63,990 bases of DNA, from positions 1 to 63,990 of the IMG/VR virus record IMGVR_UViG_3300042479_000819. The stretch is one strand, 5' to 3'. The first letter of the stretch is position 1. Every line of letters starts with the position of its first letter. Under the pieces are notes generated by a model. That model was not told where the DNA came from. It was given only the letters and a program-made list of their open reading frames with translations, and made no database searches. Position numbers and translations under genes: made by a program. The DNA is from a virus. Positions 1-63,990 of this stretch are shown here, in pieces.

Positions 1-1
1 T

Positions 2-2734
2 ATTATTGTGGATCACCCATCAGTTTTGAATGTTATCACAAATCAAATTTTGAAAAATGACACTTCATCAGAAAATATAAATAATATTATAAATTCATTT
101 ATTGCGGGGTGTTTAATATATGACATTTATGATTTGGCAAAAATATATTCAACAATTAAACTTGATGAATTGCAAGAACTCCAAACAATTATAAGAGAAA
201 ATAAAGTAATAAAAGAAGATTATGCTTATATCCAAAGAACTGTTACAACAAATCTTGACCCAGTAATACCAAAAGATGAACCAACACCAGAAGTTAAAGC
301 AGATACAACTTTTGAGAAATATGTAAATATTGGACTTTACTTTGATAATGATATACCAAAATTAGCAGAAGGGGATTATAATGCTTTATATAATTCATAT
401 ACCGCTAATCCTACATATAATAATGGGGATTTAAAAAACTTTATGGACAACATTGTTATTGATAATTTCAATGAAATAAAAAATTTAGCAAATGATATTA
501 AAGAGTTCAACAAAAATAATCCACAGGGTAAAATAACAATTACTTTAGCAAGTTCAGCATCAAAACCAGGTACTACTACATACAATAAAAGTTTAAGTGA
601 AAAACGTAATGCTGTTGTCAAAAAATATTTAGAAACAATAATTACAGAAAAAAATATTACATATGATCTATCACCTCTTGGTGAAGTAGCATCAGTTACA
701 CCAAAATCAAGTAAACCAACTACTACACAAAGTCAAGTAAATTGTACTAATTTTTCTGATGACCCTATAAAGAGTGTACCAGCTATGGCTTGTAGAAGAG
801 TTGCTATAGCCAAGATAGTGGCAGAAAAAAATACAACCCCACCAACGCCAAACCCAGCACCTATTACGCCAACAACTATAACAACAACAAGTGATGTTAA
901 AATAAAAAAAATAACAACAGACATTAAGCAAGAGGAGACATCAAAAAAAATACAAGGTAAAGATGTTTCAAAAAAAATATTACAAAATTTATTAACAGAA
1001 TGTGATTATTTTGATGTTATAAAAGAAACTGATCCATTTATATATGATAATTTAAAAAGCAAATTTAAATATTTTAATCCAGCATTTCATTCAACAACAC
1101 CAGAAGGTTTGAATAGTCGTTTAACATTTTTGCAACAATGTGTTAGACCTGGGGATACAATACCAACAATTGATAAGAGTGGGGGTTTATCATTTAAGGA
1201 TTCAAAAAATACAAGTTTTGGTATTCCACCTGTTTTAATATTAAGAGTTGGTGATTTTTATCATACAAAAATAATACCAGATACATTAAGTTTATCTTAT
1301 GAAAATTTGGATATTAATCCAGAGGGTATAGGGTTGCAACCTATGATTGCAAAGGTGCAATTATCATTTAAATTTGTTGGTGGGCATGGCTTGAGCAACG
1401 CTATTGACCAATTACAAAATGCTCTATCATATAATTATTATGCTAATACAGAAGTTTATGAACCTAATGCTGAAACTACTGATTTTAGTTTAGTTGATAT
1501 GGATAAAGAATTGTATGATTTTTATTTAGAGAAAGAAAAGGTTATAATTGACCCTACTAGTGATATTAAAAACACTCATTATTCATTAATAGGTGAGTTA
1601 AATACTAATGGTAATTGTTTAGATTATAAAAATTTCCTAACTAAATTTAAAGAAGAAACAAATAAATATATTGATAGTATTTCTTCTTTGATGTTAATTT
1701 TTGAAAAAGACAGTAATTTTGATGTTTTACAATATATGACATCTGATATGTATTTTATACGTGGGGAGATAACACAAAATAATTTTATTAATTTGCTTGG
1801 AGTACCCAACCCATCTATAATTAAAAAAATTGAGAATTATTATGATAATATAGTTGATAATATTAGGAAAAATGATGATGATTTTATTAATGCAATTAAG
1901 AATAATAATTTAGATAAAACAAATTTAACTTTATTAAAAAATCGTTATGAATCATATATATTTGATAAAAAAGAAACATTAATAACTAATATAGATAATT
2001 TTATAAATCAGGCAAGAATAATTCAAGCAACTTATTTGACCTATTTGAATAATGCAGGTTTGATATTATCCACATTAAATGGTGCAACTGGGTATGACTT
2101 CCAAGTATTAGATGATAATACGCTTGATGTTTATAAATTAACAGGAAATACAACTACTATATCAACTTTTATTAATAGTGTAGGTGATGTATTAAATGAC
2201 TTTTATAGTGGATTAATTGAAACTTTTGATTATTCATCCAATTCAATTGGATTAGACCAAATATTTTTTACTTCAAAATATTCAGAACAAAGAAGTTTGG
2301 TATATTCATTTTTATATCATGGTTTTGAAAAAAATGAGGAATTAACTAATTTTAGGGAATTTATGTTTAAAACATTGTATAAGCCAGATGTTTATCAAGA
2401 ACCACTTAGGAAAACCCAAAATGAATTTTATGAATATTGGGAAAAAGAACAGAAATTTTACAAAATATATAATGATGATATACAAAATAAAAATAAAATT
2501 AATAGTGGTTCAAATTTAAGAAAATATGTGGGTAGTGGATATAAGAGTAAAACTACTAAATTACCCCAAGTTAGTGGAGATTATTGTATAAATTACATTA
2601 AACTTGGTTTGATACCAGATGATTTAAAAACTGCATTATTATATATTAAAAGTGATTCTAACTATGATAGTAATGTCAATAAGTGGTCAACTATTAAAGA
2701 TGGCATAATATATATTAAAAATAATTTATATTAA
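2..2734 (+). CDS. Tail/baseplate protein with OmpA-like domain (5' end outside window)
   Basis: The frame is open to the left window edge, so the gene probably starts upstream; a GTG at 8 is the first possible internal start. Around residues 170-210 (counted from that GTG) lies an OmpA-like peptidoglycan-binding segment, with the typical pattern of a short beta strand, then YNKSLSEKRNAVVKKYLE. Around residues 405-465 a segment beginning PPVLILRVGDFYHTKIIPD resembles the tube/baseplate proteins of contractile injection systems. The C-terminal half is long, helical and Asn/Lys-rich. Its stop overlaps the next start (gene 53 type) by one base, so it is likely co-expressed with baseplate genes. 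Virion location and cell-wall contact are inferred; the exact T4 counterpart is not recognised. Confidence 0.7.
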   Translation: MIVDHPSVLNVITNQILKNDTSSENINNIINSFIAGCLIYDIYDLAKIYSTIKLDELQELQTIIRENKVIKEDYAYIQRTVTTNLDPVIPKDEPTPEVKADTTFEKYVNIGLYFDNDIPKLAEGDYNALYNSYTANPTYNNGDLKNFMDNIVIDNFNEIKNLANDIKEFNKNNPQGKITITLASSASKPGTTTYNKSLSEKRNAVVKKYLETIITEKNITYDLSPLGEVASVTPKSSKPTTTQSQVNCTNFSDDPIKSVPAMACRRVAIAKIVAEKNTTPPTPNPAPITPTTITTTSDVKIKKITTDIKQEETSKKIQGKDVSKKILQNLLTECDYFDVIKETDPFIYDNLKSKFKYFNPAFHSTTPEGLNSRLTFLQQCVRPGDTIPTIDKSGGLSFKDSKNTSFGIPPVLILRVGDFYHTKIIPDTLSLSYENLDINPEGIGLQPMIAKVQLSFKFVGGHGLSNAIDQLQNALSYNYYANTEVYEPNAETTDFSLVDMDKELYDFYLEKEKVIIDPTSDIKNTHYSLIGELNTNGNCLDYKNFLTKFKEETNKYIDSISSLMLIFEKDSNFDVLQYMTSDMYFIRGEITQNNFINLLGVPNPSIIKKIENYYDNIVDNIRKNDDDFINAIKNNNLDKTNLTLLKNRYESYIFDKKETLITNIDNFINQARIIQATYLTYLNNAGLILSTLNGATGYDFQVLDDNTLDVYKLTGNTTTISTFINSVGDVLNDFYSGLIETFDYSSNSIGLDQIFFTSKYSEQRSLVYSFLYHGFEKNEELTNFREFMFKTLYKPDVYQEPLRKTQNEFYEYWEKEQKFYKIYNDDIQNKNKINSGSNLRKYVGSGYKSKTTKLPQVSGDYCINYIKLGLIPDDLKTALLYIKSDSNYDSNVNKWSTIKDGIIYIKNNLY

Positions 2735-3057
2735 TGAATTTAAAATATTATAATCGTTATTCACCGTTTTTAGTGAATGGGGTTCAAAAAACTGTTCCGT
2801 TTGTTACTTTACCAAGTAAGAGTTCAGATATTGTTTTCTTTTATAAGAAAAATAGGACAAGACTTGATAAGATATCACAACAATATTATGGAACTCCTTT
2901 TTTTGGCTGGTTAATTCTTTTGGCTAATCCATCTTTTGGTGGATTGGAAAATGACATTTTTGATGGGGCAATGTTAAAAATACCATTTCCTTTGGAAAGT
3001 TCCTTGTTAGATTATAAAAATGCAGTAGAAAATTATTATTTTTATTATGGTAGGTAA
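2734..3057 (+). CDS. 53: Baseplate wedge protein, gp53-like
   Basis: This 107-residue protein resembles the gp53 family of T4-like baseplates. It has the LysM-like segment RLDKISQQYYGTPFFGWLIL around residues 42-61, followed by LANPSF and a short tail ending near IPFP. In T4, gp53 joins neighbouring wedges around the hub; the small size here matches the minimal gp53 core. The ATG overlaps the upstream stop by one base, and the reading frame overlaps the next gene by 11 bases, which suggests translational coupling in a baseplate operon. Confidence 0.8.
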   Translation: MNLKYYNRYSPFLVNGVQKTVPFVTLPSKSSDIVFFYKKNRTRLDKISQQYYGTPFFGWLILLANPSFGGLENDIFDGAMLKIPFPLESSLLDYKNAVENYYFYYGR

Positions 3058-6000
3058 TCAAGGAGATATTCATGTGATATATGACTACCAAAATGTTATA
3101 TATATTGATCCAAACAAGGTTGTTAATCTTAATCAAGAGGTTGTTGATAGGGGTGTTATCCCAGAAGACTTTGTTATGTATGCAAATCTTGAAACAAAGT
3201 TAATACCAAGAACAAAATTACTTGTTAATGGGGCAGCAAATAATCGTATATCAACGGTTAGATTAGGAAGTATTAATTTTTTAAATCCAACCAATTCTGA
3301 ATATTTAACTTCAAATTATTATAATGAGTTTACTGGTAAGGACACTCTTGAAAAGAGGGGTGTAAACCAGAAACAAGTTTTTGAGGTAAACCAAGGGGGT
3401 GAAACATTCTTTAAAGATACTGCAATTAATGTTGAAAATAACGCATTATTTGGAATTAAGAAAATAAGTATAAAAACAAATTCATCTTTTATTCCCACTG
3501 TTAGTATTGAGATGGAGGATGTTCAAGGTAGAGCATTATTTAGTTTGGGGGATCAATCACCATATGCTGCATTTTTCAATTTACCTTACCCCCCATTTTA
3601 TTTGACAATTAAGGGATATTATGGAAAAGCAGTTAGATATGAATTATGTTTGGTTAAGTTTAATTCAAGATTTAATAATACAAGTGGGGATTATTCAATT
3701 AGTTTGGAATTTATTGGTTTTAAGTACAATGTATTAAGTGAAATTAATATGGGTCACTTATTGGCTGCACCCCATATGTATAGTAAAAAATATCAGGTTG
3801 AGGCTAAAGACTTAACAAGTTCTTATTTATCCAATCAAGCAAATACCCAAGTTGGGTCAATTTCGCAAGCAAGCAATTCAACAACTAACAAAGTTTTGGA
3901 GATTAATACAGAATTAGGTTATCAGAAAATACTTGAAGTATATAAAGATTATAAATCTAAAGGATTAATTGATGCTGATTTTCCAGAGTTAACGGTTGCT
4001 GAATTAATTAATAAATTGGAATTATTTCAACAAAATATATTAAATAATGCAAATAAAGTTTCTGTTGAGGTATTGACAGATGGTAAAAAGTATCAGAAAA
4101 CATTAAATGATTATTATAAGAAAGTTAGGGGGGATGTAAAATGCTGGTTTACCAAATATATAAATGTAAGACCTGTTGTTTTTAATAGTGGTAAATTAGG
4201 ATACACATTAAAAAAAGAAATATTAGACAAAGCGGCTGAAGGTAAAATAAAAGAAGTTGATGATGAGTTAAAAGCTATTATTAAAAAATATACAGATTTA
4301 TTAAAGGATAATAAATCATTTGGGGATAATGGAGTTTTTAAAATAAAAAATAATATAACTTATGATTTTCTAATATCAAATGATACTGATATTGATTGGC
4401 AATCAACATATTCATCAAGAACTGGTAATATATTAACAGTCCCCCTAAATACCCAAGAATATATTGATAAGTTATTTGATGTGTATTTTGAATATAAAAT
4501 AGCAGATATTAAATATACTCCACCAATATATTATTTTAATATTTTCATAGATGAGATAAATAAAATGGAATCTATTTTCATCAAAGAAATAAATAGAATT
4601 GAAAGAGATTTATCAGAAAAATTGGCATTACAGATAGCAAATAATCAAACTGGTATTGGATTTGCCCCAACAATTAAGAATGTTGTGGCTGTTATTATGG
4701 CATCAACAGAGGGGTTTTTAAGACTGCTTGATGATGTTCATAACAATGCTTGGAATGTTCGCTTGGATGAAGATAGAATATCATCAGTATTTGGGGATGA
4801 AAGAATTGATGATAATACAAATCAAGAAGAAATAGTATTTCCTTGGCCACAAGTTTATATAAAACCATCAGAGGAAAAGAAGAATAAATATGAATTAATT
4901 TATCCTGGGGATAATCAAATAATATCAAAAACTAAAGCATTCTTATTAAACAAATGGCCAGAAGTTGAATTTGTTGAAGAATATCTAAAAGGATATACAA
5001 AAAGATTGGACAAGCCAGCATTTGGAGATGTTTTTGGTGATAATTATGAGGGGGTATCAAGATTTGCACATAATTCTTTTGAATATCCATTTATTGATTT
5101 GCCTTATTTTAATTCATCACAAGTTCAATTTTTTTATGAATTATGGGATAGGCATTATACTGCATCATTTAATACGGGGTATTCATTATTATATAAGAAT
5201 GCTTTGGGGAAACAAACCATAACAAATATAATTTCAAAAAATGAATCAAAAAATATTGAATTAGGTTTATCCACAAATTCAATAATGTTTTTTAACAAAA
5301 TAAAAAATATTTTAAATTCACAAAATAATTTAAATGGGTTTAACTATGAGCAAACATTATTTGATATATCAAATAATGGTGTCAGTGAAAGATATCAAAA
5401 ATATAAAGATGGATTTATAAATACAATATATTTGAATAGTGTATTTAATAATCCATCAAGGATATATAATATTGATACCTATAATGCATTATCTAGTAAT
5501 TTCATTAACAACTTAACACCTACTGAAATTAAACAAATGTCATCAGCAGTTAAAACTATTCAACCATCTAATGACATTAAGTATATATATCCATTTAACA
5601 ATTCAATTTGGGGATTAATTAATTTAAATTCTAATGGAATATCAAATAAATATAATACAAGTAGGACATTATTTTTTAATTCAGATAGAAATTTAATAAC
5701 AAATTTTCGTGATATTAATGATATTATTAATAATAGACCTTTCAAGTATTTCCCAGAAATTGGGGATACAACATTAACATATGGTAATATATATCAAGAC
5801 CAATATTCTTTTGAAAAATCTAGTTCAATATTAAATTCCCCCATCTTCATCAATTCAGTTCAATTGGGGATAAGTAAATGGAGAGCAAACAATAAAACAC
5901 CATATGCTGAGGCGGCATATTTGTTTTTAATGTCATTACCATTATCAAATTTAACAGATTTTTTAATTAATAAAACAACGCAAGAAAAAAGTGGGTTTTT

Positions 6001-9000
6001 ATTTTCTAGTTTTACAAAATACGCTGCAATACATAAATTACCATTTGCTTGGATATTAAAGTATGGTGCTATTTGGCATCGTTATAAAAAATATGTGAAT
6101 GATGGGGTTGATATTTTGACAGATGTTTGGAAGGATTTTGATTATGTAAATAATTTTTATGGTAATACAACACCAAAATCATATACATTTAATTTAAATT
6201 CAACAAGTGAAACTATTGCAATAAATACAAGTACTAATGGGAATGAGAATACTGGATATTATCCCAAGACAATGAATGATTTTAATGTTTTTTTAAATGG
6301 GTATGATTTATTTACTGGATTTACAAATACAGAATTAGACACTACTATAAATAGGGGGTTCAAAGTTTTCAAAACAAATCAATATACTTTTAATGGATAT
6401 AATGTAAATAACTGGACAACATTGGTACCTATTAACATTTACGATAGTATTTTATATCCAAATTATTGTCCAGACCAAAAAGTTGATATTAAGGGTAGGT
6501 ATTATGTTTTACCATCATTTAATTCAGATTCAACAGATATTTCAAATACAACAGTAAATTATTTTACAGGAAAAAACACATTTAAGAATATCATACATAA
6601 TGGTGCAATAAAAGTTTTATTGGCTGGGGATTTGGGAACATTTAATTTTGAAAATTTATTAATGCCAAAGCATGATGAATATTTTAATGTTAGGAAAGAT
6701 GAAGATGCATTTAGTATAACATCAAATAGTGAAACAAAATATGCAAAAGTTGAGGATATGCTTTCAGTTTTTGATGCTAAAACTTTGAATATGTTTGAGA
6801 ATGAGTTCTTGAACTTTTCAAAATCAATATATGATATTGTTTATGAAAATGAAGATATTGATATTAGATTACTTGGTTTAGATTATTCAGATGAAAAGAC
6901 AAAGTATTCAAATTTCCAATTATTGTTTAGAGAATTAATGGAAGTTCCAGCAAATACAGCAAATAAAAATAATGATTTGTACTTTAAAGAAATTAAAGAA
7001 TTTCAAAAGAATAATTTTTCCAAAATAATTAAAGATTTTTTAAATTATGATGTTTTGTTTAAGTATGGAAATCCAAGTGGGTATAATAAATATTATTATA
7101 ATTCATTTATTGACCATATTGGGGGAACATCAAATATAACAAATCCATTTAGGTTTAAAGGTTATGTTGTTGGTACATTACCCCCAGATTCCAGATTAAT
7201 AACGTCAAGAAGTTTAAAAGAAAAAGAATGGAAAGCATTACAATTAAATGTTGGGTTTTCAACCATCGATGACTTGGCATATACTAATGATGGATCATAT
7301 ATCACAGATTTCTTTATAGCAAATAACATTGAATTTAGTGAAGAGAATATTATTAATTTAGCTCCTATCATTAAAATATATGCTAGCCAAAAGATAATTA
7401 ATCCAAATATGAATAGGAGTGATTTTTCAACCATTCTGGTTAATGAGCAAAATATTATGGATAATATGGTTAGTGACTCAATAACAAATACTTTACAAAA
7501 TGTTAAAAGCATTGTTAATAATAAAGATATTATTGAGATAAGCACACTTGATACAGTATTGAATAGTAAAATATCAAAATATGATTTGTATGAAACATTT
7601 AAGGCAATAAATGACAAATGGATATCGGGTAATGATTATGTTACAAATACTCTTTTTGAGGATGTTCTTTTTTTAGATAGGGGTGCAAGGAACATTGGTG
7701 ATTTATATTTTGTTGATATTTTTGATTTAAAAAAGATATTAAATGGTAAAAACATTAATTTAGAAACACCAGTTTTTAATTTTATTGGAGGATTAATGAC
7801 TAAAAATAATTTTAACATTTTTCCTATGCCATCATATGTTAATTTTTATGGAACATTATCACCTGGAGATAATGTTAATGATGTGATAGAAGGTTCAACA
7901 ATTATTGCAAATGATACTTGGGGGAATTTTACAAGTGTGGATTATAGAAAATCAGGACCAAAATTGGTTTGTGTTTATGCTGGTAGGGGGTCAACAACTT
8001 TAAATACAAAAGATAGTAAGAATATTAGATATGGTGATGATTCTTTTGATATGGAAAAAGAAACTGAATTGCCTTTCTTGGAGGATCAAAGAAATAAATC
8101 AGATTGGGCATTATCAAATAAATGTGTTAGTTTTTTGGTTGATGCTGGTATTAGAAACCAAGCAATCTTTTATGGCATATCTGTTTCACAAGATGGTGGA
8201 ACAGCCACAGCAGAATCATTGCAAATGATTGAGACTGTGAGGAATAATGTGGGTAATAGTGGTGTTTCAACTCAAAATAATTCATTATTAAATTTGTATA
8301 AAAATTTAAGTTATAAGGCAACTGTTGTTTGTTTTGGGAATGCAATCATTCAACCAACAATGTATTTCAATTTGCAACATATACCATTATTTAATGGACC
8401 TTATTTTATTACAGAAGTTTCACATGAAATATCCCCTGGAACATTTGAAACAACATTTTCTGGAGTTAGACAAAGTATTTATGCTCCTCCTACAGTTGAT
8501 ACTTATTTGGCAAGTATTAATGAAAACTTATTAACCAAATTAACTAGTAGATTTGCAAAGGCAATAGAGCAAGAAAAAGAGGCTTCAGATAATGCTATAA
8601 AGGAAGCGCAAAATAGTGTTCCAGTTCCAAATACATTATGTTCTACATCATTATCTACTGAATATTCAGAATATGAATATATAAATTCAGCAACAACAAA
8701 TAATTATAGTGCACAAGTTTTCTATGATTCTTTATCAGGAATTACTGACACTAATATTAAGAATACAATTTATATATTTTCTTATTTGGCATCATTTAAA
8801 AATAATAATTTTGTTGGTTATAATTTTAATTTTGGTAATGTTTGGTTGACCTATAATAGGGGTGATTTAGAACTTGAAACATATTTTTGTGCAAAAGATA
8901 TAACATCTGAAATTAACAGACCTTTTGCAATGTTTGAAAATCTTCAAAAATACATTGATTTTATGTCAAATGCTGTTAAACCAGTTAATAGTGTAATTTC

Positions 9001-9715
9001 AGATATTGGTAATTATTTAATTCCATATACAGCATATTGGTTATATGGTGGTATAGTTGGAGGGGAACAAGAGGCTATATCATCTTTATATGTTCAAAAT
9101 TTAAAAACAAATGGGGTTTTTGATAAATTAGAAAAAAAATTATTTGAAGCACTTAGAAGTTTACGTAGTGTATCACCAGCCCCCCCAACAGAGGTTGTTA
9201 AACTTAGCACCATTAATGCTGATAATGGTAGAAAAAATAATGATAAATTAAAAATTGATTGTGAATTTACATATAGAAATCCAAGATTAACAATTAAACC
9301 AAAACTTAACTTTTTGAATACATTTGAAATTTATTTTGAAAGTAAAAATGTTAATGACTTGTTATATATGGAAAATGTAAATAAATTAGTTGAAAATGAA
9401 TTATTATTATTATATTCAGTAGGAACTATGTCAACAATTGAGGACACAAAAATTGATGTTATATCTGGTGCAACTTCATCATTTAAACTTACATTTGATT
9501 TAATGAATAGTACTAATGCTTATACTGGATTTAAAATAGTTGCAACAAAAGATGCTACATTTACAGAAAATAATTTAGAAGATATGATAAAATCAAATCA
9601 AAATTATAATAATGCTGATGTGATTCAAAATGGAAAAAAGTATGATAATGTGGCATTAGGATTTAAATATTATAATGCCCAATATACAAAATACAACTTA
9701 TATCCAAATTATTAA
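3047..9715 (+). CDS. Giant baseplate hub-like structural protein (2222 aa)
   Basis: This very long protein has no signal peptide or membrane segment. The N-terminal 250 residues contain strand-rich sequence (PFYLTIKGYYGKAVRYEL at about 180-200) of the type seen in T4-like hub/tail proteins. Residues about 1690-1820 look like a tail-hub domain: NKCVSFLVDAGIRNQAIF, then GNAIIQPTMYFNLQHIPLF and GPYFITEVSHEISPGTFETT, a strand pattern known from gp27/gpD-like hub proteins. The centre is Asn-, Tyr- and Lys-rich and unrecognised. It lies directly after the gp53-like gene with an 11-base overlap. The hub assignment is from remembered motif similarity and position; a role as a long wedge or hub-associated scaffold is also possible. 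Confidence 0.65.
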   Translation: MVGNQGDIHVIYDYQNVIYIDPNKVVNLNQEVVDRGVIPEDFVMYANLETKLIPRTKLLVNGAANNRISTVRLGSINFLNPTNSEYLTSNYYNEFTGKDTLEKRGVNQKQVFEVNQGGETFFKDTAINVENNALFGIKKISIKTNSSFIPTVSIEMEDVQGRALFSLGDQSPYAAFFNLPYPPFYLTIKGYYGKAVRYELCLVKFNSRFNNTSGDYSISLEFIGFKYNVLSEINMGHLLAAPHMYSKKYQVEAKDLTSSYLSNQANTQVGSISQASNSTTNKVLEINTELGYQKILEVYKDYKSKGLIDADFPELTVAELINKLELFQQNILNNANKVSVEVLTDGKKYQKTLNDYYKKVRGDVKCWFTKYINVRPVVFNSGKLGYTLKKEILDKAAEGKIKEVDDELKAIIKKYTDLLKDNKSFGDNGVFKIKNNITYDFLISNDTDIDWQSTYSSRTGNILTVPLNTQEYIDKLFDVYFEYKIADIKYTPPIYYFNIFIDEINKMESIFIKEINRIERDLSEKLALQIANNQTGIGFAPTIKNVVAVIMASTEGFLRLLDDVHNNAWNVRLDEDRISSVFGDERIDDNTNQEEIVFPWPQVYIKPSEEKKNKYELIYPGDNQIISKTKAFLLNKWPEVEFVEEYLKGYTKRLDKPAFGDVFGDNYEGVSRFAHNSFEYPFIDLPYFNSSQVQFFYELWDRHYTASFNTGYSLLYKNALGKQTITNIISKNESKNIELGLSTNSIMFFNKIKNILNSQNNLNGFNYEQTLFDISNNGVSERYQKYKDGFINTIYLNSVFNNPSRIYNIDTYNALSSNFINNLTPTEIKQMSSAVKTIQPSNDIKYIYPFNNSIWGLINLNSNGISNKYNTSRTLFFNSDRNLITNFRDINDIINNRPFKYFPEIGDTTLTYGNIYQDQYSFEKSSSILNSPIFINSVQLGISKWRANNKTPYAEAAYLFLMSLPLSNLTDFLINKTTQEKSGFLFSSFTKYAAIHKLPFAWILKYGAIWHRYKKYVNDGVDILTDVWKDFDYVNNFYGNTTPKSYTFNLNSTSETIAINTSTNGNENTGYYPKTMNDFNVFLNGYDLFTGFTNTELDTTINRGFKVFKTNQYTFNGYNVNNWTTLVPINIYDSILYPNYCPDQKVDIKGRYYVLPSFNSDSTDISNTTVNYFTGKNTFKNIIHNGAIKVLLAGDLGTFNFENLLMPKHDEYFNVRKDEDAFSITSNSETKYAKVEDMLSVFDAKTLNMFENEFLNFSKSIYDIVYENEDIDIRLLGLDYSDEKTKYSNFQLLFRELMEVPANTANKNNDLYFKEIKEFQKNNFSKIIKDFLNYDVLFKYGNPSGYNKYYYNSFIDHIGGTSNITNPFRFKGYVVGTLPPDSRLITSRSLKEKEWKALQLNVGFSTIDDLAYTNDGSYITDFFIANNIEFSEENIINLAPIIKIYASQKIINPNMNRSDFSTILVNEQNIMDNMVSDSITNTLQNVKSIVNNKDIIEISTLDTVLNSKISKYDLYETFKAINDKWISGNDYVTNTLFEDVLFLDRGARNIGDLYFVDIFDLKKILNGKNINLETPVFNFIGGLMTKNNFNIFPMPSYVNFYGTLSPGDNVNDVIEGSTIIANDTWGNFTSVDYRKSGPKLVCVYAGRGSTTLNTKDSKNIRYGDDSFDMEKETELPFLEDQRNKSDWALSNKCVSFLVDAGIRNQAIFYGISVSQDGGTATAESLQMIETVRNNVGNSGVSTQNNSLLNLYKNLSYKATVVCFGNAIIQPTMYFNLQHIPLFNGPYFITEVSHEISPGTFETTFSGVRQSIYAPPTVDTYLASINENLLTKLTSRFAKAIEQEKEASDNAIKEAQNSVPVPNTLCSTSLSTEYSEYEYINSATTNNYSAQVFYDSLSGITDTNIKNTIYIFSYLASFKNNNFVGYNFNFGNVWLTYNRGDLELETYFCAKDITSEINRPFAMFENLQKYIDFMSNAVKPVNSVISDIGNYLIPYTAYWLYGGIVGGEQEAISSLYVQNLKTNGVFDKLEKKLFEALRSLRSVSPAPPTEVVKLSTINADNGRKNNDKLKIDCEFTYRNPRLTIKPKLNFLNTFEIYFESKNVNDLLYMENVNKLVENELLLLYSVGTMSTIEDTKIDVISGATSSFKLTFDLMNSTNAYTGFKIVATKDATFTENNLEDMIKSNQNYNNADVIQNGKKYDNVALGFKYYNAQYTKYNLYPNY

Positions 9716-9735
9716 TTTTTTTTCAAAAATTTAGA

Positions 9736-9743
9736 TATTTATT
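9736..9743 (+). promoter_or_regulatory. TATTTATT late-promoter-like octamer
   Basis: TATTTATT ends 14 bases before the ATG at 9758. It is a one-base variant of the octamer TATTTATA found before many structural genes in this window. Promoter function is inferred. Confidence 0.4.
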
Positions 9744-9757
9744 ATTAAAATATTTTT

Positions 9758-9976
9758 ATGGAGAATTTAGACAGATATTTAAATAAACAAAATAGTAAAG
9801 TACTTGAGAAAATTCTTGATGATGGTAGTAAAGAGGTGTGTGATATTATTACAGGGGAATGCTCTATTTATCAAGAGAAAGATGGTTTAATTGAAAGAAC
9901 TGACAATTATAAAATTGCAAACAAGCACATTAAAGTTAAAACTGTTGCTGGTATAAAAGAATTATTAAATGATTAA
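9758..9976 (+). CDS. Small conserved-looking protein of unknown function (72 aa)
   Basis: A 72-residue charged protein beginning MENLDRYLNKQ, with a central Cys pair region (EVCDIITGECSIY, residues 27-39) and no membrane segment. It is separated from the giant hub-like gene by 42 bases carrying a TATTTATT element, so it probably begins a new transcript. Its end overlaps the next gene if that gene starts at 9969. Function is not recognised. Confidence 0.6.
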   Translation: MENLDRYLNKQNSKVLEKILDDGSKEVCDIITGECSIYQEKDGLIERTDNYKIANKHIKVKTVAGIKELLND

Positions 9977-10697
9977 TAAAATGGAAATTGATAAAAAAAT
10001 ATTACAAGAGATACAAAGATATCATAAAATAAATAAATACATTTTGGAGCAAGATGCTACTTTACCCCCACCGCCACCACCTATGGATGACCCAAATGCT
10101 GCACCAATACCAAATGCCCCATTAACCCCACCAGGAGAAGTTTCACCAATTCCACCAGGGGGTGCAGAAGATGCTTTAAGCACAGCGAATCCACAACCAA
10201 TTGATGTTGAGACTGATGAAGATGTTACAGTTATTGATGATGAAGGGGATAGTGAAGAAAAGGGTGATGAGGTTGATTCAGAAGAATTAGATATTACTGA
10301 TTTGGTTACCAGCCAAAAAAATATAGAATCAAAACAGACTGAATATTTTGATAATTTATTTTCACAAATTACCAAGTTGGAGGAGAAATTAGCCCAAATG
10401 GATAGTATCTTTGAGAAGTTGAATGCCATTGATTCAAAGGTTGAAAAATATCGTGAAAAAACTCCAGAGGAGAAACTAGAGTTAAGAACTTATGATTCTT
10501 ATCCATTCAATCAAAAATTATCTCAATTTTTTGACGACAAACAAGTTGAAATGGAAAAGAGTGGAAAAAATGATTATGTTTTAACATCAGATGATGTGGT
10601 AAATATTAATCCAAATGAGATAAAGAATTCATTTGGTTCTATGGATGATGAAGAGGATGATTTTATGAGTGATAATAATTATAATTTCAGAAGATAA
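9969..10697 (+). CDS. Proline-rich, acidic coiled-coil protein of unknown function
   Basis: The 242-residue protein has three parts: a Pro-rich stretch (residues 31-60, with a run of six prolines), an acidic stretch (about 70-110) and a coiled-coil segment (about 115-155, FDNLFSQITKLEEKLAQMD), followed by a charged C-terminus. A second ATG at 9981 would remove the overlap with the upstream gene and is an equally reasonable start. A strong terminator follows directly, so this gene ends the first transcription unit. Such low-complexity acidic proteins in T4-like phages are sometimes scaffold or assembly factors, but nothing here proves that. Confidence 0.6.
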   Translation: MINKMEIDKKILQEIQRYHKINKYILEQDATLPPPPPPMDDPNAAPIPNAPLTPPGEVSPIPPGGAEDALSTANPQPIDVETDEDVTVIDDEGDSEEKGDEVDSEELDITDLVTSQKNIESKQTEYFDNLFSQITKLEEKLAQMDSIFEKLNAIDSKVEKYREKTPEEKLELRTYDSYPFNQKLSQFFDDKQVEMEKSGKNDYVLTSDDVVNINPNEIKNSFGSMDDEEDDFMSDNNYNFRR

Positions 10698-10715
10698 TTT
10701 ATTTTAATATTTTAT

Positions 10716-10744
10716 AAAAAAGGGGGTAACACCCCTTTTTTTTT
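10716..10744 (+). terminator. Intrinsic terminator after the first operon
   Basis: A ten-base-pair stem AAAAAAGGGG / CCCCTTTTTT with a six-base loop (GTAACA) runs into a tract of nine T. It sits 18 bases after the stop at 10697 and before the ssb gene. Confidence 0.85.
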
Positions 10745-10801
10745 CTGATAAAGTTACCTATCATTGTTATGTAATATTGTTGTAAACAAAAACTATATAA
10801 T

Positions 10802-11659
10802 ATGTCAAATTTAGATGCCATAATGGCGCAGTATGAAAAAAACCAAAAAGGGGACTCCCAAAAATTATCGCAAGAGGACAGAATGAAACGTTATTTTACG
10901 TTATTGCTTTCTGACAAAGAAAACACAGGACAAAGGAGAATTAGGATTTTGCCTACAACTGATGGATCATCTGTATTTAAGGAGACTTGGTTTCATGAAT
11001 TACAAGTTGGGGGGTATTATCAAAAGATTTATGACCCAGCAGGTAATGACAATGAGGCATCCCCATTGAATGATGTTTACCATGCGTTGAAAGCAACCAA
11101 ACGCAAAGATGATGATGAATTAGCCAAAGATTATAAGGCTAAACTATTTTATGTTGTTAAGGTTATTGATAGAGACAAGGAAGAAGAAGGGCCAAAGTAT
11201 TGGAGATTTAAGCACAATTATAAGAAGGATGGTATTTTAGACAAGATGATACCAATCTTCAGAAACAAGGGGGATATTTCTGATATTGATAATGGGAGAG
11301 ATTTGATTATTGAGTTAGTAAAGTCAAAAAGCCCAAAAGGAAAGGAATATACAAGTGTTTCCACAATTATGTATGATGACCCAACACCTATATCTACAGA
11401 TGCTAATTTAGCAAAAAAATGGGTAGACGATGAATCTACTTGGAGAGATGTTTATAGTAGAAAACCAGTAGAATATCTTGAAGCAATTTCAAGAGGGGAA
11501 TCCCCAAGATGGGATGAATCCCAAGGTAAGTATGTTTATTTAAACACATCAAATTCTGAAGCATCCTTTGGTGGGGCAACTGTTGCAAAAAACGCAACAG
11601 TTAAAGAAACAAATGTGGTTGTTGAGGATGACTACAATGATGATGAATTACCATTCTAA
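10802..11659 (+). CDS. 32: gp32-like single-stranded DNA-binding protein
   Basis: Binds single-stranded DNA during replication and recombination. The N-terminal part carries the gp32-type sequence RRIRILPTTDGSSVFKETWF (about residues 40-60) and YWRFKHNYKKDG. The C-terminus is acidic and ends DDELPF, which strongly resembles the protein-interaction tip of bacterial SSB proteins (DDDIPF). There is no cysteine in the whole protein, so the zinc-binding site of T4 gp32 is absent. It stands first in a replication cluster with uvsX, nuclease and helicase. The ATG follows TATAAT directly and lacks a Shine-Dalgarno sequence. Confidence 0.85.
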   Translation: MSNLDAIMAQYEKNQKGDSQKLSQEDRMKRYFTLLLSDKENTGQRRIRILPTTDGSSVFKETWFHELQVGGYYQKIYDPAGNDNEASPLNDVYHALKATKRKDDDELAKDYKAKLFYVVKVIDRDKEEEGPKYWRFKHNYKKDGILDKMIPIFRNKGDISDIDNGRDLIIELVKSKSPKGKEYTSVSTIMYDDPTPISTDANLAKKWVDDESTWRDVYSRKPVEYLEAISRGESPRWDESQGKYVYLNTSNSEASFGGATVAKNATVKETNVVVEDDYNDDELPF

Positions 11660-11674
11660 TTAAACTAAAATAGA

Positions 11675-11717
11675 TTTTTTGCGCAAAGTATTGTTTTATG
11701 GTACTTTGTGCAAAAAA
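11675..11717. promoter_or_regulatory. Long inverted repeat between ssb and uvsX
   Basis: Arms TTTTTTGCGCAAAGTA (11675-11690) and TACTTTGTGCAAAAAA (11702-11717) pair over 16 positions with one G-T pair, around an 11-base loop. On the + strand the 3' arm ends in A, not T, so it is not a classical + strand terminator. It may be an mRNA-stability or processing hairpin, or an operator. Confidence 0.6.
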
Positions 11718-11742
11718 TATCTTTTCTTAAAAAAAATATAAT

Positions 11743-12744
11743 ATGGCTATAAAGAAAAAAGTATCAGTAAGTAATATTGATGCTATTAAGGATAAGTTTT
11801 CTACAAAAACAAAGTATAAGCCTGAAGATTATTATTCTTGTGGTGATGCTTTTTATAATGCTTGTGGTGTACCTGGTCCTGTTATGGGGGGTATAAGTAT
11901 GTTTTTGGGACATTCCAATACAAGTAAGACAACTGCTATGATATTGGCTGCTGCTGACGCCCAGAAGAAGGGTCATTTACCTATTTTTATTATCACAGAA
12001 AAGAAATGGAATTGGGCACATGCTGTTGAATTGGGGTTGAATGCTGAAATTAATGAAGATGGTGAGTGGGATGGTGATTTCATTTTTAATGATTCATTTG
12101 ATTACATTGAGCAGATGACAGAATTTATAAATGAAATTTTGGATGCACAAGAGAAAGGAGATTTACCTTATTCTGTTTTATTTTTGATTGATAGTATTGG
12201 TTCAATACCTTGTAAGATGACCTTTGATGGAAAGGGGGGTAAGATGCACAATGCTGCTGTTCTTGCTGACAAGGTTGGAATGGGTTTACATTCAAGGATT
12301 TCAAAATCAAAGAAAGAAGATTACCCCTACCATAATACCTTGGTTGTTATCAATCAACCTTGGGTTGAATTACCAGATTCTCCATTTGGTCAGCCAACAA
12401 TTAAAGCAAAAGGTGGTGAGGCTCTTTGGTTGGCATCTTCTTTAATATTCTTATTTGGTAATCAGAAGAATTCAGGCATTAACCATATAACAGCAACAAA
12501 GAACGGCAGAACAGTTTCTTATGCTATTAGAACAAAGATTTCAATATTGAAAAACCACGTTACTGGTATTGCATATAAAGATGGTAAGATATTAGCCGTA
12601 CCTCAAGGATATTTGCCAGATACAAAAGAGGCAATTGAAAAGTATAAAAAAGAATATTCCCAATATTGGAATGGTATTTTGTCTGGTGATGGTGATATTA
12701 CCTTTTCAGAAAAAGATGAAGAAGACGCTATAATTTTTGAATAA
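11743..12744 (+). CDS. uvsX: UvsX/RecA-like recombinase
   Basis: Strand-exchange ATPase that forms filaments on single-stranded DNA. A P-loop GHSNTSKTTA lies at about residues 55-64, preceded by GPVMGGISMFL; Walker B is VLFLIDSIGS at about 144-153. The RecA-type sequence continues with LVVINQPWVELPDSPFG and a loop KAKGGEALW. The P-loop lacks the second Gly of the usual GxxxxGKT, having Ser before the Lys; T4 UvsX is also atypical here. Length (333) is close to RecA/UvsX. It lies between ssb and the nuclease gene, as expected of a recombination-dependent replication module. Confidence 0.85.
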   Translation: MAIKKKVSVSNIDAIKDKFSTKTKYKPEDYYSCGDAFYNACGVPGPVMGGISMFLGHSNTSKTTAMILAAADAQKKGHLPIFIITEKKWNWAHAVELGLNAEINEDGEWDGDFIFNDSFDYIEQMTEFINEILDAQEKGDLPYSVLFLIDSIGSIPCKMTFDGKGGKMHNAAVLADKVGMGLHSRISKSKKEDYPYHNTLVVINQPWVELPDSPFGQPTIKAKGGEALWLASSLIFLFGNQKNSGINHITATKNGRTVSYAIRTKISILKNHVTGIAYKDGKILAVPQGYLPDTKEAIEKYKKEYSQYWNGILSGDGDITFSEKDEEDAIIFE

Positions 12745-12745
12745 G

Positions 12746-13735
12746 ATGAAGAAAACCCTACTAATTGATGGCAACAACCTATTTACAATAGGTTTCCACG
12801 GAGTAAGAGAATTCTATGCCGATGGTAAGCACATTGGTGGGGTTTTCCATTTTTTAAACACAATTAGGTTATTTCTTGAAAAACATAATCATGATAAGGT
12901 TGTTGTATTTTGGGATGGGAATGAGAACTCATTAATAAGAAAACAAATATATCCAAAATATAAGGAGAATCGCAAGATTTCAATGGATGAACATAAGTAT
13001 GAATCTTATTTATATCAGAGGGAACGAGTTAAGGATTATCTTGAAGAAGTTTTTGTTAGACAATGCCAGGTGAATCAGAATGAGGCTGATGATTTGATTG
13101 CTTATTATACACAAATAGCTAAAGGTGAAAAGATGATTATTTTTTCAGCAGATAAAGATTTAACTCAATTGATTGGGGAAAATGTTACAGTGTATTCACC
13201 AAGTTCAAAGACATATAGTAAGAATGGGGATTTGATTCATTTCAAGGATATTGACATACCCCATAATAATGTCTATATTTATAAAGTAATTGTGGGGGAT
13301 ACTTCTGATAATATTGATGGGATATCTAATTTTGGGGAAAAGAAATTAAAAACATTCTTTCCTAATTTTGAGAAGAGAGATTACCAGTTGGATGAAATAT
13401 TAAATGAAGCAAAAGTTTTGCTTGAAGAAAAAAAGAATAAATCTCTGGATAATTTGGTGTTAGGTATTAGCAAATCTGGTTTTGCTGGAGAAGAGTTTTT
13501 TGATAAAATTGGTAGAATAATTGATTTAAAAAATCCATTAATAACTGATAACGGAAAGGAAATGGTTAATGAGATTTGCAACGATAAACTTGACCCAACA
13601 GATAGGAGTTATAAGAATTTAATGAAATTAATGAATGAGGATGGGTTCTTTAAGTTCCTTCCAAAGAGGGATGATGCGTGGGTTGATTTTGTTAGACCAT
13701 TTATGAAATTGAGTAGAAAAGAAAGAAAAAATTAA
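12746..13735 (+). CDS. rnh: 5'-3' exonuclease / RNase H of the FEN family
   Basis: The T4 Rnh/FEN-type nuclease removes RNA primers and 5' flaps from lagging strands. Metal-binding acidic motifs are visible in order: LLIDGNNLF (near the start), VVVFWDGNEN, NEADDLIAYY, IFSADKDLTQL and VGDTSDNIDG, the last leading into the helix-hairpin-helix region (ISNFGEKKL). Length is about 329 residues, near that of T4 RNase H. I chose the ATG at 12746, one base after the uvsX stop; a TTG at 12737 inside uvsX is less likely. Confidence 0.85.
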   Translation: MKKTLLIDGNNLFTIGFHGVREFYADGKHIGGVFHFLNTIRLFLEKHNHDKVVVFWDGNENSLIRKQIYPKYKENRKISMDEHKYESYLYQRERVKDYLEEVFVRQCQVNQNEADDLIAYYTQIAKGEKMIIFSADKDLTQLIGENVTVYSPSSKTYSKNGDLIHFKDIDIPHNNVYIYKVIVGDTSDNIDGISNFGEKKLKTFFPNFEKRDYQLDEILNEAKVLLEEKKNKSLDNLVLGISKSGFAGEEFFDKIGRIIDLKNPLITDNGKEMVNEICNDKLDPTDRSYKNLMKLMNEDGFFKFLPKRDDAWVDFVRPFMKLSRKERKN

Positions 13736-13752
13736 TAATTAAACAACATTTT

Positions 13753-14211
13753 ATGAAACAGAATGAAACAACAAAGGTGGAATTTTTATTGACATTGAAC
13801 AACAACATTATTGTTCAGAGGTTTTTAAACATTAAAAATATTAATCCAGATGCAAAAGATTCGGTAGAATTGTATGATTTTGTTAAGTATTTTTCAGAAG
13901 ATTTGGAGAAGTATTTAAAGATGAAATCAATTGGCTATTTGGTGGACAACAAAGATAATATTTTGTATGACCCCACAATAATGGAGACGTCATCAACAGA
14001 TGAGGCTGAATTTTTTAATATTTATGTTAAAATTTCTGACCAAGTTATTTCTCACAGGATAATTGATGGCAAGCTTTATCCACCAAAGGTAAGATACACA
14101 GTTGATATTCGTAATTTTATTAAGGAAACATTAAAAGAATTAACAAACATTTTAATTAGTGAAAATTTAACACACGAGTATTTAGAAAAGAATTTATTGT
14201 CTAACTATTAA
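13753..14211 (+). CDS. Unknown protein in the replication cluster (152 aa)
   Basis: A soluble, acidic and Lys-rich protein starting MKQNETTKVEFLLTLNNNII, with no motif I recognise and no membrane segment. It sits 17 bases after the FEN nuclease and 10 bases before the replicative helicase, on the same strand. The position would suit a helicase or primase accessory factor, but there is no sequence proof. Confidence 0.6.
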   Translation: MKQNETTKVEFLLTLNNNIIVQRFLNIKNINPDAKDSVELYDFVKYFSEDLEKYLKMKSIGYLVDNKDNILYDPTIMETSSTDEAEFFNIYVKISDQVISHRIIDGKLYPPKVRYTVDIRNFIKETLKELTNILISENLTHEYLEKNLLSNY

Positions 14212-14221
14212 TAATTTTTTT

Positions 14222-15595
14222 ATGTCAAAGAATTTTGATTATTTGGGGCAGACGTTCCAACTACAATTAATCAATCAGATTATATTAGATAAGGAATTTG
14301 CTAGGGCAATATTGGACTTTATTAAGATATCTTATTTTGAGAATAAGTATTTCAAATTAATCATTCAAATGATTAAGGAGTATCATAAGAAATATGATGC
14401 TGCCCCCAACTTTCAAACATTGGAAGTTGTTGCAAAGTCTGAAATATCACAAGAATTGGCTTTAAAAATTGTTATTGATACCATAAGTAAGATTAGTTCA
14501 GCACCACTTGATGGTGTTGAACTTGTCCAAGAAAAGGCACTTAAATTCTGCAAACAAGAAGAGGTTAAGATTGTCTTGGAAAGAGCACAAAAAGTTATCA
14601 ATGAGGGTGATTTTGAATCTTATGACCAACTTGAAGAATTATTAAGATATGCACTTCAGGTTGGGGTTAAAGAAACAAATGGTTTTGAAGTTTTCAATGA
14701 TTTGATTGGTGTATTAGATGAGGATTATAGACACCCCATACCAATGGGCGTGAAGGGTATAGACGTTCTCTTAAAGGGGGGTTTAGCCAAGGGTGAGGTT
14801 GGTATTATATTTGCAGGTCCAGGTATTGGCAAATCAACTCTATTGACCTTGGTTGCAAACACAGCTTTCAATAATAACTATAATGTTTTGCATATATTCT
14901 TTGAGGATAATCCCAAGATTATACAAAGAAAGCATTTGACTCTTTGGACTAAAATATCCCCAGATGAACTGCCTAATAACAAAGAAATAGTATTAGAAAC
15001 TGTTAATAATATAAAAGAAACCCACACAAATAAATTAATATTAAAGAAATTGCCATCTGATACTTTAACAATGAATCAGATTAAGAATCAAATTAGAAAG
15101 GTTATTGCTGATGGTATTAAACTTGATTTGGTTGTTTTGGATTATATTGATTGTGTTGTACCTGATAGACAAGGTAATGATGAGTGGAAAAATGAGGGAT
15201 CTGTTATACGTCATTTTGAGGCAATGTGCCATGAGTTAAATATTGCTGGATGGCTTGGTACACAAGGAAATCGGTCTTCAATTTCTGCAAATGTGGTAAC
15301 AAACGACCAGATGGGGGGTTCAATTAAGAAAGCCCAGGTTGGACACGTTATTATTAGTATTGCAAAAAGTCTTCAGCAAAAGGAGATGAATTTGGCCACA
15401 GTTGCCATTACCAAATCAAGGATTGGAAAAGATGGTATAGTATTTGAGAATTGCAAGTTTGATAATGAAATGCTTGAAATTGATACAGATACAACCGCAA
15501 CATTCCTTGGATTTGAAGAACAACAAGTTGAACGTAAGAAAGAAAGGATTAAGGAGTTATTGGTTAAGAAAAATAGCAATGATAATTTTTTATAA
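14222..15595 (+). CDS. 41: Replicative DNA helicase, DnaB/gp41-like
   Basis: Hexameric 5'-3' helicase of the replisome. An N-terminal helical domain (about 1-160) is followed by a RecA-type motor: entry segment GVKGIDVLLKGGLAKGEV, Walker A GPGIGKSTLL at about residues 198-207, Walker B LVVLDYIDC near 305, then QGNRSS and a sensor region ending AITKSRIGKDG. Length (457) fits DnaB/gp41. The partner primase appears at 62914 rather than next to it. Confidence 0.9.
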   Translation: MSKNFDYLGQTFQLQLINQIILDKEFARAILDFIKISYFENKYFKLIIQMIKEYHKKYDAAPNFQTLEVVAKSEISQELALKIVIDTISKISSAPLDGVELVQEKALKFCKQEEVKIVLERAQKVINEGDFESYDQLEELLRYALQVGVKETNGFEVFNDLIGVLDEDYRHPIPMGVKGIDVLLKGGLAKGEVGIIFAGPGIGKSTLLTLVANTAFNNNYNVLHIFFEDNPKIIQRKHLTLWTKISPDELPNNKEIVLETVNNIKETHTNKLILKKLPSDTLTMNQIKNQIRKVIADGIKLDLVVLDYIDCVVPDRQGNDEWKNEGSVIRHFEAMCHELNIAGWLGTQGNRSSISANVVTNDQMGGSIKKAQVGHVIISIAKSLQQKEMNLATVAITKSRIGKDGIVFENCKFDNEMLEIDTDTTATFLGFEEQQVERKKERIKELLVKKNSNDNFL

Positions 15596-15643
15596 AAATT
15601 TGATTTTATAATTAAAATTGAATACTTTTATTTTCTGGTTTTA

Positions 15644-15651
15644 TATTTATC
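15644..15651 (+). promoter_or_regulatory. TATTTATC promoter-like octamer before nrdB
   Basis: TATTTATC ends 22 bases before the nrdB ATG at 15674. It is a one-base variant of the window-wide TATTTATA motif. Confidence 0.35.
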
Positions 15652-15673
15652 TTAACCAAATAAAAAAAGGAAT

Positions 15674-16651
15674 ATGAAGAACATTTTTGAAAAGAGGGTA
15701 AATATTTTGCCTTATGAATATCCATCTTTATTAGCATATAAGGATGCTATAAGACATGCTTACTGGTTGCACAGTGAATTTAATTTCACAACTGATATTG
15801 ATGACTATAAAACAAAAATATCAAATGAGGAGAGGGAAGTTATTAAAAGGTCAATGTTGGCTATTGCACAAATTGAGGTGAATGTCAAAACATTCTGGGC
15901 TGACTTATACAAGAGAATGCCAATAACTGAAATTGGTGATGTTGGTATGACGTTCTCCGAAAGCGAAGTTCGACACAAGGATGCTTATGCACAATTATTA
16001 CGAATTCTTGGATTAGAAGATGAGTTTAAATCAGTTATTGAAATCCCTGCCATAAAGAATAGAATTAGTTATCTATCAAAATATTTGGATGGTACAAGGA
16101 GTAAGGAGAATAAAATGTACACAAAGTCTATATTGTTGTTCTCATTATTTATTGAACATGTGAGTTTATTTAGCCAGTTTTTAATTATGATGTCCTTTAA
16201 CAAGGAGAAAAATCTATTCAAGGGTATTTCAAATGTGGTTGAGGCAACCTCAAAGGAGGAAGAAATTCATGGTAATTTTGGTTCAGAACTTATCAATATT
16301 ATCAAGGAAGAAAACCCAGAATGGTTTGATGCTGAATTTGAGGAATTGATTGTTTCTGCTTGTCATAAAGCATATGCTGCTGAATGTGGAATACTAGATT
16401 GGATATTTGAAAATGGTGAATTAAGTTTCTTATCAAAAGATACAATTAAACATTTCATTCAGAATAGATTTAACAACTCATTAAGTAGAATTGGAATGAA
16501 GCCAGTATTTGAGGTTGATTTTACAGAGATTGAGAAGACGTTATGGTTTGATGTGGAGATTTTATCAACAAAGGAGGGGGATTTCTTCTATAAGAAATCG
16601 GTGGATTATAATAAAAAAAGCAAGAGCATAACAGAAGATGATTTATTTTAA
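15674..16651 (+). CDS. nrdB: Ribonucleotide reductase class I small subunit (NrdB)
   Basis: Holds the di-iron/tyrosyl-radical cofactor for making deoxynucleotides. The helical ferritin-like core shows IAQIEVNVKTFW (first ligand helix), SESEVRHKDAYAQLL with the E-x2-H-x3-Y spacing that places the radical tyrosine as in Escherichia coli NrdB, and EATSKEEEIHG for the second ligand pair. Length (325) is normal. It is followed after 12 bases by nrdA, an order reversed from the common nrdA-nrdB. Confidence 0.9.
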   Translation: MKNIFEKRVNILPYEYPSLLAYKDAIRHAYWLHSEFNFTTDIDDYKTKISNEEREVIKRSMLAIAQIEVNVKTFWADLYKRMPITEIGDVGMTFSESEVRHKDAYAQLLRILGLEDEFKSVIEIPAIKNRISYLSKYLDGTRSKENKMYTKSILLFSLFIEHVSLFSQFLIMMSFNKEKNLFKGISNVVEATSKEEEIHGNFGSELINIIKEENPEWFDAEFEELIVSACHKAYAAECGILDWIFENGELSFLSKDTIKHFIQNRFNNSLSRIGMKPVFEVDFTEIEKTLWFDVEILSTKEGDFFYKKSVDYNKKSKSITEDDLF

Positions 16652-16663
16652 AAAACAAATATA

Positions 16664-18289
16664 ATGAATAAAGAAAAATATTATTGGTTAAATGATGAGA
16701 GTAGGCTTTTCTTATCAAGGGGGTATATAAATGAAACCCCCGAGCAAAGGATTAAAGATATTGCTAATAAAGCAGAGGGGTATTTAAAAATTGATGGGTT
16801 TGCTGTTAAATTTGAGGAATATATGGCAAGGGGTTTTTATAGCCTTTCTACACCAGTATGGATTAATTTTGGTAAAGAAAAGGGGTTGCCTATATCCTGT
16901 TATGGATCCAATATTGATGACACATTAGATAGCATTTTAAATGCTGGAAGAGAGATTGGTATGATGTCAAAATATGGTGGTGGAACTAGTGCTTATTTAG
17001 GTAATATTAGAGCAAGGGGAACTAAAATATCAACAGGTGGTACAGCAGATGGACCAGTTCATTATGCAAGGGTGTATGACACAGTAGTTGATGTATGCAA
17101 ACAATCAGAGGCAAGAAGGGGTGCATGTGCAGTTTGGTTGCCAGTTGAACATGAGGATATTATGGAGTTTCTTGATATTGGATCAGAGGGCAATCCAATC
17201 CAGAATTTACAATATGGTGTTACTGTTACAGATAATTGGATTAATGATATGAAGGGGGGAGACCCAAGCAAGAGAAAGATATGGGCAAAAATTATTCAAA
17301 GACGTAATGAGTTTGGTTTTCCATATATTATGTTTAAGGATAACTCAAACAATAATTCCCCCTACAAAGAGTTGGGTATGGAGATAACTGCAAGTAACTT
17401 GTGTTCCGAAATTCAATTGCCGACAGATTCATTAAACTCATTTGTTTGTTGTTTAGGTTCATTGAATTTACTTCATTGGGATGAGATAGTTGAGACTGAT
17501 GCAATTGAGGTTTACACAATGTTCTTAAATGCAGTTATGGATGAATTTATATTGAAGTCAGGTAAAATGGCTGGTATGAAAAGGGCTAATAGATTTGCAT
17601 CACAGCATAGAGCAATTGGTTTGGGTGTTTTAGGATATCATTCATTATTTCAATCCAAGTTAATACCATTTGAATCTTTGATGGCAAAACAATTAAATCA
17701 TCAAATATTTAAAATAATTAAAGAGAAATCAGAATTGGCTTCAAAATATTTATATGAAGAGAAGGGATATAAATGTTTAAGAGAGGGTTATGCCAACACA
17801 ACATTAATTGCTATTGCCCCAACCAAGTCAAGTTCATTTATTTTAGGGCAAGTAAGTATGGGTATTGAGCCAATCAAATCAAATTATTTTATTAAAGATT
17901 TGGCTAAATCAAAAACAATTTATAAGAATCCATTTTTGGATATTGAATTGGATAAGTATGGTTTAAATACGCCAGAAACCTGGGAGAGTATTTTGAAGAA
18001 AGATGGATCAGTTCAGCATTTGGATTTTCCCACAAAAGAGGTGTTTAAATCATTTATTGAAATATCACCAAAAGAATTGATATTACAAGCAGCACAGAGG
18101 CAAAAATTTATTGACCAATCACAGTCATTAAATTTGATGATACATCCATCAGTTCCAGCAAAGGATATAAATCAATTATATCTATATGCTCATGAAGAGG
18201 GGGTTAAGACGCTTTACTATCAGTTTAGCCAAAGTTCAGCACAATCATTTGCAAGAAATATTAATGAGTGTGTGAGTTGTGAATCGTAG
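16664..18289 (+). CDS. nrdA: Ribonucleotide reductase class I large subunit (NrdA), short form
   Basis: Reduces ribonucleoside diphosphates together with NrdB. Key residues are present: PISC near residue 78 (redox Cys), SNLCSEIQL near 245 (thiyl-radical Cys with Asn and Glu), FVCCLGSLNL (second redox Cys), the tyrosine pair in KTLYYQFSQ for radical transfer, and a C-terminal CVSC shuttle pair. At 541 residues it is about 200 shorter than T4 or E. coli NrdA. The redox Cys lies at about residue 78 instead of about 225, so the N-terminal ATP-cone region is absent and dATP feedback control through it is not expected. Confidence 0.92.
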   Translation: MNKEKYYWLNDESRLFLSRGYINETPEQRIKDIANKAEGYLKIDGFAVKFEEYMARGFYSLSTPVWINFGKEKGLPISCYGSNIDDTLDSILNAGREIGMMSKYGGGTSAYLGNIRARGTKISTGGTADGPVHYARVYDTVVDVCKQSEARRGACAVWLPVEHEDIMEFLDIGSEGNPIQNLQYGVTVTDNWINDMKGGDPSKRKIWAKIIQRRNEFGFPYIMFKDNSNNNSPYKELGMEITASNLCSEIQLPTDSLNSFVCCLGSLNLLHWDEIVETDAIEVYTMFLNAVMDEFILKSGKMAGMKRANRFASQHRAIGLGVLGYHSLFQSKLIPFESLMAKQLNHQIFKIIKEKSELASKYLYEEKGYKCLREGYANTTLIAIAPTKSSSFILGQVSMGIEPIKSNYFIKDLAKSKTIYKNPFLDIELDKYGLNTPETWESILKKDGSVQHLDFPTKEVFKSFIEISPKELILQAAQRQKFIDQSQSLNLMIHPSVPAKDINQLYLYAHEEGVKTLYYQFSQSSAQSFARNINECVSCES

Positions 18290-18310
18290 ATTTGATACAA
18301 TTTGTTAAAT

Positions 18311-18350
18311 AAAAAACCCCCAGCCTATTAGTTTAGATTTGGGGGTTTTT
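18311..18350. terminator. Bidirectional terminator between nrdA and the minus-strand gene
   Basis: Arms AAAAACCCCC (18312-18321) and GGGGGTTTTT (18341-18350) flank a 19-base loop. A T tract follows the stem on both strands, so it can stop nrdA transcription and the convergent gene ending at 18372. Confidence 0.85.
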
Positions 18351-18371
18351 AATATTAGTATTGATTTAAAC

Positions 18372-18632
18372 TTATTTGCCACTCAATGTATCATAAAAAT
18401 CTTCAAGTTTTGATAAATCAGATTTACTAAATGCAAAATTAGTATTCTCAAATTTATCTTTCATTGTTGAAAGTTTATCCATAATTTTGTTAATCATAGA
18501 TATTGCTTTTTTACCAGTTGTTGCTTTACTTTCTTTATGGTAGTCCATAAAAAGGCCTTCACTTCCTTTATCTTCAACAATTCTTTTAACTAGTTTATTT
18601 AAACCAGCTTCTGTTAATCTTATTGTTCTCAT
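18372..18632 (-). CDS. Small minus-strand protein of unknown function
   Basis: The likely start is the ATG at 18632 (MRTIRLTEAGLNKLVKRIVE); an upstream in-frame ATG at 18656 would overlap the promoter-like element. The first 20 residues form an amphipathic, basic helix, and the rest is helical and charged. It is the only minus-strand gene outside the glycosyltransferase at 53133, and has its own TATTTATA element and shared terminator, so it is an independent transcript. Function is unknown; the N-terminal motif recurs, from memory, in small proteins of related phages. Confidence 0.6.
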   Translation of the reverse strand: MRTIRLTEAGLNKLVKRIVEDKGSEGLFMDYHKESKATTGKKAISMINKIMDKLSTMKDKFENTNFAFSKSDLSKLEDFYDTLSGK

Positions 18633-18643
18633 AATTTTTTTTA

Positions 18644-18651
18644 TATAAATA
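18644..18651 (-). promoter_or_regulatory. TATTTATA octamer for the minus-strand gene
   Basis: Read on the minus strand the sequence is TATTTATA, ending 11 bases before the ATG at 18632. It is the same octamer as that found on the + strand before 18716, so the two genes appear to be divergently expressed. Confidence 0.45.
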
Positions 18652-18692
18652 TACAATAAATTAAAATAGTTTACAAATTTGTGAAAAAGATA

Positions 18693-18700
18693 TATTTATA
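18693..18700 (+). promoter_or_regulatory. TATTTATA octamer before the gp25-like gene
   Basis: Exact TATTTATA ending 15 bases before the ATG at 18716, at the head of the baseplate wedge operon. Confidence 0.5.
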
Positions 18701-18715
18701 TTTAAATGAGTTATA

Positions 18716-19192
18716 ATGGCTGAAGGTTTTACATATGGTGTTGATTTCCCTTTTGATACATCTTTAAGGGGTGATGCATTAAAGATGACAGAATATATTG
18801 GTGATGAGATAAGAGCGTCATTATTACATTTGTTATTAACAAGAAAGGGTAGTAGATATTATTTACCAGATTTTGGAACAAGGCTATATGAATTTTTATT
18901 TGAACCTTTGGATATTGTTTCATTTGATGTTATTGAGGCAGATATTAGAGATTCTGTTGCCAAATACATACCAAATTTAACTATAATAAATATTGTTATT
19001 GAACCTTTGGATGTTAGTGAAGAGGTTAATACATCAAAATTAAATATTGATGATTTTGGTTTAAAACCATCTGACAAGATATATAGATCACCGGGTAATG
19101 GTACTTATCAAAATACAGCAAAAATAAAAATTGAATTCACATCAAACACAAATGCGTTTGCTGGGAGTGATTTTGTGGTTATAAATATATAA
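18716..19192 (+). CDS. 25: Baseplate wedge protein, gp25-like
   Basis: A lysozyme-like fold wedge protein (GPW/gp25 family) that in contractile tails starts sheath polymerisation. Typical sequence is seen: ALKMTEYIGDEIRASLLHLL followed by TRKGSRYYLPDFGTRLYEFL and FEPLDI, the region holding the conserved E-R-x-PxFG-type core. The first part is of normal gp25 length; about 40 extra residues follow at the C-terminus. One base separates it from gene 6, matching the 25-6 order of contractile phages. Confidence 0.88.
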   Translation: MAEGFTYGVDFPFDTSLRGDALKMTEYIGDEIRASLLHLLLTRKGSRYYLPDFGTRLYEFLFEPLDIVSFDVIEADIRDSVAKYIPNLTIINIVIEPLDVSEEVNTSKLNIDDFGLKPSDKIYRSPGNGTYQNTAKIKIEFTSNTNAFAGSDFVVINI

Positions 19193-19193
19193 T

Positions 19194-21026
19194 ATGGCAG
19201 ATAGACAAATTTCATATGGCGTTAGAGATTTTCAAGGAATAAGAGCAGAATTATTAAATTATGTTAAAACTTATTATCCTGATTTAATAAATGATTTTAA
19301 TGATGCATCAATATTTTCAGTATTTCTTGATTTAAATGCTGCGGTTGCTGATAATTTACATTATCATATTGATAGAAGTTTACAAGAAACTGTTTTACAA
19401 TATGCACAACAGAAATCATCAATATATAATATAGCAAGAACATATGGATTAAAATTGCCTGGGCAAAGGCCATCTTTAACTTTGTGTGATTTTTCCATAA
19501 CTGTTCCGGTATCAAGTGATAAGCCAGATGGAAAGTTTGCTGGTCTTCTTCAAAGAGGGGCGCAAGTTTTGGGTAATGGAGTTATATTTGAAACAATTAA
19601 TGATATTGATTTTTCATCTGACTATGATGCACAAGGTAATAAGAATAGAACGGTTATACCAAATTCATTAAATAGTAATATAATTAACTATACGTTAACA
19701 AAAAGAGAACCTGTAATTAATGGTGTGACAAAAGTATTTAAAAGGGTTATTACCTCATCTGATGTTAGACCATTTTTTGAATTGTTTTTACCAGAGAAGA
19801 ATGTTTTGGGTATTACTAGTGTGATAACAAGAGATGGGCAAATTGGAACAGTCCCCCCAAATTCAGAATTTATTGGTGATACTAATAAATGGTATGAAGT
19901 AGATTCATTGGCAGAAGATAGGGTATTTATTGTTGATACAACAAAAAACACGGGATCCTCCCCTATTAAAGTTGGTAAATATATTCAAACAGAAAATAGA
20001 TTTGTATCAGAATTTACTCCAGAAGGATATAAAAAAATTACATTTGGTAATGGGGTTAATACAGCATTGGAACAATTGAATCAATTTACAACAACAGGGC
20101 AATTTCCAACATTGCAGAATTATTTAAATAATTTTTCATTAGGAAGAACATTAAAGCCAAATACAACTTTATTTATTCAATATAGAGTTGGGGGTGGGTT
20201 AAATACAAATTTGGGGCCAAACACCATTAATCAAGTTGGTGTTAATACATTTTCTATTACTAATGGTAGTCCATCACAACAATCAGCAGTCATTAATTCA
20301 TTGAGGGTTAACAATGCTTTCCCTGCAATTGGGGGTGCTGGTTTGCCAAGTGTTGAAGAGGTTAGAAATTTTGTTTCATTTAATTTTGCGGCACAAAAAC
20401 GTGCGGTAACAATAAGAGACTATGAATCAATCATAAGAAATATGCCCCCACAATTTGGTGCACCAGCAAAGGTTTCAGTTCAAGAAGTTGATAATAAAAT
20501 CCAAATTCTTGTTTTGTCATATGATAATAATGGGAAATTGATTAGTGATAATTCAAGATTTTTAACAGATAACATTGCCAATTATGTTTCAAATTATAGG
20601 ATGATTAATGACTATGTTGTTGTTTCATCAGCAAAGATACTTGATGTTAGTATTGATGCCAATATCATAGTTGTTCAAGGGTTTGACACCAAAAGCATTG
20701 TTGAATCTGTCATATCTACCATTAACACCTATTTCTCACCACAGAATATGCAATTGGGTAAAGATATTAATTTATCTGAATTAAAAGGTAATATTCAAAA
20801 ATTGACAGGGGTTGTGACAATTTCAAATCTTACAATTAAAAATGAGATTGGGGGTGATTATTCTGGGGATTTTGCAACAACAAGATTGGTTCCTGGGGCA
20901 TCAAGAGTGATGGTTCCAACTGATGAGATAATTTTTGCTCAACCATCAGAAATATATCACATTAGATATCCAGAGAGAGATATAAGGATTAGTGTTAAAA
21001 CAAACTCAGGAGTTACAATAGGATAA
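19194..21026 (+). CDS. 6: Baseplate wedge protein, gp6/J-like
   Basis: The core wedge protein that forms the inner iris of T4-like baseplates. The N-terminus (FQGIRAELLNYVKTYYPDLI, then FSVFLDLNAAVADNLHYHID) is characteristic of gp6 and J proteins. The C-terminal half contains the J-type segment FNFAAQKRAVTIRDYESIIR near residues 395-415, followed by repeated beta-alpha units. Length (610) is close to T4 gp6. It is directly coupled to the gp25-like gene. Confidence 0.88.
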   Translation: MADRQISYGVRDFQGIRAELLNYVKTYYPDLINDFNDASIFSVFLDLNAAVADNLHYHIDRSLQETVLQYAQQKSSIYNIARTYGLKLPGQRPSLTLCDFSITVPVSSDKPDGKFAGLLQRGAQVLGNGVIFETINDIDFSSDYDAQGNKNRTVIPNSLNSNIINYTLTKREPVINGVTKVFKRVITSSDVRPFFELFLPEKNVLGITSVITRDGQIGTVPPNSEFIGDTNKWYEVDSLAEDRVFIVDTTKNTGSSPIKVGKYIQTENRFVSEFTPEGYKKITFGNGVNTALEQLNQFTTTGQFPTLQNYLNNFSLGRTLKPNTTLFIQYRVGGGLNTNLGPNTINQVGVNTFSITNGSPSQQSAVINSLRVNNAFPAIGGAGLPSVEEVRNFVSFNFAAQKRAVTIRDYESIIRNMPPQFGAPAKVSVQEVDNKIQILVLSYDNNGKLISDNSRFLTDNIANYVSNYRMINDYVVVSSAKILDVSIDANIIVVQGFDTKSIVESVISTINTYFSPQNMQLGKDINLSELKGNIQKLTGVVTISNLTIKNEIGGDYSGDFATTRLVPGASRVMVPTDEIIFAQPSEIYHIRYPERDIRISVKTNSGVTIG

Positions 21027-21071
21027 TTCATTTATTTTACGTGTTTAGTCTTTATATTATATACAATAAAA

Positions 21072-21079
21072 TATTTACT
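21072..21079 (+). promoter_or_regulatory. Weak TATTTA-type element
   Basis: TATTTACT ends 14 bases before the ATG at 21094. It matches six of eight positions of the TATTTATA element at the same spacing, so it is only a weak candidate. Confidence 0.25.
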
Positions 21080-21093
21080 TAAAAAAAGGCTTG

Positions 21094-24000
21094 ATGCAAA
21101 ATACATATAGAATAAAAACCAATATTGGACAAGATAATTTTGTTAATTTTCAGTTAGACCAAAATATTGAATTTCTTGAAATTTTATCATTTAAAGTTAG
21201 ACAATCTGATATCTATACATTGGATTGTGCCAATTATGGGGTTGTTGCAGGTAGGATTACAGCAAATAATGGTTTTGGATTGGCAAATGCTAGGGTATCA
21301 GTATTTATTCCACTATCAACAGAGGATGAAGATAATGCATTAATCAACTCAATTTACCCATATAAATCTATTGGTGATAAAAATGAGGAGGGATATAGAT
21401 ATAATTTATTACCATATGAACCATCTTATGAAGGTCATGTTGCCACAGGTAATTTTCCATCATTGAATGATGTTTTGGCAAAAAACCAATATATTGAAGT
21501 TTATGAGAAATATTATAAATTCACTGTAAAGACAAATGATAGTGGTGATTATATGATATTTGGAGTTCCAATTGGGGGACATACAGTTTTTATGGATTTG
21601 GATTTATCTGACATTGGGGCATTTTCATTAACTCCCCAAGATTTGATAAGGATGGGCAGAGCAGCAGAGGGTCAATTTAAGGGAAATTCATTTCAAGCAT
21701 CAACAGATTTGGAATCATTGCCACAAATTGTTTCATTATCTAAAGGGATAGAAGTTTCACCATTCTGGGGGGATCCAGAAACTTGTGATTCAACAATTAA
21801 TAGAGTTGATTTTGATTTAAGAACAGATGCTAGTATTGATATTCAACCAACATCAATCTTTATTGGGTCAATATTTGGAACAAATAACATAGATAGCGTT
21901 AAACTTAATTGTGGGGTTAAAGAATCTTTGGGGAATTTATGTTTGCTTGAAACTGGTCCAGGACTAATTCAATCAATTAGACAAACAAAAAGTATTGATT
22001 CAGATGGTTTGCCCATTCTTGAATTTTATGAATTGGATAATGGGGGTAGAGTTATTGATGGGGATGGTACTTGGGTTGTTGAAATGCCAATGAATTTGGA
22101 TTATATCATAACTGATGAGAATGGAAATTTGCAAATAACAGAAGATGAAACAATAGGTATTCCAACAAGGGGAAAATATAGATTTAACATAAAATGGGAA
22201 GATTCTATTAGTTTAACAAACACAACAAGAAAAGCCAATTTTTTGGTGCCAAATATTAAAGAATATGGGTGGACAGAAGGGGGTGGTAATCCATCAAGTT
22301 CTGGGAGTAATGATGAAGCCAAAAAGGCACAAAGTGGTTCATATTATTTTGGACTTGATTGGAAAAAATATACAAACAAGATTGCTGCAATTAATTGTGA
22401 AGATACATTTTATGAATTTGAATATAATAAAGTATATACTGTTTCTGGATTGGTTGATCAATATCAGGGTGGGACAAATAAAGGCAAATTTATTGGAATT
22501 AAAGAAATTGGGGATAGAAGTTGTGAGCAAGTAATAAATAAATACCCAGTTAATGATGGTGTGAAAAACTTTGATTTGTTTTATTACTTATTTTCAATAA
22601 TATTGCAAATTATTCAGTTTATTAATATTCCATTAATATTTGGATATCATTTGATTTCTTTTTTGTGGAATTTTATGGCTGTAATATTATTACCAGCAAT
22701 AATTGTACTTTTGGGTTTTTTCATTAAAAATTATATATCTAATGTAATTAAAAATTATGCAATATCTGTTGCTTTATTTTCAGCAGGGATTATACCAACA
22801 TTACCAACATTTGCATCATTTTTATTATTCCAAATTAGTAAAGATTTATTACTATTAGGCCCAATTTTATTTTTACTTGTTTATTTGACAATTAATTTTA
22901 AAAAAATAGTTAAGAAAAAATTAAAATTAATTCATTTGCCAAATATAACTTACCCAAATTGTGAGTTTTGCATTTGTGATATGGAAGAAGTTGATGTTGA
23001 TTTAGGTAGTGGAATACAAAACAATGGAGTATTATCTCAGGTATCCAATTATACATTATATTATGATAAGTTATCACAAAATTTTGATTGGAAATTAATG
23101 GGTAATATTATTGAGAATAATACTAGTGATAATATAAATTATAAAGATAGTTTTAATTATGAAGATGATAAGCCATTATTATTATTTACTATTGCTCAAT
23201 CAATTGGGGGTAGGACAGACAACTCATCTGGAATAAATCCTAAAAAAATTGGTGAGACAGATATTAAAATGCCTAGGTCAGATGAATTTCAATTAATACA
23301 AATTGATAAAAAAATTAGTATATATAGTGAAACATTGCCTATTGGTGAAAGAATTAATTATTTTAATTTAAGGGAGAATTATTTTTATGAAAAAAATAAG
23401 GTTAAAGTTACTTTTGCTAATGATATTATTGAAAATAGAAATAAATTTCATTATGACAATGTAATTGTTTTATTATCTGAAGCCTATTTTGATTCTGGGG
23501 ATATATTAAGTTTTGTTAATAATTCATTATCAAAAGATCCTAATTTTTTGGTCACCGGAACAACAATTGAAGGTGAGATTATATATGGAGTTAATGGAAC
23601 AACTAAAATAACAAATACAAATAACATTATAAATGTTAAATATGCAAATACTCAAGATACAGAAGGTAGTCAAACATATAAATTACCATTTATAACAGGA
23701 GCAACAAGCACATCGTATTATGCTTCGGATATTGAGTATTTCCAAGTTATTACTGGTATAACATATTCAGATTATATAAAATTATCAGATACAAATACTA
23801 AAGGTTATTTACCTAGTGTTTTAACTTCACCTGCTGTACTTAGAGTTAAAATTGGTGGTCAAGGTACACCCGGGGATGAGTTGGTGGTAGATAACCCAAT
23901 CCAATATTTCAATGGTATTGAAAATCAATATGTTTTAATATTACAAAGAGGAGTTGATCCATATTCTCCAGAATATGATAATAAGTATGATTTGAGTAAA

Positions 24001-26196
24001 ATATTTGGATATGAATTTGGCAATATAATTATAAATAGTGCTACCAAATTAAATATACCAATTCAAAAGTTGAATGAATATGCTGGCAATATTAGGCTTT
24101 TAGGTAAAGGAGGTAACTCATCAGACTTTATAACAACACAAACATTAACAAATCAAGAAGATATTTTCTTTGAATCTTACAGTTTTCAACCAGGAATTGA
24201 ATTTAGACCATATGAATCAGATTCTGTTTCATATTATTCTGGTATATTTGGTCGTAATTCACCAATAACTAAACCTTTTATTATTAAATTAGGCCTTATT
24301 CCTACATTAATTAAGTATATAAAAAATTGGGTAAGTGCTGAACCTATTGATTCTGATAATAATTTTTTTATTGTCAATAGTGAACGTGCGGGGAGGGAAA
24401 AGGATTATCCAAAGAAGACCCCTATCCAATGGATTGATTCAAAATATAGCAATTCAAAATTGGATTTTAATGGTGGTACATATATGGTTGGTAAAGGTGA
24501 TGTTGTGGCAAATAATAAATATGATATTAATCCATTTGAATTTGATAATTTCATGTTATACTATTCATATAGTTCGCATTTAGAATTAAAGAATAGAAAG
24601 TTATCTCATTCTAATAGTAACAAAATTATTTTAAGAACAGATAGGCTACCAACATCAGATGGTTTAGATGGTAAAAATTGGTATAGTAATGGGGTTGGTA
24701 TATTACAACAAAATAACTCTTTTACAATATATAAATATCCTAAAAAATCAACAGGAGAAAATTCACCCTTATATATTAATGCTGGTTTTGATGCTGATAT
24801 TTTGGCAAATGATTTAGAGGGGCTACCAGGGTATGCAAGTGTAAATACATCATTTAATTCTTGTAAAGATTTAGTTCCCCTATCTTGTTATGAAAATAAA
24901 AATGATTCAGAAACATTATCTATAACTGAAAAATGTAAGTCAACTAAAAGACAATCTATATATATTAAGGATGGTTGTTACCAATTAGTTAGACGACCTA
25001 TACTTGATTTATTGCCAGACATTGATGCATTCCGTGAATGGGCTTTTAGGTTTAAATTAAATTATGGTTTATGTAGAGGTATTGTATCAGAAACATTTGT
25101 TAATAACTGGGTTAATGGATCTTTGTTTATGCCATCATTTAAATCAAACACTATTGGTGCATATAGAAATAATCCACAATATTGCAAGGATATTGTTTAT
25201 TATGATAATACAACTTCAAACTTTTATTATAGAAGTTCCCCTTATTATAGTGGAACAACTATGGGGCAATTTGTTGGCAACCAGAATAATTATATTGCAA
25301 ACAAGTTAAATTATTATAATTTAATGTATCCAACAACCATAATTAATTTGGGTATTAAAAATAAGTTATTAATTGGGTCAAGGGGATTTGATACTTATGG
25401 ATATATGGTAAATCAAATAAATTATACAAGTTATTCAGATAATTCTGATTTAATTAACATGTTTGTTATGAGTAGGGTTTTGGATTCTAGTATATTGAAA
25501 AATCTTAATAAGAATACTAATATAACAATAAATTCATTTTTTAGTAGAAATGGTAAAAAGGTAGATGGTGATTTGGCACAATTAATGTCTATTAATTCAG
25601 AATTTGGCGTTGTGAAGTTTTCATCAGAATTTTATTCTTTCACCAATAATAATTCACCATCTTTAATTTTTAGAGAAAAGGGTAGAAATTATATGGGGGT
25701 ATTTTATTCATCATTGCAAGATGATTTAACCTATAAAGATTATATATCACCTGGTAGGATTGGTTTTAGAGATAGTATTACAAATTCATTAATCCCAAGA
25801 TATTTTGATATTAGATCACAAGAGGTTCCATTTTATTCTTGGGAATTGGCAGAAAATTCTAATAGCATTTTTGGAACAGACAAGAATAATTGGGGAACAC
25901 AAAAAGTTGATATTGTTGCAAAAAAGTATCAATCTCTTGAAAGAATTAAACCCAGAAATAATGATACAGCAAAGTTTAGTGAATATGATAGCACAGATTA
26001 TTTTGTTTCAGACAATTCAGATATAGCATATAATTCACATAGGGGTTATATATATTCTGATATAAATGGTAAATATAATAAAACTAAACAAGAAAATACA
26101 AAATTTGTTGTTGGTGCACCATTTCATTTTTATTTTGGAATAAAGAAAGGATTTTCATCTTTGGATAAATTTAAAACAAAATATTTGAATGAATAA
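21094..26196 (+). CDS. Large wedge-associated structural protein with hydrophobic multi-pass segment
   Basis: A 1700-residue protein following gene 6, where T4 has gene 7. I chose the ATG at 21094; a TTG one codon upstream is less likely. Residues about 45-155 form a carboxypeptidase-regulatory-like beta domain (VVAGRITANNGFGLANARV ... GDYMIFGVPIGGHTVFMDL). Residues about 490-605 are strongly hydrophobic and could form about four membrane helices (for example FMAVILLPAIIVLLGFFI and LLLLGPILFLLVYLTI), followed by a Lys-rich stretch and a Cys motif CEFCIC. The rest is Asn/Tyr-rich. Membrane segments are unexpected in a wedge protein. The gp7-like role is from position only. Confidence 0.6.
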   Translation: MQNTYRIKTNIGQDNFVNFQLDQNIEFLEILSFKVRQSDIYTLDCANYGVVAGRITANNGFGLANARVSVFIPLSTEDEDNALINSIYPYKSIGDKNEEGYRYNLLPYEPSYEGHVATGNFPSLNDVLAKNQYIEVYEKYYKFTVKTNDSGDYMIFGVPIGGHTVFMDLDLSDIGAFSLTPQDLIRMGRAAEGQFKGNSFQASTDLESLPQIVSLSKGIEVSPFWGDPETCDSTINRVDFDLRTDASIDIQPTSIFIGSIFGTNNIDSVKLNCGVKESLGNLCLLETGPGLIQSIRQTKSIDSDGLPILEFYELDNGGRVIDGDGTWVVEMPMNLDYIITDENGNLQITEDETIGIPTRGKYRFNIKWEDSISLTNTTRKANFLVPNIKEYGWTEGGGNPSSSGSNDEAKKAQSGSYYFGLDWKKYTNKIAAINCEDTFYEFEYNKVYTVSGLVDQYQGGTNKGKFIGIKEIGDRSCEQVINKYPVNDGVKNFDLFYYLFSIILQIIQFINIPLIFGYHLISFLWNFMAVILLPAIIVLLGFFIKNYISNVIKNYAISVALFSAGIIPTLPTFASFLLFQISKDLLLLGPILFLLVYLTINFKKIVKKKLKLIHLPNITYPNCEFCICDMEEVDVDLGSGIQNNGVLSQVSNYTLYYDKLSQNFDWKLMGNIIENNTSDNINYKDSFNYEDDKPLLLFTIAQSIGGRTDNSSGINPKKIGETDIKMPRSDEFQLIQIDKKISIYSETLPIGERINYFNLRENYFYEKNKVKVTFANDIIENRNKFHYDNVIVLLSEAYFDSGDILSFVNNSLSKDPNFLVTGTTIEGEIIYGVNGTTKITNTNNIINVKYANTQDTEGSQTYKLPFITGATSTSYYASDIEYFQVITGITYSDYIKLSDTNTKGYLPSVLTSPAVLRVKIGGQGTPGDELVVDNPIQYFNGIENQYVLILQRGVDPYSPEYDNKYDLSKIFGYEFGNIIINSATKLNIPIQKLNEYAGNIRLLGKGGNSSDFITTQTLTNQEDIFFESYSFQPGIEFRPYESDSVSYYSGIFGRNSPITKPFIIKLGLIPTLIKYIKNWVSAEPIDSDNNFFIVNSERAGREKDYPKKTPIQWIDSKYSNSKLDFNGGTYMVGKGDVVANNKYDINPFEFDNFMLYYSYSSHLELKNRKLSHSNSNKIILRTDRLPTSDGLDGKNWYSNGVGILQQNNSFTIYKYPKKSTGENSPLYINAGFDADILANDLEGLPGYASVNTSFNSCKDLVPLSCYENKNDSETLSITEKCKSTKRQSIYIKDGCYQLVRRPILDLLPDIDAFREWAFRFKLNYGLCRGIVSETFVNNWVNGSLFMPSFKSNTIGAYRNNPQYCKDIVYYDNTTSNFYYRSSPYYSGTTMGQFVGNQNNYIANKLNYYNLMYPTTIINLGIKNKLLIGSRGFDTYGYMVNQINYTSYSDNSDLINMFVMSRVLDSSILKNLNKNTNITINSFFSRNGKKVDGDLAQLMSINSEFGVVKFSSEFYSFTNNNSPSLIFREKGRNYMGVFYSSLQDDLTYKDYISPGRIGFRDSITNSLIPRYFDIRSQEVPFYSWELAENSNSIFGTDKNNWGTQKVDIVAKKYQSLERIKPRNNDTAKFSEYDSTDYFVSDNSDIAYNSHRGYIYSDINGKYNKTKQENTKFVVGAPFHFYFGIKKGFSSLDKFKTKYLNE

Positions 26197-27850
26197 CTAT
26201 ATTATAGTACCAAGCATTTATAGAAATAAGATTGGGGATGAAATTGATTCACAAATATCAGTTGACCTTGTTAATTCATCCAAAGAATTAATTGAATTTG
26301 ATAGAAGTGTTAACATAGATTTAAAGGAATTGTATGAGAAGGAGAAGAGTGCATCATTTAAGATACGACCAGTTTATAACATAAGTTATTTATATAATAA
26401 TATATATTCTGGAACAACAACAACCAAATATGAAGATGAATTAATTTATCCATTAAAATCTTCATTAATCATTCAATCTAAAAATGTTAGAAAGGGGTTA
26501 TTACAATCTTATGAGTTTGATTTTTTTAGACCAAAAACAACAACTGCTTTTGGTTTTGAAAGCATTAGTGCATTTACATATAATTGGAATTATTATTTAA
26601 CTTATCCATCTTCTGAAGATAATAAAAAGATATTAAATATTGGTTTTAAGGGAAAAGATTTTGAATGGGTTGCTGGTGATGGCATTCCATTTGTTTCTGA
26701 AAATATAACAATTAATGGTTTTAATGTGACAAAAATTATTTGTGGATTAAATCATAATTTGAATTTAGGGGAGAGTGTGATGATTAAAATTGGTAATAAT
26801 GAATCTTTGCATAATATATTATCATTTGGTGATGGTTCTTTTAATTCTGAAAAGACTATAATTAACATCATTAACATTAATGATAAAATAAAAGGAAATG
26901 TATATGGAACATTAAGGCGTGTTACAAATAGTGCCAATAGCGGTGAAACCATTTCAAAATATTATATTAGAAAACACAAAGTTATAAAAGGGGGTGATAG
27001 AGTTGTTGCCACAAAAGCAGGATTTCAATCTGGTATTTATGATGGGATAGAAACATTAAGTTATGATGATAATAATAATAAATTCCCAACAAAAAGAATA
27101 GGTTCAAATAAATCATATAATTTTACCATACAGGATGAAATTGATATTGAAGGAATTGTTGATAATAGAAACAGACCTTTAACTGAATTATATTTAACAA
27201 TTTTATTTAAAGGGTATTCTGGGTTTTTTGCATCAAAAAATAAACCAATGAAACAAGGCTGGGATTTTAATAGAAGTGAGTCAGTTAGTGATTGGTGGGA
27301 TGATAGCAACACATTATCCAATAGCAATATTATGGCAATATCATATTCAGATGACGCAAAATCAAATTTTTATTATTACAATCCCCCCAATGAATTTGAT
27401 GGTGATTTTTGTGAATATAATGAATATAATCAAGAGGAGATTGTTATTTCAGATTTTTATTATAAAATAAAACATAATGAAAGTGTTTTTAGGGTTGCTG
27501 GTTATGATAATAATAAGTCAGGATATTATTATAAGCCACATAATAGAATGACATTAAAGGTATTTTCAAATTATGTTGAATCAGTTGGTTTAACATCAAA
27601 AGATAACATCCCAAGCTATGCATTCTATTCAAAATTTGATGCCCAATTTAGGTGGAGAGATATTTATAGTGTTGGTTTTTTTGATGAGAATTCAAATGGG
27701 GTTAATTACCCATATGTTAATGATACATTTTATCCATTTTCAGATGTAATATTCAAATTAATACCAGATACTTCTGGGTATGATTTTAATTCATTATTAA
27801 ATGATGGGAGCGGTGTTGTTGTAAAACCTATTATTGATGAGTGTGAATAA
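26189..27850 (+). CDS. Tail/baseplate structural protein of unknown type (553 aa)
   Basis: The protein begins [20 protein letters not shown] and overlaps the preceding structural gene by eight bases. It is beta-rich, Asn-, Tyr- and Ser-rich, with no recognised domain; aromatic patches such as [18 protein letters not shown] occur near the C-terminus. Its position after the wedge genes would fit a T4 gp8-type wedge role, but no motif supports this. It ends within the first codons of the next gene, so expression is coupled. Confidence 0.55.
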
Positions 27851-28397
27851 ATATAAATTAAGATTACCAAATGTTAATGATTTAACCATAAGCATTCCTG
27901 TTAGTATTAATGTGGAAAATTTAGGTCAAGATGATGTTATTGAACAATATGAAGATACAATAATTAGCAATGCAATAAATGATAAGATAGATTACGAGAT
28001 AGTTAGATTTCAACATAAGGGATATTTTCCTCCAATTCCAGTGTCAGCATCGCCAACACCAACACCAACCCCAACACCAACCCCAACTATGACCTCTACT
28101 GTAACACCAACCAATACGACAACACCAACATATACACCAACACCATCAGTTACACCAACTATACAACCATCAGCATCTGCTACACCAACATTTACACCAA
28201 CCCCATCAATAACACCAACTATAACACCAACAACTTCAATAACACCATCAATAACACCAACCATAACACCAACAACTTCAATAACACCAACAAATACAAC
28301 AACTCCAACAATGACGCCAACACCATCAGCAACGGAATTAAGATATTATTCATCAAATAATCTAATAGTATTCAATCAAAATTGTAATTCAAATTAA
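27837..28397 (+). CDS. Tail protein with Thr-Pro repeat domain
   Basis: I chose the ATG at 27837, which overlaps the upstream gene by 14 bases; a TTG one codon earlier is less likely. Residues 1-68 form a small folded-looking domain. Residues about 70-166 are an almost uninterrupted Thr-Pro/Ser repeat ([16 protein letters not shown]), an extended linker or stalk rich in O-glycosylation-type residues. The protein ends with a short Cys-containing tail. The same Thr-Pro linkers occur in the genes at 37008, 37560 and 56230, suggesting one family of multi-domain surface proteins. Confidence 0.55.
28045..28335 (+). repeat. CCAACA-type tract encoding Thr-Pro repeat
   Basis: Low-complexity DNA made mostly of A and C on the + strand, built from imperfect CCAACA and ACACCAACA units. 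It encodes the Thr-Pro linker and may be slippage-prone. Confidence 0.8.
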
Positions 28398-28398
28398 T

Positions 28399-29304
28399 AT
28401 GAGTGAATTTAACGTATATGCGCCAACACCTGGTAGTGGATGTTCAAGTTGGTTTAATCATGCAACTAGTGGTGATGCTTGTAATTCAATATTTTGCACA
28501 ACAATACCAACAACTTGTGTGGGGGATTGTGATAAGTTATATGTGACAAACCAAAGAACTCCACAGAGAATAGAGATTAATGATATTATTTACATTGGGA
28601 CAGATACTGGTTATGAGATATTACCTGAAGGTTGGTATGTTAGCAGTACAAAGGGTACGGTATTCAATATTAATTCAAGTGGTGTTTTGATAAGTGTCAA
28701 TACTTGTTCTGGTACAACTTATGTTACAGATTTGGATGGGAATTATTATGGTACAGCTACCATTGGAACACAAACTTGGTTTACAGAAAATTTAAGAACA
28801 ACAAGGTATAATAATGGTGCTGATATTCCAAATGTAACTAATAGTACAACTTGGAGTAATTTAACAATTGGTGCTTATTGTGCATATAATAATAATAATA
28901 TTGATAATTGTTTTGGGTATTTGTATAATTTTTATGCAACAACTAATCTATGTCCAACCGAGTATAGAGTTCCCACATTGGCTGACTATGCAACTTTATC
29001 CACATATCTGGGGGGTAATAGTATTTCAGGTGGGAAGATGAAAACAGAAGGAGTTGTATGGTGGGATAGCCCAAATGATGGGGCAACAAATACTAGTGGA
29101 TTTAGTGGTTATCCAGCAGGTAGAAGAGTGTATAATGGTAATTTTAATTTCTTTGGGGAAACGGGTACTTTTTGGACTAATACAACAACTGGATGTATTG
29201 TTAATTTTGCCAAAATAATTCAATTAAAATATAATAATAATAATTTGGATTTCCAATGTGATGATAAAAACAATGGGTATTCGGTTAGATGTATAAAAAA
29301 TTAA
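28399..29304 (+). CDS. Adhesin-like protein with C-terminal FISUMP domain
   Basis: The N-terminal 95 residues are Cys-rich. Residues about 100-301 match the FISUMP (Fibrobacter succinogenes major paralogous) domain pattern: DGNYYGTATIGTQTWFTENL, YNNGADIPNVTN, FGYLYNFYATTNLCP, YRVPTLADYATLSTYLGG, GGKMKTEG, then FWTNTT and a final YSVRCIKN. In Bacteroidota and Fibrobacter this domain occurs in surface and lipoproteins. No signal peptide is present here, in line with a virion protein. A second copy of the domain lies in the gene at 57888. Role as a receptor-binding tail protein is inferred from position. Confidence 0.75.
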   Translation: MSEFNVYAPTPGSGCSSWFNHATSGDACNSIFCTTIPTTCVGDCDKLYVTNQRTPQRIEINDIIYIGTDTGYEILPEGWYVSSTKGTVFNINSSGVLISVNTCSGTTYVTDLDGNYYGTATIGTQTWFTENLRTTRYNNGADIPNVTNSTTWSNLTIGAYCAYNNNNIDNCFGYLYNFYATTNLCPTEYRVPTLADYATLSTYLGGNSISGGKMKTEGVVWWDSPNDGATNTSGFSGYPAGRRVYNGNFNFFGETGTFWTNTTTGCIVNFAKIIQLKYNNNNLDFQCDDKNNGYSVRCIKN

Positions 29305-29308
29305 TATA

Positions 29309-29899
29309 ATGGCAACAGATTATAGTTTAAATATAAAATTTAATTTTTTACAAGGAATTGATATTACCAATAATATAAATTGGAAGACAACGTATTTGAC
29401 CCCAAATAATGGATATATTGAAAATGATGTAAGATTTAATACAAATAGTTTTAATAATTCATTTTTCAAATTAGATTATTATGACACCCCTTTTAGTAAA
29501 TCGCAAAAATTATATTTTACAACTATATTACAAGCCAGCAATGGAATTCAATCAAATAATTTAATAATTCCAGAGTATTATTTGGATCACGACATTAATA
29601 CAGAGGGTTTTTATATTTATTGGTTAAGGGATAAGACAATATTTAATCTTGATACTTTTTATGTTAGTGCAACATTTTTCAATGGTAAAACTGGAATGGT
29701 TAAAAGAATGTCAAATATTTGCCAAGGGGATTCAAATTTGAGTGATAGATATAATTTAAATGAAGTTTTTGATTTTCATTATAAATTAAAATTGGATTAT
29801 GATAATAAGACATATGAATATTTTGATATTAAAAAAGATAATAGGATTGGTATTTCTGGATCACCAATTTTATGGTATGAATATATAAGCAGAAAATGA
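29309..29899 (+). CDS. Unknown beta-rich tail protein (196 aa)
   Basis: It begins MATDYSLNIKFNFLQGIDIT; Asn/Tyr-rich, with strand-like periodicity and no recognised domain. It is followed by an ATGA overlap with the PKD-domain gene, so the two are coupled. A tail or adhesin component by context only. Confidence 0.5.
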   Translation: MATDYSLNIKFNFLQGIDITNNINWKTTYLTPNNGYIENDVRFNTNSFNNSFFKLDYYDTPFSKSQKLYFTTILQASNGIQSNNLIIPEYYLDHDINTEGFYIYWLRDKTIFNLDTFYVSATFFNGKTGMVKRMSNICQGDSNLSDRYNLNEVFDFHYKLKLDYDNKTYEYFDIKKDNRIGISGSPILWYEYISRK

Positions 29900-30927
29900 T
29901 ATATAAAATTAAAATATCCCCTGAGTCGGTATCATCATTAATTAAATACTTTGATTATAGTGGTAAGACAATTGGCGTTTATACTGGTATGACAAATATT
30001 TTATCAGGTGGGACAAATGGGGCATCAACATTAACAGGATTAACAATTCCTATTTTGTTAACGCAAGATATTGTTGATATGGGGTATTATTCAGAATTTG
30101 ATGGTGCAATAACACAAAAAGATGTTGCAACAAACTTTGTATTTTCTGGGGAAAATGATAGTAGAATTTGTGTTTCAAATACCTCAATAGTTAAGACATC
30201 AACATTGGATTCTACTTATTTGATAGATTGGGGTGATGGGCAAATTGAACAAATGATATCTCCTAAATTGTGCCATACTTATACCAAATCAGATGGGGAA
30301 TTTACTTTAACATTAACACAAAGAAATAATTTTGGTTCAAACATTGTCAGTAAGACAATAAAAAAACCATTTAAATTAGCTACCATATCAAATCCATTTG
30401 GCACAACATCATATATACCAAATGCTGGTCCTTGGAAGAATACTAATATAAATTATGATTATATCTTCACAGGGGATACTGGATTAAAAAAATATTCATA
30501 CAATGATGTTAGTTCAGTTGATGTGTCTGGTTATACAAAATCAAGATTAAATGATTTGGCTATTTATGGTAAAGATGAATTTAAAGTTGGTAAGTTGGTA
30601 AATAAAAATGGTTTTGAGGGAAAATTAACAGAAATTAAAGAAACCATTTTCACAGCATATACCATTAGCAATATTGATTATATTGATTATCAAAATGGAA
30701 TAACAATATTTAAAACAAATATTAAAAAAGAGCCAATATACCCAAGTCCAATTGTTAAAAATGATTTATTAATGAAGAGCGTTTCTGATGTTCAAATTTT
30801 TTCAAATGTTTTTATTGAGAGGGGGAAAAATTCTGGATATGAAAGAGTTCAAAGACTTGGTGAGGTGAGAACTTTGTTAGATATGGAAAAATATGGATAT
30901 GGATATTTTAATTTAACAAATAAATAA
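29896..30927 (+). CDS. Tail protein with PKD-like domain
   Basis: A 343-residue protein. A PKD-like immunoglobulin-fold domain lies at about residues 85-155, shown by YLIDWGDGQIEQ, CHTYTKSDGEFTLTLTQ and the following polar strand. PKD domains are common in Bacteroidota surface proteins and mediate protein or carbohydrate contacts. The C-terminal half is not recognised. It starts by ATGA overlap and ends a run of coupled genes before a new promoter-like element. Confidence 0.6.
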   Translation: MIYKIKISPESVSSLIKYFDYSGKTIGVYTGMTNILSGGTNGASTLTGLTIPILLTQDIVDMGYYSEFDGAITQKDVATNFVFSGENDSRICVSNTSIVKTSTLDSTYLIDWGDGQIEQMISPKLCHTYTKSDGEFTLTLTQRNNFGSNIVSKTIKKPFKLATISNPFGTTSYIPNAGPWKNTNINYDYIFTGDTGLKKYSYNDVSSVDVSGYTKSRLNDLAIYGKDEFKVGKLVNKNGFEGKLTEIKETIFTAYTISNIDYIDYQNGITIFKTNIKKEPIYPSPIVKNDLLMKSVSDVQIFSNVFIERGKNSGYERVQRLGEVRTLLDMEKYGYGYFNLTNK

Positions 30928-30936
30928 AGAATAAAC

Positions 30937-30944
30937 TATTTATA
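30937..30944 (+). promoter_or_regulatory. TATTTATA octamer before 30963
   Basis: Exact TATTTATA ending 18 bases before the ATG at 30963, in a gap of only 35 bases. Confidence 0.5.
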
Positions 30945-30962
30945 TTAATATAAAAAAAAATT

Positions 30963-31856
30963 ATGGCAATTGGTACATATGGCACGGTTAGACCTAGTGA
31001 TGTAAATCCTGAAGATGTTGAGATTATAATGGTTTACTCCCCAACCAGGGATCAGAGTGAAACAATTGTGCAAAAAAAATTATCAGCAACTGATATTTTG
31101 ACCCCTTATTTTGAGGATGCAAATAATGTTGAATTATTGGGGGGTTTATATAAGTTAACATTACCAGCAACAGAATTTAATGCATTGGGTTATTATACTG
31201 TTTATTTAAGACCAGCACAAATTAGAACAAAAATTACTGATTGTGGGGTGTTAAGTGCTCTTCCTAATGTTAAGGGGATTGTTATCAATTTGGATAATGT
31301 TCCAGCAGACTTTAGAAATAAATTTGCATCACCCCAAGAGTTGGTTGGGTATCGTGTTGAATATTTAAATAATAAACAAAAAGTTCCAAATTTCTTTAGA
31401 ATAGTTACATCATCTTTTTTTTGTGAACCCATAGTGACAAATGAAGTAAATACTAGTGTAAAATCAATTAGATATAGATATGTTGATAATGACACTAATT
31501 TGGTGTTTTTAACATTATCACCAAGTAGTTCACCTTCAAACAAAACCAATGCAGTTCCATTTATTGGGCAGCCAAATCAAGAAATTATTATAACAAATAG
31601 TTATTTCAACCCCACAACGCTTGAAATTGAAATGGTTGAACATGATATATCCACATTGGCAATTGGTTTATTTGGCAACCAAACTAAATCAGTTGAAGAT
31701 GGTATCTATACTTTATATGATACAGCAAATAATATTTACAAACAATATAATTTATTTGAAGTTAGAAACCAATTTACTAATTTATTATATGAAGTTAGAC
31801 AAGATAGGGGGGATGATGTTGACATAAGTAAAAATTTAGATAATATACTAGAATAA
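30963..31856 (+). CDS. Unknown tail structural protein (297 aa)
   Basis: It begins MAIGTYGTVRPSDVNPEDVE and continues with an acidic, strand-rich sequence with a polar C-terminal helix. No family recognised, but its stop overlaps the next (tail-protein-I-like) gene by one base. With a promoter-like element just upstream, it appears to start a tail operon together with the 988-residue protein. Structural role inferred. Confidence 0.6.
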   Translation: MAIGTYGTVRPSDVNPEDVEIIMVYSPTRDQSETIVQKKLSATDILTPYFEDANNVELLGGLYKLTLPATEFNALGYYTVYLRPAQIRTKITDCGVLSALPNVKGIVINLDNVPADFRNKFASPQELVGYRVEYLNNKQKVPNFFRIVTSSFFCEPIVTNEVNTSVKSIRYRYVDNDTNLVFLTLSPSSSPSNKTNAVPFIGQPNQEIIITNSYFNPTTLEIEMVEHDISTLAIGLFGNQTKSVEDGIYTLYDTANNIYKQYNLFEVRNQFTNLLYEVRQDRGDDVDISKNLDNILE

Positions 31857-34822
31857 TGCCAAAAATAATTATAACAGATTCACCTGGTAGTGGGGTTGGA
31901 GTTTTTGATAATATTGTTGGACTTCAAGTTACTGAAGGAGGGGGGTTAACGCTTGGAACTTTTGAGTTTAGGTCATCCATAACAGATGATGCCCCTATTA
32001 CTTTATATGTTAATTCATTTAGTAATCCAATAACTCTTGAATCTTTAAGTATTGATAATAATAGTAGTTTTAGGGAATTAGTTTCAAAGGAATTAAATGT
32101 TTACCCCAACTATGATTTGACCCAAGTTATGGGGTTTACCTTATATGGATCATTGGCAAAAAGATTTTCAGTATCTATAACAAAAATAATAAATTATTAT
32201 CCAGCATCAATTGATATAAATTTATATGATATTAATTTTAGTACAGGATATACAGCAACAAATATTTTATATGACCAAGTTTTAAATGAAACTGAATTTG
32301 ATATAAATATTGAAAAAATATATAACCCATTTGGAATTGATTTTTCTAAAAATGCTGAAACTAATATAAAATCTAGGGAAATTGCTATTTCAGAATATAG
32401 AAATTTATCAAAATTTTATTTGGATTATGATTTGCAATTAAATGGGGTAAATTATCCCTTGTTAAATTTGGATAAATCAAATAATCTTAATACTGGGGTG
32501 TTAAAGATTATTGTTGAAGGTAATCCATTTTCTGGGGGTTCTCAATCAGTTGATTCTTATATCATCAAGCCAAATGATTATTTGTATAATTTGGTATTAA
32601 AAACTGATTTTGATGAGATTGAGCAATATATGCTAAATACCATATCCATACCAAAATATACTATGACTTTACAAGTCCCAGAAGAAAATATCAATGGGGA
32701 ATTTTTGGTATATAATAGGGATATTACATTTCCATTAGATGGTATTTGGAATATTGACATTTCAAGTTCAAGTTTCACCAATTATATAAATGAATTACAA
32801 GAAATTGCAGAATACTTTGATAGTGTTAGGACAAATTTAATTTCAAGATTTTTGGTTTCAGACTCTTTGAAAGAATTTGATACATTTGACAGAAGGGTTG
32901 AAAGTGTTTTACAGATATATGGTAGAAGTTTTGATGAAGTTAAGAAGTTTATTGATTCTCTTGCTTTTATGAATTCTGTTAATTATACCCCAAAAAATGA
33001 TATACCATCACAATTATTATCAAATTTGGCAAATACATTAGGTTGGGCAGAGAATTTCCAATTTATAACGGATCAGACTTTAGTTGAATCTTTATTTGGA
33101 AATAATAGTGATTTTAAATTTCCAGCATATAATCGTTCACAAACTCCATTAGAATTAAACTATTCTTTTTATAGAAATTTGGTTATAAATTCATTTTACC
33201 TTTTCAAATCCAAGGGGACAAGAAAATCCATTGAGTTTATTCTTAAATTATTTGGCATACCAGATGCATTAATAGAATTTAATGAACATATTTATTTGGC
33301 TGACCAAAAAATAAATTTAGATAAATTTAATTCTGAATTAGTTAAAATTAATACTGGGTCATATATTGATAATGATCCAATTGTATTAAGTACAACATAT
33401 CCACTTTCAGGTAGAACATATAGTGCATTTACAGCAAATACCAGAATTGTAAATACCACTAAAGTTAATTACCCCCTTGATGTGACAACAGGTTATCCAC
33501 AGATAAAAGAAACAGATGATTTTTTCTTTCAGATGGGGGCAGGTTGGTATCAATTAACTCCTGAACATAGAAGTTTACAAGTTAATACCAGAAGGCAAGT
33601 TGGGACTGAAATAACTTATGGGGTTGAATTTGAGAAATTAACGTATGGTGAAAAATATTTGGATAGGTTAAGGAAATTTCCATACATTGATGAGGGGTTT
33701 AGTTTGGAGAAAGTTATTGATAATAAAAAATCTTGGAATAGTTCTAATTTATTATTAAGAAATTCATCTGATGGGGATTATAATGCTTATTATACTTTAC
33801 CAGATGAGAGATTATTGTTAAATGTAAAAAATGTTAGTTTATTTTTAAATCCAGCACAAGGATTGCTTTATGATATATGGGTTCAATCAAGAGAAAAGGA
33901 TTACCCAATTCCGCAATCTGGATTAACATATCCTTATCCTACAACTGGGGGAACAGATTCAACCATAATTAATCCACAACCAAAATCAAAATCATTTTTT
34001 GAATTTGCTCAAACTTTTGCAAATGATATGATTAATGTTAGGAATAGGTTATACATCACAGATGGTAAAACCGGGGGATATCCAGTATTACAATCCATAT
34101 TTTGGAAATATATTGAAGCAAAGATAACTAATAATATTGATACCAATCAATATACTTATGATAAATTAATTGAATATGTGAATGGGATTAACCCAAATTG
34201 GATTAATCTTGTTGAACAAATGATTCCAGCAACAACATTATGGATGGGGGGTGTTAAATATGAGAATTCACCATTTCATAGACAAAAATATGCATATAAA
34301 AGATTTAGTATAACTGGAGGAACATCACCACAAGTGATAACAACAGGCAATGGTGTTGTGGTATTTGGTTTAACATCAATTGCAGATGGAGACGAGTATA
34401 TCACTTCACCAATATTTAAAGATATATGCGATAAAAATAATATTAATCTTCTAGTTTATCCATCAAAATCATTTAATGATATTTTGGGTGATAGTATTTC
34501 AGAGGCAAAACTTGATTTTAGTGATACATGTTCTAGTGATAATGTATTGACAACTTGGTATGTTGAAATAATATTAAATAATACAATAGTATCCAAAGTT
34601 GAGTTTTATAATGGTTTGGGTAGTGATGATGTTCCTACTAGTTCTGCTTGGAATTCAGCAGTTTTAACAGGATTAGAAGGGGTGACCAAATATGATATAA
34701 ATTATTCTTTACCAAACAATAACAATGTTACTTTTGTTGATTTTGCTTGCAACAATGAAAATACATATGATAGTACATTGGTGATAAACGTTGGTATTGA
34801 TATAACTTTAATTTGCGAATAA
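31856..34822 (+). CDS. Large tail protein with tail-protein-I-like segment
   Basis: A 988-residue protein. Around residues 445-485 the sequence FYLFKSKGTRKSIEFILKLF followed by GIPDALIEFNE resembles the core of P2 gpI-type tail proteins, which join the baseplate to fibres. The N-terminal 300 residues are strand-rich; the last 130 residues form an additional beta domain. By position after wedge genes and before adhesin genes it could be the wedge-to-fibre adaptor. It overlaps the preceding gene by one base and the SprB-repeat gene by one base. Confidence 0.65.
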   Translation: MPKIIITDSPGSGVGVFDNIVGLQVTEGGGLTLGTFEFRSSITDDAPITLYVNSFSNPITLESLSIDNNSSFRELVSKELNVYPNYDLTQVMGFTLYGSLAKRFSVSITKIINYYPASIDINLYDINFSTGYTATNILYDQVLNETEFDINIEKIYNPFGIDFSKNAETNIKSREIAISEYRNLSKFYLDYDLQLNGVNYPLLNLDKSNNLNTGVLKIIVEGNPFSGGSQSVDSYIIKPNDYLYNLVLKTDFDEIEQYMLNTISIPKYTMTLQVPEENINGEFLVYNRDITFPLDGIWNIDISSSSFTNYINELQEIAEYFDSVRTNLISRFLVSDSLKEFDTFDRRVESVLQIYGRSFDEVKKFIDSLAFMNSVNYTPKNDIPSQLLSNLANTLGWAENFQFITDQTLVESLFGNNSDFKFPAYNRSQTPLELNYSFYRNLVINSFYLFKSKGTRKSIEFILKLFGIPDALIEFNEHIYLADQKINLDKFNSELVKINTGSYIDNDPIVLSTTYPLSGRTYSAFTANTRIVNTTKVNYPLDVTTGYPQIKETDDFFFQMGAGWYQLTPEHRSLQVNTRRQVGTEITYGVEFEKLTYGEKYLDRLRKFPYIDEGFSLEKVIDNKKSWNSSNLLLRNSSDGDYNAYYTLPDERLLLNVKNVSLFLNPAQGLLYDIWVQSREKDYPIPQSGLTYPYPTTGGTDSTIINPQPKSKSFFEFAQTFANDMINVRNRLYITDGKTGGYPVLQSIFWKYIEAKITNNIDTNQYTYDKLIEYVNGINPNWINLVEQMIPATTLWMGGVKYENSPFHRQKYAYKRFSITGGTSPQVITTGNGVVVFGLTSIADGDEYITSPIFKDICDKNNINLLVYPSKSFNDILGDSISEAKLDFSDTCSSDNVLTTWYVEIILNNTIVSKVEFYNGLGSDDVPTSSAWNSAVLTGLEGVTKYDINYSLPNNNNVTFVDFACNNENTYDSTLVINVGIDITLICE

Positions 34823-37011
34823 TGGCAGCATTTGATTATTTTTTGAGTTTAACAGGCGACTGCACTAATACAAATTCTGGTGCAATACTTCTTGAATTAA
34901 GTGGAGGAACGCCACCTTATAGTATTGAATTTATTAATCCATATATTGATAGTACCCCTTATATAACAATAACTGAACCAGTATTAATTACAAGTTTATC
35001 AGCAACAACTTATGGGGTTAGAGTGAATGATTCAACTGCTCCAGATAATTTAGAATTTTATTTAAATATTCCAATATCTAGTGGAGTTTGTACCTCAATA
35101 TTGTCAACAATCAATTCAACATGTGGGGATTCAAATGGTTCAGTAACTGGAACAACAACATCTCTATTTTCAACAACAGATTGTTATTTATATACTAGTG
35201 GAAATACCTTAATATCAAACAATATTTTTAATTCGGAGGAAATTATTTTTGAAAATTTAAGTGCAGACACTTATTATATTTATGTTGAAGATATTGGGGG
35301 TTGTACAGCAAAAACAGAAAATTTTATAATAAAAAATTCCACATCATTTGATTATGGTTATTTTATTGTTAAAAATTCACCTTGCTTTACTGGATCAACA
35401 GGTGCAATATACATAACAGGTCAAACAAATCCTGGGCCTTATAGTTATTTTTGGAACAATGGAGCAACTGGGAATACAATCACAAATTTACCCACAGATT
35501 CTTATTCTGTTAGTGTTACAGATGGTCAAGGCTGTGTTAACACCAAAATAATTATAGTTGAAGAGGCAGAATCTATGGGATTATTACAGATAATTCCCAC
35601 ACAACCATCATGCTTTACTGCAACAGGTTCTTTAGACGTTACCATTAGTGGAGGTACTGCGCCATATTATTTTTCAGCAAGTACAGGATTTTATGATATA
35701 ACATATAGTAATAACATTGTGATTACTGGATTAACATCTGGTACTTATGACATAAGGGTTATAGATGGTGCATTATGTTCACTTGATATTACAACAAGTT
35801 TAGTTAGTGAAAATTCTGTTTCAAGCGTTGAATTTATTGGAACAAATTCATTATGTGGCTCATCTAATGGGATTATATCAATTAATATATTGGGGGGAAC
35901 TGGACCATATACTTATGGGTTAATTCAACCAAGTGGGGATACAATAACAAATACCACAACTTCAACAAATTATTTATTTACCAATTTAGGAACTGGTACA
36001 TATACAGTTTATATGCAAGATTCTTCAGGTTGTTACTATGATGAAGAAGTGACAATTATTGCTGAAGATAAATTTGAATTAAATTATTCATTAACTGGGA
36101 CAACTTGTAATTCAAACAATGGTACTCTTTTTGCATATATTACAACAGGGGGCACACCCCCATACGATTTTTATTTGGATGATGTAAATAGCATTTTAGA
36201 TACAAATTTAACAGGATATACTTTTACAAATTTAAGAGATGGGAATAAGACTTTAAGAGTTATTGATTCAACTGGTTGTGAGCAGATAAAAGTATTAACA
36301 ATACCCACAAGTAATTATTTGGATTTTTCATTATATCCAACATCATGTGTGAATGGTAATGATGGTACAATAACAGCTTTGATAACTGATGGGTTGCCAC
36401 CTTTTACATACACTTGGTCAAGTAATGTATCTGGTAATCCACAATCAATATCAGCAACTGGGTTAACTAGTGGTGATTATTCATTAACAATTGTGGATAA
36501 TAATGGTTGTTCATTAACCAGAGATGTAAGTATAAGTTGTTTTAGTACAGTAAAGTCGTATCAAACATACATTGTTGATTCAAAAGTATTTGGGATAAAT
36601 TCAATAAATAAATTTGGATTATTAGATTTCTTGAATGAGGGCTTTAGTGATTTGGTGAATATGGAGTTTAGTGGATCAACCACTATAATCGATCCAAAAT
36701 GTAATTTAAACTCAGCAATCTTCACAACAGAATATACGTTAGAACCAAGTGGTATCACAAGTGGAAATACATTCTACACAGGATATACAAGAACAGATGT
36801 TCCAACAGATTCGGTTTATGCAGAATCCATAGTTGATTTGTTGGCTGGTAATACCCTAAAAGGATTACTTGGAATCCCAGGAATACAGAGTGTGTCTTAT
36901 GACTTAATAACAAATACAATAAACATCATAGCAGAACCAGGAGATAGTATAACCTCACAAGTATTAACCATAAAATTGAAAATAGATTATGATATATCTT
37001 GTAAATTATGA
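34822..37011 (+). CDS. Adhesin-like tail protein with seven SprB repeats
   Basis: The ATG at 34822 overlaps the upstream stop by one base; an in-frame TTG at 34813 would lie inside the upstream gene. Seven SprB-type repeats cover residues about 9-572. Each has a Cys near its start, GGTPPYS/GPYSYFW/PPFTYTW-type cores and an ending of the form TYTVYMQDSSGC or SYSVSVTDGQGC. SprB is the gliding adhesin of Flavobacterium, where such repeats occur in large numbers. A distinct C-terminal domain (about 573-729) is unrecognised. There is no signal peptide or sorting domain, which fits a virion protein. Receptor or host-surface binding is inferred. Confidence 0.8.
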   Translation: MAAFDYFLSLTGDCTNTNSGAILLELSGGTPPYSIEFINPYIDSTPYITITEPVLITSLSATTYGVRVNDSTAPDNLEFYLNIPISSGVCTSILSTINSTCGDSNGSVTGTTTSLFSTTDCYLYTSGNTLISNNIFNSEEIIFENLSADTYYIYVEDIGGCTAKTENFIIKNSTSFDYGYFIVKNSPCFTGSTGAIYITGQTNPGPYSYFWNNGATGNTITNLPTDSYSVSVTDGQGCVNTKIIIVEEAESMGLLQIIPTQPSCFTATGSLDVTISGGTAPYYFSASTGFYDITYSNNIVITGLTSGTYDIRVIDGALCSLDITTSLVSENSVSSVEFIGTNSLCGSSNGIISINILGGTGPYTYGLIQPSGDTITNTTTSTNYLFTNLGTGTYTVYMQDSSGCYYDEEVTIIAEDKFELNYSLTGTTCNSNNGTLFAYITTGGTPPYDFYLDDVNSILDTNLTGYTFTNLRDGNKTLRVIDSTGCEQIKVLTIPTSNYLDFSLYPTSCVNGNDGTITALITDGLPPFTYTWSSNVSGNPQSISATGLTSGDYSLTIVDNNGCSLTRDVSISCFSTVKSYQTYIVDSKVFGINSINKFGLLDFLNEGFSDLVNMEFSGSTTIIDPKCNLNSAIFTTEYTLEPSGITSGNTFYTGYTRTDVPTDSVYAESIVDLLAGNTLKGLLGIPGIQSVSYDLITNTINIIAEPGDSITSQVLTIKLKIDYDISCKL

Positions 37012-37559
37012 CAAACATTATTATTTCAAGTATAAGTGGGGCAACTCCTTTAAATATATATGTATCTGATGCATTTGGGGGGAATGAAAACTATCTGGGT
37101 CAAGTAACAACATTACCTTTGGTGGTTGATATAACATATGAATTACCTATTATATTTAATTCAGCTCCCCAAGTTACCATTATTATTGAGGATAGTGAAG
37201 GATGCAGAACAACAAAGAAATTAAATTGTTATATTAATTGTGATATTGTTTATAGTATAACTGATATTACATCAATTACTCCAACTCCAACTCCAACCCC
37301 ATCTTCAACTCCAGGGTATATTCCAATTGCCTCATCAAATAATAAAATAACATTAACATCTATAATAGGAACTCCACCATTTGGTATTTATATATCAGAC
37401 ATAAATAGGAATTATGAAACTTATATTACAACAATAACAAATACTGGAATATTACCACTTACCATTGATGTCCCCAATAGATTTTCTGGGTCAAATCAAG
37501 TTATTGTTACCATAAAAGATATAAATTCTTGTAGTTATTTTAAAATAATAGATTGTTAA
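37008..37559 (+). CDS. Two-domain protein with Thr-Pro linker
   Basis: It starts by ATGA overlap with the SprB-repeat gene. Two copies of a small beta domain (about 1-80 and 108-183; compare ISGATPLNIYVSDAFGG with IIGTPPFGIYISDINRN) are joined by a Thr-Pro linker at about 92-105. The same domain forms the whole 75-residue protein at 55996. Function not recognised; it is probably a modular tail-surface protein. Confidence 0.6.
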   Translation: MTNIIISSISGATPLNIYVSDAFGGNENYLGQVTTLPLVVDITYELPIIFNSAPQVTIIIEDSEGCRTTKKLNCYINCDIVYSITDITSITPTPTPTPSSTPGYIPIASSNNKITLTSIIGTPPFGIYISDINRNYETYITTITNTGILPLTIDVPNRFSGSNQVIVTIKDINSCSYFKIIDC

Positions 37560-39005
37560 ATGGCAACATATAAATTAATTGTAGTAAATATTGATCCAAT
37601 ATGTGAGAATAGCATAGAGAATGAGATAACAGGGGTTACTGCTTGTTCAAGGTATTTCTTACAATTAAATCCCTCATCTCACTCAAAAGGTCCATTTAAT
37701 TTTTATATTGATACAATTGATAGTGAGCCAATATATAGCAATATAACAAGAGAGCAATTTTTGGCTGGAATAACTCTTGAGATTTTATGCACAACCCCAA
37801 CTCCAACACCATCTATAACACCAACCCCAAGTATAACACCATCTATAACACAGACGCCAACAAAGACGCCAACACAGACGCCAACACCATCTGTAACATC
37901 AACAAACACTCCAACACCAACAAATACCCCAACAAAGACAAATACTCCAACACCAACCATAACTCCAACAGTTACCCCAACAACACCGGAAGAGTATGAG
38001 GCTTATTTATTTATTGAGCCAGTTAGTATGAATGTGGAGTTCAATTCTTGGATGTCATCTGGTGGTAGTTTATTTAGGGGATTTTCAAATGGTATTGCTC
38101 CATCAATAAGTGCAGCAACATTTAATGACCAGATTAATAGGTATATATCCTTTTCAGGTTGGGGAGCAAATGCACCACAAGTAAGAACAACAAAGATACG
38201 CCAAAATAGTGGTGGATTTGATGAATATGGTAATTTAATTCAAGCTTATTTATTCAAGACGCATGAAGTTCCAGCATATTTGACAACAGGTTATTCTTGG
38301 TATACTTGGGTTATACCAAATATGGACACAAATAGAAATCTTGTTAGCAACATTGGGGTTAATGAATATGGGGATTCAACATCATTAGTCCCGGTTAATA
38401 CAAATTTATTATATGCAGAATTAACGGTAATATATAGTGGCTTCACAATTCCACAAAATTATTATCATATATATACAACATTTAGCAATACAAATTTCAG
38501 ATTAAATAATGATAACAAAATATATTTTAAGGGAAATTCCTTAATACCAGATTTAAATGGTTGCAATTGTTTTGATGTTTATTTGGATCCGTCAACCCCA
38601 TCAGTATTATCTTGTTATGATGTTTGTAGGGAGGTTGCAAATACCAGAATATGTGGAAAAACAACAACATTTAATGGTGCAAATGGTCAGAAATATTATA
38701 TTGATTTTCAATCATGTATAAACAATGACGATAGCAGTTGGAATGGGGCAAAGAATTTTAGCATAAACGGATATTGCTATTCAACTGATTCAGTTGGGGT
38801 TATTACTGGTTCAACAATATGCCCATCACCAACTCCAACACCAACAAATACATTAACACCAACACCAACTATAACTATGACTCAAACTAAAACCCCTACC
38901 CCAACAAGGACAATTACTCCTACTAACACAAAGACGCCAACAAATACAGCAACTCCTACACCAACAAACACATTAACTCCAACACCAACTCCTACACCAA
39001 TTTAA
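37560..39005 (+). CDS. Thr-Pro-rich tail surface protein
   Basis: A 481-residue modular protein: N-terminal domain (1-77), Thr-Pro repeat (about 78-142), a central beta domain (about 145-345), a Cys-rich domain (about 345-422, ending GVITGSTIC) and a second Thr-Pro tail (423-481). A similar ending (GVVTGRTKC) occurs in the protein at 57888, so the Cys-rich module is shared. It starts immediately after the preceding stop. No enzymatic motif; presumed adhesin or decoration protein. Confidence 0.6.
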   Translation: MATYKLIVVNIDPICENSIENEITGVTACSRYFLQLNPSSHSKGPFNFYIDTIDSEPIYSNITREQFLAGITLEILCTTPTPTPSITPTPSITPSITQTPTKTPTQTPTPSVTSTNTPTPTNTPTKTNTPTPTITPTVTPTTPEEYEAYLFIEPVSMNVEFNSWMSSGGSLFRGFSNGIAPSISAATFNDQINRYISFSGWGANAPQVRTTKIRQNSGGFDEYGNLIQAYLFKTHEVPAYLTTGYSWYTWVIPNMDTNRNLVSNIGVNEYGDSTSLVPVNTNLLYAELTVIYSGFTIPQNYYHIYTTFSNTNFRLNNDNKIYFKGNSLIPDLNGCNCFDVYLDPSTPSVLSCYDVCREVANTRICGKTTTFNGANGQKYYIDFQSCINNDDSSWNGAKNFSINGYCYSTDSVGVITGSTICPSPTPTPTNTLTPTPTITMTQTKTPTPTRTITPTNTKTPTNTATPTPTNTLTPTPTPTPI

Positions 39006-39028
39006 TTTCAACACCAACAAATAGAATA

Positions 39029-39062
39029 ACATTTACAACCATTTAAGTTATGGTTAAAATGT
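39029..39062 (+). terminator. Possible hairpin terminator
   Basis: Arms AACCAT and ATGGTT with outer ACATTT/AAATGT pairing and a small bulge, between the genes ending at 39005 and starting at 39099. There is only a short T-rich run afterwards, so this is weak. Confidence 0.3.
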
Positions 39063-39071
39063 AATTTTATA

Positions 39072-39079
39072 TATTTATA
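39072..39079 (+). promoter_or_regulatory. TATTTATA octamer before the fibre gene 39099
   Basis: Exact TATTTATA ending 19 bases before the ATG at 39099. Confidence 0.5.
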
Positions 39080-39098
39080 AAAAATAATAAATTAGTTA

Positions 39099-41606
39099 AT
39101 GAGTTTTAATTATAAAAATCCTAAATCATCAGTTGTACTATCTGGGCCAAATTCAGTTAGGACAGATTCAAATACCGGAAGCAATTTTAGTTCATTCCAA
39201 GTTGGTGGTTTTTACGAGGTTTTTAAATTAAGTGATTTAAATTTTAACATACCAAGTGGTGCAACAGGGACAATATTATATTCAGGAAATACCATTCCCA
39301 TTGATTTTAGTTATAATGCACCAAACAATTTTCCAAATGTAGTCAATTTATATTCAGATGGGATTTCTTCTGGAAGGAGAAAACTTGGTATGATTGCTTA
39401 TGTTTATGAGAATAATAAGACATATCAATACCAAATACCAAACTATGAAACATTATTTAATAATGCTATAAATGTTGGTTCTGTTGTAAATATTGATTTT
39501 GGTTATCAGATATATGATAATACAGATGAAGGTAAATTATTGTTAAATGCTTGGACAGGGTCAACCATTGAAGGCATAAGTGGAGTAACAAGAGGGGATG
39601 CAAGATGGGTTGAGTTCAATCCAGAGATTTATATCACAGGTGGAACATATAGTTCAGGAGATACCACATTATATTTATATGATAGTTCAGGGAATACAAT
39701 ACCAATATCAGGGTTTAGCATTAGTATTAGTGGGGGAACAACGGGGACATCTGGAACAAGTGGTACATCTGGTGGTTTAGCAGGAACATCTGGAACAAGT
39801 GGCTCATCTGGTGATCCATTAACTGAATTAGAAATAACAGGAGTTCAGAATAATTCTAATAGAACATTTACAATATCTGAATCTGTTGATATAAGTAATC
39901 ATTTATTTTTTTATAATGGGCAATTGCAACAATATGGTGTAGATTATACCATATTATCAGGCACAACTTTAGTAATTGATAATGCTAATCCGCCACCAAC
40001 ACCAAATTGTATATTAAAGATATATGGTAGTGTTGTTATTGGTTTTAATGGAACATCTGGAACATCTGGAACAAGTGGTTCAAGTGGTTCATCTGGAACA
40101 AGTGGTTCATCTGGTAATCCATTAACTGAATTAGAAATAACAGGAGTTCAGAATAATTCTAATAGAACATTTACAATATCTGAATCTGTTGATATAGGTA
40201 ATCATTTATTTTTTTATAATGGGCAATTGCAACAATATGATGTAGATTATACCATATTGTCAGGTACAACTTTAGTAATCAATAATGCTAATCCACCACC
40301 AACACCAAATTGTATATTAAAGATATATGGTGGTGTTGTTATTGGTGTTAATGGTACATCAGGTACAAGTGGGAGTAATGGAACATCTGGAACAAGTGGT
40401 TCATCTGGCAGTTCAGGAACATCAGGCACAGAGGGAACAAGTGGTTCATCTGGAAGCAGCGGAACATCAGGTATAGATGGGACAAGTGGTTCATCTGGAA
40501 GCAGCGGAACATCAGGTATAGATGGAACATCAGGCACGTCAGGAACAAGTGGTACGTCAGGTAGTAGTGGGTTACAAGGTATAAGTGCAGGTCAAGTTTA
40601 TTATTTCAATGAAAGCCAAAATTCAGATGTTAATGGGTATAAAGCCCTATCAATTACTCCACTTGACACACCACAACAAAGTGTTGTTATATTAGTTCCA
40701 GGTAATTCAACAGGGACATTAGTTTCAGATTATATAACGCCTGAATTAGGTTTTTCTGTAATACCAGGTGGGACACAAAAATTTCATTTACATTTCTTAA
40801 AAACAAATCAAAATGATTTGATGGATGTTTATGTTGAGATACAATTGGCTAATTTTAGTGGACAAACAATTGGACCAATAATAACATCAAATGTTAGTCT
40901 TATAAATTGGTTAGATGGGTCAACACCAGTTGAGGCAAATGTTGATATAACTTTACCAACAACAACAATCAATCCAACTAATAGGATGATTGTTAGAATA
41001 TATCTTAATAATCAACAAGGTTCATCAAAAAATGTTACATATTATACAGAAGGGAATAGTAATTATTCATTTGTTTTAACATCTACTGGTGCAATAGGAG
41101 GAACAAGTGGTATTTCAGGTTCTAGTGGCTCATCAGGGACAAGTGGTTCATCTGGGAGTAGCGGTACATCTGGAACAAGTGGTTCATCTGGAACAAGTGT
41201 AGCACTTTATTTACTTGAAGCATATGCAGACGTTGTTTATACTTTACCAGGTAGTTTTACTAATGATACTTGTAGATATAGTATTGTGAATAATAGTGTA
41301 AATGTATCAAGTGCATGGTTTAATACTTCAACTTATACCTTTACACCACTAAAAGCAGGTTATTGGGAAATTGCGGCTAGTTATGATGTCTATAGAAATG
41401 GAGAAGCTAATATGGGAATACAAAAAAATGGCAGTACTATAGGAATAGCGGGTTCAATATCTTCAATAATACAACAAGTAAGAAAAATTTTATATCTAAA
41501 TGGCTCAACTGACTATGTAAATATTATTAATAATGGTTCTAATGCAAATGCAAGAACACAAGAAGTAACTAGGTCTTGGTTTCAAGCAATATGGTTAGGA
41601 GAATAA
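39099..41606 (+). CDS. Tail fibre with collagen-like repeats and C1q-like tip
   Basis: An 835-residue fibre. Residues 1-214 form an N-terminal attachment domain. Gly-X-Y repeats of the GTSGSSG type lie at about 215-240, 315-340, 417-490 and 668-698. Two nearly identical 76-residue domains (about 239-315 and 340-416, with HLFFYNGQLQQYGVDYTI) sit between them, and a third copy is in the fibre at 41748. Residues about 490-665 form a further beta domain. The last 130 residues (TFTPLKAGYWEIAASYDVYR, then IQKNGSTIG) resemble C1q-type trimeric tips. A trimeric fibre is likely. Confidence 0.75.
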   Translation: MSFNYKNPKSSVVLSGPNSVRTDSNTGSNFSSFQVGGFYEVFKLSDLNFNIPSGATGTILYSGNTIPIDFSYNAPNNFPNVVNLYSDGISSGRRKLGMIAYVYENNKTYQYQIPNYETLFNNAINVGSVVNIDFGYQIYDNTDEGKLLLNAWTGSTIEGISGVTRGDARWVEFNPEIYITGGTYSSGDTTLYLYDSSGNTIPISGFSISISGGTTGTSGTSGTSGGLAGTSGTSGSSGDPLTELEITGVQNNSNRTFTISESVDISNHLFFYNGQLQQYGVDYTILSGTTLVIDNANPPPTPNCILKIYGSVVIGFNGTSGTSGTSGSSGSSGTSGSSGNPLTELEITGVQNNSNRTFTISESVDIGNHLFFYNGQLQQYDVDYTILSGTTLVINNANPPPTPNCILKIYGGVVIGVNGTSGTSGSNGTSGTSGSSGSSGTSGTEGTSGSSGSSGTSGIDGTSGSSGSSGTSGIDGTSGTSGTSGTSGSSGLQGISAGQVYYFNESQNSDVNGYKALSITPLDTPQQSVVILVPGNSTGTLVSDYITPELGFSVIPGGTQKFHLHFLKTNQNDLMDVYVEIQLANFSGQTIGPIITSNVSLINWLDGSTPVEANVDITLPTTTINPTNRMIVRIYLNNQQGSSKNVTYYTEGNSNYSFVLTSTGAIGGTSGISGSSGSSGTSGSSGSSGTSGTSGSSGTSVALYLLEAYADVVYTLPGSFTNDTCRYSIVNNSVNVSSAWFNTSTYTFTPLKAGYWEIAASYDVYRNGEANMGIQKNGSTIGIAGSISSIIQQVRKILYLNGSTDYVNIINNGSNANARTQEVTRSWFQAIWLGE
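39816..40043 (+). repeat. 228-base repeat, copy 1
   Basis: Encodes the first FYNGQLQQ domain. By eye it differs from copy 2 (40119-40346) at about eight positions, so the duplication is recent or kept alike by gene conversion. Confidence 0.9.
40119..40346 (+). repeat. 228-base repeat, copy 2
   Basis: Second copy of the domain-encoding unit, offset 303 bases from copy 1 and about 96% identical by eye. Confidence 0.9.
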
Positions 41607-41628
41607 TATTTAAAGATATAGAATACTA

Positions 41629-41676
41629 TTTTTTATAAAGTAAGTGTTTTAGTATATATGTTTTTTTTATAAAGTA
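41629..41676 (+). repeat. Direct repeat upstream of the large fibre gene
   Basis: TTTTTTATAAAGTA occurs at 41629-41642 and again at 41663-41676, in the gap before the fibre gene at 41748. Possible regulatory repeat. Confidence 0.5.
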
Positions 41677-41695
41677 TATAATAATTTTATATTTT

Positions 41696-41713
41696 AGGTT
41701 TTTTTTAAAACCT
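41696..41713. promoter_or_regulatory. Small hairpin upstream of the fibre gene
   Basis: AGGTTTT-TTTT-AAAACCT forms a seven-base-pair stem with a four-base loop, just before the TATTTATG element. It is not followed by a T tract, so its role is unclear. Confidence 0.35.
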
Positions 41714-41718
41714 TAAAG

Positions 41719-41726
41719 TATTTATG
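41719..41726 (+). promoter_or_regulatory. TATTTATG octamer before the large fibre gene
   Basis: TATTTATG ends 21 bases before the ATG at 41748; a one-base variant of the shared TATTTATA motif. Confidence 0.4.
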
Positions 41727-41747
41727 TATAAGTAAAAAAATAATAAT

Positions 41748-44700
41748 ATGCCAACTAGATTAAATATTTATGGTCAGGCCATTTCAACAACGAAGAAAAG
41801 GCCGTGTATTGTTGCAACAACAGGTCATATAGTACTATCTGGAGCAACAACACCAACATCAATTGATGGGATTAATATTGATGTTAATGATAGAATACTG
41901 GTGTGGCAACAAAATTCGCCACAAAATAATGGAATATACAAATTAGAAACATCAGAATTATTAAGCCGTGATTATGATTTTAATATCAGTGACGATGTTT
42001 ATACTGGTGTTGAGGTTTTGGTATTATCAGGATTAACATATTCTGGTAAAACATTTTATTTAACAACAACAGATGAGATAACAATTGGAAGTAGTTTATT
42101 AACATTTGATATTCTTGCTGGTCAAAATGGAACAAGCGGAAGTTCAGGAACAAGTGGTTCATCAGGAACAAGTGGCTCATCTGGAACAAGCGGAAGTTCA
42201 GGAACAAGTGGCTCATCTGGAACAAGTGGAAGTTCAGGAACAAGTGGCTCATCAGGAACAAGTGGAAGTTCAGGAACAAGTGGAAGTTCAGGAACAAGTG
42301 GTTCATCTGGAACAAGTGGCTCATCAGGAACAAGTGGAAGTTCAGGAACAAGTGGAAGTTCAGGTACAAGTGGTTCATCAGGTACAAGCGGAAGTTCAGG
42401 AACAAGTGGCTCATCAGGAACAAGTGGAAGTTCAGGAACAAGTGGAAGTTCAGGAACAAGTGGAAGTTCAGGTACAAGCGGAAGTTCAGGAACAAGTGGT
42501 TCATCAGGAACAAGTGGAAGTTCAGGAACAAGTGGAAGTTCAGGAACAAGTGGAAGTTCAGGAACAAGTGGTTCATCTGGAACAAGTGGAAGTTCAGGAA
42601 CAAGTGGTTCATCAGGTACAAGCGGAAGTTCAGGAACAAGTGGTTCATCTGGAACAAGCGGTTCATCTGGAACAAGCGGAAGTTCAGGTACAAGTGGAAG
42701 TTCTGGAACAAGTGGAAGTTCAGGTACAAGCGGAAGTTCAGGAACAAGTGGTTCATCTGGAACAAGCGGTTCATCTGGAACAAGCGGAAGTTCAGGTACA
42801 AGTGGAAGTTCTGGAACAAGTGGAAGTTCAGGAACAAGTGGTTCATCAGGTACAAGTGGCTCATCTGGAACAAGCGGTTCATCAGGTACAAGTGGTTCAT
42901 CTGGAACAAGCGGAAGTTCAGGAACAAGTGGAAGTTCAGGAACAAGTGGAAGTTCAGGAACAAGTGGAAGTTCAGGAACAAGTGGAAGTTCAGGAACAAG
43001 TGGCTCATCAGGTACAAGTGGCTCATCAGGTACAAGTGGCTCATCTGGAACAAGCGGAAGTTCAGGAACAAGTGGAAGTTCAGGAACAAGTGGAAGTTCA
43101 GGAACAAGTGGAAGTTCAGGAACAAGTGGCTCATCAGGTACAAGTGGCTCATCTGGAACAAGCGGAAGTTCAGGTACAAGTGGAAGTTCAGGAACAAGTG
43201 GAAGTTCAGGAACAAGTGGCTCATCAGGTACAAGCGGTTCATCAGGTACAAGCGGAAGTTCAGGAACAAGTGGCTCATCAGGAACAAGTGGCTCATCTGG
43301 AACAAGCGGAAGTTCAGGAACAAGCGGAAGTTCAGGTACAAGTGGAAGTTCAGGAACAAGTGGCTCATCTGGAACAAGTGGCTCATCTGGAACAAGCGGT
43401 TCATCAGGTACAAGTGGTTCATCTGGAACAAGCGGAAGTTCAGGAACAAGTGGTTCATCTGGAACAAGCGGAAGTTCAGGAACAAGTGGTTCATCTGGAA
43501 CAAGCGGAAGTTCAGGAACAAGTGGTTCATCTGGAACAAGTGGTACTGATGGAACAAGTGGCTCATCTGGAACAAGTGGCTCATCTGGAACAAGTGGCTC
43601 ATCTGGAACAAGCGGTTCATCAGGTACAAGCGGAAGTTCAGGAACAAGTGGTTCATCTGGAACAAGTGGTACTGATGGAACAAGTGGCTCATCTGGAACA
43701 AGTGGAAGTTCAGGAACAAGTGGCTCATCTGGAACAAGTGGCTCATCTGGAACAAGCGGTTCATCAGGTACAAGTGGTTCATCTGGAACAAGCGGAAGTT
43801 CAGGAACAAGTGGTTCATCTGGAACAAGTGGTACTGATGGAACAAGTGGCTCATCTGGAACAAGTGGAAGTTCAGGAACAAGTGGCTCATCTGGAACAAG
43901 CGGAAGTTCAGGAACAAGTGGAAGTTCAGGAACAAGTGGTTCATCTGGAACAAGCGGAAGTTCAGGTACAAGTGGAACAGCAGGAACAAGTGGAACAAGT
44001 CCATCAATAGTAGAATTATCTATTTCAGGTGCAACAAATGGGTCAAATAGAACATTTACCATTTCTCAAGAAATTGACCAAGAGGCTAGTTTATTCTTTG
44101 TTAATGGTCAATTACAACAATATGGTGATGATTATACCATTGCTGGAAATCAATTAACAATTGACTCAGAAAACCCAGCACCAACATCAACATACATATT
44201 AAAATTATTTGGCGGTGGTATTCTTTTTGGTATCAATGGAACAAGTGGAACATCAGCCTTTATTACCTCATCAGCATCAACACCATCACCAATAGATGCA
44301 AATTCAATGTGTTTTTGGTTTGACACAGTAAATTTAGAGCCAATGGTTTCTTATTGTGGGTATAGTGGAGCAGCTTCATGGTCAGCAGGGGGTGCATTGA
44401 TAACAGGAAACCAGCAATTTGCAGGAGCAGGAACACAGAATGAAGGACTTGTATTTGGAGGTACTGGTCCTGTATCTTGCACTGAAGAATATAATGGCAC
44501 ATCTTGGTCAACAGGTGGTGCATTAGCAACAGCAAGATGTGGTTTAGCAGGAGCAGGAACACAAAATGTAGGACTTGCTTTTGGTGGACATAGTTCATAT
44601 GGTTCTTGCACAGAAGAATATAATGGTACATCTTGGTCAGCAGGAGGTGCATTAGCAACAGCAAGACGATTTTTAGCAGGAGCAGGAACACAGAATGCAG

Positions 44701-45698
44701 CGCTTGCAGCAGGAGGTACTTATCCAATAACGTCTTGCACAGAAGAATACAATGGTACATCTTGGTCAGAAGGAGGTGCATTAGCAACAGCAAGATGTGG
44801 TTTAGCAGGAGCAGGATCACAGAATGCAGGACTTGCATTTGGAGGTAATGGTCCTTTATCTTGCACAGAAGAATATAATGGTACATCTTGGTCAGCAGGT
44901 GGTGTATTAATAGTTGCAAGAAGATTATTAGCAGGAGCAGGAACACAAAACGCAGGACTTGCATTTGGAGGAACTCCATCAGGATCTTGCACAGAAGAAT
45001 ACAATGGCACATTATGGTCAGCAGGAGGTGCACTGATAACAGGAAGACAAAATTTGGCTGGAGCAGGAATACAGAATGCAGCGCTTGCAGCAGGAGGTGG
45101 TTATGGATCATTAACTTGCACCGAAGAATACTCAGCACCAATAGTTTTGATTGATAGTTCAGGTACAGGAACACCAGGTGCAAGTGGAAGTTCAGGAACA
45201 AGTGGTGCAGCAGGAAGTAGTGGCACATCAGGTGCATCTGGAACAAGTGGTTCGTCTGGAACAAGTGGTTCTAATGCTGGAATAACATCATATACAAACC
45301 CAGTTGATAATAGGGTATTAACCTCAGTATCATCAACGTCAATAAATGCTGAAGCCAACTTAACTTTTGATGGTAGTGTTTTAACTGTTACAGGAACTAT
45401 AACAGAAACATCAACAGAAAAAGTAAAAGAAAATATAGAAGAAATTAGTAATCCTTTAGAGATTGTGAAAAAATTAAGAGGAGTAGAATATAACAAAATA
45501 GGTAATTCTATAAAAGAAATTGGTTTAATTGCAGAGGAAGTAGATAAAGTGCTACCACAAGTGGTAATAAAAGATTATGAAGGTAAACCAGCATCTGTCT
45601 CATATTCAAGAATAACAGCAATATTAATTGAAGCAATAAAAATACAGAATAAACAAATTGAAAATTTAACAAAAAGGATTGAAGTATTAGAAAAATAA
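41748..45698 (+). CDS. Long tail fibre: GTSGSS stalk, kelch domain, S74 chaperone
   Basis: A 1316-residue fibre. Order: N-terminal attachment domain (1-126); Gly-X-Y stalk of about 104 GTSGSS units (127-750); a 76-residue FVNGQLQQ domain shared with the fibre at 39099; six kelch-type repeats (about 877-1127, each like WSAGGALATAR ... GLAFGG ... CTEEYNGTS); a short second GSSGTSG stretch; and a C-terminal peptidase S74/endosialidase chaperone (about 1217-1316: STEKVKENIEEIS, LRGVEYNK, GLIAEEVDKVLP, coiled coil at the end). S74 domains trimerise fibres and cleave themselves off, so the mature fibre probably ends with the kelch and short stalk. Two-thirds of stalk residues are Ser or Thr, making it a candidate O-glycosylation target. 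Confidence 0.85.
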   Translation: MPTRLNIYGQAISTTKKRPCIVATTGHIVLSGATTPTSIDGINIDVNDRILVWQQNSPQNNGIYKLETSELLSRDYDFNISDDVYTGVEVLVLSGLTYSGKTFYLTTTDEITIGSSLLTFDILAGQNGTSGSSGTSGSSGTSGSSGTSGSSGTSGSSGTSGSSGTSGSSGTSGSSGTSGSSGTSGSSGTSGSSGTSGSSGTSGSSGTSGSSGTSGSSGTSGSSGTSGSSGTSGSSGTSGSSGTSGSSGTSGSSGTSGSSGTSGSSGTSGSSGTSGSSGTSGSSGTSGSSGTSGSSGTSGSSGTSGSSGTSGSSGTSGSSGTSGSSGTSGSSGTSGSSGTSGSSGTSGSSGTSGSSGTSGSSGTSGSSGTSGSSGTSGSSGTSGSSGTSGSSGTSGSSGTSGSSGTSGSSGTSGSSGTSGSSGTSGSSGTSGSSGTSGSSGTSGSSGTSGSSGTSGSSGTSGSSGTSGSSGTSGSSGTSGSSGTSGSSGTSGSSGTSGSSGTSGSSGTSGSSGTSGSSGTSGSSGTSGSSGTSGSSGTSGSSGTSGSSGTSGSSGTSGSSGTSGSSGTSGSSGTSGSSGTSGSSGTSGSSGTSGSSGTSGTDGTSGSSGTSGSSGTSGSSGTSGSSGTSGSSGTSGSSGTSGTDGTSGSSGTSGSSGTSGSSGTSGSSGTSGSSGTSGSSGTSGSSGTSGSSGTSGTDGTSGSSGTSGSSGTSGSSGTSGSSGTSGSSGTSGSSGTSGSSGTSGTAGTSGTSPSIVELSISGATNGSNRTFTISQEIDQEASLFFVNGQLQQYGDDYTIAGNQLTIDSENPAPTSTYILKLFGGGILFGINGTSGTSAFITSSASTPSPIDANSMCFWFDTVNLEPMVSYCGYSGAASWSAGGALITGNQQFAGAGTQNEGLVFGGTGPVSCTEEYNGTSWSTGGALATARCGLAGAGTQNVGLAFGGHSSYGSCTEEYNGTSWSAGGALATARRFLAGAGTQNAALAAGGTYPITSCTEEYNGTSWSEGGALATARCGLAGAGSQNAGLAFGGNGPLSCTEEYNGTSWSAGGVLIVARRLLAGAGTQNAGLAFGGTPSGSCTEEYNGTLWSAGGALITGRQNLAGAGIQNAALAAGGGYGSLTCTEEYSAPIVLIDSSGTGTPGASGSSGTSGAAGSSGTSGASGTSGSSGTSGSNAGITSYTNPVDNRVLTSVSSTSINAEANLTFDGSVLTVTGTITETSTEKVKENIEEISNPLEIVKKLRGVEYNKIGNSIKEIGLIAEEVDKVLPQVVIKDYEGKPASVSYSRITAILIEAIKIQNKQIENLTKRIEVLEK
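42129..44000 (+). repeat. About 104 tandem copies of an 18-base repeat
   Basis: Unit GGAACAAGTGGAAGTTCA, encoding GTSGSS, with synonymous variants of the Ser-Ser codons (AGTTCA, TCATCA, TCATCT) and of the Gly and second Ser codons. Three units carry GTD instead (43542, 43668 and 43830), spaced by exactly 7 and 9 units. A 6-unit (108-base) duplication marked by the rare AGTTCT variant is visible near 42701 and 42809. The array is expected to expand and contract by recombination. Confidence 0.95.
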
Positions 45699-45703
45699 TA
45701 CTA

Positions 45704-45711
45704 TATTTATA
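45704..45711 (+). promoter_or_regulatory. TATTTATA octamer before 45727
   Basis: Exact TATTTATA ending 15 bases before the ATG at 45727, in a 28-base gap after the fibre gene. Confidence 0.5.
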
Positions 45712-45726
45712 TTAAATCAAAAAAAC

Positions 45727-45969
45727 ATGAAAAAGTATTATCAAGTAGAAAATTATGGACATGGGTTTATTACCCACCAAGAAAATGAAACTGCACATAT
45801 TGCTGGTTATCCTGGCAACATTTGGGTTACAGAAAACACAACATGGGCACAAAGAGTGAGTGCTGTTGAAAAGACAAAAGAGCAGGCTCAAGTAATTGTT
45901 GATGCTGCTGTTGCATCTTCATATACACCACCTAATAGCACAACTCCACCACCAATAATTTTACCTTAA
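45727..45969 (+). CDS. Small protein of unknown function beside the fibre (80 aa)
   Basis: It begins MKKYYQVENYGHGFITHQE and continues with an aromatic, strand-rich half (GYPGNIWVTENTTW) and a helical half, then ends in a Pro-rich tail (PPNSTTPPPIILP). No family recognised. With its own promoter-like element it heads the run containing the oxygenase genes. A fibre-assembly or fibre-attached role would fit its position but is unproved. Confidence 0.6.
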   Translation: MKKYYQVENYGHGFITHQENETAHIAGYPGNIWVTENTTWAQRVSAVEKTKEQAQVIVDAAVASSYTPPNSTTPPPIILP

Positions 45970-45980
45970 AAAAAAAGTAC

Positions 45981-46661
45981 ATGAATAAAGAATTGCAAAT
46001 CACAGAAGATTTAAGAGAAATTATTAGTGTTTTAAATGATGAGGACGCACAAACCATTTTATCATTAAAAGATGAATTAATGGATAATTGGCAAAAAAAA
46101 CAAATATTTAGAACTGAAACCGAAATGAGAGTTTCGGTTCTAAATGATGCCAAACATCCAACAAATGCTTCAAAGTATTGGCAATCAGTTAGGGAAATGT
46201 CAGCACATTTTGATGCCTTAATGAATTTAAGTTTTGATTTAAGAAAAAACACAGTTGATAAATTAAGACTTGATAAGAAGGTTCAAGATTTGTTAGAGGA
46301 TGAAGAACTTAATAGATTTGATATTATGGAAGCAAACATTGATTTGGACCGCAACATCTATGATAGAAATTGTATGTTGCAAGTTTCCAAGGATAGAGTT
46401 AGAGAGTTAAGTACGTGGAGTAAGATTAAATCTGAATTAGACAACGAAACTTTTGACACTAAAAATGTTAATACTCATCAAGCAGAATCGCTTCACAGGT
46501 ATTTTGAGAATAGGGTTAAATCATTAAATGATGCATCAGCTCCAGGAGAAATAATGAATGCTATGGGTCCATATTTATCATTCAATAGAATGAAGAATGA
46601 GGAAGGTACATTATTAAATTTTTTAGGAGAAGTTCCAGAAGACAAGAAGAAATTAAATTAA
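45981..46661 (+). CDS. Helical protein of unknown function (226 aa)
   Basis: An all-helical charged protein (MNKELQITEDLREIISVLND, then TEMRVSVLNDAKHPTNASKY), with probable coiled coils at about 85-150 and no membrane segment. It lies 11 bases after the small gene and 3 bases before the first oxygenase. From memory, similar uncharacterised proteins accompany 2-oxoglutarate oxygenase genes in aquatic phages; this could not be checked. Function unknown. Confidence 0.6.
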   Translation: MNKELQITEDLREIISVLNDEDAQTILSLKDELMDNWQKKQIFRTETEMRVSVLNDAKHPTNASKYWQSVREMSAHFDALMNLSFDLRKNTVDKLRLDKKVQDLLEDEELNRFDIMEANIDLDRNIYDRNCMLQVSKDRVRELSTWSKIKSELDNETFDTKNVNTHQAESLHRYFENRVKSLNDASAPGEIMNAMGPYLSFNRMKNEEGTLLNFLGEVPEDKKKLN

Positions 46662-46664
46662 TTT

Positions 46665-47249
46665 ATGACTAATTTTATTTACACAAAAAACAATGCACTA
46701 TCAGGAAATGTTTGCCTTAATTTAATAAAGGCTTTTGAAGAATCTGATTTAAAACAACCAGGTGTTCTTTATGGCCCAGAGGGTATTTCATCTGATAGTG
46801 ATAAGAAATCAACCGACATCACATTTGATCCCTCTTTTATGAATAAAGAACCTTGGTCTTTATTATTGGAGGATGTTATTGTTTCAGTTAAAACTGGTGT
46901 GTTAGATTATTTAAATAGGCATTCAACTGCAATGTCAAAAATGGATCCTATTGATTTATATACATATTTTAATATGCAAAAATATGAACCAAATGAAGGG
47001 TTTTTTGGTTGGCATTGTGAGAGAGCTGGTATAAAGCATTCTGACAGATTATTGGTTTGGATGGTTTATTTAAATACTTTGACAGATAGAGGTGAAACTG
47101 AATTTTTTTATCAGCAACACTTTGAAAGACCAGAGAGAGGGAAACTTGTCATTTGGCCATCAGATTGGTCTCATTTGCATAGAGGTGTTCCATCACCTAC
47201 TGAAACTAAATACATCCTAACTGGGTGGTTCACACATATAAAGAATTAA
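46665..47249 (+). CDS. 2-oxoglutarate/Fe(II) oxygenase, prolyl-hydroxylase-like
   Basis: A 194-residue double-stranded beta-helix oxygenase that would hydroxylate a substrate with Fe(II), O2 and 2-oxoglutarate. The core is QKYEPNEGFFGWHCERAG (residues about 105-122; WHCE supplies His and an acidic Fe ligand in HxE form), LLVWMVYLNT, GETEFFYQQ, then KLVIWPSDWSHLHRG with the distal His, and TKYILTGW whose Lys should bind 2-oxoglutarate. It is first of three oxygenase-like genes followed by a sulfotransferase, all closely packed. The substrate is unknown: proteins such as Pro-containing linkers, or a small molecule or glycan. Confidence 0.75.
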   Translation: MTNFIYTKNNALSGNVCLNLIKAFEESDLKQPGVLYGPEGISSDSDKKSTDITFDPSFMNKEPWSLLLEDVIVSVKTGVLDYLNRHSTAMSKMDPIDLYTYFNMQKYEPNEGFFGWHCERAGIKHSDRLLVWMVYLNTLTDRGETEFFYQQHFERPERGKLVIWPSDWSHLHRGVPSPTETKYILTGWFTHIKN

Positions 47250-47252
47250 TTT

Positions 47253-47855
47253 ATGGATTTTTCTATACATGAGGAGACATGGTTTTCCACACCTATATGG
47301 GAGGCAGAAGTTAAGAACATTGATAATAATGAAATAAAGGATTATTGTTTGTGGTTAAGGGATAACACAAAAGGTGCATTCATCTCAAATAGAGGTGGTT
47401 GGCATAGTAGTGAGATTGTTTTACCATTACCAAATGAATTAATGTCATTATTTAATAATCTTGAATTATTTGCTAATGAACAATGCTACAAACATCTAGG
47501 TGTGGGAAACTTAAAATTGGGTAATTTTTGGGTTAACATAAACACCAATGGGTCATACAATCTTTTGCATGACCATCAAAATAGTATATTATCTGGTGTA
47601 TATTATGTTTCTGTTCCATATGATAATATGGGAGACTTGGTATTACATAGAGGTGATACAGCAGAATATTTTTTGAAGTCAGATGTTGAGAGGGTTAGCA
47701 CAAAGACAAATTCTTTTGTTGCAGTAAAGAAGCCCATTGAATCTTTATTTTACATTTTTCCTAGTTGGGTTAGACATCATGTTGAATCAAACTATTCAGA
47801 TGGTGAGAGAATATCAATTGCATTTAATTTTATACAAGACAAGAAGAAAATATGA
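47253..47855 (+). CDS. 2OG-Fe(II) oxygenase-family protein (type 5)
   Basis: A 200-residue protein like the second group of 2-oxoglutarate oxygenases often seen in phages: LGNFWVNINTNGSYNLLHDH with probable Fe-binding His, SGVYYVSVPYDNMGDLVLHRG, then FYIFPSWVRHHVESN with the distal His, and ERISIAFNF with the Arg expected to bind the cosubstrate. It is three bases downstream of the first oxygenase and overlaps the next gene by ATGA. Enzyme activity is inferred from the motif pattern; the substrate is unknown. Confidence 0.75.
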   Translation: MDFSIHEETWFSTPIWEAEVKNIDNNEIKDYCLWLRDNTKGAFISNRGGWHSSEIVLPLPNELMSLFNNLELFANEQCYKHLGVGNLKLGNFWVNINTNGSYNLLHDHQNSILSGVYYVSVPYDNMGDLVLHRGDTAEYFLKSDVERVSTKTNSFVAVKKPIESLFYIFPSWVRHHVESNYSDGERISIAFNFIQDKKKI

Positions 47856-48490
47856 AAGCACAAGTATTTGCAATATTCCCAACACCTTTATATGTGGCAA
47901 ATTATGAGGGTGATTTAAAAGAGGTTATTGAATATTTTGATAGGAATGAAATGCAAGACACCAAAGCAGGGTATGGTATGATTTCAAACAATAGTTATAT
48001 ATTGGATAATCCAATATGTGATGAGGTGAATAAGTTTTTTATGGAATCCTTTAAAGATTTTGCAACAAATGTAATGAGATATAGATATGAGGATTTGCAA
48101 TTTGCACAATCCTGGTTGACATATAAAGCACCAAAACAATTCCATAAAGCACATACCCATCCAAACACCTTATTGGCTGGTGTTTTTTATTATGATGCAC
48201 AAGAGGATGATGCTGCCATTTGTTTTTCAAAAGATGTTAAATCATTTAATAGATCATACTTTGAGCCATCATTACTAGATGATTATCAAAATCATTCATT
48301 CTCACAAGAGGAGATATATTATAAACCAAAGAAAAATGATTTTTTAATATTCCCCTCTTGGTTAACACATGGTGTTCCACCAAACAATACAAATAGGGTG
48401 AGAAAAGCATTAGGTGTCAATGCTTTAACAAAAGGCACATTAGGTGATAAAGAAACCATTTCAGAAATTATATTTGGAAGATACAAATGA
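47852..48490 (+). CDS. 2OG-Fe(II) oxygenase-family protein (type 5), second copy
   Basis: Same family as its upstream neighbour but diverged: WLTYKAPKQFHKAHTHPNTL (His-rich first ligand site), LAGVFYYDAQEDDAAICFS, and FLIFPSWLTHGVPPNNTNRV with the distal His and Arg. 212 residues. It overlaps both neighbours by ATGA, so the three genes and the sulfotransferase are translated as a unit. Possibly acts on a related substrate or as a paired enzyme. Confidence 0.72.
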   Translation: MKAQVFAIFPTPLYVANYEGDLKEVIEYFDRNEMQDTKAGYGMISNNSYILDNPICDEVNKFFMESFKDFATNVMRYRYEDLQFAQSWLTYKAPKQFHKAHTHPNTLLAGVFYYDAQEDDAAICFSKDVKSFNRSYFEPSLLDDYQNHSFSQEEIYYKPKKNDFLIFPSWLTHGVPPNNTNRVRKALGVNALTKGTLGDKETISEIIFGRYK

Positions 48491-49305
48491 AACAAAAGAT
48501 ATTTTTTAATTCAACGTTACCAAGGAGTGGTAGCACTTTATTACAAAACATAATGGGACAAAATCCTGAATTTCATGTAACACCAACATCAGGTCTAATT
48601 GATTTGATGTTAGGAGCAAGAATAGGATACAATCAAAACCATGAATCAAAGGCTGGTGATACAGAAATGTGGAAAGAGGGTTTCTATAATTTCTGTAAAG
48701 AAGGTATAAAAGCATATGTTTCATCACAAACATCAAAACCATATTATTTGGATAAGAATAGGGTATGGGCGTTTTATTATAACCTATTATCAAATGTGGT
48801 AGAAAATCCAAAAGTAATATATATGGTTAGGGATTTACCATCCATATTTGCATCAATGGAGAAGAAGTTTAGAATGAATCCTGATAAAGATGATGGCACA
48901 ATGGATAATATCAAAATGAAAGGGACAACAACACATAAGAGAGTTGAACTATGGGCGCAAACAGTTCCTGTAGGTTATTCATTGGAAAAATTACAACAAA
49001 CATTATTGGATGGTACAGCAAAGAACTTTCTATTCATTAAATATGAAGACCTATGCAGTAATCCAGAAATGGTGATGAGAAACATTTATAAATATTTAGA
49101 AGTAGATGATTTCAAACATAATTTTCAACATATAAGTCAAGTCACAGTAGAAAATGATGCAATACATGGGATATATGGTGATCATATTATAAGGAATAGT
49201 TTGAATATGTTACCAAATGATTCAAAAAATGTGCTAGGTCAATATACAGTTGATTCCATAAAGACATCCTATAAGTGGTACAATGATTTCTTTGGGTATA
49301 AATAA
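48487..49305 (+). CDS. Sulfotransferase
   Basis: A 272-residue PAPS-dependent sulfotransferase, transferring sulfate to a hydroxyl of a sugar, protein or small molecule. The 5'-phosphosulfate loop is FNSTLPRSGSTLLQNIM at residues about 6-22. The 3'-phosphate-binding region is VIYMVRDLPSIFASM (about 111-125), and a later KNFLFIKYEDLCSNPE (about 177-192) is also typical. No membrane anchor, so it acts in the cytoplasm. ATGA-coupled to the oxygenases and followed by kelch adhesin genes. Fibre or host-glycan sulfation is only a hypothesis. Confidence 0.85.
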   Translation: MKQKIFFNSTLPRSGSTLLQNIMGQNPEFHVTPTSGLIDLMLGARIGYNQNHESKAGDTEMWKEGFYNFCKEGIKAYVSSQTSKPYYLDKNRVWAFYYNLLSNVVENPKVIYMVRDLPSIFASMEKKFRMNPDKDDGTMDNIKMKGTTTHKRVELWAQTVPVGYSLEKLQQTLLDGTAKNFLFIKYEDLCSNPEMVMRNIYKYLEVDDFKHNFQHISQVTVENDAIHGIYGDHIIRNSLNMLPNDSKNVLGQYTVDSIKTSYKWYNDFFGYK

Positions 49306-49318
49306 AGTTAGGAGATGA

Positions 49319-49326
49319 TATTTATA
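49319..49326 (+). promoter_or_regulatory. TATTTATA octamer before the first kelch gene
   Basis: Exact TATTTATA ending 13 bases before the ATG at 49340. Confidence 0.5.
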
Positions 49327-49339
49327 ATAAAAAAAGAAT

Positions 49340-49386
49340 ATGGCAAAATTACAAAGTACAGAAATAATAGGAGTTGCAAATAGACC
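49340..49386 (+). repeat. 47-base leader repeat, copy 1
   Basis: The first 47 bases of the gene are identical to those at 50292 and 51241, giving a perfect direct repeat at each paralogue start. Confidence 0.9.
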
Positions 49387-50290
49387 TGCAACAATATGTT
49401 CAAATACGATGTGCATTTGGTTTGATACAGTTAATTTAAAACCAGTCATTTCATATTGTGGATATAGTCCTCCTTGGTCAGTAGGTGGCGCAATGATAAC
49501 AGCAAGATGTGGTTTAGCAGGAGCAGGAACGCAAGATGCAGGTCTTGTGTTTGGAGGCTTTGCTAGTTTTTCTCCAAAATCTTGTACAGAAGAATACGAT
49601 GGTGCATCTTGGTCAGCAGGTGGTGCATTATCAATAGCAAGACTTGGTTTAGCAGGAGCAGGAACACAGAATGAAGGACTTGCTTTTGGGGGAGGCGCTA
49701 GTTATTCTCCAATATCTTGTACAGAAGAATATAATGGCACATCGTGGTCATCAGGCGGTGCATTGATAGAAGCAAGGAGTTCTTTAGCAGGAGTAGGAAC
49801 ACAAAATGCAGGACTTGCATTAGGAGGTTATGCTAGTTATTCTCCATCATCTTGCACAGAAGAATATGATGGTACAACTTGGGCAACAGGAGGTGCATTG
49901 ATAGAAGCAAGGAGTTCTTTAGCAGGAGCAGGAACACAGAATGCAGGACTTGCTTTTGGAGGAACTCCATCAGGATCTTGCACAGAAGAATACAATGGTA
50001 CATCTTGGTCAGCAGGAGGTGCGTTGATAACAGCAAAATGTGGCTTAGCAGGAGCAGGAACACAGAATGCAGGACTTGCTTTTGGTGGTAACTCTTTTGC
50101 TGTGCCTGATACACAAGAATATAACGGCAGTTCTTGGGTGGCAGGCGGCAAATTATTATCAGTGAGATGTTCTTTAGCAGGAGCAGGGACGCAAAGTGCA
50201 GGACTTGCTATGGGTGGGTATAATGGTTCATGTGTTTCTTGTACAGAAGAATACATTAAAACAATCGCAATAATAGATTCAATACGATAA
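49340..50290 (+). CDS. Kelch-type beta-propeller adhesin, paralogue 1
   Basis: A 316-residue protein with a 40-residue leader (MAKLQSTEIIGVANRP, then CIWFDTVNLKPVISYCGY), six kelch-type repeats of 43-46 residues (WSAGGALSIARLGLAGAGTQ ... FGG ... SCTEEYNGTS) and the end KTIAIIDSIR. Such repeats make beta propellers or beta prisms that bind ligands on their loops. The leader and repeats match the kelch domain of the fibre at 41748. Loop lengths differ between repeats and paralogues, as expected for receptor binding. No S74 chaperone, no signal peptide. Presumed detachable or alternative fibre tip. Confidence 0.75.
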   Translation: MAKLQSTEIIGVANRPATICSNTMCIWFDTVNLKPVISYCGYSPPWSVGGAMITARCGLAGAGTQDAGLVFGGFASFSPKSCTEEYDGASWSAGGALSIARLGLAGAGTQNEGLAFGGGASYSPISCTEEYNGTSWSSGGALIEARSSLAGVGTQNAGLALGGYASYSPSSCTEEYDGTTWATGGALIEARSSLAGAGTQNAGLAFGGTPSGSCTEEYNGTSWSAGGALITAKCGLAGAGTQNAGLAFGGNSFAVPDTQEYNGSSWVAGGKLLSVRCSLAGAGTQSAGLAMGGYNGSCVSCTEEYIKTIAIIDSIR

Positions 50291-50291
50291 T

Positions 50292-50338
50292 ATGGCAAAA
50301 TTACAAAGTACAGAAATAATAGGAGTTGCAAATAGACC
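50292..50338 (+). repeat. 47-base leader repeat, copy 2
   Basis: Identical to 49340-49386. The match to copy 3 continues for about 50 further bases with only a few mismatches, and includes bases upstream of the ATG. Confidence 0.9.
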
Positions 50339-51239
50339 AGCAGTAATATGCGCTGATACTGTATGTTTATGGTTTAATACAACAATTAAACAGTTAGTTT
50401 TCTCATATTCCGGTTTTTCAGGATCCTGGTCGGCAGGGAATGCATTGATAACAGCAAGAGGTTATTTAGCAGGAGCAGGGACGCAGAATGCAGGACTTGC
50501 TATAGGCGGGTATAATGGTAGTATTCTTTCTTGCACGGAAGAATACGATGGTACATCATGGTCAGCAGGCGGAGCATTATCAATAGCAAGATATCGGTTA
50601 GGAGGAGCAGGGACACAGAGTGTAGGACTTGTGTTTGGAGGCCGTAATCCGGGCGCTCTTTCTTGTACAGAAGAATACGATGGGACATCTTGGTTAGCAG
50701 GCGGAGCATTGATAATAGCGAGGTTTGGACCAGCAAGTGCAGGTACACAGGACGCAGGACTTGCATTTGGAGGTTTTGTAAATAATAGTAGTACCTGCAC
50801 TGAAGAGTACAATGGTACATCTTGGTCAACAGGTGGCGCATTGATTAGTTCAAGACATAATTTAGCAGGAGCAGGAACACAGAATGCAGGACTTGCTTTT
50901 GGGGGAACATTTCCAAATGGTGATTGCACTGAAGAATACAACGGCACAACTTGGTTAACAGGTGGTGCATTGATAATAGGAAGAGAAGGTACAGGGACAG
51001 GAACACAGAATGAAGGACTTTTTATAGGAGGCATAGTAACAAATACTGGTGTTTCTTGTACAGAAGAATATGATGGCGCATCTTGGTCAGTAGGTGGGGC
51101 AATGATAGTAGCAAGGCACACACTAGCAGGTGCAGGAACACAAAGCGCAGGACTTGCTATAGGTGGGTATATGAATAATGGAGTTTCTTGTACAGAAGAG
51201 TACACTAAAACAATAACAATAGTAGATTCAATACGATAA
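50292..51239 (+). CDS. Kelch-type beta-propeller adhesin, paralogue 2
   Basis: 315 residues, one base after paralogue 1. Same leader, six kelch repeats and C-terminal KTITIVDSIR. The fifth repeat is shortened (GREGTGTGTQNEGLFIGG). The loop between FGG and CTEEY varies most (for example NNSST, FPNGD, NTGVS), which is where a ligand-binding face would lie. Tandem duplication with paralogues 1 and 3 is evident. Confidence 0.75.
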   Translation: MAKLQSTEIIGVANRPAVICADTVCLWFNTTIKQLVFSYSGFSGSWSAGNALITARGYLAGAGTQNAGLAIGGYNGSILSCTEEYDGTSWSAGGALSIARYRLGGAGTQSVGLVFGGRNPGALSCTEEYDGTSWLAGGALIIARFGPASAGTQDAGLAFGGFVNNSSTCTEEYNGTSWSTGGALISSRHNLAGAGTQNAGLAFGGTFPNGDCTEEYNGTTWLTGGALIIGREGTGTGTQNEGLFIGGIVTNTGVSCTEEYDGASWSVGGAMIVARHTLAGAGTQSAGLAIGGYMNNGVSCTEEYTKTITIVDSIR

Positions 51240-51240
51240 T

Positions 51241-51287
51241 ATGGCAAAATTACAAAGTACAGAAATAATAGGAGTTGCAAATAGACC
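51241..51287 (+). repeat. 47-base leader repeat, copy 3
   Basis: Identical to the copies at 49340 and 50292. Homologous recombination between copies would delete or fuse whole adhesin genes in frame. Confidence 0.9.
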
Positions 51288-52185
51288 AGCAGTAATATGC
51301 ACTGATACTGTATGTTTATGGTTTGATACAACAAATTTGAAATCAATGGCATCATATTGCACTTTTTTAGGATCCTGGTCTGCAGGAGGTGCATTGATAA
51401 CAGCAAGACTTGGTTTAGCAGGAGCAGGAACACAGAATGAAGGACTTGCTTTTGGAGGATATTGTAATGAAGGTTTATCATGTACAGAAGAATATAATGG
51501 CACAAGTTGGTCAGCAGGGGGTGCATTAATAACAGCAAGACATTTTTTAGCAGGAGCAGGAACAGAAAACGCAGGACTTGCTTTTGGTGGTAGTTATTCA
51601 GGTTCATGTACCGAAGAATATAATGGTACGGCTTGGTCAGCAGGGGGTGCATTGATAGAAGCAAGGAGTTCTTTAGCAGGAGTAGGAACACAGAATGCAG
51701 GACTTGCTATGGGGGGCGGTGGTTATTCTCCAATATCTTGTACAGAAGAATATGATGGTATATCGTGGTCATCAGGCGGTGCATTGATAGAAGCAAGGAG
51801 TTCTTTAGCAGGAGTAGGAACACAAAATGCAGGACTTGCATTAGGAGGTGGTGGTTATGGACCAACATCTTATACAGAAGAATACAATGGCACAACTTGG
51901 ACAACAGGAGGTGCATTGATAGAAGGAAGGGGTTCTTTAGCAGGAGCAGGCTCACAGAATGCAGGACTTGCTTTTGGTGGTGCTGCTAGTTATTCTCCAA
52001 AATCTTGTACAGAAGAATATAATGGCACATCTTGGTCATCACGCGGAGCATTATTAATAGCAAGGTGTTCTTTAGCAGGAGCAGGAACACAAAGCGTAGG
52101 GCTTGCTTTTGGAGGAACTCCATCAGGATCTTGTACAGAAGAATATGATGGAGATATTTTAATAATAAGAGACATTATTTTATAA
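51241..52185 (+). CDS. Kelch-type beta-propeller adhesin, paralogue 3
   Basis: 314 residues, one base after paralogue 2, with the same leader and six kelch repeats. Its C-terminus differs (EEYDGDILIIRDIIL), so it has lost the shared DSIR ending. Two repeats are almost the same as repeats in paralogue 1 (IEARSSLAGVGTQNAGLA), suggesting exchange between copies. It is the last of the tandem set before the glycosyltransferase genes. Confidence 0.75.
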   Translation: MAKLQSTEIIGVANRPAVICTDTVCLWFDTTNLKSMASYCTFLGSWSAGGALITARLGLAGAGTQNEGLAFGGYCNEGLSCTEEYNGTSWSAGGALITARHFLAGAGTENAGLAFGGSYSGSCTEEYNGTAWSAGGALIEARSSLAGVGTQNAGLAMGGGGYSPISCTEEYDGISWSSGGALIEARSSLAGVGTQNAGLALGGGGYGPTSYTEEYNGTTWTTGGALIEGRGSLAGAGSQNAGLAFGGAASYSPKSCTEEYNGTSWSSRGALLIARCSLAGAGTQSVGLAFGGTPSGSCTEEYDGDILIIRDIIL

Positions 52186-52256
52186 ATGTTTTAAAAATCA
52201 TCATACACAATAGTAGATTGCGTCTTATAATTATAAAACCTATAAATAAAAAATTA

Positions 52257-53144
52257 ATGGATTTAACAACAGAAAAAATTTTAGTATGGCACATTCAAGG
52301 TGGATTAGGAAAGAATGTTGCAGCTACATCATTACCAAAGACAATAAAAGAAATTTATCCAGATAGACAACTTATAATGGTTGTATCATATCCTGAAGTT
52401 TTTCTAAATAATCCTTATGTTGATAGGGTGTATCCATTAGGTAATTGCCCCTACTTTTACCAGGATTTTGTAGAGAACAAGGATACTCTTGTTTTTAGAC
52501 ATGAGCCGTATCATCAAACGGGTCATATACATAAGGAGAAGCATCTGGTAAGTAACTGGTGTGATTTGCTTAATATAGAGTATAGCAATCAGATACCCCA
52601 ACTTTTCCCAAATTACGCAGAGAAGGTTAATGCAAAGAAATGGTTTAGGGATAAACCAGTGGTGGTATTACAAACATCTGGTGGTGATTTAGAATCAAAG
52701 AATATATATTCTTGGTGTAGGGATATGCCACAAGATATTGCACAATTGATTGTTGACAAGTACAAGGACAGCCACCATATATTCCATATAACAAGGAAAG
52801 GTGGTTATGTTTTGAATGATACAGAGAGGCTTGATGTTAAGTTATCTAATATGGAGTTGTTTAGTATATTGACAGTTTCGTCCAAGAGATTTTTAATAGA
52901 TTCTTCTTTGCAACATGCGGCAGTTGCTATTAATTTGCGGTCAACTGTGTTTTGGATTGGAACATCACCCAAGGTTTTTGGGTATGACTTGCACAATAAT
53001 ATTGTTGCAAATCAGCCCAAAAACAAGAACCAATTAATTGGTTCATACTTGTTTGACTATCAGTTTGATTTTAATGTACATGAGTGTCCGTATAGCACAT
53101 TGGATGAAATGTTTGATATGGATTTTGTTATATCAAATATTTAA
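52257..53144 (+). CDS. GT9-like glycosyltransferase (heptosyltransferase fold)
   Basis: A 295-residue GT-B enzyme resembling ADP-heptose/LPS heptosyltransferases. N-terminal VWHIQGGLGKNVAATSLPKT (residues about 9-28), SYPEVFLNNPYVDRVYPLG, a middle VVVLQTSGGDLE, and the C-terminal sugar-nucleotide region FLIDSSLQHAAVAINL with TVFWIGTSP are typical. The ATG at 52257 is preferred; a TTG at 52218 would add 13 residues. Its 3' end overlaps the convergent gene by 12 bases, and its terminator lies inside that gene. Donor sugar and acceptor are unknown; it may work with the neighbouring O-heptosyltransferase. Confidence 0.72.
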   Translation: MDLTTEKILVWHIQGGLGKNVAATSLPKTIKEIYPDRQLIMVVSYPEVFLNNPYVDRVYPLGNCPYFYQDFVENKDTLVFRHEPYHQTGHIHKEKHLVSNWCDLLNIEYSNQIPQLFPNYAEKVNAKKWFRDKPVVVLQTSGGDLESKNIYSWCRDMPQDIAQLIVDKYKDSHHIFHITRKGGYVLNDTERLDVKLSNMELFSILTVSSKRFLIDSSLQHAAVAINLRSTVFWIGTSPKVFGYDLHNNIVANQPKNKNQLIGSYLFDYQFDFNVHECPYSTLDEMFDMDFVISNI

Positions 53145-55856
53145 ATTTGTATGCTGTTTCAAATTAAGTATAACATCTTCGGGTGTTATACTTTTTTGGC
53201 ATTCGTGTTGTCTGGATGTTCCTTTATGTATTGGGCACCAGTTCCAATCTCCTTTATCAAATTTGAAGTTTGGGTTTGTCCAACAAGAGTTGCATACATT
53301 ATGATTATATATTCTTGTTGTATTTGTTGTGAATTCATGATTTAAATCAGTGAAATTGTTAATCATAACCACATGTTTATTAATTGCCCAACTTAACCAA
53401 CTCAAGCCACTTCCCAGACCAATGAATATTTCAGAATGGTGAATATAATTCATAATGTTATTTATGTCATAATTGTTTGGAGTTATGGCATTTTTGATAT
53501 TATTTCCTTCTTTTGAAATGTTTATAACGGTATATCCTTTGCTATTTAAAAATTCTGTTAGTTCATCCCATCCATTTGGGTATAGCCAGAATTTTAAGGC
53601 TGATGTGGAGTGGGTTGCAATTGTTATGTATTTTTCTTTTATGGGTCTTTTCTTTGGTATGAAATCAATGGTTGGTTTTATTTCGGTATAATCTAGGCCA
53701 AGGATATTTGTTGCTGTCATTTGTAATGGTATTATATTTGGTAATATTGGTTCCATTTGATTATTATAGAACCAACCAAGGGTATATTTTGCATGTATAT
53801 TTTGGGCAACTTGACCAGGTATAATGAACTCAATGTTTGGATATGTTTTTTCAAAGAAGTTATTCCAGAAGGTTGATGCAACAACCTTGCAATTATGTTT
53901 TTTTGAGAATTCATCAATGTAAGGCATCCATGCAACGGAATCACCAAGAGATTTTGAATCAATGGCAATATAAACCCTTTTATTGGTTAAATCCATATTA
54001 AAGACATGTTTCCCTTTTTGGTTGCTAACAGTGATTTCCCAATCAACAAAATATTTTATGGATGATTTTGTCCAATTGTTTCTCCCAATATTTGATTTGT
54101 ATTCAATTTTGTTTGTTTTTTTATTTTTGAATGTAATATCATATCTTATGTTTGGACCACCAGTTATTTCAACAAATGGACCATCAATAAAATTAATATT
54201 AATATTTGGTTCAATATCAGTTGTTTTTAATTCATATATGTCAAAACTTGAAAATTGGTTATGAACACCTTCCAAGTCTGTTGTTACTTTATCAGTTAAG
54301 CATTTTTCAACAACATTAAACTTATAATCTTTGATTAAATCATACATTTTTTCCTCAAACTTCTTGAAGTTGATATAAAATATTAATTTTGTTTTGTAAT
54401 AGTTAAATAACTCCAATAATGGGGTTATGTTGCCAGAAAAGAAATTGGTTTTATATCCATCATTTTTATCTATGTTATTATTGTAATATAAAATTAAATC
54501 CTTTGAATTAAGCTGTTTATAATTATCATTTAATGTGTCAGAATATATTAATGTATCATAATTTACAATATGTATTTTCTTTTTGTTTAATTTATCTGCA
54601 AAGTTGACACCCTGCTTTATTAAGTTATAAACTCCAAAACTATGTTCAAAAGGCATTGAAGTACTTGTTTTTTCCCCTTTTGCATTTATCTTCCAATATT
54701 CAAATATAACATTATGTTCTTCATATTCATCTTTATCCAATAATTGATTATCTTTTGAATATAATACATAATCACATAATGATTGGGTTTCTTCATCAAC
54801 TGGTTTATTGCATGATAATATGATTTCTGTATTGATGGTTGACAAACATCTTTTTAGCATATTTTTTCTAAATAAGTTATTTGTGTGAGCCAATACAATG
54901 GTTACTTCATCTTCATTTCTTTTTTTATCTTCATTCAATAGATTGATTAATAATTTCTTATTCTCTTCTGGGTTATCTGTGGAATATACTGCCTTATTAT
55001 CATAATAATTTTCATATGTATGTAAGTTTTTTGTTATAATTTTAAGACCAAAGGATGATGCTTCTTTTAATGATAAGGGATTCAATTCATATATTGATGG
55101 GAAATAGAATAAATCAGACGCTTCATAATAATTCAATGGGTTTTCTTGTTCCCCGTGTATAACGCAATTCTTTGGTAAATCATCCAATATTGGTTTCCAA
55201 TATTCATAGAAGTTTCCAGCCATATTTCCAACAAAATGAAATATTATTTTCTCATCTTGGCACAATCTAGCGACTTCAATTATTTCCTTTTGGTTTTTAC
55301 CTTGTGTAAATAATCCAACATGTAGGACATGTTTATAAGAGGGGTCAAATCCAAGGAGTTCTTGTTTTTGCTTTTTCTTTGGTATTTTCTTTGGAATGTG
55401 GTATTCCCATATGGTTAATGGAACTCCTGTTTTTACAAATTGCTTCTTGCTCCATTCTGATACTAAGATATATTTATCTGGATGAAATTTTATATCATTT
55501 GGATTTGTCCATGATCCATGTGTGGTGACAAATATCTTATAACCTTGGTCACGTTGAAATATCTTGAAAAGGATATCATCTGACAAATTGAATTCAGGTA
55601 CTTCTTGAAAATGAATAATGTCAGGACTAATGTTATTTATGTGTGTTAATATTTCAGATTTATCATCCCCAAGTGTAATAACATTTACAAGTTCTTTAAT
55701 CTTATTCTTTTGTACAACATAATCACCGCTTACATTTGCTATTTCAATGACATAAATATTATATACAGGAAGAAATTCTTCAATTTGTTTGAGAAGATAT
55801 TGCGGTAAACCCCCAGTTGATAAATGCGGTGTTACAAATAATAATTTTTCTTTCAT
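53133..55856 (-). CDS. Glycosyltransferase fusion: GT4-like plus TibC/Aah-type O-heptosyltransferase
   Basis: A 907-residue cytoplasmic enzyme of at least three parts. Residues 1-320: GT-B glycosyltransferase of GT4 type (FVTPHLSTGGLPQYLLKQI; HVGLFTQGKNQKEIIE; an E-x7-E signature in YELNPLSLKEASSFG). Residues about 330-540: an unassigned glycosyltransferase-like region. Residues about 553-907: a close match to bacterial autotransporter O-heptosyltransferases, which attach heptose to Ser of adhesin repeats: INFIDGPFVEITGG, RVYIAIDSKSLGDSVAWMPY, ASTFWNNFFEKTYPNIEF, FIGLGSGLSWLSWAINKHVV, and four Cys (VCNSCW, NWCPIH, HECQKS) that bind iron in TibC. It is opposite in strand to all neighbours. Confidence 0.82.
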   Translation of the reverse strand: MKEKLLFVTPHLSTGGLPQYLLKQIEEFLPVYNIYVIEIANVSGDYVVQKNKIKELVNVITLGDDKSEILTHINNISPDIIHFQEVPEFNLSDDILFKIFQRDQGYKIFVTTHGSWTNPNDIKFHPDKYILVSEWSKKQFVKTGVPLTIWEYHIPKKIPKKKQKQELLGFDPSYKHVLHVGLFTQGKNQKEIIEVARLCQDEKIIFHFVGNMAGNFYEYWKPILDDLPKNCVIHGEQENPLNYYEASDLFYFPSIYELNPLSLKEASSFGLKIITKNLHTYENYYDNKAVYSTDNPEENKKLLINLLNEDKKRNEDEVTIVLAHTNNLFRKNMLKRCLSTINTEIILSCNKPVDEETQSLCDYVLYSKDNQLLDKDEYEEHNVIFEYWKINAKGEKTSTSMPFEHSFGVYNLIKQGVNFADKLNKKKIHIVNYDTLIYSDTLNDNYKQLNSKDLILYYNNNIDKNDGYKTNFFSGNITPLLELFNYYKTKLIFYINFKKFEEKMYDLIKDYKFNVVEKCLTDKVTTDLEGVHNQFSSFDIYELKTTDIEPNININFIDGPFVEITGGPNIRYDITFKNKKTNKIEYKSNIGRNNWTKSSIKYFVDWEITVSNQKGKHVFNMDLTNKRVYIAIDSKSLGDSVAWMPYIDEFSKKHNCKVVASTFWNNFFEKTYPNIEFIIPGQVAQNIHAKYTLGWFYNNQMEPILPNIIPLQMTATNILGLDYTEIKPTIDFIPKKRPIKEKYITIATHSTSALKFWLYPNGWDELTEFLNSKGYTVINISKEGNNIKNAITPNNYDINNIMNYIHHSEIFIGLGSGLSWLSWAINKHVVMINNFTDLNHEFTTNTTRIYNHNVCNSCWTNPNFKFDKGDWNWCPIHKGTSRQHECQKSITPEDVILNLKQHTNLNI
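53166..53197 (+). terminator. UUCG-tetraloop terminator inside the antisense gene
   Basis: A 12-base-pair stem AAGTATAACATC / GGTGTTATACTT (with a T-G pair) closed by a C(TTCG)G loop and followed by six T. It begins 21 bases after the stop of the GT9-like gene and lies within the 3' coding part of the minus-strand gene. There is no T tract on the other strand, so it acts only on + strand transcription. Confidence 0.88.
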
Positions 55857-55969
55857 TTTTTTATTTTTTTATTTTTAAAATAATATAATTTTCATACAAA
55901 TCAATATTTTAATATGTAAAATTATTAATTTTAATTTATATTTTTATATGGATATTATACATTACTTAA

Positions 55970-55977
55970 TATTTATA
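55970..55977 (+). promoter_or_regulatory. TATTTATA octamer before 55996
   Basis: Exact TATTTATA ending 18 bases before the ATG at 55996, in a 139-base AT-rich gap that separates it from the divergent glycosyltransferase gene. Confidence 0.5.
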
Positions 55978-55995
55978 TCTTAAATACTATTTTAC

Positions 55996-56223
55996 ATGAC
56001 AAATATAAGTGTTAACATTTTTGGTATAACTGGGCAAAGCCCTTATGATATTTATATTTGTCAACCATCTATAAATGATTGTATTTATATAAATACCATT
56101 TCTGGAACCACATATTCTTTTGATTTACCAAAACCAATAGATAATAATATCCAATACCTTGTTAAGATTATTGATAATAATAATAGATTAATAACAAGTG
56201 TGGTAAATGTTTCAAACAACTAA
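55996..56223 (+). CDS. Small single-domain tail surface protein (75 aa)
   Basis: One copy of the beta domain found twice in the protein at 37008: ISVNIFGITGQSPYDIYICQ, a central Cys, and a final VKIIDNNNRL strand. No linker, no signal peptide. It is followed after six bases by a Thr-Pro-rich gene, the same neighbourhood as at 37008-37560. Probably an adhesin-like virion protein; function unproved. Confidence 0.6.
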   Translation: MTNISVNIFGITGQSPYDIYICQPSINDCIYINTISGTTYSFDLPKPIDNNIQYLVKIIDNNNRLITSVVNVSNN

Positions 56224-56229
56224 TTTAAT

Positions 56230-57876
56230 ATGGGGGTAACTTTATTCAAAGATTGTGCGGGGGATTATAAGTTTAGATTTAATTTGAAGGCTGTAAATCC
56301 AAATGTAGGGGATGTTTTTAGTATAGATGGCATTTATTTTAGTGGATTTGCAAGTGTTATTGAATATGCTGAAATTGGTGATTTGTTTGATTCAGATGGT
56401 ACATTATTTGTTCAACAGAGGCAGTGTCCAGAAGTGATTGAGGAAATTCAAGAGGTTTTTGTGCATAAAATAATTGAGGAGGTTGAAGAGATTATTGAAC
56501 CAGAAGTGGTTGAGGAAGTTCAAGAGGTTGTTGAGCCAGAAGTGATTGAGGAAGTTCAAGAGATTTTTGTGTATAAAATAATTGAGGAAGTTGAAGAGAT
56601 TGTTGAACCTGAAGTAATTGAGGAAATTCAAGAGGTTTTTGTGCATGAAATAATTGAGGAAGTTGAAGAGGTTGTTGAGCCAGAAGTGGTTGAGGTATTC
56701 CAAGTGCCTTTTAACCCCGGTGTATCCCCAGGTGATGCCATACAAGATTTTTGTGTATCGCCAACTTATTCTATTTTGGGTACAAATGTTGGTAATTTTT
56801 CTGTTGCTGATGTTTTATATGATGATTATGTTTATTATACTGGTGAAACAAGTGGTGTCATTTATTTTAATACAGATTTGGAACAATGGTGTTTAAGTGG
56901 TTCTTTGGGTGGTTCTTGTTTATTAACTGGTAAATCACCTTGTTATGGGGAACTTAATCCTGATTTATATGAGGGTATTGTGTTTAGTGGAAATTGTCCA
57001 ACACCAACCCCAAGCCCAGCATCTTGTGATATTGTTGATTTTTCTGCATATTTTAATTGTGAGTTATCTGCTTCAACAACTCCAACCCCAACTATTACCC
57101 CAACTCCAACTATAACCCCAACAATGACAATAACACCATCTTCAACTGGGGGATTGGCAGTTAATGTGGGGATGTCAGCATATACTTATGCATATCCAAG
57201 TTCTACCCCATCAATGACCCCTTCTGTAACAGCAACAAATGATAGATTGATTGGTGGAAGTTTGAATTATGAGATGATGAGTAGAGTGTTTAGTTTTAAA
57301 GGTGTTAGGGTATTGGTTGATTGTAATACAAATGAGGAAGTGTATACAACACAAGATTTGATTTTAAGTGGGGTTCCAATTAAAGTGGGGGACATTATCA
57401 GAACATCAAACAATGGTGTCCAGAGGTGCTTCACATATGATAGGAATGAATCTACTGGTAGTTCAAATATTAGCATTCAAACAATATTGAATGTTTATAC
57501 TGGAACAACGTGTTCAAGTTGTGCAATAACACCAACACCAACACCAACTATGACAATGACCCCAAGCGTAACAATTACACCAAGTATTACATTAACACCA
57601 TCTCCAACATCAAATCTTTTACATGTATTTGAGAGTTGCATTCCTTTGGATGGAAATACAATTAATTCACAATTAATTCAGAATATTGGAATTGGTATTC
57701 CTATTGGTTTTGTTATTAAGGATTCTGATAATAATTGTTGGACATATTTGGGTGCATTTGATAAATCATATACTCCAGTTGGTAATATAAATTATTTCAC
57801 ATATACGGGAAATTATTTTGATACAAATGGGGGAACATTCATTGATTGTGTGAATTGTTTAAATAATTTGAGTTAA
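56230..57876 (+). CDS. Tail surface protein with acidic Val/Glu repeats and Thr-Pro linkers
   Basis: A 548-residue modular protein. After a 60-residue N-terminal domain, residues about 66-157 consist of an acidic repeat (EVIEEIQEVFVHKIIEEVEE, EPEVVEEVQEVVEP and variants) with heptad-like Ile/Val spacing, likely a helical stalk. Two beta domains follow, separated by Thr-Pro linkers (about 258-300 and 435-458), the first with Cys pairs. It lies in the second adhesin block and shares linkers with the proteins at 27837, 37008 and 37560. Confidence 0.65.
   Translation: MGVTLFKDCAGDYKFRFNLKAVNPNVGDVFSIDGIYFSGFASVIEYAEIGDLFDSDGTLFVQQRQCPEVIEEIQEVFVHKIIEEVEEIIEPEVVEEVQEVVEPEVIEEVQEIFVYKIIEEVEEIVEPEVIEEIQEVFVHEIIEEVEEVVEPEVVEVFQVPFNPGVSPGDAIQDFCVSPTYSILGTNVGNFSVADVLYDDYVYYTGETSGVIYFNTDLEQWCLSGSLGGSCLLTGKSPCYGELNPDLYEGIVFSGNCPTPTPSPASCDIVDFSAYFNCELSASTTPTPTITPTPTITPTMTITPSSTGGLAVNVGMSAYTYAYPSSTPSMTPSVTATNDRLIGGSLNYEMMSRVFSFKGVRVLVDCNTNEEVYTTQDLILSGVPIKVGDIIRTSNNGVQRCFTYDRNESTGSSNISIQTILNVYTGTTCSSCAITPTPTPTMTMTPSVTITPSITLTPSPTSNLLHVFESCIPLDGNTINSQLIQNIGIGIPIGFVIKDSDNNCWTYLGAFDKSYTPVGNINYFTYTGNYFDTNGGTFIDCVNCLNNLS
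56427..56700 (+). repeat. Repeats encoding the acidic Val/Glu stalk
   Basis: Imperfect repeats built from units such as GTTGAGGAAGTTCAAGAG and ATAATTGAGGAAGTTGAAG, with swapped synonymous codons. Length variation by recombination is likely. Confidence 0.75.
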
Positions 57877-57887
57877 ATATATTATAT

Positions 57888-59018
57888 ATGGCAGAAGATA
57901 TTATTACAATATACCCATTAAGCGTTGATGTGAATGTTAAAAAAACATCTGGTATTGGTAGAAAGGATGGGTCGCTTGAAATATTAGTATCAGGTGGGTT
58001 AGGTGGGTATATTATAAATGTTAATGGTAAATTAAATACAGGAAATATATTAACAGGTCTGGCATCTGGAGATTATATTATATTGGTTAATAATCCAGAT
58101 TCTGGTCAGAGCATTAGTTTAACAAAAATTATTGAGGATCCAGTTGAACCAACTTATTGTACAAGATTTTTCCCGTTTCGTAATTTTTTAAATGATACTG
58201 GTAACACAACTTGTGATTATATATGTTCATCAAGCACATTAAGTCTTACCTTTTTTGTATATGCAAGAGGTAATACATTTGGTGAATTAAATAGTACATT
58301 ATATAGGGGGTCAAGTAGTGCAGATTCAAAATCAAAATGTGAGGCTGGAATTAATATTTGGCCATCAGGGGATACAAGTTATAGGAAATTAAAATATAAT
58401 AATTTTTGCCATTCAATTAGTGATTTAGGTGTTGTTACAGGGAGAACAAAATGTTTAGATATTGTTACAGCATCTGGTGGTACTTGGGCAATAGAAAATT
58501 TGAAAGTAACAACATTTAGAGATGGGACAGATATACCATTTGTTGCATCAACAACAGACTTAAATAATATTTCAGGACCAGCATATACCTATTATAATTT
58601 CAATTCAGGGCTTGGGGATATTTATGGTTATCTATATAATTATGCTGCTATTACAGATGCAAGAAATTTGGCACCAAATGGATACCATATACCAACAAAA
58701 ACTGAGTGGGATAATATATTTTTGGCATCAGAAATTAATGGTGTGAGTGGTGGTGGTAAATTAAAAGAACGCAATTTATGGTTTGAACCAAATTTGGGTG
58801 CAGAAGACTTATATAATTTCTCATTGGTTGGTGGTGGTGGTTTGATAAATAATAATTTCATAAATAATAAAATTAATGGATATTATTGGACAACTACCAA
58901 TACTGGTTTTGCAAATAAAAATTATATTGGATTGTTTTCATATAATGAATTATCAATGAGTTATATTGAAAATGTTGGGTTGAATTCATTTTATTCTGTT
59001 AGATTAAAAAAAGATTAA
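57888..59018 (+). CDS. Adhesin-like protein with SprB-like and FISUMP domains
   Basis: 376 residues. Residues 1-80 resemble a single SprB-type repeat (GRKDGSLEILVSGGLGGYII ... GLASGDYIILV). Residues about 85-190 are a Cys-rich module ending GVVTGRTKC, similar to that of the protein at 37560. Residues about 193-376 are a FISUMP domain (GTWAIENLKVTTFRDGTDIP, IYGYLYNYAAITDARNLAP, YHIPTKTEWDNIFLAS, GGGKLKE, YYWTTTNTGF, YSVRLKKD). This is the second FISUMP protein of the window and appears as a mosaic of modules used elsewhere in it. Confidence 0.72.
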   Translation: MAEDIITIYPLSVDVNVKKTSGIGRKDGSLEILVSGGLGGYIINVNGKLNTGNILTGLASGDYIILVNNPDSGQSISLTKIIEDPVEPTYCTRFFPFRNFLNDTGNTTCDYICSSSTLSLTFFVYARGNTFGELNSTLYRGSSSADSKSKCEAGINIWPSGDTSYRKLKYNNFCHSISDLGVVTGRTKCLDIVTASGGTWAIENLKVTTFRDGTDIPFVASTTDLNNISGPAYTYYNFNSGLGDIYGYLYNYAAITDARNLAPNGYHIPTKTEWDNIFLASEINGVSGGGKLKERNLWFEPNLGAEDLYNFSLVGGGGLINNNFINNKINGYYWTTTNTGFANKNYIGLFSYNELSMSYIENVGLNSFYSVRLKKD

Positions 59019-59021
59019 TAT

Positions 59022-60077
59022 ATGGCAATTAATGATTTGTGTTTGAATGTTTATTTTGAGAATGATATTATAGGTCCATATAATTTTCAATATAGTGGAA
59101 TAACAAATGGCAAAAATTATTGGCATTCAACAGGAAGTTCAATGACAATAATTTGGAATTTAAGTAATAAATATTGGGAAGTTTTAAATTGGACAGGAGT
59201 TACAAATACAGCATTAAGAAGTGTAAATTCAAGTGATATACCAACAAGTGATTGGAAAATAAGGGGTGTTGCACCAAAGAATGATGTTTTGGTTACATAT
59301 GGTGAATGTGATGGATATTCACCCATTTTATTAAGGTCAAAAATAACAAACAATAGTTGTGTTGGAAATTGTGATGGTGTTATTGTGGCATCATCTTTAG
59401 GGGGCATTAAGCCTTATGTATATTCAATAAATAATGGTCAAACATATTCAAGTTCACCAATTTTTAAGGGTATTTGTGAAGGCCAATATAATTTATATGT
59501 TTCAGGTCAAACAGGTGGTGTAGCTTCAATTGTTTCAAATGTTTCTTCAGAAAATGAATTATCAAGATATGAAATTAATTTATCAAATATTTCAGAGCAA
59601 TTTATATCAGATGATACAATTCAAACAACATGGAAATTAAATATTAATCCAGAGTTAAAGGCTGGACATGTATTAACATTAACAATGAATGCAAATCTTG
59701 AAACTTCATTATACCAACCAGGTTCAGCAAGTACAAACAATATTATTTCAGTTTATAAAAATAATTCTTTGTTAACTCCAAACATAATATCAAATTCATT
59801 GGCAACAAACAGACCATATTGTTCGCCAAATTTGATTAATACCACATATTCAGCATTAACTTATTCAACAACAATAATTAGTGGAGATACATTAACAGGG
59901 ACAACAACATCCATTATAAATAATAATGGTTATCAAGTGGATTCAAATGGTTGCTCAACAAAGGTGGAACAAAAAAATACAATAAGAATTGATTCAGCCA
60001 AGATAAATACTTGCAGATGTTGTGAGATAATATTTAATTCTCAAAATTATGTTGGAATAAATTCACATATTAAATAA
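59022..60077 (+). CDS. Tail surface protein with SprB-like repeat
   Basis: 351 residues. One SprB-type repeat lies at about 108-165 (NNSCVGNCDGVIVASSLGG, KPYVYSINNGQTYSS, CEGQYNLYVSGQTGG). The N-terminal 100 residues and the C-terminal half are beta-rich and unrecognised, ending with Cys-rich TCRCCEIIF. It follows the FISUMP gene after three bases and belongs to the second adhesin block. Confidence 0.6.
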   Translation: MAINDLCLNVYFENDIIGPYNFQYSGITNGKNYWHSTGSSMTIIWNLSNKYWEVLNWTGVTNTALRSVNSSDIPTSDWKIRGVAPKNDVLVTYGECDGYSPILLRSKITNNSCVGNCDGVIVASSLGGIKPYVYSINNGQTYSSSPIFKGICEGQYNLYVSGQTGGVASIVSNVSSENELSRYEINLSNISEQFISDDTIQTTWKLNINPELKAGHVLTLTMNANLETSLYQPGSASTNNIISVYKNNSLLTPNIISNSLATNRPYCSPNLINTTYSALTYSTTIISGDTLTGTTTSIINNNGYQVDSNGCSTKVEQKNTIRIDSAKINTCRCCEIIFNSQNYVGINSHIK

Positions 60078-60093
60078 TTATATATAAAAGATA

Positions 60094-62283
60094 ATGAGTT
60101 ATATTTTAAAAAATACATCTGGAAAAATAATTACAAGAATAACTGATGTTGGTAGGAAGGCAATATCAAAGGGGTTGTTCAATATTTCTTATTTCCAAGT
60201 TGGAGATAGTGAGATTGATTATATTGGAGATAATATTACAAATAATAATGTATTAATGCCAGCTTTTTGCGAGCATAATGATAATGCTGGTGGGTATAAT
60301 GTTAACAAACAAAATGTAAAATATCCCTACTTTCTAAATGGTGCAATTGGTACAACATATGGAATTCCATTTAATGAGTCAACAATAAAGGAATTTTATA
60401 ATTTGGCAACAGATAAGGGATTTTTTGTTAGTGGAGTTACAACATATTCAGCCCAGACAACATCAGCATATACGGTTTCATCAAATTATATTGCAAGTAT
60501 GCCAACAATAACTGGTCAAACAAGTTTATTGTTATCAGCAAATACATGTTCAGCAACAACTGGTGTTCCAAAAGTTGGTGATTTTCTTACCATTATTTTA
60601 GATGGTGTTGGGGATTGTGGTAGCATAAGAAATTCTTTTCCAATATTGACTTATAAGATTAGTGCATCAACAATAAGTGGTAGTAATTATATTGTTGGAT
60701 TGGATAGAAACCTACCAATATATTCAGCAAAGACAAGTGGAGGTGAGATAGCAAGATGTTTAATTTATCCATCAGGGATGACTGCGTTATATGATAGTGT
60801 TACACCAATGCCAAATTGGTCAAATGATGTTTTTAATTATGAAACGATTTGTGATACATCAGCAACAGTAGATACAAGAGTTTGGAATATGAATATTCCT
60901 TGGTCGCAAACTGTGGCAGGAATAACAGGGGATACTTATGAGGATTATACAAAATATGGATCACAATCATATTTGGGAACAAAAGAATATTTGTATTCAA
61001 ATTCTGGGCAAACATTATCAAGTGATAATGGTGCAGTTTATTATTATGATTCAAGATTGAATAAAATTATTGTTGAATCAAAAAATCAAAAAGCAGTTGC
61101 AGTAATTCATTATACAAATCAATCTATTGATAATGTTTATGGGGAAAAATTTGCAACAATGCCATTTGATGTTGCTGACCCAAAGGATACTAATGATTTG
61201 GCAAGAAAATTTAAATTAACAATTCCAACATTGATGTGGCATAAGTCTGATGGTTCAAGTATTGGGCAAAGTTTTTATATTGATCCCCCAAATGAACCAG
61301 GTAAATCTATTCCATATTATATCAAATCAACAAAGAATTCTGATATGAATCAGCCGGGCATTCGTTTCTTTAATTTATGGGATACAAATGAAAATTCAAA
61401 AAATGAGTTAAATAGAGTAGGAAGGGTTTTTCCTGATAGTAAAATTGTGGTTATTGATGATGATGAATTGGTTGCGGCATTGTCATATAAATCAAATAGG
61501 AATTGGACATTACCTGCACCAGAAGTTAGTTTAATAACACCAAATTTATTTGATACAGATACATCAAATGATATTGGTGTTTTGACTGGGGATGGAAAAA
61601 CTTTATGGGTTACATATCGTTTGGATTCAACAGGGTTTACAAATTCATTACATTGCAATTATTATCAAAATATTGTTGGTCCTGATACTGGTTGTACAAT
61701 AACAGCTCAGAATGTTGCGGTTAAATTTGGGGAAGAATTTCCATTTTTATATACAAATAATAGTTTGTCAGGTTTTTCAGCAAATGAAATTAAAATTTTG
61801 GCACAAAGAACAAATACAAATAGTTTGCCAGAACCAAACCAATGGAGAATAATTGATTTTACAAGCCAGATTGCTTCAACAAAAATAAATGGATATATCC
61901 CAGAATCAGGTTTAACTAAAACAACATTTGTTATTACAGAATCAAATTACACAGCTGCAACAATATATGATTTGGCAAAATTCATTGATGTTCCTTTAAA
62001 TAGTCAACCAACAAAGTTAAATTTTGGGGATGAATATTATTTTTATGGAAACATTCAAACTGGAATTGTGGCAACAATATATGAAATGAAATATGCTGTT
62101 AATCTTGTTATAACACAATTTTCAACAACAACAAATCCAACTTATGTAACTGGTAAGAATAAGTATATTACTGAAATTGGACTTTACAATTCCAACAAAG
62201 AACTTATGGTTATATCAAAATTAAGTTCACCTATTGAGAGAGTTTTGGGGGATCAACAATTTAACATAAGTTTAGATTTTTAA
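60094..62283 (+). CDS. Large tail protein, collar-fibre-like N- and C-termini
   Basis: 729 residues. The N-terminus (ILKNTSGKIITRITDVGRKA, then FNISYFQVGDSEIDYI) resembles the start of tail-collar or fibre adaptor proteins. The C-terminal 60 residues (YVTGKNKYITEIGLYNSNKE, LMVISKLSSPIERVLG) match the strand pattern TEIGLY... common to the same group. The centre is beta-rich and unrecognised. Its stop overlaps the RuvC-like gene by one base, linking the tail block to a second replication block. Confidence 0.6.
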   Translation: MSYILKNTSGKIITRITDVGRKAISKGLFNISYFQVGDSEIDYIGDNITNNNVLMPAFCEHNDNAGGYNVNKQNVKYPYFLNGAIGTTYGIPFNESTIKEFYNLATDKGFFVSGVTTYSAQTTSAYTVSSNYIASMPTITGQTSLLLSANTCSATTGVPKVGDFLTIILDGVGDCGSIRNSFPILTYKISASTISGSNYIVGLDRNLPIYSAKTSGGEIARCLIYPSGMTALYDSVTPMPNWSNDVFNYETICDTSATVDTRVWNMNIPWSQTVAGITGDTYEDYTKYGSQSYLGTKEYLYSNSGQTLSSDNGAVYYYDSRLNKIIVESKNQKAVAVIHYTNQSIDNVYGEKFATMPFDVADPKDTNDLARKFKLTIPTLMWHKSDGSSIGQSFYIDPPNEPGKSIPYYIKSTKNSDMNQPGIRFFNLWDTNENSKNELNRVGRVFPDSKIVVIDDDELVAALSYKSNRNWTLPAPEVSLITPNLFDTDTSNDIGVLTGDGKTLWVTYRLDSTGFTNSLHCNYYQNIVGPDTGCTITAQNVAVKFGEEFPFLYTNNSLSGFSANEIKILAQRTNTNSLPEPNQWRIIDFTSQIASTKINGYIPESGLTKTTFVITESNYTAATIYDLAKFIDVPLNSQPTKLNFGDEYYFYGNIQTGIVATIYEMKYAVNLVITQFSTTTNPTYVTGKNKYITEIGLYNSNKELMVISKLSSPIERVLGDQQFNISLDF

Positions 62284-62885
62284 TGGTAAATAAAATAGAT
62301 ATTAATTCGCCCAAAGTATTGGGACTTGATGTGTCAACAAAGACAATTGGAATTGCTTTGTTTGATACTAATTCTGAAAAATTATTGGAATTAACACATT
62401 TGTCGCCAATTCCAAAATCAGAAATGAATTCAAAGATAGAAGAACTTATTGTTAAGTCAACTTTATTCAAATTAAAATTGGAAGATTATAAAAATCTTGG
62501 AATAACAAAAGTAATTATAGAAGAACCATTATTAACTTCAAACAATGTAAATACTGTTGGTATATTAATGAGGTTTAATACATTAGTTTGTAAAGAAGTT
62601 TTTGATGTATTGAATATTATGCCAGAATTTATTTCAACATACAATGCAAGAAAGTTTGCTTATCCAGAATTAACTCAAAAGAATAAAAACGGTAAAGAAG
62701 TTTTGTTTGGGGGGTTGGACAAATCAATGGATAAGAAAAAATTAATATTGGATTTGGTTGCAGTGAAAGAACCCCAAATCACTTGGCATTACGACAAGAA
62801 GGGAAATTTGAAAAAAGAAAATTTTGACCAAACTGATGCTTATACAGCAGTCCTTGGATATATGAAGATGAAAAACATTTGGTAA
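62283..62885 (+). CDS. RuvC-like Holliday junction nuclease
   Basis: 200 residues with an RNase H-type fold of RuvC character: GLDVSTKTIGIALF (first Asp, residues about 14-27), KVIIEEPLLTSNN (Glu, about 78-90) and FDQTDAYTAVLGYM (Asp, C-terminal). It would resolve branched DNA during recombination or packaging. T4 uses an unrelated endonuclease VII, so this is an alternative resolvase. One-base overlap with the preceding tail gene. Confidence 0.75.
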   Translation: MVNKIDINSPKVLGLDVSTKTIGIALFDTNSEKLLELTHLSPIPKSEMNSKIEELIVKSTLFKLKLEDYKNLGITKVIIEEPLLTSNNVNTVGILMRFNTLVCKEVFDVLNIMPEFISTYNARKFAYPELTQKNKNGKEVLFGGLDKSMDKKKLILDLVAVKEPQITWHYDKKGNLKKENFDQTDAYTAVLGYMKMKNIW

Positions 62886-62913
62886 TTCGCAAATTCTTAC
62901 ATATATTTGCGAA
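62886..62913 (+). promoter_or_regulatory. Perfect hairpin abutting the primase start
   Basis: TTCGCAAAT (62886-62894) and ATTTGCGAA (62905-62913) form a perfect nine-base-pair inverted repeat with a ten-base loop. The second arm ends directly before the ATG at 62914. It could be a translational operator or a repressor site. Confidence 0.6.
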
Positions 62914-63822
62914 ATGGAGAATCAAGATAAAGAAATAGAAGTTATATTGGGTTTGATAAGTGATGTGATTGGTGAACCAGTCAAATCATTTACCACAAAA
63001 CACCAATACACATATAATTGCCCCCTTTGCGATGAAGGGGAGAATAAAGGCAATCTTGAAGTATCACTATTAAAACATTTATATCATTGTTGGAGCTGTG
63101 GTGATGATTCTGAAAAGACACATGGTCCACTTGGCAAGTTATTTGATGTATTTGGCACAAAGAAGCAAAAGAGATTATATGATTTGGTTAAACCTGAGAA
63201 CTTAAAGGTTAATGATATTTTTTATCCAAAATTAAGATTACCAGAGGGGTTTGTTACCTTTGAAGATTCTCATCCATTGCATATCCCTAGGAAAGAAGCA
63301 TACAATTATTTGCTTGATAGGGGAATAACAGATGATATGATAAAAAAATATAACATTGGTTATACTGTAAAAGGGGATTTTGCTTATAGAATAATAATTC
63401 CATCGTATGATAAGGGTGGGGTATTAAATTATTTCTTGGGGAGATCATGGGTTAAGAGAAAGATTAAATATAAGAATGCCAATGCCCCAAAAGATGAGAT
63501 TATATTTAATGAACATTTAATTAATTGGTCAGAAGATATATATTTGACTGAAGGGGTTTTTGATAGTATATTTCTACCCAATCCAATTCCATTATTGGGC
63601 AAGCATCTTAGTAATAAGTTATTTACTTTATTGTATGAAAAGGCAGAGAAGGATATTATTCTTTGTCTGGATGGGGATGCTTATAAGGATTCATTAAGAT
63701 TATATAATGAGTTAAATGGGGGAAATTTATATGATAGAATAAAGATGGTTAAATTACCTTATGACAAAGATGTTTGTGAGTTAAGGGGGGATATTGATAA
63801 ATATTATATTAAAATTAAGTAA
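62914..63822 (+). CDS. 61: DNA primase, gp61/DnaG-like
   Basis: 302 residues; makes RNA primers for lagging-strand synthesis with the gp41-like helicase. A zinc ribbon lies near the N-terminus (CPLC near residue 35 and CWSC near 60). The catalytic TOPRIM domain is seen at IYLTEGVFDSIFL (acidic Glu, about 209-221) and IILCLDGDAY (about 249-258). A region LLDRGITDDMIKKYNIGY, typical of DnaG-type primases, lies between. Length is close to T4 gp61. Confidence 0.88.
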   Translation: MENQDKEIEVILGLISDVIGEPVKSFTTKHQYTYNCPLCDEGENKGNLEVSLLKHLYHCWSCGDDSEKTHGPLGKLFDVFGTKKQKRLYDLVKPENLKVNDIFYPKLRLPEGFVTFEDSHPLHIPRKEAYNYLLDRGITDDMIKKYNIGYTVKGDFAYRIIIPSYDKGGVLNYFLGRSWVKRKIKYKNANAPKDEIIFNEHLINWSEDIYLTEGVFDSIFLPNPIPLLGKHLSNKLFTLLYEKAEKDIILCLDGDAYKDSLRLYNELNGGNLYDRIKMVKLPYDKDVCELRGDIDKYYIKIK

Positions 63823-63823
63823 A

Positions 63824-63990
63824 ATGAATTTACATGAGGTTGCAAAAGATATTAGAGATATTATTGCTAAAAGACAAGAAGAATTAAATTTGACATTTAT
63901 TGAGGAGGATCACATATATCATATGAATGGTAAAAGTGATTATCCTTCTGTATCAAAAATAATTAAAAAATATTACAAGGAATTTCCAGG
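63824..63990 (+). CDS. Probable PD-(D/E)XK nuclease, N-terminal part only
   Basis: The start codon lies one base after the primase stop and the frame runs out of the window. The visible 55 residues begin MNLHEVAKDIRDIIAKRQEE and contain LTFIEEDHIYHMNGKSDYPS followed by VSKIIKKYY. This resembles the N-terminus of phage PD-(D/E)XK exonucleases, with the pattern Y-x-hydrophobic-NG-x(4)-PSV. The catalytic residues are beyond the edge, so the call is tentative. Confidence 0.5.
   Translation, partial: MNLHEVAKDIRDIIAKRQEELNLTFIEEDHIYHMNGKSDYPSVSKIIKKYYKEFP

What the first reader, a model, noticed from the sequence alone, without database searches (positions are those of the whole stretch)
39099..55856. 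Candidate phage system for decorating its own Ser/Thr-rich fibre
Seen: a fibre whose 620-residue stalk is two-thirds Ser/Thr (GTSGSS repeats), then three oxygenase-like genes, a sulfotransferase, three kelch tips, a GT9-like glycosyltransferase and a large TibC/Aah-type O-heptosyltransferase fusion, all within 17 kb. Known: TibC/Aah enzymes glycosylate Ser in repeats of autotransporter adhesins. Inference: the stalk is the acceptor, giving a mucin-like, possibly sulfated phage fibre. Alternatively the enzymes alter host surface glycans to block superinfection.
Basis: partly seen in the sequence, partly recalled or inferred. Interest (0 to 1): 0.88.

Follow-up and report, generated by a model that had tools for sequence, protein, structure and literature searches.

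The report
Phage enzyme paired with sugar-ready fibre
Many uncultured phages carry a protein-sugar enzyme near a tail fibre whose long stalk is almost pure glycine, serine and threonine, and related phages with a different stalk lack the enzyme, so these phages probably coat their own fibres with sugar.

Summary
The parts are real. The main fibre (41748-45698) has a 627-residue, 66% Ser/Thr stalk. The minus-strand gene 53133-55856 fuses a GT4 domain to a TibC/Aah-family O-heptosyltransferase (TIGR04414, 283 bits, cut-off 200) that keeps TibC's catalytic residues and four iron-finger cysteines. The 308-aa protein has a GT9 fold.

I ran the co-occurrence test. TibC-type enzymes track Ser/Thr-rich stalks: 6 of 15 versus 0 of 105 records in a composition-blind Gly-X-Y sample, and 21 of 44 in a Ser/Thr-pattern sample of records of 30 kb or more. 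In loci sharing the sulfotransferase/GT9 genes, Gln/Asn-rich stalks come without TibC and with other glycosyltransferases. The closest cellular relatives lie near lipoprotein-like proteins with the same repeats; 70 other bacterial loci do not.

So the stalk is the likeliest acceptor (0.72). The oxygenase/sulfotransferase/repeat-tip/GT9 cassette persists without TibC or a Ser/Thr stalk, so sulfation or hydroxylation of the stalk is unsupported. Against it: about half of the Ser/Thr-stalk records lack TibC, and a few TibC records show no stalk. Donor sugar is inferred. New variant of a known kind (virion glycosylation).

The parts
39099..41606 (+). fibre ORF 1 (835 aa) with short GTS/GSS Gly-X-Y stretches
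   Evidence: Pfam Collagen 4.6e-16; stretches listed
41748..45698 (+). main fibre (1316 aa): head, stalk, tip region similar to the downstream repeat ORFs, C-terminal S74 domain; proposed acceptor
   Evidence: Pfam Collagen 1.2e-89, Peptidase_S74 2.5e-10; matched by the 49340 repeat protein in phmmer (in L484)
42120..44000 (+). stalk: 209 Gly-X-Y triplets, 105 GTS + 99 GSS
53133..55856 (-). GT4 + TibC/Aah-type O-heptosyltransferase fusion (907 aa); proposed fibre glycosyltransferase
   Evidence: TIGR04414 283.3 bits; PF00534; TibC 4rap TMt 0.82 over the C-terminal domain; D639, K755, C855, C858, C874, C886 invariant in 20 aligned sequences
52218..53144 (+). GT9-fold protein (308 aa), overlaps the TibC gene tail-to-tail; cassette gene, role in any stalk glycan uncertain
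   Evidence: AlphaFold pLDDT 71; 3tov Z 16.0; homologue in L025 hits PF01075 23.9 bits, cut-off 22
48487..49305 (+). sulfotransferase of the neighbouring cassette
   Evidence: PF13469 3.8e-19; kept in loci without TibC
46665..47249 (+). 2OG-Fe(II) oxygenase, neighbouring cassette
   Evidence: PF13640 2.8e-10
47253..47855 (+). 2OG-Fe(II) oxygenase, neighbouring cassette
   Evidence: PF13759 1.2e-23
47852..48490 (+). 2OG-Fe(II) oxygenase, neighbouring cassette
   Evidence: PF13759 6.5e-19
49340..52185 (+). three repeat proteins (49340-50290, 50292-51239, 51241-52185), alike and kelch-like by eye only; the first resembles the tip region of the main fibre
   Evidence: phrog_27227 1.8e-46 and no Pfam hit for the first, the only one scanned

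Best explanation
The minus-strand fusion is a soluble protein O-glycosyltransferase that the phage makes to decorate its own main tail fibre. The TibC-type domain adds a sugar, most likely a heptose from an ADP-heptose, to Ser/Thr hydroxyls in the Gly-Thr-Ser/Gly-Ser-Ser repeats in the cytoplasm before virion assembly, and the fused GT4 domain extends it. In a Gly-X-Y helix the X and Y side chains point outwards, and this stalk has no proline, so the sugars may also stiffen or stabilise the stalk and shield it. Shown here: gene identities, conserved catalytic and metal-binding residues, stalk/enzyme co-variation. Inferred: that the stalk is the acceptor, the donor sugar, the order of the two domains, the helix, and the benefit. 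The oxygenase/sulfotransferase/repeat-tip/GT9 cassette beside it is a separate module whose target is open.
For: (2) Separate Ser/Thr-codon sample: 21 of 44 records of 30 kb or more, 20 over the cut-off, against 0 of 41 non-Ser/Thr Gly-X-Y records of that size (5e-8). (3) Among 46 representative phage TibC loci 27 show a Ser/Thr Gly-X-Y gene in the fetched flank; in 24 of 27 the nearest lies on the opposite strand, 3' of the enzyme gene, within 1 kb in 14 of 27. (4) Gly-X-Y stretches of 12 or more triplets near TibC: X/Y 86% Ser/Thr, 0.2% Pro; in the 105 non-Ser/Thr loci 25% and 12.5%. (5) In loci sharing the sulfotransferase/GT9 genes, stalks rich in GTQ/GNQ/GAQ have no TibC in the record, and other glycosyltransferases follow the GT9 gene where read; Ser/Thr stalks have TibC: 8 of 10 vs 0 of 8 after merging near-duplicates by eye (p 0.001). 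(6) Bacteria: 6 of the 8 closest cellular hits have Gly-[Ser/Thr] repeats within the fetched flank, in L405 the same GTSGSS hexapeptide in a lipoprotein-like protein; 0 of 70 other loci (split by rank made after seeing the data; Fisher 1e-7). The enzyme tree puts 40 of the 42 bacterial sequences without such repeats on one side (SH-aLRT 100) and the phage and repeat-linked bacterial ones on the other. (7) TibC's D110, K230 and Cys 339/342/358/370 (PMC4358343, passages read) align with D639, K755, C855/858/874/886. (8) In L075 three genes beside the fusion have HldD, HldE kinase and HldE adenylyltransferase models as best hits.
Against: No biochemistry or virion proteomics. Ser/Thr stalks without TibC are common: 23 of 44 records, 24 of 30 further ones, and 8 of 9 in the window's DnaB lineage; in three of the four of those examined the fibre gene runs off the contig at its 3' end, where the enzyme often lies, but in G219 the fibre is intact and TibC absent. 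TibC without the stalk: 8 of 35 TibC records of 30 kb or more lack the strict pattern (one, L056, has the stalk by translation), and the records of L519, L543, L577 and L579 match TIGR04414 (L543, L577, L579 below the cut-off) with no Gly-X-Y in the fetched flank; further regions of L519, L543 and L579 showed none either. L519 keeps a 174-aa stub of the window's first fibre, possibly a collapsed repeat. In sample (1) L149 is a partial match (129 bits), and if each locus is classed by its longest stretch the counts are 5 of 12 vs 1 of 108 (p 2.4e-5). 4 of 117 Ser/Thr-pattern loci are not in-frame Ser/Thr Gly-X-Y. In the swap, L497/L501 have TibC only below the cut-off (167.6 bits) and elsewhere in the record, L553 (no TibC) was merged with L548/L549, and L520 and L562 are about half Ser/Thr without TibC. 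Of three INPHARED TibC records W01 and W03 lack the strict pattern, though W01 has the stalk by translation. In the window 7.4 kb separates the enzyme and fibre genes. ADP-heptose supply is not significantly enriched: TIGR02199 in 7 of 30 TibC records vs 1 of 20 controls, all below cut-off (p 0.12); L075's hits are below the equivalog cut-offs. Records are related and partial, so p-values overstate independence.
Confidence: 0.72

Rival explanations
1. The enzymes remodel host surface glycans (LPS, capsule) to block superinfection, and lie beside fibre genes only because fibre regions collect cargo genes.
For: Phage glycosyltransferases are explained this way elsewhere (PMC7029224, passages read). 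GT9 and GT4 enzymes include LPS enzymes; a CMP-Kdo-synthetase-like gene lies beside the divergent TibC in L583.
Against: It does not predict dependence on stalk composition among Gly-X-Y fibres, the stalk/enzyme co-variation or the bacterial pairing with GTSGSS-type repeats. TibC and AAH are protein glycosyltransferases (PMC4358343).
Confidence: 0.13
2. The TibC fusion glycosylates another virion protein (tip repeats, TP-rich or SprB-repeat proteins) and merely travels with Ser/Thr stalks.
For: In the window the enzyme lies between the repeat-tip ORFs and TP-rich/SprB-type structural genes; some TibC records lack the stalk pattern.
Against: Tip-repeat homologues occur in loci without TibC; the feature shared by phages and the closest bacterial loci is the Gly-Ser/Thr repeat.
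Confidence: 0.1
3. The whole 17-kb set is one pathway: oxygenases hydroxylate, GT9/GT4/TibC build and the sulfotransferase sulfates a mucin-like stalk.
For: Besides the window group and L009, five TibC loci carry the sulfotransferase and GT9 homologues (L025, L045, L066, L075, L079, clusters 11 and 12), all five with an APS-kinase-like gene (cluster 26; two scanned).
Against: The same cassette occurs with Gln/Asn-rich stalks and no TibC, or with no Gly-X-Y gene in the fetched flank; most TibC loci lack it. APS kinase in 7 of 30 TibC records vs 1 of 20 controls is weak.
Confidence: 0.15

Closest known systems
TibC/Aah bacterial autotransporter heptosyltransferases (BAHT, TIGR04414)
   Same: Domain, fold, catalytic Asp/Lys and iron-finger cysteines; repeat protein as proposed acceptor
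   Different: Fused to GT4; phage-encoded; proposed acceptor is a Gly-Thr-Ser/Gly-Ser-Ser fibre stalk, not an autotransporter; on a separate side of the tree from most bacterial relatives
Mimivirus L230 lysyl hydroxylase-glucosyltransferase acting on viral collagen (PMC9614988, passages read)
   Same: Virus-encoded enzyme modifying a Gly-X-Y virus protein
   Different: L230 glucosylates hydroxylysine; here Ser/Thr, a TibC-type enzyme, phages
Mycobacteriophage virion glycosylation (Freeman 2023; seen only as cited in PMC12619734; the paper itself is not held)
   Same: Phages with glycans on their own virion proteins
   Different: Reported there on capsid and tail-tube C-termini; neither TibC-type enzymes nor repeat stalks are named in the passage read
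Glycosylated collagen-like BclA of the Bacillus anthracis exosporium, and Thr glycosylation as a collagen stabiliser (Bann 2000), both seen only as cited in PMC3368898
   Same: O-glycans on a Gly-X-Y stalk; proposed stabilising role
   Different: Spore protein; other enzymes and sugars (recalled)

Membership tests
BAHT (TibC/Aah) O-heptosyltransferase | TIGR04414 above its cut-off | tested here: met
   283.3 bits vs 200
BAHT (TibC/Aah) O-heptosyltransferase | catalytic Asp (TibC D110) and Lys-230 | tested here: met
   D639 and K755 aligned, invariant in 20 rows; roles from PMC4358343
BAHT (TibC/Aah) O-heptosyltransferase | four-cysteine iron finger C-x2-C-x15-C-x11-C | tested here: met
   C855, C858, C874, C886; same spacing as Cys 339/342/358/370
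BAHT (TibC/Aah) O-heptosyltransferase | TibC fold | tested here: met
   Foldseek 4rap TMt 0.82; model pLDDT 85 or more in most of that domain, 63-72 in the iron-finger stretch
BAHT (TibC/Aah) O-heptosyltransferase | autotransporter acceptor encoded nearby | tested here: inconclusive
   no autotransporter model hit among the window ORFs scanned; not every ORF was scanned
BAHT (TibC/Aah) O-heptosyltransferase | dodecameric ring, ADP-heptose use | not testable with these tools
   needs biochemistry
Collagen-like (Gly-X-Y) phage fibre | long Gly-X-Y repeat | tested here: met
   209 triplets, PF01391 1.2e-89
Collagen-like (Gly-X-Y) phage fibre | proline in X/Y positions (usual, not strictly defining) | tested here: not met
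   no Pro in the stalk; 0.2% near TibC genes vs 12.5% in non-Ser/Thr viral Gly-X-Y
Collagen-like (Gly-X-Y) phage fibre | forms a triple helix | not testable with these tools
   needs CD or structure; the C-terminal S74 domain is recalled as typical of trimeric fibres
GT9 (52218-53144) | GT9 heptosyltransferase fold | tested here: met
   Z 16.0 to 3tov, rmsd 4.1 over 259 residues
GT9 (52218-53144) | PF01075 above cut-off in the window protein | tested here: not met
   no hit; homologue in L025 23.9 bits vs 22. I therefore call it GT9-fold only

The most novel reading that the evidence does not exclude
Phage tail-fibre stalks and their glycosyltransferases are exchanged as matched cassettes: Ser/Thr Gly-X-Y stalk with GT4-TibC fusion, Gln/Asn Gly-X-Y stalk with a GT2 set, at the same site. 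The virion surface glycan would then vary like a serotype, with sugars replacing (hydroxy)proline as the stabiliser of proline-free Gly-X-Y stalks, and a branch of the TibC family, shared with bacteria, would be dedicated to Gly-Ser/Thr repeats.
Probability: 0.35. Interest if true: 0.9.

Novelty: new variant of a known kind. Interest (0 to 1): 0.8.

Why it matters
If true, a large set of uncultured phages builds O-glycoprotein tail fibres with a dedicated enzyme of their own, which bears on adsorption, fibre stability and host range. It would give a second viral route to glycosylated Gly-X-Y stalks beside mimivirus L230, a new acceptor class for TibC-family enzymes, and a small enzyme/repeat pair (also in bacteria) usable for making defined O-glycosylated repeats. 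A directly testable phage is named: Microcystis phage Mel-JY01.

Tried and rejected
Sulfation and hydroxylation as part of the same pathway: set aside, because the cassette is kept without TibC and with other stalks. PF11397 (GlcNAc-type) glycosyltransferase as the general substitute in Ser/Thr-stalk records without TibC: 4 of 30 vs 1 of 20 controls, not convincing; one intact case, G219, has it next to the fibre. ADP-heptose and PAPS supply genes as a general marker: 7 of 30 vs 1 of 20 each, suggestive only. TibC as a hitchhiker of the window's lineage: set aside, since only 1 of 20 DnaB relatives of 30 kb or more has it (that record, of L205, is also the one of L008, whose fusion is 100% identical), while phages with enzymes about half identical to it have it. 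DNA slippage alone as the origin of the repeat: disfavoured by codon differences. The 634-, 646- and 673-aa frames overlapping the stalk are read as artefacts of the repeat. Kelch fold of the tips: no Pfam support for the one scanned. I did not test which acceptors lie beside the 70 bacterial loci without Gly-Ser/Thr repeats.

One search took 50 of the 56 loci (L003-L005, L052, L053 and L081 left out). L034 was left out of the domain profile (18% identity to the window's domain, taken as misaligned; script). 15 bacterial loci gave no domain by my ORF caller and are not in the tree, though they are in the 78-locus repeat count; 117 rows were thinned to 94 before the tree, a quick LG+G4 tree with long-branch warnings (L401, L404, L408, L400). 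Of the 120 ST-pattern loci, whole-record TIGR04414 was looked up for 44 (every listed new one of 30 kb or more), 30 (shorter or unlisted), and 3 shared with the first sample (L116 and L152 negative, L171 positive). In one search L518 shares a record with L495, so 49 records were searched for 50 handles.

Literature: no paper about TibC-family enzymes in phages or about glycosylated phage Gly-X-Y fibres appeared among the listed titles and abstract starts (open-licence PMC only); one search found no paper naming Mel-JY01.
Full report
WHAT IS THERE. The window is a 64-kb linear virus record of IMG/VR, 25-46% G+C in 2-kb steps, with no tRNA found. It encodes phage replication and baseplate-wedge proteins and, in the structural region, SprB repeats and Fib_succ_major domains, which I recall as typical of Bacteroidota; the host is otherwise unknown. 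In 39099-55856 lie two Gly-X-Y fibres, three 2OG-Fe(II) oxygenases, a sulfotransferase, three repeat proteins, a GT9-fold protein and, on the minus strand, a 907-aa fusion. The main fibre has a 627-residue stalk of 209 Gly-X-Y triplets (105 GTS, 99 GSS; 65.7% Ser/Thr; no Pro) and an S74 domain at its end. Between consecutive hexapeptide units codons differ synonymously 239 times and non-synonymously 16 times, against 28% synonymous for random single-base changes, so the peptide rather than the DNA repeat seems conserved.

THE ENZYME. Residues 547-900 of the fusion match TIGR04414 (hepto_Aah_TibC) at 283 bits, cut-off 200, and the TibC crystal structures at 2.2e-45 and 3.1e-45. D110, K230 and the iron-finger cysteines 339/342/358/370 of TibC (eLife 2014, PMC4358343, passages read) correspond to D639, K755 and C855/C858/C874/C886, invariant in 20 aligned sequences. 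AlphaFold puts the C-terminal domain on TibC (TMt 0.82) and the N-terminal domain on GT4 enzymes (BshA, TMt 0.59). The 308-aa neighbour, without any family hit, models as GT9 (3tov Z 16.0, WaaC 14.7, WaaF 14.2).

DOES IT TRACK THE STALK? A scan of viral contigs with the fusion found 173 relatives, of which 80 were kept. Gly-X-Y stretches of 12 or more triplets near them are 86% Ser/Thr and 0.2% Pro in X/Y, against 25% and 12.5% in non-Ser/Thr viral Gly-X-Y loci. To avoid choosing by composition I sampled 120 loci with 15 glycine codons in Gly-X-Y register and searched their whole records for TIGR04414: 6 of 15 with a stretch of at least 60% Ser/Thr are positive (one, L149, a partial match of 129 bits), 0 of 105 others. 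Classed by the longest stretch the counts are 5 of 12 and 1 of 108. A second sample chosen by a Ser/Thr codon pattern (113 of 117 new loci confirmed as in-frame Ser/Thr Gly-X-Y) gave 21 of 44 records of 30 kb or more, against 0 of 41 non-Ser/Thr Gly-X-Y records of that size; 30 further, shorter or unlisted records gave 6. Conversely, 29 of 50 TibC records, and 27 of 35 of 30 kb or more, match the strict Ser/Thr pattern. In 46 representative phage loci a Ser/Thr Gly-X-Y gene is in the fetched flank in 27, and in 24 of these the nearest is on the opposite strand 3' of the enzyme gene, within 1 kb in 14 of the 27 and within 100 bp in 5. In annotated phage records 4 of 50,697 matched the fusion. 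Two of these four have the same length and match coordinates and I followed one, so three were examined: Mel-JY01 has a 149-triplet Ser/Thr stretch in an ORF 1.7 kb from its TibC gene, on the same strand, but no strict-pattern match; LR756501 (735 kb) matches the strict pattern 712 times; LR756504 does not.

A NATURAL SWAP. Scans with the sulfotransferase and the GT9 protein fetched loci that share the window's order f80-p226-oxygenases-sulfotransferase-repeat proteins-GT9. In L490-L495 and L510 the stalks are rich in GTQ, GNQ, GAQ, GIQ, GFQ and the like (13-28% Ser/Thr) and TIGR04414 is absent from the record. In those printed (L490, L491, L494, L495) the place after GT9 holds other genes, in L495 a 305-aa protein without Pfam hit, a DUF6445 protein and two GT2 enzymes. 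In the window group and L496 the stalk is Ser/Thr-rich and TibC follows GT9. L497 and L501 (about half Ser/Thr) carry a divergent TibC elsewhere in the record (167.6 bits, under the cut-off). Over the loci of these two scans with 12 or more triplets, near-duplicates merged by eye (TibC-negative L553 with L548/L549), TibC is in 8 of 10 with about half or more Ser/Thr (L520 and L562 negative) and in 0 of 8 others (p 0.001). This separates the 17 kb into two modules: stalk plus TibC, and a cassette that depends on neither.

A CASE IN CELLS. Of 78 bacterial loci with TibC relatives, Ser/Thr-rich Gly-X-Y repeats lie in the fetched flank of 6, all among the 8 closest to the phage enzymes and titled as Gammaproteobacteria or orders that I place there (L402, L403, L405, L406, L407, L409), and in none of the other 70. 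In L403, L405, L407 and L409 the repeat is in a short protein with a lipoprotein-like start, in L405 literally (GTSGSS)n. A DUF6502 gene lies beside the enzyme in L405. In the tree, 40 bacterial sequences without such repeats form one side (SH-aLRT 100); the other side holds the 46 phage sequences, the six repeat-linked bacterial ones, L404 (a phage-like contig by eye) and L408 (quick method, long branches flagged).

PATHWAY HINTS. In L075, genes whose best models are heptose epimerase (168 bits), HldE kinase (138) and HldE adenylyltransferase (92), all below the equivalog cut-offs, lie beside the fusion, with an APS-kinase-like gene, the sulfotransferase and the GT9 homologue. APS-kinase-like genes accompany the sulfotransferase in L025, L045, L066, L075 and L079 (cluster 26). 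At record level neither supply family is clearly enriched.

WHAT SPEAKS AGAINST. Many Ser/Thr stalks have no TibC (23 of 44; 24 of 30; 8 of 9 in the window's DnaB lineage). In G228, G229 and G230 the fibre gene runs off the contig at its 3' end, so the absence says little; in G219 the fibre is complete, TibC is absent and a PF11397 enzyme adjoins. TibC also occurs without a visible stalk: L519 has only a 174-aa fibre stub, and no Gly-X-Y was found in the regions read around L543, L577 and L579, whose TIGR04414 matches are below the cut-off. Related and fragmentary records make the p-values optimistic.

VERDICT. Heptose as the sugar follows from family knowledge; sulfation and hydroxylation of the stalk are not supported. 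Virion glycosylation in phages is known (cited in PMC12619734) and so is viral collagen glycosylation (mimivirus L230, PMC9614988). The TibC-family enzyme, the proline-free Ser/Thr Gly-X-Y acceptor and the stalk/enzyme co-variation did not appear in the listings.

Noticed in passing
L399 (PP395634) 2-3052 +: Microcystis phage Mel-JY01: the Ser/Thr Gly-X-Y fibre reads as a + strand frame of 1016 aa from the record start, but the record annotates minus-strand CDS over it (1-651 and 739-2298).
   Followed up: partly
window 49340-52185 and 41748-45698: The repeat proteins resemble the tip region of the main fibre itself, so they may be alternative tips; related loci carry varying numbers of such hits.
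   Followed up: partly
L495 14631-18984: Alternative gene set (305-aa unknown, DUF6445, two GT2) after GT9 where the stalk is Gln/Asn-rich; possible second stalk/enzyme pair.
   Followed up: partly
L030 11740-12111 and 10 other loci: A ~124-aa gene recurs in 11 phage TibC loci, often directly after the enzyme gene; the one scanned (L030) is DUF6165.
   Followed up: no
L403, L405, L407, L409: Gammaproteobacterial TibC-like gene near a lipoprotein-like protein with GTSGSS/GSSG repeats, with a DUF6502 gene in L405 and look-alikes by eye in the others: a possible cellular glycolipoprotein system.
   Followed up: partly
LR756501 (735 kb phage): 712 matches of the strict Gly-Thr-Ser pattern in one genome, an extreme amount of this repeat.
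   Followed up: no
window 34813-37011, 59022-60077, 28399-29304, 57888-59018: SprB repeats (first two) and Fib_succ_major domains (last two) in window proteins, pointing to a Bacteroidota host (the link to Bacteroidota is recalled).
   Followed up: no
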